Below, in pieces: positions 1 through 30,001 of a DNA stretch of 30,001 nt (within the stretch, counting starts at the first letter, position 1; every line of letters starts with the position of its first letter). A program made the translations under genes and the position numbers. Source of the DNA: a virus. The notes beneath the pieces are model-generated. The model was not told the origin of the DNA and ran no database searches. It saw only the letters and a list, made by a program, of their open reading frames with translations. The stretch is taken from positions 1-30,001 of the IMG/VR virus record IMGVR_UViG_3300025120_000334. One strand, written 5' to 3'.

Positions 1-585
1 CCAAATGTTTTTTCTACAGGTTTCGATATAGACACTTCAAAAACTCTACTTGCATCTGTTAAAAATCAAGGTATAGTAGGGTGTATATTTGTTAACGCTT
101 TTGATATAGGCTCAGAAACATTAGGAGCAACTTCGGCTAACATAGACAATAATAGAGGTTTTATACAAGGCACCGTATTGACAGATAGAGGGGCCTTCGT
201 CGATAATAAAGTTATGCTTAATTTTAGAGAAACGAACACATCATTTACAGATTTAATAATGAGACCATGGTTAATACTAGCCAGTCATTACGGTTTGGTA
301 GCTAGAGACCCAAATAACCCGGCAGAAGTATTGAAAAACCCAAAAGTTAATATGACTATAGTTCAGTATTCCCCTACTAAGGCTGGTTTATCTCAAATTC
401 CGAGAAAAACTTTTCGCTTTTTTAATTGTGTACCAGTAAGTTTAGACACTCGTAGTAATGGTTACGGTACAGAAAAAATTGACAATTATTCAGTAAGTTT
501 CGTATACGATAAATATGAAGTTCAAAGTAACTTATATCTTTCAGTAGAGCAATTAATTAAAAGTATTAACCCTTTAACTTTTTAG
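1..585 (+). CDS. Tail-tube-fold protein (gp19/gp54 family), 5' end cut by window edge
   Basis: The reading frame is open from base 1, so the visible 194 residues are the C-terminal part of a longer protein; the TTG at 178 is only an internal codon. The segment RETNTSFTDLIMRPW, followed by a Y-G-L/ARD turn, the RKTFRFFNCVPVS strand and the closing NYSVSFVYDKYEV strand, resembles the C-terminal half of T4-type tail-tube proteins (gp19), whose fold is shared by the tube initiator gp54. T4 gp19 is about 163 residues, so a protein longer than 194 that sits beside the tape-measure candidate and upstream of gp48 may be gp54-like rather than the major tube subunit. Some marine gp19 proteins are also longer, so I leave this open. 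Three bases separate its stop from the next ATG, which suggests co-translation. Confidence 0.7.
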   Translation, partial: PNVFSTGFDIDTSKTLLASVKNQGIVGCIFVNAFDIGSETLGATSANIDNNRGFIQGTVLTDRGAFVDNKVMLNFRETNTSFTDLIMRPWLILASHYGLVARDPNNPAEVLKNPKVNMTIVQYSPTKAGLSQIPRKTFRFFNCVPVSLDTRSNGYGTEKIDNYSVSFVYDKYEVQSNLYLSVEQLIKSINPLTF

Positions 586-588
586 AAA

Positions 589-2499
589 ATGGCAGATAAA
601 AATAATATAACAGATATGCTCAAAGAAGTTGGTATTTTAACCAAACTAGTAAAAAGTTTAAAAGCGTCTAATGAAGACTTAAAAAAAATAAAAAGCAGTG
701 AAGGTAAAGAAGTAAAAACTGATAAAAAAAGTAAATTAGAAAGTGAATTTAAACGAGAAAAAGGTAATATAATAACTGGGTTTTCTACTACTGCTATAGA
801 ACAATTAAAATTAATATCACCAGCTGCCGGGGACAATCAAAAAGACACGGTAAAAGTTAAAAAAGGTGGTGGTTTAATGGAAGGTATTTTAGCTGTTGTA
901 GGGGTTGGTTTAGGGGTAGCAGGTATATTAGGGGCCATGGCTGGTGTAGATGCTCTCGCTAGTGCGATAGGTACTGGTGATAGTTTGAAAAAATTAATGG
1001 TAAATCTTGCTGAAGGACTTGGAGCTTTTTCTGGTCCAAGTATGATAGCATTAGGAGCATTATTAGGAGCAGGTGCTCTTTTTGGGGTAGTCGGTGGTAT
1101 GGGTACATCATTTAAAGTTGCTGTAGGTATGACTGCGATCGGTGCTGGTTTAGGAGGTTTCTTTGCAGGTATGGCTTTAGCTGACGCTGGTGCTACCGCG
1201 TTAAAATCGGACGGATCTGCAGTTAAAAAATTAATGATAAACCTTGGTAAAGGTCTTGATGCTTTTACAGGTTCAAGTATGGTAGCATTAGGTACTTTAT
1301 TAGGAGCAGGTGCTTTATTCGGTGCTGCGAGCCCTGTTGCCGGTATTAAAGCTGCTGTAGGTATGACTGCGATCGGTGCTGGTTTAGGAGGTTTCTTTGC
1401 AGGGATGGCTTTAGCTGATAAAGGAGCAGATTTTATAAACTCAGATGGGTCTGCAGTTAAAAAATTAATGATAAACCTTGCAAAAGGTCTAGATGCTTTC
1501 TCCGGTCCAAGTATGGTAGCATTAGGAGCATTATTAGGGGCGGGTGCTTTATTCGGCACAGTAGGGGGACCAGCAGTTGCGGGTATGGCAGCAATAGGTA
1601 TGTCTGCAATAGGTCTTGGTCTGGGTGGGTTCTTTGCAGGTTTAGCAGTTGCTGATAAGGGTATAAGTTTAATGACGGGTGACGACGGTCAACCAGGAGA
1701 ATCTATAAAGTTTCTAATGGTAAATATGGGTGAAGGTTTAGGAGGGTTATTTGATGGTGTAAAAGATATTACACTAGCTGATATAACTAAACTACCATTG
1801 GCAGCTGGTGCCGCGGCAGCCGCAATGGTAGCAATAGCCGGTGGTAATGGTATTGCAGCTCTTTTAGGTGGTTTGACAAAAGTAGTAAATTTCTTTTCTG
1901 GAGGTACTAACCCAATGGATTTCATAATAGATATTGGTAATCAAGCTGATGATATAGAAGAGGGTGCTAATGCAATTGATAAGGTTGTTTTAGCATTAGG
2001 AAGGTTATCAGGTTTAAATATATCTATAAAATCTAACTTTGAAGATTTTGCTGATGATTTAAAAGCTTCAATACCAGTTATTGAAGCAGCAATTAATGGC
2101 CAGAAAGGCGGTATTATATTTGGTCAAGATATAGAAGGTATAAATTCTAAAAATGTTAATTACGAGCAAGCTGCAAACCGAATTAAAACTTTAAGAGGGG
2201 CTGTTCAAGGTAATATCAGTACTACTAGTAGTGATGAGCCCGGTGGTGGTCAACTGGCTCGGTGGCAACGCGTTGCCACCGGTAAAGTTAGAGATGCAGT
2301 TGTGGATCTAAATGACGAAATGAGTACTTTAGTAGGTAAATCTAATACATTATTAGTTGAAAATAATAGGTTATTAGATTTAATATTAAATAAGGAACCA
2401 TCAAATCAAATGGTACAAACCCCTTCAACTGGTAGTGGGCCCAATACTACTGATTTTGACCAATCTGGAGATACTTTCAGACAATTGCAAGCAGGTTAA
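589..2499 (+). CDS. Candidate tail tape-measure protein with tandem hydrophobic repeats
   Basis: A protein of 636 residues, close to the T4 tape measure gp29 (about 590). Residues 1-80 are Lys/Glu-rich and probably helical. From about residue 95 to 425 it is very rich in Gly, Ala, Leu and Met. Three related units start at K134, K213 and K291, with a degenerate fourth near K374. Each has a K-K-L-M-hydrophilic start, a hydrophobic GALLGAGALFG-type segment and a GLGGFFAG segment. Hydrophobic membrane-passing segments are common in tape measures, which can enter or cross the host membrane on ejection. Residues 480-636 are polar and end in a Gly/Ser/Thr-rich tail containing the region of the 22-bp palindrome at 2260. 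The role is inferred from length, repeats and position between a tube-fold gene and hub genes. No catalytic motif was seen. It could instead be another internal tail or ejection protein. Confidence 0.55.
   Translation: MADKNNITDMLKEVGILTKLVKSLKASNEDLKKIKSSEGKEVKTDKKSKLESEFKREKGNIITGFSTTAIEQLKLISPAAGDNQKDTVKVKKGGGLMEGILAVVGVGLGVAGILGAMAGVDALASAIGTGDSLKKLMVNLAEGLGAFSGPSMIALGALLGAGALFGVVGGMGTSFKVAVGMTAIGAGLGGFFAGMALADAGATALKSDGSAVKKLMINLGKGLDAFTGSSMVALGTLLGAGALFGAASPVAGIKAAVGMTAIGAGLGGFFAGMALADKGADFINSDGSAVKKLMINLAKGLDAFSGPSMVALGALLGAGALFGTVGGPAVAGMAAIGMSAIGLGLGGFFAGLAVADKGISLMTGDDGQPGESIKFLMVNMGEGLGGLFDGVKDITLADITKLPLAAGAAAAAMVAIAGGNGIAALLGGLTKVVNFFSGGTNPMDFIIDIGNQADDIEEGANAIDKVVLALGRLSGLNISIKSNFEDFADDLKASIPVIEAAINGQKGGIIFGQDIEGINSKNVNYEQAANRIKTLRGAVQGNISTTSSDEPGGGQLARWQRVATGKVRDAVVDLNDEMSTLVGKSNTLLVENNRLLDLILNKEPSNQMVQTPSTGSGPNTTDFDQSGDTFRQLQAG
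988..1740 (+). repeat. Tandem coding repeat, about 78-79 codons per unit, three units plus a degenerate fourth
   Basis: Inside the tape-measure candidate the K-K-L-M start of each unit recurs at bases 988, 1225, 1459 and, degenerate, at 1708. The best conserved part is a 65-bp block at 1120-1184 and again at 1354-1418, differing at a single base, with a 234-bp offset; a diverged third copy lies around 1590-1655. Near-identical DNA in two units implies recent duplication or gene conversion, since the surrounding codons have drifted. Loss or gain of a unit would shift length by about 78 residues. Confidence 0.85.
2260..2281. repeat. Perfect 22-bp GC-rich palindrome inside a coding region
   Basis: The left half CGGTGGCAACG is followed directly by its exact reverse complement CGTTGCCACCG, with no spacer. 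It lies in the 3' part of the tape-measure candidate and encodes part of an RWQRVATG stretch using CGG, CGC and GCC codons that are rare elsewhere in this AT-rich window. As RNA it could form a strong GC stem with a tight loop; as DNA it could be a site for a dimeric protein. Function unknown. Confidence 0.9.
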
Positions 2500-2505
2500 T
2501 ATAAA

Positions 2506-3231
2506 ATGATAGATGACATTAAAAGCGTAAAGATAACAATTTTAGATAGAGATTTTTATATAGAAGAGCCATCATTTTATTTCTGTAAAAACTTAATAAA
2601 AAATTTAAATAATACTGATAACTTCGAAAAGGTATTTAATAAAGTGGTTAAGCAACTAACTGGTGAAGTTCTGAACTTACAAGAAAAATTTCTTTTCTTA
2701 TTAGAACTAAGAGGTCTTATTTTAGGTAATGAAATAGAAATAACTAGTAATAAAATTTCTTATAAATTTGATTTAAATGATATAATTGAAAAATTCTCTT
2801 GTAAAAAGGATATTTTAAATTACGAAGGTATTAATTTTCATTTTGTGAAAAATATATATAACACAACTTACAGCCATGAATTAGTTTTTAATAGTGTTTT
2901 AGATTGTGAATATATTGAAGATATACCTCCATTAAATTTTATAGATATATATGATATACTATTAGAAAAATTTTATAATGATAGTTATACATTTGGTAAA
3001 ACTGGTATTAAAATAGATTTACTGACTGGTATGGATTTTATACGACAAATATATGATTTAAATTTAATGGATTTATATAAACAAGAATACTATTTAAGGA
3101 AATTTTTACACTTAAATAGTCAAGATCTTGATACTATAAGTTTTCCAGAGTGTAAGATATTACTAAATTACCATGTTCAAGATATGAAAGAAATGGAAGA
3201 TCAGCAAAAAAAGTTGAGAAATAGTAATTAG
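2506..3231 (+). CDS. Unidentified protein of the baseplate-hub gene cluster
   Basis: A 241-residue protein rich in Asp, Asn, Ile, Leu and Phe, with no signal peptide or membrane segment. It reads as a soluble alpha/beta protein with a charged C-terminal tail (MKEMEDQQKKLRN). It begins six bases after the tape-measure candidate and precedes a gp26-like gene. Its length is close to T4 gp51 (about 249), the hub assembly catalyst encoded in the same neighbourhood in T4, but I cannot see sequence signatures that prove this. A tape-measure chaperone is an equally reasonable idea from position alone. The CAA AAA AAG run near the end is a possible slippery site, but a -1 shift there stops after three codons, so it makes no fusion. 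Confidence 0.7.
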   Translation: MIDDIKSVKITILDRDFYIEEPSFYFCKNLIKNLNNTDNFEKVFNKVVKQLTGEVLNLQEKFLFLLELRGLILGNEIEITSNKISYKFDLNDIIEKFSCKKDILNYEGINFHFVKNIYNTTYSHELVFNSVLDCEYIEDIPPLNFIDIYDILLEKFYNDSYTFGKTGIKIDLLTGMDFIRQIYDLNLMDLYKQEYYLRKFLHLNSQDLDTISFPECKILLNYHVQDMKEMEDQQKKLRNSN

Positions 3232-3249
3232 ACAATAACTATATATTAT

Positions 3250-3936
3250 ATGACAGCTTTCATAAAAAATCTTAAAAATATTCAAAAAGAAGTAGATGTT
3301 TTTGTACCTTCTTTACAATCAGATATAAAATTTAAACCCTTAACTTTAAAACATCAAAAAAGTATTTTAGATAATATAGAGTTAACTGCAATATCAATTA
3401 TTGTGTTCTATAATAAGCTTAATGATATTATTCTAGAACTAGGAAAAGGTGATTTTAACATTATCGATAGACCAAATATTATATTATCTTTAAGAGAAAA
3501 AATTAACAAAAAATATGGTAAATTTGATTTGTCAAAACTTATTACAAGTAATAAAAGTTTAAAATTAATTGATCTCACCAAGACTATTGAAACTGATGAT
3601 TTCATTTTTGAACTTGCATCACCGTCATTTAAAATAGATAGTGAAAGTAATAACTATTTGATTAAAAACTTTAAGACAGAAAGTAAATTACTTGGAAAAC
3701 TTTATATCAATGAATTAACTAAATTTACAAAATCTATTACAATAAAAAATGATAATGAAAAGGTAGAATTTAGTGACCTAACAATTGAAGAAAAATTTGA
3801 TATAATTGAAAATATACCATCATCAGGTATTGCAGAAGTTTACAATTATATAAAGGAAGTAAGAGAATTTGAAAAACAGTTCGTTTTACAAAATGATGAT
3901 ATAGTGGAAATCAATCCAGAACTATTTATACTATAA
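3250..3936 (+). CDS. gp26-like T4-type baseplate hub assembly protein
   Basis: A 228-residue protein. The N-terminal pattern VFVPSLQSDIKFKPLTLKHQKSIL (in two parts: VFVPSLQ, then IKFKPLTLKHQKSIL, residues about 17-41) matches the way T4 base-plate gp26-type proteins start, with a short beta hairpin, a K-x-K/R-P-L/F-x-V/L-K-x-x-K motif and then helices. The C-terminal part, with a V-Y-N-Y-I-K-E-V-R helix ending in E-K-Q, also fits the family. T4 gp26 is about 208 residues and is needed for assembly of the baseplate central hub. The gene sits between the tape-measure region and gp48, the usual setting. The assignment rests on a short motif and gene order, so moderate confidence. No strong Shine-Dalgarno is visible in the 18-base gap before its ATG. 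Confidence 0.5.
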   Translation: MTAFIKNLKNIQKEVDVFVPSLQSDIKFKPLTLKHQKSILDNIELTAISIIVFYNKLNDIILELGKGDFNIIDRPNIILSLREKINKKYGKFDLSKLITSNKSLKLIDLTKTIETDDFIFELASPSFKIDSESNNYLIKNFKTESKLLGKLYINELTKFTKSITIKNDNEKVEFSDLTIEEKFDIIENIPSSGIAEVYNYIKEVREFEKQFVLQNDDIVEINPELFIL

Positions 3937-3947
3937 TTTTCTTAGGC

Positions 3948-3955
3948 ATTAAATA
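3948..3955 (+). promoter_or_regulatory. Late-promoter-like box ATTAAATA before gp48
   Basis: ATTAAATA differs from the T4 late -10 element TATAAATA at two positions and ends six bases before the gp48 start codon. The same spacing is seen for other boxes in this window. No Shine-Dalgarno lies between it and the ATG, so transcripts from it would start at or next to the start codon. Confidence 0.5.
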
Positions 3956-3961
3956 TTTATA

Positions 3962-5140
3962 ATGCCAGATTTATACAGTTTTACATTTGACGCGACGAAA
4001 ACACTGCCAATATTATCTAGGGGTGGTGTAAATACTGTCGACACTTTTAGTTATAGTGGAGATGGTAGAATTTACGGTAAAATCAATAATAGTTCTACTG
4101 ACCCAATTGATGTAGTTGGTGATTTCCCTTGGACTAAAAGTCCTAAATCATCGCGTCAAGATGTACCTGCTGCATATATTAAAGAAAAAAGATTACTAAC
4201 TAACTCAACTTTAGCTAATTTCTTTTATAGTGTACTAGCAGGAGCAGAAGTAATTGAAGGAGCGGCTGATAGATTAGCTAGTGGTAATATACAAGTAGGC
4301 AGTAATACACTAAATGTATACGACTCATTAAGCGCTGCAGGTATTTCATATCCCGGTGTTCAGGAGGCTTTAACTGAAAAAGCTAAAAAATTTAGCAGTA
4401 GTGTAAAAGAAGCTAAAGAAATGGCTGCTGGGTTTTTAACACAAGGTAACCAAAAAGATAATATACTTAAACCATATAACGGGTTATACTATACTGAAGA
4501 TACTGGGTTTAAATATTTTTTACCTTACTTAAGCAATAATTATTTGGGTGTTGATAATACCTTCTCAGAAGATTCCCAAAAATTAGCAGGCTTAGATAAT
4601 ATATCTAAAACTTTAGCAGCAGGTTTCGATGTTGCCAGAGGGGTAGCTTTTATGGATAAACCTGGTGTCTATGTAGAACAAAGTAAGCAATATCAATTTG
4701 GACAAGAAGGTAGAACTTTTGATATTACCTTTCCATTATTAAATACAGGTTCATACGAGGACATAAAAAGAAACTGGCAACTCCTTTTTGGTCTAATATA
4801 TCAAAATAAACCAGGTCGTATAAATAGAAATTTATTAGAACTTCCAGTTATATATGAGTTTTATATCGAAGGCATGGCTTATATGCCTTATAGCTATATA
4901 TCGCAAATACAGATTGATTTTATAGGTAACAGAAGAACGATGGGTATGGATATACCTAGTTTTAATGATACAAGTGATAATGATGCATTAGGTGATAGAA
5001 CAAATATAACCACTGTTATACCAGATGCTTATAATGTTAAAATAACTTTTCAAGGTTTAAATAAAGAGACTAAAAATTTCTTAATACGTAGTTTAGGTGA
5101 TCCAATTATTAAAGTAAGAGAAAAAGGAGGTAATATCTAA
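3962..5140 (+). CDS. 48: Baseplate tail-tube cap protein gp48
   Basis: A 392-residue protein close to the T4 gp48 length (about 364). gp48 caps the central hub and, with gp54, nucleates the tail tube. Family-like signatures are PGVYVEQSKQYQF near residues 234-246, a FPLLNT strand at 257-262, LPVIYEFYIEGMAYMPYSYI at 304-323, the following IGNRR, and a C-terminal PDAYNVKITFQGL strand. The region around residues 85-155 contains Ala-rich helices. Its stop shares an A with the start of the gp53 gene (TAATG), and a strong AAGGAGG inside its last codons serves that gene. A late-promoter-like box sits six bases upstream of its start, so it may begin a sub-operon of gp48, gp53, hub protein and the 291-residue protein. 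Confidence 0.75.
   Translation: MPDLYSFTFDATKTLPILSRGGVNTVDTFSYSGDGRIYGKINNSSTDPIDVVGDFPWTKSPKSSRQDVPAAYIKEKRLLTNSTLANFFYSVLAGAEVIEGAADRLASGNIQVGSNTLNVYDSLSAAGISYPGVQEALTEKAKKFSSSVKEAKEMAAGFLTQGNQKDNILKPYNGLYYTEDTGFKYFLPYLSNNYLGVDNTFSEDSQKLAGLDNISKTLAAGFDVARGVAFMDKPGVYVEQSKQYQFGQEGRTFDITFPLLNTGSYEDIKRNWQLLFGLIYQNKPGRINRNLLELPVIYEFYIEGMAYMPYSYISQIQIDFIGNRRTMGMDIPSFNDTSDNDALGDRTNITTVIPDAYNVKITFQGLNKETKNFLIRSLGDPIIKVREKGGNI
5124..5130 (+). promoter_or_regulatory. Strong Shine-Dalgarno AAGGAGG for gp53
   Basis: AAGGAGG lies nine bases before the ATG at 5140, inside the end of gp48. It contrasts with promoter-proximal genes here, which lack such a site, and supports 5140 as the start despite its overlap with the previous stop. 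Confidence 0.8.
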
Positions 5141-5502
5141 TGGACGGTGCATATCAAAATAGTATAGTAAATTTGAAAAATTTAGATCTTACTCGTTATG
5201 AAAATATATTTAAAGTTTATAACACAGGAGAGAAAAACTTCTTTTATTATAATATAAATAAAAAAATATCTATACCTGACAATTTTGATGAAAGATTATT
5301 TTACCACATAGTATTACCAAGCGGTTTACCATTGACAACCTTATCATATAATGCATATGGTACTATCGATTTATGGTGGTTAATATTAATTTTAAATAAA
5401 ATTACGAACCCTATCAAAGATATACCTGAAGGTAAAAAAATTAGGCTTTTAAAGCCTGAATATATAGAACAAATTCTTGATTCCATAGAAAGACAGTTGT
5501 AG
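5140..5502 (+). CDS. 53: Baseplate wedge protein gp53-like
   Basis: A 120-residue protein. The segment SYNAYGTIDLWWLILILN (residues 69-86), then N-P, then I-P-E-G-K-K-I-R-L, is the hallmark of gp53-type wedge proteins: a Y/YG-x-x-x-x-W-W-x-I-L-x-x-N helix followed by the D/I-P-x-G strand of a LysM-like fold. T4 gp53 is 196 residues, so this is a short version that keeps the core. In T4, gp53 joins wedges around the hub. Start at 5140 is supported by AAGGAGG and by TAATG coupling to gp48. Its TAG stop overlaps the GTG start of the next gene. Confidence 0.7.
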   Translation: MDGAYQNSIVNLKNLDLTRYENIFKVYNTGEKNFFYYNINKKISIPDNFDERLFYHIVLPSGLPLTTLSYNAYGTIDLWWLILILNKITNPIKDIPEGKKIRLLKPEYIEQILDSIERQL

Positions 5503-7082
5503 TGAGAAAAGATTATATAACCAATAATTTAAATGGGGCTGAAGCTAAGGCCAGTTCATATAAAATCGATGGGCAGTTTTACCATATAAGAGCTGTTTTA
5601 GTAAACCCTGATGGTGATAGATTAGATCTATCAAAAGGAGCTCTTTATAATATAAATTTAAAAGACGATTTATTTGATCCTTTTTTAAAAGCTGAAATAA
5701 TGCTTTATAATGATAATCATGCAATTGAAAGAACAGTACCTACTGAATTAAATTCACAAAATGGATTCACATTTAGAGGGGATGGTAGAGATGTATTATT
5801 TTTAGAAATTATCCCTTTAAAAAATGTAAAAAAGGAATACAAATTAGAAGAATCAAAAGATTATAATGCAGTATTTTCACTAAGAAATTTATTTATGGTA
5901 GTTGAGGATACTGATACTATTATTGAAGGTACATTATATAAAAAATTAAAGTTATATGATTTAGATGAAAGAAAATTATTAGAAAAAAATACTTATTTTA
6001 ATTCAATAGATACAATTAATTTTAATACTAGTAATACTTTATCAGGAGTTCCTCTTTTTAATTTAGATAATGATGAAAGAGCAAATAACACAGGTATAAT
6101 GATGAGAGAATTACTTAAATTTACTTTAAATCAAAATGATGATGATATTTTCTACACAGAGAGACGAGGAAGACAGAATGGGTCTGAAGCAATAGATTAT
6201 GTAGATTTTGAAGATGGTTCGACTAAAATTAATTATAATAGCAATGCTTATAAAAAAGCAATGGATGATTTAAACTATATATATGATAACCATAATAGCA
6301 ATTTAGATTCTAAAGATTTTAGTATACTTAAAAAAGAGTATTTTACAGGTAAGTATACTTTAATAAATGCAAAAAGTTTTTTTGATAGAGCTAATGATAA
6401 TGATGAAAGCGGTACATTTACTATTGAAAAAATAAATATTTCAGGTGCAGGTAACCTAAAAATCGATAATGCTGGTAAAAAAACCACTAAAAATACTCCT
6501 AGTTTTAATGAAAAGAGCCAAGCCTTAAATGTTAAGTTTTATAATACTAGTTTTGATATATTAAATGAAAAAGTTAATACAAAAATAGTACATGAATATG
6601 ATTTTGAAAATAAAACTTTTAATATTATGCAATCAGATAGTAATATAATAAATTCAAAAGAAAAATTTAATAGTAATTACGTGCAGAATATGAAAGGCCT
6701 AAAACAGCCATTTGCTTCACAAATTAATACTAACCTTAGAAAGTTAAACATTAACTATGAAAATATTTACAATTTATATGGTGGTAATGAAAATATTAGA
6801 TTAACTAAAGGACTTAATAAACTTCTTAAAAATACTATTATGTCTAATCTAGGGGTTGAAATAACACTCAAAGGTCAAATGTTTAGAAAATCTGGTAAAT
6901 TTATTGCAATTGATAGAGATAGTCTAGACCCGAAAAATAAGTTTGATGATAGATTTCTTGGTACATATTTTATAATTAATGTTGAACATACGTTTATAAA
7001 AGATGATTTATATATTAATAGATTATTTGCAATAAAGACATACTACTTTGATGACCTTCAATTTAACGAAAATCTAGACTAA
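5502..7082 (+). CDS. gp27-like central baseplate hub protein
   Basis: A 526-residue protein starting with GTG, which shares its first base with the preceding TAG (TAGTG), a translational-coupling arrangement. The N-terminal part has N-P-D-G-D-R-L-D-L-S, then L-Y-N-I-N-L-K-D-D-L-F-D-P-F, and the C-terminal part has a strand set FIINVEHTFIKDDLYINRLF near 485-507. These look like the beginning and end of the two tube-like domains of T4-type hub proteins (gp27, 391 residues), which form the trimeric ring holding the gp5 spike. A long Asn/Asp-rich insertion in the middle (about 190-400) makes it longer than T4 gp27. The order gp48, gp53, hub is consistent. The alternative is another phage hub protein of the same fold (gpD-like). 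Confidence 0.6.
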   Translation: MRKDYITNNLNGAEAKASSYKIDGQFYHIRAVLVNPDGDRLDLSKGALYNINLKDDLFDPFLKAEIMLYNDNHAIERTVPTELNSQNGFTFRGDGRDVLFLEIIPLKNVKKEYKLEESKDYNAVFSLRNLFMVVEDTDTIIEGTLYKKLKLYDLDERKLLEKNTYFNSIDTINFNTSNTLSGVPLFNLDNDERANNTGIMMRELLKFTLNQNDDDIFYTERRGRQNGSEAIDYVDFEDGSTKINYNSNAYKKAMDDLNYIYDNHNSNLDSKDFSILKKEYFTGKYTLINAKSFFDRANDNDESGTFTIEKINISGAGNLKIDNAGKKTTKNTPSFNEKSQALNVKFYNTSFDILNEKVNTKIVHEYDFENKTFNIMQSDSNIINSKEKFNSNYVQNMKGLKQPFASQINTNLRKLNINYENIYNLYGGNENIRLTKGLNKLLKNTIMSNLGVEITLKGQMFRKSGKFIAIDRDSLDPKNKFDDRFLGTYFIINVEHTFIKDDLYINRLFAIKTYYFDDLQFNENLD

Positions 7083-7957
7083 TGGCTACCAATAAAAAAA
7101 ATATTTTACCAGAACTTGCAGATACCGTAATAAACGGTAATATTAGTTTTTATGAAAGTAGTTCAGAGCTATTAAACATTTTTCGAGATGTGTCTTTAGA
7201 TGTGGTTAATTTTTTTATAGAGTTAGATGATACTAGAACTACGGACAATGTTCATAAAAATCTAACACAAAAGTATATTGATTTAAATAATAAAAAGCTA
7301 CTAATTAACGATAGTGAATTGCCGAATAATTTTAAATTATATTTAAATGAAAAATTTCAAAATTTAATATTTATTTTTAAAGCTGCTATAACAAAAAATT
7401 TAGATGATAAAGATAAAAGTATTTTTTCTAACTATTCTGATGATATTGGAATGACTTTAGAAATTAACCATAATTTAGGTGTAACTAATACCCCTATATT
7501 TGATACATACTACAATTTACAAAAAAGCGGACCACCTATTACAATTCCTCCAATAATGATGAATAAAGTTAGTAATAATGTATTGAAAATTTTTAAAAAA
7601 ATGTCTTTAAAGAATGATGCTATATTAAAGAGAAATCTTCGTAATATAGCAGGTTATGGAGTTGAAAACTTATGTTCAACCTCACATGGGTTAAATTTAG
7701 TTTATGACAATTTTACTGCAGTAACTCAAGAAGAACTTACTAATATCAAAACAACACAAATCTTTAATGTATTTGGAGAAGAGCTAGGAGATTTAATTAC
7801 TTTTTATAAAAACTTAAATATAAGACAGCAACCAGATAATAAAGCATTTTTAGTTAAATATGAAAACGGAATTGAAGATGTTCAAAACGTACTAGATATA
7901 TTTAACAATAATATATACTCCACCACAACAGTTAATATACCTTTTTCAGGATCTTAA
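7082..7957 (+). CDS. Unidentified protein at the end of the tail operon
   Basis: A 291-residue protein without signal peptide or membrane segments and with no motif I recognise. The N-terminal 110 residues look helical. The middle holds a Pro-rich segment (GPPITIPPIMMN, about 154-165), and the C-terminal part is mixed. It overlaps the hub gene by one base (TAATG), so it is probably translated with it and may be a late virion or assembly protein. Its TAA stop and the TAA of the opposite-strand small-terminase gene share the palindromic TTAA at 7954-7957, so there is no room for a terminator between them. Confidence 0.75.
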   Translation: MATNKKNILPELADTVINGNISFYESSSELLNIFRDVSLDVVNFFIELDDTRTTDNVHKNLTQKYIDLNNKKLLINDSELPNNFKLYLNEKFQNLIFIFKAAITKNLDDKDKSIFSNYSDDIGMTLEINHNLGVTNTPIFDTYYNLQKSGPPITIPPIMMNKVSNNVLKIFKKMSLKNDAILKRNLRNIAGYGVENLCSTSHGLNLVYDNFTAVTQEELTNIKTTQIFNVFGEELGDLITFYKNLNIRQQPDNKAFLVKYENGIEDVQNVLDIFNNNIYSTTTVNIPFSGS

Positions 7958-8412
7958 TCGTTACTAACTTCGACATCAATTACTTTTGCATCATCAATTA
8001 ATTGTTTAAGTAATTCTTCTCTATTAATTGTTAAGCCAGCCTGCTCATTACTTTTATCTTGTAATTCCTTTTTGCTTTGTATATCCATTTCCTTTACCTG
8101 TATTTTAGCTTCATTAGCTTTATCTTGTAAAAGAATTTTATTTAAACTTTCAATAGCTGATGCTGATGCACCAATAAGTTTACTTAAAGCATCGACATCT
8201 CTAGCATCTGGTGCTGATGTTATAAATTGTTTAACATCTTCAACGTATTCTACACTATCTTTAATTAACTTACCTGAATATTGCAGTAAAAAATCTTCTA
8301 ATTTTTCTTTGTCGAGATTAAAATCTTGTTTCTCTAATTCTTTTTTAGCAACGTTTACACCTTTTAATTGCGAAAGTAAATCATCTACAACAATATCTAT
8401 ATCATCATCCAT
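7954..8412 (-). CDS. 16: Small terminase subunit gp16-like
   Basis: A 152-residue protein (T4 gp16 is 164). It has an acidic N-terminus (MDDDIDIVVDDLL), a predicted central helical hairpin with P-D-A-R-D-V-D-A-L-S-K-L-I-G and S-L-N-K-I-L-L (about 68-95), then a charged coiled-coil-like stretch and an acidic C-terminal tail. This arrangement, with an R/D-x-x-x-x-L/A-x-L-I helix followed by N-x-x-L-L, is how T4-type small terminases read. gp16 forms a ring that regulates the large terminase gp17 in DNA packaging. In T4 it lies directly before gp17; here it is a single-gene unit on the opposite strand from its neighbours with a perfect late promoter. The overlapping plus-strand frame at 8072-8443 is a shadow. 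The fold is not proven; a helical scaffold or neck protein is possible. Confidence 0.6.
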   Translation of the reverse strand: MDDDIDIVVDDLLSQLKGVNVAKKELEKQDFNLDKEKLEDFLLQYSGKLIKDSVEYVEDVKQFITSAPDARDVDALSKLIGASASAIESLNKILLQDKANEAKIQVKEMDIQSKKELQDKSNEQAGLTINREELLKQLIDDAKVIDVEVSND

Positions 8413-8420
8413 TGTAAAAA

Positions 8421-8428
8421 TATTTATA
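8421..8428 (-). promoter_or_regulatory. T4-type late promoter TATAAATA for gp16-like gene
   Basis: Read on the minus strand, TATAAATA is an exact match to the T4 late -10 element. It ends eight bases before the ATG of the small-terminase gene, with no Shine-Dalgarno in between. It lies just left of a sigma70-like promoter for the opposite direction. Confidence 0.8.
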
Positions 8429-8435
8429 GTAGAAG

Positions 8436-8463
8436 TTGAATAATTAAACTATTATAGTATAAT
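8436..8463 (+). promoter_or_regulatory. Sigma70-like (early) promoter TTGAAT-N16-TATAAT for the dUTPase operon
   Basis: TTGAAT at 8436-8441 and a perfect TATAAT at 8458-8463 are separated by 16 bp. The -10 box ends eight bases before the dUTPase ATG, so transcription would start about at the ATG. Use by the unmodified host polymerase, and hence early expression, is an inference from this structure and from the replication genes downstream. Confidence 0.7.
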
Positions 8464-8471
8464 AGGTATAT

Positions 8472-8939
8472 ATGGAAGAAAAAGTTATAATTAAATTTAT
8501 TAAAACGCATCCAGATGCTAAACTACCTACTAAAGCTCATAACGGTGATAATTGTTTTGATTTATATTGTGTTGAAGATACTGATATAGGTCCGAGTATG
8601 TGTAGTCCAATTGGAGCTGTGCAAATAACCAGCGGTGTTGTGCCTGTAGGTATTACAGTAGCATATATAACACCAGGTTATGGGTTTGTAATTAAACCTA
8701 AGTCTGGTCTTGGATTTAAACATAACTTACAACCACATTTAGGTGAAGTAGATAATGGTTACCGGGGTGATTGTGCTGTTAAGATGTATAATTTTAATGA
8801 TACTGAGTATGTTTTTGAAAAGGGTGATAAAGTAGCTCAGATTAAGATAGAAAAAATTTACGATACCACCGTTGAGTGGTCTGAAAGTATAGAAGAAGCA
8901 GAACGTGGAGATGCTGGTTTTGGATCATCAGGTAAATAA
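8472..8939 (+). CDS. dut: Trimeric dUTPase (dUTP diphosphatase)
   Basis: Hydrolyses dUTP to dUMP and pyrophosphate, keeping uracil out of phage DNA and feeding dTMP synthesis in the cytoplasm. All five trimeric dUTPase motifs are visible in its 155 residues: I, NCFDLYC (27-33); II, PKSGLG (76-81); III, GEVDNGYRGD (91-100) with the catalytic Asp94 and the substrate-stacking Tyr97; IV, KGDKVAQIKI (117-126); V, the glycine-rich RGDAGFGSSGK (145-155) at the very C-terminus. Length matches the usual 140-155. It opens a rightward operon behind a sigma70-like promoter and overlaps the SET-domain gene by one base (TAATG). There is no Shine-Dalgarno, in line with a leaderless start. Confidence 0.95.
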   Translation: MEEKVIIKFIKTHPDAKLPTKAHNGDNCFDLYCVEDTDIGPSMCSPIGAVQITSGVVPVGITVAYITPGYGFVIKPKSGLGFKHNLQPHLGEVDNGYRGDCAVKMYNFNDTEYVFEKGDKVAQIKIEKIYDTTVEWSESIEEAERGDAGFGSSGK

Positions 8940-9241
8940 TGTATAGGCCGCTACCATCTAATTTAACTATTAAGAAATCTAAAATAGATGGTTTAGGTTT
9001 ATTTGCAGTAGATATAATAGTTAAAGATACAAATCTTGGAATATCTCACGTTGAATATAGTAATGAAATATTTGATCAAGGTTATATAAGAACACCTCTC
9101 GGGGCATTTATTAATCATTGCGACAAACCAAATTGTATCATAAAAGATACTGGTAGTATGAAATATTTAAAAACTATTAAAGATATTAGTATTAATGAAG
9201 AACTAACCACAAAATATACTTTATATAAAATAGGAACATAG
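8939..9241 (+). CDS. Small SET-domain protein (putative protein-lysine methyltransferase)
   Basis: A 100-residue protein that is essentially a bare SET core. Visible landmarks are KSKIDGLGLFA (14-23), the usual opening with G-x-G-x-F/x-A; GAFINHCDKPNC (55-66), matching the N-H-x-x-x-P-N-C AdoMet-binding pseudoknot motif; and ISINEELTTKYTLY (83-96), matching the G/N-E-E-L-T-x-x-Y motif that carries the catalytic Tyr. Enzymes of this family transfer methyl from S-adenosylmethionine to lysine. The substrate here is unknown, and no post-SET cysteine cluster follows. It is translationally coupled to dUTPase and lies upstream of gp44, so it is probably expressed early and may act on host or phage replication or transcription proteins. 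That substrate idea is speculation; the fold assignment is firm. Confidence 0.85.
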   Translation: MYRPLPSNLTIKKSKIDGLGLFAVDIIVKDTNLGISHVEYSNEIFDQGYIRTPLGAFINHCDKPNCIIKDTGSMKYLKTIKDISINEELTTKYTLYKIGT

Positions 9242-9253
9242 GTATAATACGCA

Positions 9254-9412
9254 ATGGGTAAAGGAGATAAATGGCGAAAAGGTCATAGTTTGAAGAAGTT
9301 TGGAGATTCTTACGACAATATTAACTGGGGTGGTAATAAAAAAGGGAACTCTGATATAATAAATTATGGGAAAAGTAACAAGACAAAAGATAACCGAAAG
9401 AAAAGTCGGTAA
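9254..9412 (+). CDS. Small basic hypothetical protein (52 aa)
   Basis: ATG at 9254 to TAA at 9412. The product is Lys/Arg/Gly/Asn-rich, with a W-R-K-G-H-S-L-K-K-F-G-D-S-Y motif followed by N-I-N-W-G-G and a basic tail. It starts 12 bases after the SET gene's stop in the same direction, which supports its being real, but no good Shine-Dalgarno is present. It overlaps the next small frame by 47 bases in another register. Such short basic proteins are common in phage early operons, where some bind nucleic acid; no function can be assigned. Confidence 0.55.
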   Translation: MGKGDKWRKGHSLKKFGDSYDNINWGGNKKGNSDIINYGKSNKTKDNRKKSR

Positions 9413-9473
9413 TGCGAAGGTGAGAAAGACGGTAACAGTAACTGTTACGAAGCCATCAAAAAGAAAAAAATAA
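9366..9473 (+). CDS. Very small basic hypothetical protein (35 aa), coupled to gp44
   Basis: ATG at 9366 to TAA at 9473. Twelve of its 35 residues are Lys or Arg, with a V-T-V-T-V-T strand in the middle. Its TAA overlaps the gp44 ATG (TAATG), the same coupling seen at real junctions here, which is the main argument for it. It starts inside the 52-residue frame, so one of the two may be spurious, or this one may act mainly as a coupling leader for gp44. The central part contains the perfect hairpin at 9432-9448. Confidence 0.45.
   Translation: MGKVTRQKITERKVGNAKVRKTVTVTVTKPSKRKK
9432..9448 (+). promoter_or_regulatory. Perfect stem-loop just upstream of gp44
   Basis: GTAACAG, loop TAA, CTGTTAC: seven exact base pairs with a three-base loop, 24 bases before the gp44 ATG. 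There is no U-run after it, so it does not look like an intrinsic terminator. It could tune gp44 translation; in T4, gene 44 is under translational repression by RegA, but no RegA site can be claimed here. Confidence 0.5.
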
Positions 9474-10387
9474 TGTTTAATAACTTATACGTAGAAAAGT
9501 ATAGACCTAAAACGTTATCAGATTTGGTATTATCTGATAGTAATAGAAAGTATTTTGAATCTATTACCGAAGAAATACCAAATCTGCTTTTCGTTGGTAC
9601 ACCTGGCTTAGGTAAGACTACATTAGCTAGAATATTAGTAAATGATATATTAGAGTGTCAATACCTTTATATTAATGCATCAGATGAAAATGGTATAGAT
9701 ACTATACGCTCCAAGGTAGTTGGCTTTAGTCAGACTAAGTCTCTCGATGGTAAACATAAAGTCGTCATCTTAGATGAGGCTGATGGTATTACCCTTGATG
9801 GTCAACGCGCACTACGTAATACAATGGAAGAATATAGTAGTATGACTCGTTTTATACTAACAGCAAATTATAAGCATAAAATAATACCTGCTATTCAAAG
9901 TAGAACACAATTCTTTGATCTAATGCCGCCGTTTGATGATGTTGTAAAACGTGTTATTAATATTGTTAAGGAGGAAGGTATCAAGATTGAAACTGATCAG
10001 AAACCTAATTTTGTTAATGTAATTAAGCAAAGTTATCCTGATATTCGTAAGGTATTAAATAGTATTCAAAAAGCTACTATTAGTAATATCTTTACAATTG
10101 ACCATAGCGTAGATAGTAAAGATATTGTTACCGTTATACATAAGCATGTTATATCTAACGATTCTCTAAAGCTTAGAAAGTATCTAATCGAGAATGAAAA
10201 TGAATTTCAAGGTGATTATCATAACTTAATGAAGCAATACTTAAATTATGTTTATACTTCTAGTTTAGATGACAATAAAAAACGTCAATATATAGTGACT
10301 ATTTCAGATCACATGTATAAAGACGTATTTGTATTAGATAAAGAAATTAATGCTTTTGCTTGCTGGGTTAATCTCGAGAAGATTTAA
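9473..10387 (+). CDS. 44: Clamp-loader large subunit gp44 (AAA+ ATPase)
   Basis: A 304-residue AAA+ protein (T4 gp44 is 319). With gp62 it loads the gp45 sliding clamp at primer ends, using ATP, for the phage DNA polymerase. Visible motifs: YVEKYRPKTLSDLV (6-19), typical of clamp loaders; Walker A GTPGLGKTT (42-50); Walker B VVILDEADG (97-105); sensor 1 FILTAN (127-132); the SRC-type arginine-finger motif as SRT (143-145); and a helical C-terminal collar domain. It is coupled to the preceding small frame through TAATG and ends the early operon. In T4 and many relatives gp62 follows directly; here the next gene is on the opposite strand, with stop codons overlapping in TTAA. Confidence 0.92.
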   Translation: MFNNLYVEKYRPKTLSDLVLSDSNRKYFESITEEIPNLLFVGTPGLGKTTLARILVNDILECQYLYINASDENGIDTIRSKVVGFSQTKSLDGKHKVVILDEADGITLDGQRALRNTMEEYSSMTRFILTANYKHKIIPAIQSRTQFFDLMPPFDDVVKRVINIVKEEGIKIETDQKPNFVNVIKQSYPDIRKVLNSIQKATISNIFTIDHSVDSKDIVTVIHKHVISNDSLKLRKYLIENENEFQGDYHNLMKQYLNYVYTSSLDDNKKRQYIVTISDHMYKDVFVLDKEINAFACWVNLEKI

Positions 10388-10968
10388 CCTTCAATCGGCA
10401 CATACTGCGTAGTATAACTTTCATTAACTGCAGGTGATTTAGTCGCTGGAGATGAAGGAATCTTAGTATTTTGTCTAGGATTTGACATTTCTGTCTTTTT
10501 AAGGCTATCTCCTTGTTGGGTCATTGTTTGCTGTTGCTCTTCATTTTCTTCTGCTTCAACTGGGTCAATTTGAACCTTATTATCATATCTATCAGAATCA
10601 GGTATCGGGTGTCTATTGATACCGTTATCTATTCTTTTCAAAATATCTGATGGAAGAGTAACTTTACCTTGATTATCATATCTACCATTTGCTAATTCTA
10701 AAGCAACATCTACATAAAAAGTAGTACCTCTATTATCACTATTTCCAGGTCCTGGTGTTAATGCATCAGTTTTAACATTAACTATATAATAATTTTTATC
10801 TGAATCGAAATATGTATCAATATACTCTTTTTGATCATCTGATAGTACTTTATAACTATCTTTACTTTTATAGTTTTTTGTAAGTTCAACAAGATCACCG
10901 GTCAAGAAACTACCATTTGACATTCTTGTAATAGTATTTTCTACGAGTTCTAAAAATTTACGTGCCAT
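10384..10968 (-). CDS. Unidentified late protein, single-gene unit
   Basis: A 194-residue protein. The N-terminal 125 residues look folded (helix MARKFLELVENTITRM, then G-S-F-L-T-G-D-L-V-E-L and beta strands around Y-Y-I-V-N-V-K-T and T-F-Y-V-D-V-A-L). The last 60-70 residues are Gln/Glu/Asn/Pro/Ser-rich and likely disordered. There is no signal peptide or membrane segment. It has its own late-type promoter (CATAAATA) ten bases upstream and lies between the early operon and a divergent late operon, so a virion or assembly role is the best guess. The stop shares TTAA with the gp44 stop. No family recognised. Confidence 0.75.
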   Translation of the reverse strand: MARKFLELVENTITRMSNGSFLTGDLVELTKNYKSKDSYKVLSDDQKEYIDTYFDSDKNYYIVNVKTDALTPGPGNSDNRGTTFYVDVALELANGRYDNQGKVTLPSDILKRIDNGINRHPIPDSDRYDNKVQIDPVEAEENEEQQQTMTQQGDSLKKTEMSNPRQNTKIPSSPATKSPAVNESYTTQYVPIEG

Positions 10969-10978
10969 AATATACTAA

Positions 10979-10986
10979 TATTTATG
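10979..10986 (-). promoter_or_regulatory. Late-promoter-like box CATAAATA for the 194-residue gene
   Basis: Seven of eight bases match TATAAATA. It ends ten bases before the minus-strand ATG. Together with the box at 11024 it forms a back-to-back pair of late promoters in a 69-base gap. Confidence 0.6.
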
Positions 10987-11023
10987 TTAACCGTTAGTTT
11001 TTTCTATAGTTTTTAGTGCTGTT

Positions 11024-11031
11024 TATAAATA
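11024..11031 (+). promoter_or_regulatory. T4-type late promoter TATAAATA for the 482-residue gene
   Basis: Exact TATAAATA ending six bases before the ATG at 11038, with no Shine-Dalgarno. The expected transcription start coincides with the start codon. Confidence 0.8.
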
Positions 11032-11037
11032 TTATAA

Positions 11038-12486
11038 ATGGCCATAGAACTTAATATATTTGCAAATTTCGATACAACAGCAGTCACTGACCCAGAAAGA
11101 CAATATTATAACCTGCCGAGAAATAACTTACCGGTGTTAAATCAAATTACAGCAAGTATACCGTTAACTATTAATGAAAATGCTCCTGTTGATAAGTTAG
11201 TATTTTCTACCACCGGAATAGATGGTTATGGTTATAATGATGAAACCTTTAACTTTGATAAAACTTATTTTCAAAATCAAACTATATATTTTACTGCTAG
11301 AATTAAAACAAAAAATAATTACCCAGCAAATTATTTAAACAATCTATCTCTAGGTGATGGTAATGGTGACACTATAAAAATAGAACTTCTTGATGACAAT
11401 AATAATACCTTAGCAGCAACATTTTCAAGTAATTTTGGTGAGTTATCTTCTAATATCAAAGGTGGGTTTTTTAAAGGTGCATTTCAATACGATGGTACCG
11501 GTAATAATTTAAAATTGAAAGGGACGACTAAAGCCGGTGATATCATTAATCAAAGTAATACTTTTAATATGATACCAGTAAGCGGTACAAATGATTTTCG
11601 TAAGATAAATGAAGATAATAATCAAAAAACTAATTTTTTAAAATACCTTTACCAACCTAATTTAAAAAATAATCCTAAGTTTTTTACAGATATAATCGGT
11701 CAGATAGTAGGAGATGAAAAAGATCCTAGTACTTTAGGGGTAAAAGTCTATGAAAAAATATCTAATTTTCTTTTAAATTCAAATGATATAGATTATGCAA
11801 ATATTGATAATTTAATTAGTAGTTTAAAATTAATAGATAGCAACATTAATATATTTTCAGAACAATACCCAGCCAGTTTAAAAAGAATAGTAGATTTCTT
11901 TAGTGTAAATAGATCTAAAATTAAACCTATAACAAATAACTTTAATCAAGACTTCAATAATAACGGTAGACCTAGTTCTGGTTTAGGTAAAAATCTAGGT
12001 AAGGAAATAAGCCTTTCTCATACTTTATCTGGTGGGAAAAATTTTAAACCTATAGTTGCATATGAAAAATTTAGTAAAAGATATTATCTACTTAATACCG
12101 ACCCTACAAGTTCATTTGATTTTAGATATCTAGGAAATAATAAAACTTTTGAAATTTCATCATACAATGTTAATTGGGGTTGGGGATTAGATTTGCCAAA
12201 TGAGGTAGGTAATTTTACATATATGTTAAATGCTACAGGTGGTAATTTAGTGCTTGAAAATGGTTTTAGAATTTTAAATGAAGAAAAAGGTGTATCTACT
12301 AATCAAATAACAAATTATTATACATTTTTCGAATATATTTCTACTGTTAATAATAGTAATTTATTTGCATTTTATGACGATTCTAATACTAATTCTACCT
12401 GTGATCTTACTAATTTAAGTTCGATTAATAATAGTATAGATCAAATTGTATTAAAAGATATTTATACTGGTTCAAAATTAATATAA
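11038..12486 (+). CDS. Putative virion/tail protein, unidentified
   Basis: A 482-residue Asn-rich protein. Residues 1-180 look all-beta (alternating hydrophobic strands with D-G-Y-G-Y-N-D and G-D-G-N-G-D turns, then GGFFKGAFQYDGTG), like an Ig-type or carbohydrate-binding sandwich. A helical middle (about 215-300) includes Y-P-A-S-L-K-R-I-V-D-F-F-S-V-N-R-S-K. The C-terminal part is mixed. It heads a rightward series of large late proteins ending in fibres, so a baseplate-peripheral or fibre-attachment role is plausible but not shown. Exact late promoter upstream. No enzyme motif and no signal peptide. Confidence 0.7.
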   Translation: MAIELNIFANFDTTAVTDPERQYYNLPRNNLPVLNQITASIPLTINENAPVDKLVFSTTGIDGYGYNDETFNFDKTYFQNQTIYFTARIKTKNNYPANYLNNLSLGDGNGDTIKIELLDDNNNTLAATFSSNFGELSSNIKGGFFKGAFQYDGTGNNLKLKGTTKAGDIINQSNTFNMIPVSGTNDFRKINEDNNQKTNFLKYLYQPNLKNNPKFFTDIIGQIVGDEKDPSTLGVKVYEKISNFLLNSNDIDYANIDNLISSLKLIDSNINIFSEQYPASLKRIVDFFSVNRSKIKPITNNFNQDFNNNGRPSSGLGKNLGKEISLSHTLSGGKNFKPIVAYEKFSKRYYLLNTDPTSSFDFRYLGNNKTFEISSYNVNWGWGLDLPNEVGNFTYMLNATGGNLVLENGFRILNEEKGVSTNQITNYYTFFEYISTVNNSNLFAFYDDSNTNSTCDLTNLSSINNSIDQIVLKDIYTGSKLI

Positions 12487-12489
12487 TTG

Positions 12490-12542
12490 AATTTTAGTAA
12501 AATTGTTTTAAATACGTATATGGGAATTGATATATAATTTCC
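12490..12542 (+). other. Short intergenic with two weak inverted repeats
   Basis: The 73-base gap after the 482-residue gene holds AATTTTA-G-TAAAATT at 12490-12504 and GGGAATT/AATTTCC (one G-U pair, seven-base loop) at 12522-12542. Neither is GC-rich or followed by a U-run, so an intrinsic terminator is doubtful. The late promoter follows directly. Confidence 0.3.
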
Positions 12543-12544
12543 AT

Positions 12545-12552
12545 TATAAATA
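12545..12552 (+). promoter_or_regulatory. T4-type late promoter TATAAATA for the 1323-residue gene
   Basis: Exact TATAAATA, seven bases before the ATG at 12560, with no Shine-Dalgarno. Confidence 0.8.
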
Positions 12553-12559
12553 TTAATAG

Positions 12560-15500
12560 ATGTCTTTATCACCCACATATCAAAATTTAAGTGCTTTAAC
12601 TCCTGTATATTTTAAAGATTCTGATAATAAATTTGAATTTATTAATGAAGACAAGTTTACACTTCAAGGTTTAAATTTACTTACTTATAATATAAATAAA
12701 AGTGCTAATGATAGTTTTTTAAAGAATTATACTGTTAATAATTTAATTAAAAATAAAAATTCTAACGATTTATATACTTTAAATAAAAAAATAAATACAC
12801 AAGATTTAAATACTAGACTTAATTTTAAAACGACATCTAATTCATTAAGTTCAGTATTTTTCTTACAAGTTTTAACAACTAGAGATGATAAAGATTCACC
12901 TGTAACCTTTAATATAGACCAAATAGATGTAAATGGTGATAAATTTTTAGTAGACTTAGTTGATGAAGAGTTTTGTACAGTATCACTTTTCGATGGTAAA
13001 CTACCAAAATTTTTATACGATATAGGTACTGAAGCATTAGTATTTAAATTTTTAGGGGTCGATTTAGTACCTTTAACCGGTAACTACTATTTTAATTATT
13101 TTTATGATAGAATAAATAGAAAATTTCGATTATATCAAGGGGATAAAATTGTATCAACGCTTACTACACAATTAACGACGCTCGCACCTATTGTTTCATC
13201 AAACCCAGCTGGTGATAAAATAAAGACTACTATAATTGTATCAAATACTATTAATTCAGTAGGTTTACTTGCTAGCAACGAGACTAATCTAGTTAATGGT
13301 ACTATTAGTGTCGACCCAGAACTAAAGTTATTAAACACAGATAGTATTGATCAATTTATATATTACGATTTTCAAGATAATTATAATCTTTCTAATGATA
13401 CTGTAAGCGGGGTAAAATATGATTTTTTAACCTATTATACATATTCTAATATTATCACCGGAGATAAAAATTTTGTTAATCTTAACTTTTTTAATTTAAA
13501 AAATCATATTTCTAATAATAATGTTACTTACGGTGGTCCATTAGAGAATAGAGACGATAATTTAGAATATAGAGGACGTGAATATCAAAATTTTACTAAT
13601 CAGCAAAGTAAAGAAAAAGATTATGATGATTTATCATTAAACTATACGTTTTTTGATAAAGAATATAAAATAGGTTCAAAGGATTATACTGAATTTACAT
13701 TACCGGATAATTTATTCCCTTTCAAGAAAATTAATATTAATGATACGGGGTTGGCTTTAAATGGCTCTTTTGCAGCAACTAATCCTTACTTTAGCGATAA
13801 AGTTTTTAAATTAACTGATAAAAATAAAAATAAATTACAAGAAAGTTTTATTGAAGATGAAGAATTTTTAGTTAATCAAAATGATGTTAGCTTAGTGGTA
13901 TTACAAAGTGGTGGTTTTTTAGGTTTTCAAACTCTAAACGATATTCAAGGTAATGACATTTTTGGAGACTATTTATGTACGTGGTTAAAAGGTGATGGTA
14001 TAACAAAAGGTATATGGTATGATAGATATTATATACCAAAAGATAATTCGTTTACTATATCATTCTCTGGTGATTTAAATACATTTGAAAGCAGTTCTCA
14101 AGCTGCAGAACATTTTGAAAAAAATGAAACTAGTTTGCTTTATTACGATTTACAAAGTAATATGACATTTGAACCAAGTGCATCTTACGGTTATCAACGA
14201 ATTAATGAAAAACAAATAAACGTATATATTGATAGTCAGAAAGATCATTTGTTAAAAAATACTTTAAATATTCAAACATCATCAGTACAACTACAAGATA
14301 TTAATGATGTAAATCTTAATGATGTAAAAGGTTTTGATAAATTAAATATCGATTCAATACCTAATAGAGATTTTAATGTTGGCTTTGAATTAGAATTAGA
14401 TACTCTATCATCGTTAAACTCGTTTCAACTTTTTGGTAATTTATATGAAGATGGGTTTTCCTTTAAAAATAATAATTTCTTTACACCGTTTATTTATATA
14501 CCCGAAGGTAACAGACTTAATATTTATGATAATAATTTTAAGTTATTAAGAACCAATACATACGAGGGTACAGAAAATATAATAGATGTTTTATATGTTG
14601 AACAAAACAATAATATTGTTTTAGTTTGTGATAATAAATTAATAAAAACTAATTATTTCGGAGAAGTGTTGAATGAAAGGTACCCAGCTGATGGTCAGAT
14701 TAATAACGACCTGATAATGGAAATAATTAAATCATATCAAAGCAAAACATATCACGGTTATAATAATGTATTTATTATAACAAATAAATATGTAACAGAT
14801 AATAAAATTATTAATTTAGATTTAAATAATCTTTTACCGACAGAAAAAATAGTTCTAAATAATCAATTTAATGCATTAACCGGGGGACCATTTCAAAGTA
14901 TAGTACCTTCAAAAGACGGTAGTTATAGATATCTAGTAGGTAGCGAGCCTAAAAAATTAAATGCCGATACTGCATGTTCATTAGAATTTATTAATAGATT
15001 TATATCCAGACAGCATATACCGGGTGAAGCATTTTTAAATTCTACTATTTTATCTAGTCAGTTAAGCGGTGGGATTGTTAAAGGGCAATCATATGATGAA
15101 AGTTACTTTTTACTTATATCAGGATTCTCAGCCTTAGCAGATTCAAACTTTGATACCTTTTTTGATTTTGTACAGGAAGGTAGAGCTAGAATCGTATTTG
15201 ATAAAACTGATTTAAACCAGAAAGAAGATCCTATATTAGATAGTACTAATATGAAAATTTTCGATATTAATTCAGTTAATAATAGATTATTTGTACAGTT
15301 TATAAACTTAACAGCAAGTCAAGGGTTTATACAAGAGTTTACACCTGAAAGATTTAAATTATCAGCTTTTGAATTAAGTGAAAGTGTAAGTACTGGTTAT
15401 AAAATTGACTTTTTAGAAGAAGATAAACAGTTAAAGATATTATCATTTGCTAGAGATATTTATTCTAACATTATTGTAGATAAAATAAATGCTACTTCAG

Positions 15501-16531
15501 GTAAATTAGAGAAGACATACAAATTACCTTTAACCGGTATCGATATTAACATACGTAAGGTATTTGCTGCCAATGAAGCAATACCCGGTAGTTCATTTAG
15601 TACAACAACTCTAAGTTCTAAGTATAGTAATGGCATTTATCAGTATAGAAGGTTTGAAAAAGAAGAGTATGATGCAATTATAGCAGCTAATGGAGGTTTT
15701 GCTAGCAAATTCCTATCATTATCAGGTAATACCCCTCACTTCACCCCTATAAATTATTATGCTTTAGATCAAAAATATAATACCTATAGAGATCAATTAA
15801 TGTTTAAGTTTAATTTAAATTCATTACTTGATATTGAAGTTCTTACTGAGGAATGGAATAAAGCTGGTCCACCTCTATCAGCTAATGGTTATACGTCTTT
15901 TTCATGGTCCAACCCAGCAGAATCATTAAGTGGTTGGGATGGTGAATTAATACCAATAAATTCTGAAGACATAAGTAACGTTGAAATAATTTTTACTGTA
16001 CCAAATGTATCTATTAAAAATTATTTTAATCTAGACTTTGATTTAAATGCTGGTAAGATTAAACTATATAATAATGGTATAGTTTTCGGAGAAGTAGTAT
16101 TTAACCCTAATATTATACCGATAGAAAGAATTTTATACCCAGAATTATTTATTAACACTCAAAATATACGTAACACTCCAATTGATAATATAGTTAAAGA
16201 TTTTAATTATAATAGTTCAGGAGGCTCTTTAAAAAATGTTAAAATACATAACACGTCATTTGATCAAAGTTTAGTCAATTATTTAGAATTACAAACTAAA
16301 AAAGTAGACCCTTTATATTTTAGAGTACCATGTGGTACGAGAAATAATAACGAAGAGATTGATACATTATTTACTTATAATATACCTGGGAATATTAGCA
16401 ATTATCTTAAAGTGAACATTCAAGATATTAATATAAATAATGATGTAAAGCAACAATTAACAGAATACTTACAAAGTTCAGTACAGGTAACTACCCCATC
16501 TCAACAAAAATTAATATATAACATAGAATAA
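12560..16531 (+). CDS. Giant putative virion/adhesion protein (1323 aa), unidentified
   Basis: The largest gene here. The product is Asn/Asp/Leu-rich and built of short beta strands throughout, with few cysteines and no signal peptide or membrane span. Around residues 645-780 it has successive strand groups of the beta-propeller type: Y-I-P-E-G-N-R-L-N-I-Y-D, then I-I-D-V-L-Y-V-E-Q-N-N-N-I-V-L-V, then N-V-F-I-I-T-N-K-Y-V. The last 70 residues (about 1255-1323) include R-V-P-C-G-T-R and a polar helical end. Size, composition and position next to fibre genes suggest a long tail appendage or a baseplate-to-fibre connector. This is inference; no family recognised. It is followed after six bases by the 656-residue gene, so the two are probably co-transcribed. 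Confidence 0.75.
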   Translation: MSLSPTYQNLSALTPVYFKDSDNKFEFINEDKFTLQGLNLLTYNINKSANDSFLKNYTVNNLIKNKNSNDLYTLNKKINTQDLNTRLNFKTTSNSLSSVFFLQVLTTRDDKDSPVTFNIDQIDVNGDKFLVDLVDEEFCTVSLFDGKLPKFLYDIGTEALVFKFLGVDLVPLTGNYYFNYFYDRINRKFRLYQGDKIVSTLTTQLTTLAPIVSSNPAGDKIKTTIIVSNTINSVGLLASNETNLVNGTISVDPELKLLNTDSIDQFIYYDFQDNYNLSNDTVSGVKYDFLTYYTYSNIITGDKNFVNLNFFNLKNHISNNNVTYGGPLENRDDNLEYRGREYQNFTNQQSKEKDYDDLSLNYTFFDKEYKIGSKDYTEFTLPDNLFPFKKININDTGLALNGSFAATNPYFSDKVFKLTDKNKNKLQESFIEDEEFLVNQNDVSLVVLQSGGFLGFQTLNDIQGNDIFGDYLCTWLKGDGITKGIWYDRYYIPKDNSFTISFSGDLNTFESSSQAAEHFEKNETSLLYYDLQSNMTFEPSASYGYQRINEKQINVYIDSQKDHLLKNTLNIQTSSVQLQDINDVNLNDVKGFDKLNIDSIPNRDFNVGFELELDTLSSLNSFQLFGNLYEDGFSFKNNNFFTPFIYIPEGNRLNIYDNNFKLLRTNTYEGTENIIDVLYVEQNNNIVLVCDNKLIKTNYFGEVLNERYPADGQINNDLIMEIIKSYQSKTYHGYNNVFIITNKYVTDNKIINLDLNNLLPTEKIVLNNQFNALTGGPFQSIVPSKDGSYRYLVGSEPKKLNADTACSLEFINRFISRQHIPGEAFLNSTILSSQLSGGIVKGQSYDESYFLLISGFSALADSNFDTFFDFVQEGRARIVFDKTDLNQKEDPILDSTNMKIFDINSVNNRLFVQFINLTASQGFIQEFTPERFKLSAFELSESVSTGYKIDFLEEDKQLKILSFARDIYSNIIVDKINATSGKLEKTYKLPLTGIDINIRKVFAANEAIPGSSFSTTTLSSKYSNGIYQYRRFEKEEYDAIIAANGGFASKFLSLSGNTPHFTPINYYALDQKYNTYRDQLMFKFNLNSLLDIEVLTEEWNKAGPPLSANGYTSFSWSNPAESLSGWDGELIPINSEDISNVEIIFTVPNVSIKNYFNLDFDLNAGKIKLYNNGIVFGEVVFNPNIIPIERILYPELFINTQNIRNTPIDNIVKDFNYNSSGGSLKNVKIHNTSFDQSLVNYLELQTKKVDPLYFRVPCGTRNNNEEIDTLFTYNIPGNISNYLKVNIQDININNDVKQQLTEYLQSSVQVTTPSQQKLIYNIE

Positions 16532-16537
16532 AAAATA

Positions 16538-18508
16538 ATGACAGTAAATAATACAGCAACTGAGTTTTATATAGGACAAGATTTAACTAACAATTCAAGT
16601 GATGAATATAAAACGATAACTACATCAAAAAAAATAGCATTTACTAATGGTGGAGAATTTACCTTTAACGGTTTAGATTATATCGGTTATTATAACTATG
16701 ACGGTACTACCTTTTATAAAAGTAAAAATTTACAAAATGACGTTTTAAATGTTGTAGAGAGTGTATATACAGATATTATAAAATCTAAAAAGTTCTTTGA
16801 TAGAACCATTTTTACTAAATTAAACACTTCCTATGTAACAGATGATATTATTTTTAAACCGAATGAAATAATAAATAAAAATTCTATTAATTTTAAATTT
16901 AATCTTTTATATGACAATTTTATGGATCTTATTAGATTTACTAGTATTAATGATCCTTTAATACCTACTGACTACAAAGCATATGCAGTATTATCTAGTA
17001 CTAATCTTGGTACTGATTGGCAATGGGTAGCTTCGAACGTAAGATTTATATCAGGTGGTCTAGACCCCAGTTTAGTTCAATTATCAAGTTATAATTCACA
17101 ATTTGAAAATTCTGATACCGTTAATTCTTTAGCTATAAGAAGTACTAAAAATCCTGACGAATATACATTATTTGTATCTACCAGTACTTTCGTCTTTGCA
17201 TACCAAATAGATGATACTGAAACAATGTTTGATTTTGTATTAAGTGCTGATGCACTAGGTAATGATAATCAATTGAAATTTAGAGGTATAACTAGTATAG
17301 CATCAGATAATGATAAAAATATACTCTATATTAATGATAGGAATGTTAAACAAATATATAAAACTGAGGTTAAAACTATTATTAATAAAGATAGAACCGG
17401 TATTAGAAAACTGAAACTTTTAGATACAATTGGCGGTGAAGGTAATGATGTAAGTAATTTTAATGATAATACATATGTTGAATACGGTAATAAAAATATA
17501 TTTGTATATGATCTTGTTGATAAAGGTATTAAAAAATTTAGTAGTGATTTTCAATATAAAATTGAATACAATAATTTTAAATTTTTTGCTGAAAATGAAT
17601 TCGTTAGTATGACCTATAATAATACTTTTGATTTATTATATGTTATAACCAATACATTTACTGTTTTAGTATTAAATGCAAATAATTTTAATGAAGTTGA
17701 TAGGTTCACATTAACTAGTAATCCTTTTGAATTTTCTATACCGCTGTTAGCTAAATTTGAACTACCTAGGAAAATAGTTTTTTCAGAAAATAATAGCAAT
17801 GTATACTATCTACAGACTACTAAAAATGTCTATAAATATTTTATAAATACCCAATCAAAAAATATAGAAAAATTTACTATTAATATCCAATTTGATACAG
17901 TAAATTTATGGAATACAATATTTACTAAATTTTCAGCAACTAATGTAGCCTGGGATGAAAAACCTGATTTTGATAAATTTACATTAATAAAAACAGGTTT
18001 AGTATTAATAGGTAGCCAAACAAATAAATCAGATAAGTTATTATTATGGTCTAATAAAAGGATATTTAGTTTTGTTGAAAACAATGATCGAATCAGTTTA
18101 TTAAATACAAAAAAGCCAAATTTTTACAACAAAAATGAAATATTCTTAAATGATGAATATTTTAATAATATAACTTTTAATTCAACTATATATAGACATT
18201 TATTTAATTTAAATTTATTAGGTTCCAATTTAAATAAAAAGCTATTAGCGCAATTTGATACTATTGAAACTAATGGTTATTTAAGATTTAAAGAATTTTT
18301 AGAAATGAGTCACGAAGATAAGGATACATTAGATATTATTGATGGTAAACAATTTTTCGTCGGAATTAATGAAACTTTAAACGGCAATACTTTAAACAGG
18401 GTAATGGAAAACGTTATCAAATATCAAAATAAAATAATACAAACTGTTGACACGAAAAGAATTGGTGAAAGGATACCCATTTTAAAGACAGTACTATTAG
18501 ATAAATAA
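16538..18508 (+). CDS. Putative virion protein with beta-propeller-like repeats (656 aa)
   Basis: A 656-residue protein, six bases downstream of the 1323-residue gene and six bases upstream of the first S74 fibre. The middle third (about 205-440) has repeated strand pairs that read like propeller blades: I-A-S-D-N-D-K-N-I-L-Y-I-N-D, Y-G-N-K-N-I-F-V-Y-D-L-V-D-K-G-I-K-K-F, F-D-L-L-Y-V-I-T-N-T-F-T-V-L-V-L-N, V-Y-Y-L-Q-T-T-K-N-V-Y-K-Y-F. This pattern (x-x-L-Y-V-x-N/D-x-x-x-x-I-x-x-F) is also seen in the 1323-residue neighbour, so the two may be related or stack together. The C-terminal part is helical and charged. No catalytic motif. Likely tail appendage; function unknown. Confidence 0.72.
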   Translation: MTVNNTATEFYIGQDLTNNSSDEYKTITTSKKIAFTNGGEFTFNGLDYIGYYNYDGTTFYKSKNLQNDVLNVVESVYTDIIKSKKFFDRTIFTKLNTSYVTDDIIFKPNEIINKNSINFKFNLLYDNFMDLIRFTSINDPLIPTDYKAYAVLSSTNLGTDWQWVASNVRFISGGLDPSLVQLSSYNSQFENSDTVNSLAIRSTKNPDEYTLFVSTSTFVFAYQIDDTETMFDFVLSADALGNDNQLKFRGITSIASDNDKNILYINDRNVKQIYKTEVKTIINKDRTGIRKLKLLDTIGGEGNDVSNFNDNTYVEYGNKNIFVYDLVDKGIKKFSSDFQYKIEYNNFKFFAENEFVSMTYNNTFDLLYVITNTFTVLVLNANNFNEVDRFTLTSNPFEFSIPLLAKFELPRKIVFSENNSNVYYLQTTKNVYKYFINTQSKNIEKFTINIQFDTVNLWNTIFTKFSATNVAWDEKPDFDKFTLIKTGLVLIGSQTNKSDKLLLWSNKRIFSFVENNDRISLLNTKKPNFYNKNEIFLNDEYFNNITFNSTIYRHLFNLNLLGSNLNKKLLAQFDTIETNGYLRFKEFLEMSHEDKDTLDIIDGKQFFVGINETLNGNTLNRVMENVIKYQNKIIQTVDTKRIGERIPILKTVLLDK

Positions 18509-18514
18509 TAATAG

Positions 18515-19441
18515 ATGAGTACAGAAATTAATAGTTTAGCGGGTGAGATAATTGCATTTACTTACCCGTCATTAATAAAAGTAGCTGATAATGGTTTCAT
18601 ACCTACCGAACAAGGTGGTAATAGAACTACAGGTGTAGTTTTAAATAACCCTAACAAAAGTGGCGCGCCGCGTGCGTTAGCAAGATTATCTGACGGTAAT
18701 GGTAATATAGGTTCAATATCTATTGGTCAATCTGATGCAGGAGCCAAAGTTTTTGGACCTTTAATAGTAGATGGCTCTACAAACTGCGTTGTAGGTAAGG
18801 TATTAGAAGTACAAAAAGGAGGAGTTTGTATTGAAAAACAAATTTGCGCATGTGGGGTTGGTTCTAATCATTTATGTGGTTCAACCAATACATGTAATTT
18901 AAATGTTGCCAATGCATTAGTTGTTACTAATTCGATATGTCAAACAGCAGCTGGTGGTAGTACATCATTGGAAGGTGACTTTTTTGTTGGTCCTGAAGCT
19001 GGTAGAAAGTTTTCAGTTGACAATCTCACAGGTAATACGACAATGTGTGGTACAGGAAACATAGGAAATGATTGTACTACAGGAACAATAACTTTAACTA
19101 ATAAAGGTTTACTTTTAAATAAAGGTGTAATTAGAGGATGTGCTGATATTATAGCTTTTTATTCATCTGACAAAAGGCTTAAAAATAATATAGTTAAAAT
19201 TAAAGATTCAAACAATATTATTAATAATATTAATGGATATGAATTTGATTGGAAAGAAAATGCTGATAGGGAAGGTTCTGATTTAGGAATTATAGCTCAA
19301 GAAGTAAAAGAAGTATTACCTGAAATAGTGCATGAGAGAGAAGATGGATATTTATCTGTAGATTATGTAAAACTTATACCAGTGTTAATTGAAGAAGTTA
19401 AAAGTTTAAATAATAGAATTAAAGTATTGGAGGAAAAATAA
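18515..19441 (+). CDS. Cys-rich tail fibre with C-terminal S74-type self-cleaving chaperone domain (first copy)
   Basis: A 308-residue protein. The C-terminal 90 residues are an intramolecular chaperone (Peptidase S74/CIMCD). The SDKRLK motif gives the Ser218/Lys223 pair expected for autocleavage, then G-Y-E-F-D-W, G-I-I-A-Q-E-V, E-D-G-Y-L-S-V-D-Y, L-I-P-V-L-I-E-E-V-K and a final heptad-like helix. In this family the domain drives trimerisation of a beta-helical fibre and is then cut off. The N-terminal part (residues 1-100) resembles a capsid- or tail-decorating beta domain, and the middle has ten Cys, many in C-x-C or C-x4-6-C spacing. It lies in a late operon with a paralogue directly after it (TAATG overlap). 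A GC-rich patch containing GGCGCGCC lies at 18662-18669. Confidence 0.85.
   Translation: MSTEINSLAGEIIAFTYPSLIKVADNGFIPTEQGGNRTTGVVLNNPNKSGAPRALARLSDGNGNIGSISIGQSDAGAKVFGPLIVDGSTNCVVGKVLEVQKGGVCIEKQICACGVGSNHLCGSTNTCNLNVANALVVTNSICQTAAGGSTSLEGDFFVGPEAGRKFSVDNLTGNTTMCGTGNIGNDCTTGTITLTNKGLLLNKGVIRGCADIIAFYSSDKRLKNNIVKIKDSNNIINNINGYEFDWKENADREGSDLGIIAQEVKEVLPEIVHEREDGYLSVDYVKLIPVLIEEVKSLNNRIKVLEEK
19429..19433 (+). promoter_or_regulatory. Shine-Dalgarno GGAGG for the second S74 fibre
   Basis: GGAGG seven bases before the ATG at 19441, inside the end of the first fibre gene. It supports the start that overlaps the previous stop. Confidence 0.8.
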
Positions 19442-20211
19442 TGGCTAGTTTATTCGGAAAAAATATAAATGAAACGTATGAAGGTTTGTTAAAAACTTGT
19501 ACAAGTGAAAGTATTGGTACAGGATCTTTAATTACCGACGGATTAGGTAATAGCTCTGCTTTATCACTGGGATCACCTTCTAATAGTTCATGTTTCAATG
19601 GTTCATTAGTAGTTTGTACGTCTTTAGGTGTATGTTCTAATTTAACTACTAATAATCTTTGCATTAAAGGTACAAGTACGTTTAACAACGATGTTCGGGT
19701 TCTCGGTAACACCCTTGTAAACGGTAATTTAACAGCATCAAACTTTACTTTAAATGGTACAGGTACTTTTAATGGGGGTATTACTTTTAATAATACAGTA
19801 GCTATTAACAATCAAGCAACTTTAGTTAATACATGTGTAAATGGTACATTAGGAGTCACTGGTAATACAACTGTAGGAGGAAACTTAACAGTCGGTGGTA
19901 GTATTAATAGTACTGGAGATATAATAGCATTTAGTTCATCAGATAGTAGATTAAAAGATAATTTAATTCCTATTAATTCTGAAAATTTTGTAAATAATTT
20001 AACTGGTTATGAGTTTGATTGGAACGATAGATCCAAAAGAGTAGGTAAAGGTAAAGGTATCATCGCCCAGGATTTACTTAATATAGACGAAACATTAGTA
20101 AGAGAAAATAGTGAAGGGTTTCTTACAGTTGATTATATAGGTCTTATACCAGTTTTAATTGAAGAAGTAAAACGGCTTGGTCAAGAAATTGAAAAACTCA
20201 AAGGTTCTTAA
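19441..20211 (+). CDS. Cys-containing tail fibre with S74-type self-cleaving chaperone domain (second copy)
   Basis: A 256-residue paralogue of the preceding fibre. Residues 75-160 are a repetitive triple beta-helix type region (G-N-L-T-x, G-T-x-x-V/F-N, T-V-G-G-N-L-T-V-G-G) typical of trimeric phage fibres. The chaperone domain begins near residue 160, with SDSRLK giving the Ser167/Lys172 autocleavage pair, then G-Y-E-F-D-W, G-I-I-A-Q-D and L-I-P-V-L-I-E-E-V-K. It has six Cys, all N-terminal of the chaperone. The two chaperone domains are alike in both protein and DNA, most clearly at L-I-P-V-L-I-E-E-V-K, while the shafts differ, as expected after tandem duplication with diverging receptor-binding parts. 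The stop lies one base from the stop of the opposite-strand gene. Confidence 0.87.
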   Translation: MASLFGKNINETYEGLLKTCTSESIGTGSLITDGLGNSSALSLGSPSNSSCFNGSLVVCTSLGVCSNLTTNNLCIKGTSTFNNDVRVLGNTLVNGNLTASNFTLNGTGTFNGGITFNNTVAINNQATLVNTCVNGTLGVTGNTTVGGNLTVGGSINSTGDIIAFSSSDSRLKDNLIPINSENFVNNLTGYEFDWNDRSKRVGKGKGIIAQDLLNIDETLVRENSEGFLTVDYIGLIPVLIEEVKRLGQEIEKLKGS

Positions 20212-20212
20212 T

Positions 20213-20980
20213 TTAAGTAACAGTCGGTTCGAAGTAGCGAAAGAGTCCGAAACCTGATGTACCTACTAGAGTATTATCTTCTGCTGATAAGGTAGTAAGT
20301 ATTAAATCATCAGATACTAATTTACCGTATATAGGGGTACTATTTGTTGGTATACTAGTAATTACTTCAAAATTGTTATCAGGAGATGTAAAGAAAAAAC
20401 TTTTATTTTGGTATTGGAAATTTTTATTATCTAAATAATTGGTTTCCAATTCTAACGGTGATTTATTACCATTAACACTAAGTTTTACTTTATAATCATT
20501 AGCTGATAACTCTTGAGAAGTTTTTAAACTGTTAAATCTAGTTATATAAAACTTTACAGTACTTTCACTTTCAAACTGTTGACCTCCTCCTTCTTGATTT
20601 ATATAAATTTTATCAGGTAAAGGGTCTTTAATATTTACATTATAACTATCTAAAGATCTAAATAAACTACCAGCGCTTGTTGCCACCACAAGTGTTAATT
20701 TGTAATTACCAGCAACTTTATATGTATGAAATGCAGATAAATTATTTTCAACTATTGTACCGTCTCCAAAATCAACAAAAAAATCAGTATCTGAAATCGT
20801 TTCATTAGCGGATAAAAAATTTGGAATAGCATATATACCTCCCATATCACCAGCATACAGAGCACTGCTTGAAATAGTATTTGAACTTCCTAATACTTTT
20901 TTAAAGTTCTTATTATATATATCAAATGGAATATATATACTTGATAATGAGCTATAATCTTTATTGAAGCTATAATTCAT
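20213..20980 (-). CDS. PKD-domain structural protein
   Basis: A 255-residue protein. Residues about 62-115 match a PKD/Ig-like beta sandwich: D-F-G-D-G-T at 70-75, then a short loop, H-T-Y at 85-87 and G-N-Y-K-L-T-L-V-V. Such domains are extracellular or virion adhesion modules. The remainder is beta-rich with a Q-E-G-G-G-Q-Q-F loop. Its ATG is one base from the TAA of gp6, so it is the last gene of the leftward baseplate operon. It could be an accessory wedge or fibre-anchoring protein. A related D-F-G-D-N-T element is seen near the end of the 917-residue protein upstream in this operon. No signal peptide, consistent with a virion rather than secreted protein. Confidence 0.75.
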   Translation of the reverse strand: MNYSFNKDYSSLSSIYIPFDIYNKNFKKVLGSSNTISSSALYAGDMGGIYAIPNFLSANETISDTDFFVDFGDGTIVENNLSAFHTYKVAGNYKLTLVVATSAGSLFRSLDSYNVNIKDPLPDKIYINQEGGGQQFESESTVKFYITRFNSLKTSQELSANDYKVKLSVNGNKSPLELETNYLDNKNFQYQNKSFFFTSPDNNFEVITSIPTNSTPIYGKLVSDDLILTTLSAEDNTLVGTSGFGLFRYFEPTVT

Positions 20981-20981
20981 T

Positions 20982-22805
20982 TTACGCGTTTTCTATAATT
21001 ATATTAGATAAAATTGATTTATTAGATAGATATGGATATTTAAAAAACGGTAATTTTAAATCAACACCAATTATTTTAATATCGTTTTCCGGATAAATCG
21101 GATTATATACTACAAGACTAATACCTTCTACTTCATTTACAGTCGTAGTATTAACAACCCGTCTTGTTCTTATATCTTCTACACCATCTATATTAAAAAT
21201 TTGATTGCTTATATCTTTCAAACTTACTAAACTATTTAAATTAAGATCATCGAAATAATTTACAAAAATATTATTAATTCTTTCTTTTATTGCCTCAGTA
21301 CTTGAATTACTCAACACATTTCTTTTAATAACTAAAAATGATTCATCTGCTATATCCTTAGTGATAACTTCTGCAACACCACTTCTAACCCCAAGGTTAA
21401 ACGATGTAAAAACCGGGTCAACAGGAACTATATTAATATTAGCCTGTTGCTGTTCTTTAAAAGCATTAATAATGGAAGATTTTTGGGAGGTAGAAACAAA
21501 ATTAAGATTATCATTACTATCAACATTATTAAATTTAGATACTAAAAATAGGTAAATATTATTTGCTTGATTTATTGAGTTAAAATTAATTTGATTAAAC
21601 AATACCCTACTATCGTCATTTGGTTTATTTAAACCTAGATTTAAAAAATAGTTTAAATACTGATCTACATAATCATCATTATTTACAACTCCAAATGATT
21701 TTAACACTTGAGAAAAATTAGACTCTAAAAAATTATTATAATCTTTCAAAGTTACAATTCTATTTTGCAATTGAAAGTTTTTAGACGCATTGTTTCTTAT
21801 ACTATCAACATCTTCCTTTTCAACCGGTGAAGTTGATTGGAGACTATTAGAAAAACTTAAATACTGTAGTTGTTGAATATTTAAGAAATTAAATGTACTA
21901 TTATATATGTTGTTACTTATTTCTTGAAACCTCGGGGTATTATATAAGTTTATATTATTACCATTTAAAATACCAGGTGAGATAACTCCGGCTTCGCCTG
22001 AACTTTGAATATAATAAATAAAAACTCTATCACCTTCATTTAATTTTTTACCAAAAATACCATTACCAAACTTAAATTCATATAAACCGTTTTCATTTAC
22101 CCTCTTTTCAACTACAGTTGAATCTGAATTTTCTAAAAATAAACTATTTGTTTCAGTATATTCAGTTATCTTATTTGTATTAATATCCTTAACATATACA
22201 TCAATTGAATCACTATCAATATTCACCGTTACATTATTATCATTACTCTTTACTGCTAAATTTATAGTTTCAAAATCTTCACCCAATGCTATGATCTCAG
22301 GGTATTCAAAATATTGGCCTTCCCTTAAAACATTTTCACTTGAAAAATCTGTTAAAGATTGGTCCTCAGCTACAGTTTTATTAAAAGTACTATCAGATAC
22401 AAAAGAATAATATAAGCCTCCTACTGCAAAATAGCTATATCTTTTAATGGTATATGCATCTGCTGGTAATAAACTGCTTGCGGCTAAATCAAATGAAAGC
22501 AATGATGTTTGATACCCTCTAGGTTTATAGTCAATTAGCTTAACAATCCTATTCATATTTTCATAAATGCTAGTATCTGAAAACATTGATTCAGCGGACG
22601 TCTGATTCAAATAAAATAAAAGTAAATGATAACTATATGCAATTACATCAATAATAGAGGACATATTACTACCTTCAAAAGACTGGTCAGTATATACTTC
22701 CCCTTCATTAAGCCTAGTTTGAATTAGTTCCTTTAGTGATTTAGCATCAAAAGCTGTGTAACTATCTCTTGATAAACTAAAATCAGTTAAATTTTTCTCC
22801 ACCAT
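20982..22805 (-). CDS. 6: Baseplate wedge protein gp6
   Basis: A 607-residue protein (T4 gp6 about 660). gp6 dimers form the inner ring joining baseplate wedges. The N-terminal signature is clear: an F-D-A-K-S-L-K-E-L-I-Q helix, D-Q-S-F-E-G-S-N-M-S-S-I-I-D-V-I-A-Y-S-Y-H at 40-60, then F-Y-L-N-Q-T-S-A-E-S-M-F-S-D-T and a K-L-I-D-Y-K-P-R-G-Y segment ending near 98. This is the F-E-G-S-x-x-x-x-L/I-x-D-x-x-A-Y and E-S/x-F-x-D pattern of gp6/baseplate J-like proteins. The central part has L-K-D-Y-N-N-F-L, a conserved baseplate-J element. A late-type box lies five bases upstream and overlaps the last base of the gp25 stop codon. Confidence 0.85.
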   Translation of the reverse strand: MVEKNLTDFSLSRDSYTAFDAKSLKELIQTRLNEGEVYTDQSFEGSNMSSIIDVIAYSYHLLLFYLNQTSAESMFSDTSIYENMNRIVKLIDYKPRGYQTSLLSFDLAASSLLPADAYTIKRYSYFAVGGLYYSFVSDSTFNKTVAEDQSLTDFSSENVLREGQYFEYPEIIALGEDFETINLAVKSNDNNVTVNIDSDSIDVYVKDINTNKITEYTETNSLFLENSDSTVVEKRVNENGLYEFKFGNGIFGKKLNEGDRVFIYYIQSSGEAGVISPGILNGNNINLYNTPRFQEISNNIYNSTFNFLNIQQLQYLSFSNSLQSTSPVEKEDVDSIRNNASKNFQLQNRIVTLKDYNNFLESNFSQVLKSFGVVNNDDYVDQYLNYFLNLGLNKPNDDSRVLFNQINFNSINQANNIYLFLVSKFNNVDSNDNLNFVSTSQKSSIINAFKEQQQANINIVPVDPVFTSFNLGVRSGVAEVITKDIADESFLVIKRNVLSNSSTEAIKERINNIFVNYFDDLNLNSLVSLKDISNQIFNIDGVEDIRTRRVVNTTTVNEVEGISLVVYNPIYPENDIKIIGVDLKLPFFKYPYLSNKSILSNIIIENA

Positions 22806-22810
22806 AAATA

Positions 22811-22818
22811 TATTTAAT
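22811..22818 (-). promoter_or_regulatory. Late-promoter-like box ATTAAATA before gp6
   Basis: Read on the minus strand, ATTAAATA ends five bases before the gp6 ATG and touches the stop codon of gp25. Two mismatches to TATAAATA, but the same variant occurs before gp48 and before the 917-residue gene. Confidence 0.5.
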
Positions 22819-23294
22819 TAATAACTATAGAAACCAGATTTGTTTAATCTACCTTTTAAATTTAATGGGTTATAATTAAATTCAGGTATATTAATTATTA
22901 TATTTAATTCGTATTCTTGCATTGCAATATCAGCGATAACTTCGATGGATGTTACTTGTATACGAGGTTCAAAACCAACAAATGTATTATTAATAGTCTC
23001 ACCAATAACAGTAGCTCTAGCTTTTGAGACTGGTAAAAAAAGAAGATCACCAAAATTCATACCAAATTCGGGATTTAATATTTTCTGCCCCGGAAATGTA
23101 GTTATTAAATTAATAAGGGAATTTTTTATCGCCTCAAAATTTACTGATGTATTTAAATCTTTTAAATTTTGAGGACTATCTAATTGATCGCCTTTTACAA
23201 TACCAACATCAACATTTAGATCCAAATCTTTATATATAACATTTTCTTGAGTTATCTTTTTTAATGGTTCTAAAATATTTAATTTAATAGGCAT
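22818..23294 (-). CDS. 25: Baseplate wedge protein gp25 (lysozyme-like family)
   Basis: A 158-residue protein (T4 gp25 is 132). gp25 sits at the sheath/wedge interface and, with gp6 and gp53, forms the core wedge bundle. The central signature is present: A-I-K-N-S-L-I-N-L-I-T-T-F-P-G-Q-K at 55-71, directly followed by I-L-N-P-E-F-G-M-N, then L-L-F. This corresponds to the I-x-x-S-I-x-N-L-L-x-T-x-x-G-E-R-x-x-x-P-x-F-G pattern of the family, with Gln where Glu is usual. The C-terminal strand E-L-N-I-I-I-N-I-P also fits. A 30-50 residue N-terminal extension accounts for the extra length. Late-type box five bases before the ATG. Confidence 0.85.
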   Translation of the reverse strand: MPIKLNILEPLKKITQENVIYKDLDLNVDVGIVKGDQLDSPQNLKDLNTSVNFEAIKNSLINLITTFPGQKILNPEFGMNFGDLLFLPVSKARATVIGETINNTFVGFEPRIQVTSIEVIADIAMQEYELNIIINIPEFNYNPLNLKGRLNKSGFYSY

Positions 23295-23299
23295 ATTGA

Positions 23300-23307
23300 T
23301 ATTTATT
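23300..23307 (-). promoter_or_regulatory. Late-promoter-like box AATAAATA before gp25
   Basis: One mismatch to TATAAATA. It ends five bases before the gp25 ATG, with no Shine-Dalgarno between. Confidence 0.6.
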
Positions 23308-23314
23308 AAAAGTG

Positions 23315-26068
23315 TTAAGTGCTTAAAAAGTTATATAAAGTATTATTTTTATCAATTAAATTTAAAATAAAATTACCGTTGTTAGTTTTTTGACCATTTA
23401 TTGCTTTCAATTGCAGTGGTGATATATCTGAAATTAATTTTACTATTCTAAGATTAACTGTCGTTATTTTACCATTTTCATAATAAAACTTGATTGAACC
23501 TGTAGATGAAACTGCGCTACTGAAAGAATTGTATATATGGGTAAAGTTATCTAATATTAAAGTATTATCTGATGATTGAAATTTGGAATATATAGTTTTA
23601 TTAGTATTATCTCCAAAATCTATTTCGGCTTTATATAAACTTTTACCTGATGAGTTTTGAGTAACATTTTTGAGATCAAAATTTATATCTGTCCCATCAC
23701 CTGAATAAGTTAAGGTAACAGTTCTGAAAAAACTAGCAGCAGGGAATGAAAGTGACGGTAAAACACAATCTCCGCTACCCGTTAAAAAATTAAAAAATGA
23801 ACTATTTGCAGTACTAGTCCTTTGAGCTTCTGCCTTTACCTGGTTTGTTACCGCCGTTATTGAGGAATTATTTAAGTTACTAAATAAATCGTTTTTAATA
23901 ATTGAAATTTTATTATTAATAATTTTATAATTAAAATAATGTATAACTATTGAATTATTAGTATTTGTATACGTTGTAGTTAAAATATAAGAATCGTCTA
24001 AACTATTATATTTTAAATCACTGTTTACTAACTTATTAATTGTAATACCACCACCAGAATAATTAAAATTAAAAGTATTTAAAAAGTATGAAGAAGTTTC
24101 AGTATTTACAGTACTTATTTCATCAATAATTTTCCTACTGGTATCATATTTATAAAGTTCATATATAAAAGTATTAGACGTACTTACACCGGATAAGCTT
24201 ATATTAAATTTATAAACTGAATTATTATTATAACAATCTTTAGTTATAAATGCAAAGTTAGGGTGTATTAAATCTTTCTTCAAGATTAAAGGTGAACTTG
24301 TTTGACCTATATATTTTTTATCATATTTAAATGAATCTACAACAGTAAACGTACTTAAATCTAAGCTAAAAGTATCTTCATATATATTAATATCTAAAAT
24401 ATTTGAACCGGTAATTTGATTATATAATGTATTGTTAGATGAAAACTTATCATAAATAACATTAAAACTTGAACCTGATAACGGCTTAAGTTCCTTAGTT
24501 ACTACATCTTTTATAAAAATATTTTTATAACTAAAATTTTTATCATGTAATCCGGAAAGGGGGTCAATATCACCATACCTATTTTGTGTTATATCAATTG
24601 TATTACCTGACTTAAAAGTTGAATTATTAATTATATCAATATCAGCAGTATTTCTAATTACCCCTAAATTAGGAATTATTTGTATATATTCATTACCATA
24701 AATATCAGTTTGAATTTTATCAACAGAACCATAATTAATTAAATCATTTAATGTATTTGAAAATTTCCCACCATTAGTTATATCAATCCTTTTATTTTCT
24801 AAGGATTGATATGAATGAAAATAGTGATTTCTTTCATCTGATTTTACTGTATTGCGTGAAGATGATGATGAAATATTTTTATAAGTATTAGAATCAAAAT
24901 AAAAGTTAAATGGATTTTTTCTTTTTGTATTGCTTAAATTTACCACATCACCATACTCAGCGGGGTCAGGAAAAACATAAACATAATTATCAATTAGTTG
25001 CTTCTTGATTCTTCTTATGTATTCACCATCTACTTTTAATATTGAGAATTTAGTAGGATTAAAAAATAGACCAACGCTTCTTTCATAACCGCTCGGTTCC
25101 TTTTCTTTTGCCATAACTGAAGGAAAGTTTATATTAAATAAATTTTTAGCTTTATTTTTGGCTTCAAATAATCTACCAGAAACGTATTCGGTACCGGTAT
25201 TACTCAAATAATAATAGTCCGTACCTACTAAATTTTCAGATAACTCAGCTTCAAATAATACTCTATATGTATCAGTATTATCAGTAATTTTATAATCAAT
25301 AAAATCATCTTTTTTTAATAAACTAGTATTTACTTGATTAAATTCAATAATTAATTTATAGGGATTTAATTCACTAATAGTAATTTTATTATCATTTAAA
25401 ACTTTAATTAAAGCTTGATCAATATCTAAGAAAACGTTAGTATTAATATCATTCGATATATACGTTTCGTTAGAAGGTACTGTGGCAGGATTAACATCGA
25501 AATAATTATTAAATGTATCGTAACCTAACTCAACATCTATTCTAAGAGATGATAATGAAACTATCTCACCTGTATAGTCAGGACTAGAAAAAAAGTTAAC
25601 TATATTGTTCTTAATTTGATCTTTAACACTTAGACTACTACCTCTATCTTTATTTTCTCTTAACTCTTGTTGGAAAGTATTTCTTTTTTCTCTATAATAG
25701 TTTAAAATCTCTACAATTTTAGACCGATAAAATGGTATTATTTTAGATAATGAACTTTCATCATTTAAATCAATTGTATTAAAAAATCTTCTTTGCTCTT
25801 GGGTCGAATATTTTAAAGTTAAATCATTAAAAAAATTTAAATAAATTGCTTTAATATTAACCGAATTATCTTTATTATTACTAAAATCAGTCGCCTTCCA
25901 TTTTTCTAGATATTTTTTATATTGATTAAAATTTTCTAAATCATTTGTATCAATTACCTTTACATAGTTTAAATATTCAATAAAATTGAAAGGGCTACCA
26001 ACATCAAATTTATCGTCAGATAAAGTATTAGTTATGCTATTATTAACTACGTACTCTGTAAACTTCAT
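23315..26068 (-). CDS. Large baseplate-cluster structural protein (917 aa), unidentified
   Basis: A 917-residue Asn/Asp/Ser-rich protein between the gp5-like spike and gp25. Residues 1-130 are charged and helical. Around 325-380 is a distinctive block, V-G-L-F-F-N-P-T-K-F-S-I-L then D-N-Y-V-Y-V-F-P-D-P-A-E-Y-G, which has the look of a conserved structural motif. The second half is beta-rich, and residues about 795-870 contain a PKD-like element (I-D-F-G-D-N-T and, further on, F-T-H-I-Y). Size and place would suit a wedge scaffold protein with the role of T4 gp7 (1032 residues), which is otherwise missing here, but I see no sequence proof. Late-type box six bases upstream. Confidence 0.75.
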   Translation of the reverse strand: MKFTEYVVNNSITNTLSDDKFDVGSPFNFIEYLNYVKVIDTNDLENFNQYKKYLEKWKATDFSNNKDNSVNIKAIYLNFFNDLTLKYSTQEQRRFFNTIDLNDESSLSKIIPFYRSKIVEILNYYREKRNTFQQELRENKDRGSSLSVKDQIKNNIVNFFSSPDYTGEIVSLSSLRIDVELGYDTFNNYFDVNPATVPSNETYISNDINTNVFLDIDQALIKVLNDNKITISELNPYKLIIEFNQVNTSLLKKDDFIDYKITDNTDTYRVLFEAELSENLVGTDYYYLSNTGTEYVSGRLFEAKNKAKNLFNINFPSVMAKEKEPSGYERSVGLFFNPTKFSILKVDGEYIRRIKKQLIDNYVYVFPDPAEYGDVVNLSNTKRKNPFNFYFDSNTYKNISSSSSRNTVKSDERNHYFHSYQSLENKRIDITNGGKFSNTLNDLINYGSVDKIQTDIYGNEYIQIIPNLGVIRNTADIDIINNSTFKSGNTIDITQNRYGDIDPLSGLHDKNFSYKNIFIKDVVTKELKPLSGSSFNVIYDKFSSNNTLYNQITGSNILDINIYEDTFSLDLSTFTVVDSFKYDKKYIGQTSSPLILKKDLIHPNFAFITKDCYNNNSVYKFNISLSGVSTSNTFIYELYKYDTSRKIIDEISTVNTETSSYFLNTFNFNYSGGGITINKLVNSDLKYNSLDDSYILTTTYTNTNNSIVIHYFNYKIINNKISIIKNDLFSNLNNSSITAVTNQVKAEAQRTSTANSSFFNFLTGSGDCVLPSLSFPAASFFRTVTLTYSGDGTDINFDLKNVTQNSSGKSLYKAEIDFGDNTNKTIYSKFQSSDNTLILDNFTHIYNSFSSAVSSTGSIKFYYENGKITTVNLRIVKLISDISPLQLKAINGQKTNNGNFILNLIDKNNTLYNFLST

Positions 26069-26074
26069 ATATAA

Positions 26075-26082
26075 TATTTAAT
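26075..26082 (-). promoter_or_regulatory. Late-promoter-like box ATTAAATA before the 917-residue gene
   Basis: It ends six bases before the ATG, inside the 35-base gap that follows the gp5-like gene. Same variant as before gp48 and gp6. Confidence 0.5.
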
Positions 26083-26103
26083 ATGTTAATTAATATTAGG
26101 GTT

Positions 26104-28455
26104 TTAGCCGGTCAAATTATTAAATGCTGTTTGCATATTATTGATGATCTCCAAACCACTTTTTAATGTATTGAATTGAGGAGTTGCTACAACCCTATCT
26201 GTACCATTAATACCACTATTTTTAGCCGAGTTACGGGTACTTTCATTTGTATCAGTCAATGTTAAAGGTATGTTATTAAATGAGTGTGTATGTGGATAAG
26301 TTGCAACGGTGTCTGGTATTGGTGGTACACCTAAAGCACCACCACTGGCTACTACTGGTAAACTTATAGGTGGCCCTGCGCCGGAACAGAAAGTATTGCC
26401 AGGAATAATTACATGACCTATAGTTTTATTACTCATTACTTGTCCTAAAGTTTGAGTTGTGTTTGTAACTTGTATTTCAGCTGGTGCAGTTACATGCTGT
26501 AAAAATACTTCCCCTTCAACGGATAAACCCCCTCCAATTACTACATTTTTATTAACACCGAGACCACCATCTACTAAAATTTGTCTTTGTCTTTTATTTC
26601 GCAGTTTTAATATTTCGGCACTTATATTAATAACTTTAGCATCTAAATTAATTTCATTTTCCGAACCAACATTAACTTGTTGACCAGCAATATTTGTAAT
26701 ACTACCTGATATATTAGTCGGTCCATAGGACTTAAGATTTAAACCACCAGCCCCTACCATAACATTATACCTGTTATTAACGTTTAAATTATATGTACCT
26801 CCAGGTAAATCTTGTACATCAACATATTCAAGTAAAGGTCCTGAATCACTATTAACATAAGTCGCATTACTACCTACAAGAACTTCATTACTAACTAGTT
26901 TACCAATAGGGTCAAATCTAATACTACCATAATCATTCATTACAGTACCTATATTTTCTAATTTATTTTTGCTAATCTCAATAATTTCACTACCACCTAA
27001 ACCGAAATCTCTTTCTACAAGCATTAAATCGGCTTGAATTTCTAATATTTCTTTATTCAAATTTTTTGGTTGAAAATCCCATGTACCGTCTTGAGTTGAA
27101 GGGCTGTTACCTTCACCGTTAACGAATGTACTGCTTGATTCTGCTGGCCAATTTTCTTTTGTAGTACCAATATTTGAACTAGCAACAGGTTTCGGTTCAA
27201 CTGAACCACCTTGTAAAGTTTTTAAATTATTATCAAAAACTGGTACTCCACCACCTTGAGAGAAACCAGAAATATTAACCCCGGTACCAAAGTAAAAATC
27301 AGGTTGATCTTCAAATTTATTACTATTGTTTAAAGCAAGATATTCATCGGTTTCAACAGGTGGAAATTTAGCAAACGTTCCAGATCTTTCCTGATTTATA
27401 CTATTAAGTCTAATAATAACATCTCCATTTGAAGTTATATTATTATTTTCAGCTCGCTTCCTATCAAATAATTGTTTTATATCCTGTATTACCCCGTATT
27501 TTTGTTTCCAATCATCAAAAAAAGCTTCGTTTAAATTGCCGATTTTTTTATACTTATCTCTTAAAATTATCTCATCATAATTTTTTCCAGTAAACTCATT
27601 TTTAAAACCTTTAACTGTATTAAATTCATCATTAATAACTAATTTTTGATTATTTTTAGTAGCAAGTTCTGAATTTGTATTGTTATTAAACTCTTTGAAT
27701 GAACCTGAATAGTGGGTTAATTTAATTTTTTCATTATGATCAGTATTGTTTATTTCAAAAGTACCACCTTTTTGATTTAGAACATATTTGTTCCTATAAG
27801 TTTGTACGTTATAATCCTCTTCAGTAGAACTACTATCATAATTTTCATATTTTCCAGGGTAATCTACCTCACTATCGTATATACCTTGCCAATCATCTTT
27901 ACCAAATGATGTACCAATTAGAACAGGAAATTGGGTATTACCGTCCCTAAAAAATACATATACGTGAGCACCTACACTTGGAATACCAAACGAGCCTTTT
28001 GCTTTATTCGCGTAAGTATTAGGTTTGTAATTGAAAGAATATGGGTTTATATTATTAACATTATTATTATTATCGCTAAAAGCATCACTTAATCTGAACA
28101 TACTTTGGTCGTATATTTCACCAGAAGAAGTTGAACTATCTGCACTTAAGTTAGTAAAAGAATTTGTATCTGATACAGTAGCTTTATTAGTGTAATTGTT
28201 ATATCTTTTAGATGTATTTTCACTTGTTAAAGGACAACTAACTTCAGCCCATGGTAGTATAGTTTTTAGTTTAGCCATTATAGGTTCTAAATTACCATCG
28301 ATTGATTTAAAGAACTTATCTTTATTATCACCTACCCAATTTTCATATACGGTCGGTGATAAATGTGGTACGAATACTTTAACCCTACCTCTTTTTTGTG
28401 GATCATTATTTTGGACTACTATGCCTAAATATATACTATTAAATTCTTTTTCCAT
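26104..28455 (-). CDS. 5: gp5-like central spike/hub protein, without lysozyme domain
   Basis: A 783-residue spike protein. The N-terminal OB fold starts with M-E-K-E-F-N-S-I-Y-L-G-I-V-V and continues N-N-D-P-Q-K-R-G-R-V-K-V-F-V-P (to about residue 30), as in gp5 and other phage baseplate V/VgrG proteins. About 153-195 follows the conserved G-S-F-G-I-P-S-V-G-A-H-V-Y-V-F-F-R-D-G and P-V-L-I-G pair. The rest is beta-rich and repetitive, ending in a region with P-H-T-H-S-F (His722, His724). No T4-lysozyme-type catalytic segment is present. I choose 28455: the frame extends to ATGs at 28494-28503, but these lie within the preceding gene, whereas 28455 starts at the conserved OB sequence and has AAAGG five bases before it. 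In the virion the trimer pierces the outer membrane. Confidence 0.87.
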   Translation of the reverse strand: MEKEFNSIYLGIVVQNNDPQKRGRVKVFVPHLSPTVYENWVGDNKDKFFKSIDGNLEPIMAKLKTILPWAEVSCPLTSENTSKRYNNYTNKATVSDTNSFTNLSADSSTSSGEIYDQSMFRLSDAFSDNNNNVNNINPYSFNYKPNTYANKAKGSFGIPSVGAHVYVFFRDGNTQFPVLIGTSFGKDDWQGIYDSEVDYPGKYENYDSSSTEEDYNVQTYRNKYVLNQKGGTFEINNTDHNEKIKLTHYSGSFKEFNNNTNSELATKNNQKLVINDEFNTVKGFKNEFTGKNYDEIILRDKYKKIGNLNEAFFDDWKQKYGVIQDIKQLFDRKRAENNNITSNGDVIIRLNSINQERSGTFAKFPPVETDEYLALNNSNKFEDQPDFYFGTGVNISGFSQGGGVPVFDNNLKTLQGGSVEPKPVASSNIGTTKENWPAESSSTFVNGEGNSPSTQDGTWDFQPKNLNKEILEIQADLMLVERDFGLGGSEIIEISKNKLENIGTVMNDYGSIRFDPIGKLVSNEVLVGSNATYVNSDSGPLLEYVDVQDLPGGTYNLNVNNRYNVMVGAGGLNLKSYGPTNISGSITNIAGQQVNVGSENEINLDAKVINISAEILKLRNKRQRQILVDGGLGVNKNVVIGGGLSVEGEVFLQHVTAPAEIQVTNTTQTLGQVMSNKTIGHVIIPGNTFCSGAGPPISLPVVASGGALGVPPIPDTVATYPHTHSFNNIPLTLTDTNESTRNSAKNSGINGTDRVVATPQFNTLKSGLEIINNMQTAFNNLTG

Positions 28456-28465
28456 AATACCTTTA

Positions 28466-28473
28466 TATTTACC
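28466..28473 (-). promoter_or_regulatory. Possible weak late-promoter-like box GGTAAATA before gp5
   Basis: Six of eight bases match TATAAATA, ten bases before the chosen gp5 start, overlapping the stop of the upstream gene. Because a Shine-Dalgarno AAAGG is also present, gp5 may simply be translated from the upstream gene's transcript. Confidence 0.3.
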
Positions 28474-29530
28474 TATATTGTACAAATTTTCCATCATGAT
28501 CAAGTATTACACGCCTACGTTTTGATGGATCATTTACATTATCCTCAGTAACTTCGATTGCGTTATATAATAATATTTCATTAGTGTCGGGATCTCTTAT
28601 GGCTGTCAAATTAGTATAAGATACTGATCGCGTAGGAGTAACTTCTGAAGTTACTAAATCATCTTTTAAAAATTCTAAATAGGTTAAAGTTTCTTCTTCT
28701 TTATCATACCTATTAGTTAAATCAATTTTTCTAGTTACTGGTTCAACTTGGGTAATGGTTTTTATGTTAAACTGGGAACCAGCTATTACTTCTTTATTAA
28801 CTGTAGCTTGTTCTGCAATTTCGACATCAAAAAATGAAAAACTTGGATTAAATGTATCTATTGGACCGTCAACACTATTATTAGATATATCAGTAATCTG
28901 GGTATCAAATATTGATGTTTCACTAACACTATTAAATGATAAATCAAAAATTTTATCTTTTTGTTGTTGCTCTAACAAATTTACAAATGCTAATTGTTTT
29001 TCTGGGCTGAATGTAAAATCTCTTATTTGAGTATTGGATAGTTTATTCATACTACCTAATACATCAATACCACTTTTACCGGCGATAATACCAGCCTCAA
29101 TTTCATCACTTATATCTGAAACCTGGCTAGTTAAAGCAGAATTTAATTTATCACCTAAAGATAAATCATCTAAATTTAATTCTTTAAAATTTTTTGCAAG
29201 ATTTTTAGTAAAATTATTTAAATTTACCCCAATGTTTTCATCGATTAAACCATAAAGTGAATTTAAATTTAAACTACCTAAAGATGGAAATGGTAAACCC
29301 TTTAAAGCATTTGCAAAATTAATACCACCTGTTAACTTCGACAGGTTTAAATTTAAACTAGTACCTATCATACCTTTAATATTACTACCTAAACTACTTG
29401 TTGCAGTATTAATAAGATTAGTTTTTACCATCTTACTTAAGTTTTGGATTTTAGAAGTAGCCACATTTCTTATATTATTAGTAATACTACCAATTATACC
29501 AGAAAAATCTATATTAAGACCGAATGCCAT
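28469..29530 (-). CDS. Unidentified structural or assembly protein upstream of gp5
   Basis: A 353-residue protein. The first 130 residues are Leu/Asn/Gly/Ser-rich, with amphipathic stretches (L-N-L-N-S-L-Y-G-L, N-L-N-N-F-T-K-N-L-A-K-N-F) and no charge clusters. The middle is acidic and helical. The last 120 residues are beta-rich with R-D-P-D-T-N-E-I-L-L-Y-N-A-I-E-V-T and a C-terminal K-R-R-R-V-I-L-D-H-D-G-K-F. It is the first gene of the leftward baseplate operon, directly before gp5, which suggests a spike-associated or hub-assembly function; nothing in the sequence proves it. It is divergent from the TGT-like gene, with 46 bases between starts. Confidence 0.72.
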   Translation of the reverse strand: MAFGLNIDFSGIIGSITNNIRNVATSKIQNLSKMVKTNLINTATSSLGSNIKGMIGTSLNLNLSKLTGGINFANALKGLPFPSLGSLNLNSLYGLIDENIGVNLNNFTKNLAKNFKELNLDDLSLGDKLNSALTSQVSDISDEIEAGIIAGKSGIDVLGSMNKLSNTQIRDFTFSPEKQLAFVNLLEQQQKDKIFDLSFNSVSETSIFDTQITDISNNSVDGPIDTFNPSFSFFDVEIAEQATVNKEVIAGSQFNIKTITQVEPVTRKIDLTNRYDKEEETLTYLEFLKDDLVTSEVTPTRSVSYTNLTAIRDPDTNEILLYNAIEVTEDNVNDPSKRRRVILDHDGKFVQYR

Positions 29531-29535
29531 ATATA

Positions 29536-29543
29536 TATTTACT
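29536..29543 (-). promoter_or_regulatory. Late-promoter-like box AGTAAATA heading the leftward baseplate operon
   Basis: Two mismatches to TATAAATA; it ends five bases before the ATG at 29530. It overlaps by one base the -35 box of the rightward early-type promoter. Confidence 0.5.
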
Positions 29544-29570
29544 TGATATACCTATTTCTGTCTATATAAT
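29543..29570 (+). promoter_or_regulatory. Sigma70-like (early) promoter TTGATA-N16-TATAAT for the TGT-like gene
   Basis: TTGATA at 29543-29548, 16 bp, perfect TATAAT at 29565-29570, then six bases to the ATG at 29577. The architecture matches that of the dUTPase promoter, including the near-absent leader. Confidence 0.72.
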
Positions 29571-29576
29571 TAATGT

Positions 29577-30001
29577 ATGTTAGTATCACATGAAAGTCCG
29601 ATTAGTATTTTAGATAAATCTCAAACATATAATGATTATGATTATGCTCTTGTGCATTTATTCGAAACCCACCCTCAATATTATGACTATTTTAAAAATA
29701 GTGTTAAACTAGGTAGAGAAGTCCTTTTAGATAATAGTATTTTCGAACTTGGAGAATCATTTGAGCCAGGTAAGTTTGCTAAATATGTTAAAGAATTAAA
29801 ACCTTCTTATTATATTGTACCAGATGTACTAGAAGATGGTTATGCAACTATTAAAAGTTTTCATGAGTTTACTAATAAGTATGCAAAGTTACCCGGTTTA
29901 AAGATAGGAGCAGTTCAAGGTAAGACATATGATGAAATAGTAGATTGTTATAACTATATGTCGGAAAATGCTGATTATATTGCAATCAGTTTCGACTTTA
30001 G
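29577..30001 (+). CDS. TGT/DpdA-like guanine transglycosylase family protein, 3' end cut by window edge
   Basis: 141 residues are visible before the right edge. It resembles the TIM-barrel of tRNA-guanine transglycosylases and their DNA-modifying DpdA relatives. L-L-D-N-S-I-F-E-L-G-E (about 46-56) fits the place of the D-S/N-G-x-F segment that carries the nucleophilic Asp. Y-Y-I-V-P-D-V-L-E-D-G (about 75-85) and K-I-G-A-V-Q-G-K-T-Y-D-E-I (about 108-120) fit the following strands, the V-Q-G being a typical TGT element. I-A-I-S-F-D-F lies at the cut. These enzymes exchange guanine for a 7-deazaguanine in tRNA or DNA; in phages this can protect DNA from restriction. Zinc ligands would lie beyond the edge. 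The reading frame is firm; the family call is moderate. ATG at 29577 follows an early-type promoter; the ATG at 29573 gives only a short frame. Confidence 0.6.
   Translation, partial: MLVSHESPISILDKSQTYNDYDYALVHLFETHPQYYDYFKNSVKLGREVLLDNSIFELGESFEPGKFAKYVKELKPSYYIVPDVLEDGYATIKSFHEFTNKYAKLPGLKIGAVQGKTYDEIVDCYNYMSENADYIAISFDF

Follow-up and report, generated by a model that had tools for sequence, protein, structure and literature searches.

The window, by which we mean the whole 30,001-nucleotide stretch analysed here, is a 30 kb fragment of a virus contig with a G+C content of 28%. It encodes the baseplate proteins gp53, gp6, gp25 and gp5, S74 fibre proteins, a dUTPase and a gp44-type clamp loader. 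At 11 of its 24 gene starts the word TAAATA lies 5-10 nt upstream of the ATG. These putative late-promoter boxes are given below, where the gap is the number of bases between box and ATG and the fractions refer to orthologues with a box at the gaps stated.

3950-3955, plus strand: putative late-promoter box TAAATA, gap 6 to the ATG at 3962; orthologue upstreams at gap 5-7, 13/28
8421-8426, minus strand: putative late-promoter box (TATAAATA), gap 8 to the ATG at 8412; orthologue upstreams at gap 5-8, 26/39
10979-10984, minus strand: putative late-promoter box TAAATA, gap 10 to the ATG at 10968; orthologue upstreams at gap 5-7, 37/48
11026-11031, plus strand: putative late-promoter box (TATAAATA), gap 6 to the ATG at 11038; orthologue upstreams at gap 5-7, 11/12
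12547-12552, plus strand: putative late-promoter box (TATAAATA), gap 7 to the ATG at 12560; orthologue upstreams at gap 6-7, 5/5
18502-18507, plus strand: putative late-promoter box TAAATA, gap 7 to the ATG at 18515 of the first S74 fibre gene, operon-internal
22811-22816, minus strand: putative late-promoter box TAAATA, gap 5 to the ATG at 22805 of gp6 (phrog_219); orthologues at gap 5-7, 27/79, and with no box, 49/79
23300-23305, minus strand: putative late-promoter box TAAATA, gap 5 to the ATG at 23294 of a gp25-like gene (phrog_261); orthologues at gap 5-8, 46/64
26075-26080, minus strand: putative late-promoter box TAAATA, gap 6 to the ATG at 26068; orthologue upstreams at gap 5-9, 32/37
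28466-28471, minus strand: putative late-promoter box TAAATA, gap 10 to the ATG at 28455 of a gp5-like gene (phrog_430); orthologues at gap 10, 6/8
29536-29541, minus strand: putative late-promoter box TAAATA, gap 5 to the ATG at 29530; orthologue upstreams at gap 5, 5/7

A first-pass annotation of this DNA had described ten of these boxes, all of which are present, and had overlooked the one at 18502-18507. Its statement that the boxed genes lack Shine-Dalgarno (SD) sites is borne out, as none of the 11 boxed window starts carries the motif. Its view that the boxes are placed by distance to the start codon also held up against randomised sequence: 5000 first-order Markov simulations gave a mean of 0.66 boxed starts and a maximum of 5, and rotating the upstream regions of the same window gave 1.5 expected and a maximum of 6. 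Chance in sequence of 28% G+C could be invoked because the window holds 115 copies of TAAATA, both strands counted. The word being so common, the signal lies in its position rather than in its presence, and a box at gap 5-8 was found at 39% of real starts vs 0.2% of internal ATGs of the same genes. Low G+C does not yield the pattern elsewhere: the T4-like phage XG4, with 31% G+C, has zero boxes at gap 5-10, which, together with the T4 peak at gap 26-28, argues that AT content is not the cause. The word ATAAAT is contained within TATAAATA and so is not an independent control; it was dropped in favour of internal ATGs and the GC-matched phage. Refuted by the null models, the internal-ATG and positional controls and XG4, chance retains a negligible probability.

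To extend the analysis beyond the window, viral contigs were scanned twice for gp6, each scan contributing 80 loci (135 distinct), with the second scan represented by the best 80 of 520 confirmed relatives. ORFs were called mechanically with ATG starts only, so that GTG starts are undercounted except in the count of codons at the predicted +1 given below. The gap pattern is alike in nearly all of the 135 related loci listed. Among 1819 distinct starts pooled, 8 genes have TAAATA at gap 4 as opposed to 262 with the word at gap 5 (binomial p about 7e-67, kinship ignored). Such pooled counts are inflated by relatedness; the effect is visible in each long genome alone, the number of genes rising from gap 4 to gap 5 from 0 to 36, 0 to 17, 1 to 34, 2 to 5 and 0 to 37 in five contigs of 71-221 kb. 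The exception is G004, in which 2, 5 and 12 genes fall at gaps 4, 5 and 6 and the peak is at 6. Orthologues of the boxed window genes retain the box while its gap shifts between 5 and 8, seldom below 5, with gp6 the weakest case; orthologues of operon-internal window genes mostly have no box, gp53 being a partial exception (10/34). The predicted leaderless layout is thus a property of a large phage lineage and not of one phage, which the first-pass annotation had missed.

The step between gaps 4 and 5 coincides with the predicted transcription start. The eight-base late box of T4 starts at -13 (PMC2988020), so that its last A is at -6 and a gap of 5 places +1 on the A of the ATG. On this register a gap below 5 would put the RNA 5' end within the start codon or beyond it, and exactly those gaps are missing. 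The bases following the box point the same way. At gaps 7, 9, 10 and 11 an A occupies the sixth position beyond the box in 69-75% of cases and a T the fifth in 46-67%, although at gap 8 the share of A at the sixth position is just 39%; with A and T at these positions wherever the ATG sits, the initiator context appears to track the box and not the ATG. Long ORFs have ATG at the predicted +1 in 233 cases, GTG in 26 and TTG in at most 3, and RTG at +1 is the experimentally found rule for mycobacterial leaderless mRNAs (PMC4633059). The box consists of the TAAATA core in fixed register and shows no consensus further upstream; its positions 1-2 are barely conserved (TA in 84/494 vs 11/16 in the T4 region). 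As it is looser than the box of T4, the exact register is drawn from analogy and from these context statistics.

The start codons themselves might be mis-called, such that the mRNA begins at these ATGs, translation begins at a later in-frame ATG and a leader exists after all. Mis-calling of starts is frequent in phage genomes rich in AT, which counts for this possibility. Across 1459 orthologue pairs of boxed genes, however, codons 2-6 differ at rates of 0.30, 0.22 and 0.51 at positions 1, 2 and 3, and substitution biased towards the third position from codon 2 onwards indicates that the boxed ATGs are real starts. The sequence upstream is conserved as a box and not as coding sequence; differences in the 11 bases before the ATG run at 0.21 vs 0.43 further upstream, a conservation that is expected because the box itself was part of the selection. 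With 259 cases of ATG or GTG falling precisely on the predicted +1, we regard mis-called starts as extremely improbable. The claim of the first-pass annotation that the late mRNAs are leaderless is therefore strongly backed in sequence by the gap-5 step, the box-fixed initiator context and the use of ATG or GTG, not TTG, at +1, while the RNA 5' ends and the mechanism of translation are the part of the explanation that we infer.

The same geometry was found at promoters of another type, two of which lie in the window.

8436-8463, plus strand: predicted sigma70-type early promoter TTGAAT-N16-TATAAT, gap 8 to the ATG at 8472 (dUTPase), predicted leader of ~2 nt
29543-29570, plus strand: predicted sigma70-type early promoter TTGATA-N16-TATAAT, gap 6 to the ATG at 29577, predicted leaderless

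The second of these stands back to back with a minus-strand late box within 35 bases (29536-29570). The dUTPase orthologue of G002 has the same TTGA/TATAAT class of promoter at gap 6. Among starts without a late box, TATAAT at a gap of exactly 6 precedes 30 genes in G001 (0.7 expected) and 10 in G002. These fall into two sets, one with TTGA upstream at a 16-bp spacer, and the other with GGAAC five bases before the -10 (GGAAC-N5-TATAAT-N6-ATG), of which there are 21 intergenic copies in G001 (L107-L117) and 8 in G002 (L093-L102). The TTGA-N16-TATAAT class looks like sigma70 early promoters, and GGAAC-TATAAT, with its element just upstream of the -10, is a candidate and probably a middle class; both temporal labels are ones that we infer. 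A sigma70 -10 element ending at -7 places +1 at the ATG when the gap is 6, so that a geometry independent of the late box again puts +1 at the ATG. The early-type genes at 8472 and 29577 (both plus strand), which the earlier annotation had not noticed, thus appear to obey the same leaderless rule. This bears on whether TAAATA could be no promoter and instead an AU-rich translation element that replaces the SD sequence at a fixed spacing. Such an element would account for the constant spacing to the start codon and the AT-rich bases between, but TATAAT stands at offset 6 and not 5, matching -10 geometry, with TTGA 16 bp upstream.

Genes inside operons begin differently. The first-pass annotation had assigned them SD sites, naming gp53, the second S74 fibre gene and gp5; the first two are confirmed below, whereas gp5 (28455, minus strand) has a late box at gap 10 instead.

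5125-5130, plus strand: Shine-Dalgarno AGGAGG before gp53, ATG at 5140
19429-19433, plus strand: Shine-Dalgarno GGAGG before the second S74 fibre gene, ATG at 19441
9473-10387, plus strand: gp44-like clamp loader (phrog_168, 1.8e-71), with a one-base overlap between its ATG and the stop of a small ORF upstream

Most operon-internal window genes have no SD, so that SD as the second mode of initiation does not stand as a general rule: it applies to two window genes and, in the five long relatives, to ~9% of internal starts (38/412 internal genes without a promoter box, vs roughly one start in two in the T4 region). A one-base overlap with the preceding stop is seen at the window starts 5140, 5502, 7082, 8939, 9473 and 19441, two of which have an SD as well. 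In the five long contigs the commonest offsets of internal starts to the preceding stop are -4, -1 and +1, that is, overlapping or abutting. With SD rare and internal starts placed in this way, such genes seem as a rule to be translated by coupling to the stop codon upstream, which would make coupling, and not SD, the main second mode. Coupled genes need translation signals too and mostly have no box, which also argues against TAAATA as a translation element.

The boxes might be real late promoters while the translated mRNAs come mainly from promoters upstream, so that long leaders do the work and leaderless transcripts are minor. Read-through mRNAs are to be expected, as ~30-45% of boxed genes in the long relatives closely follow a gene on the same strand. 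However, read-through in the right sense is unlikely for boxed genes that are first in an operon or face a divergent gene (28/65 in G002), and SD sites, present in 6/241 boxed genes of the five long relatives, are all but missing both behind a same-strand gene and elsewhere. Moreover, a leadered mRNA would have no need of a start codon fixed so precisely, to a single base, at the +1 edge. Translation mainly from upstream transcripts is therefore judged unlikely.

In a gp6 tree of 106 rows, nearly all of the 102 rows belonging to the lineage have the leaderless layout; it is a quick tree with long outgroup branches, and its deeper order was not relied on. Nested inside the lineage is a supported three-row subclade (L087, L075 and L079) in which an SD occurs in 8/17, 5/11 and 5/7 genes, respectively, and in which most boxes lie further upstream, ahead of the SD, which fits a promoter and counts against a translation element. 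The sister of this subclade is L086/L081. The G+C content of this subclade is as low as that of the rest (30-34%). Its nested position indicates that leaders were regained inside the lineage with no change in the low G+C, and the subclade offers a natural on/off comparison for the loss or gain of leaders.

Parts of the machinery expected of T4-type late transcription were sought in the window and its relatives. Four long relatives encode a gp55 homologue in which domain 2 and the RIKKEK region are conserved (hhalign against T4 gp55, E 7e-12; in G002 at L097:12635-13108); none was found in the 30-kb window, itself a fragment. A 244-aa protein of the relatives has a predicted PCNA/sliding-clamp fold (pLDDT 86) and was recognised as a candidate gp45 clamp through that fold, direct profile searches against T4 and PDB giving no match. 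The relatives thus encode a protein of predicted sliding-clamp fold and the window a gp44 clamp loader, as T4-type late promoters would require. The presence of gp55 in relatives again speaks against the boxes being translation elements, which we hold to be highly improbable.

The best explanation, and in our judgement a very probable one, is lineage-wide leaderless expression from T4-type (gp55) and sigma70-type promoters. The boxes would be T4-type late promoters used by the host's RNA polymerase in complex with gp55, the sigma factor of the phage, with transcription beginning at the A of the start codon at gap 5 or 1-5 nt upstream at gaps 6-10; genes at gaps 8-10, with predicted leaders of 3-5 nt, are near-leaderless rather than leaderless. 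Late mRNAs of this kind, leaderless or nearly so, would make SD use impossible, and ribosomes would initiate at an AUG or GUG at the very 5' end. For early genes and probable middle ones, sigma70-type -10 boxes would play the same part at the corresponding distance (TATAAT-N6-ATG), and operon-internal genes would start by coupling to the stop of the preceding gene, a few retaining an SD. With moderate confidence we extend this to a broader picture, in which a large, uncultured and widespread T4-like lineage has largely abandoned SD initiation, its three promoter classes (sigma70-type early, GGAAC-TATAAT probable middle and gp55 late) start on the start codon, its internal genes are stop-start coupled, and L087, L075 and L079 have reverted to longer, SD-led leaders.

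Genome contigs scanned with the gp6 alignment and phage NrdB yielded no relatives, and the nearest cultured relatives are distant (highest identity 28% for gp6 and 38% for terminase). Indirect clues to the host conflict, bS21 and tmRNA in several members against sigma70-type TTGA/TATAAT early promoters, and were not used. The tmRNA tag of one member begins GEN, which we take to be Bacteroidetes-like; TAnnTTTG, the Bacteroidetes -7 motif, showed no clear enrichment. The tmRNAs of L206 and L209 (G012 and G009), read by hand, seemingly have a long tag that does not end in the usual LAA (...MAMSLEEADAILAQHGFVDAEAELELV). A 221-kb member of the lineage carries a GOLLD RNA (179 bits; L114:3025-3472) near a tmRNA and about 39 tRNA genes. 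Genes for bS21 occur in several members (L091/L119 and L198-L202), possibly linked to ribosome use in an SD-poor phage. G002 has genes for the curli-secretion proteins CsgG (L096:561-1352) and CsgF (L096:1349-1813), which have also been reported for pelagimyophages (PMC7029224).

T4, whose late messages are led by an SD, is the standard example in textbooks of how phages regulate their genes. If leaderless translation is indeed joined to the T4 late-promoter machinery across the genome of a sister lineage, transcription and translation start sites can merge throughout a large lytic phage, which bears on how phages capture ribosomes in hosts that may use SD little. For annotation, gene finders that expect a ribosome-binding site will misplace starts in these genomes.

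A search of the open-access literature turned up no description of late genes being leaderless in T4-like phages. The likeness to T4 comprises the TAAATA core without a -35 element (the TATAAATA box), the gp55 homologue, the sliding-clamp fold and the clamp loader; the boxes of T4, however, lie mostly 26-28 nt before ATGs with an SD, whereas those of the present lineage lie 5-7 nt away with none. Syn9 and phiM9 have zero boxes at gap 5-10, and these two phages, T4 and XG4 retain longer leaders. Pelagibacter phages are mixed. Among the T4-like marine myophages of this host, HTVC008M has boxes at gaps 5, 5 and 8 and Mosig at gaps 5, 5, 5 and 10, but both differ from the lineage in that most of their boxes are far from an ATG and 33-43% of their genes have an SD. 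Proteins of HTVC008M, Mosig and Syn9 share about 23-38% identity with those of the lineage. The freshwater Bacteroidetes phages that encode bS21, as several members of the present lineage do, are large lake phages, and their description does not mention leaderless mRNAs (PMC9723584). Mycobacterial leaderless mRNAs share the start codon at +1, the restriction to ATG and GTG and the dispensability of the SD (PMC4633059), but they are cellular and were mapped by experiment, whereas the present case is a phage lineage read from sequence whose predicted promoters include a phage-sigma class.
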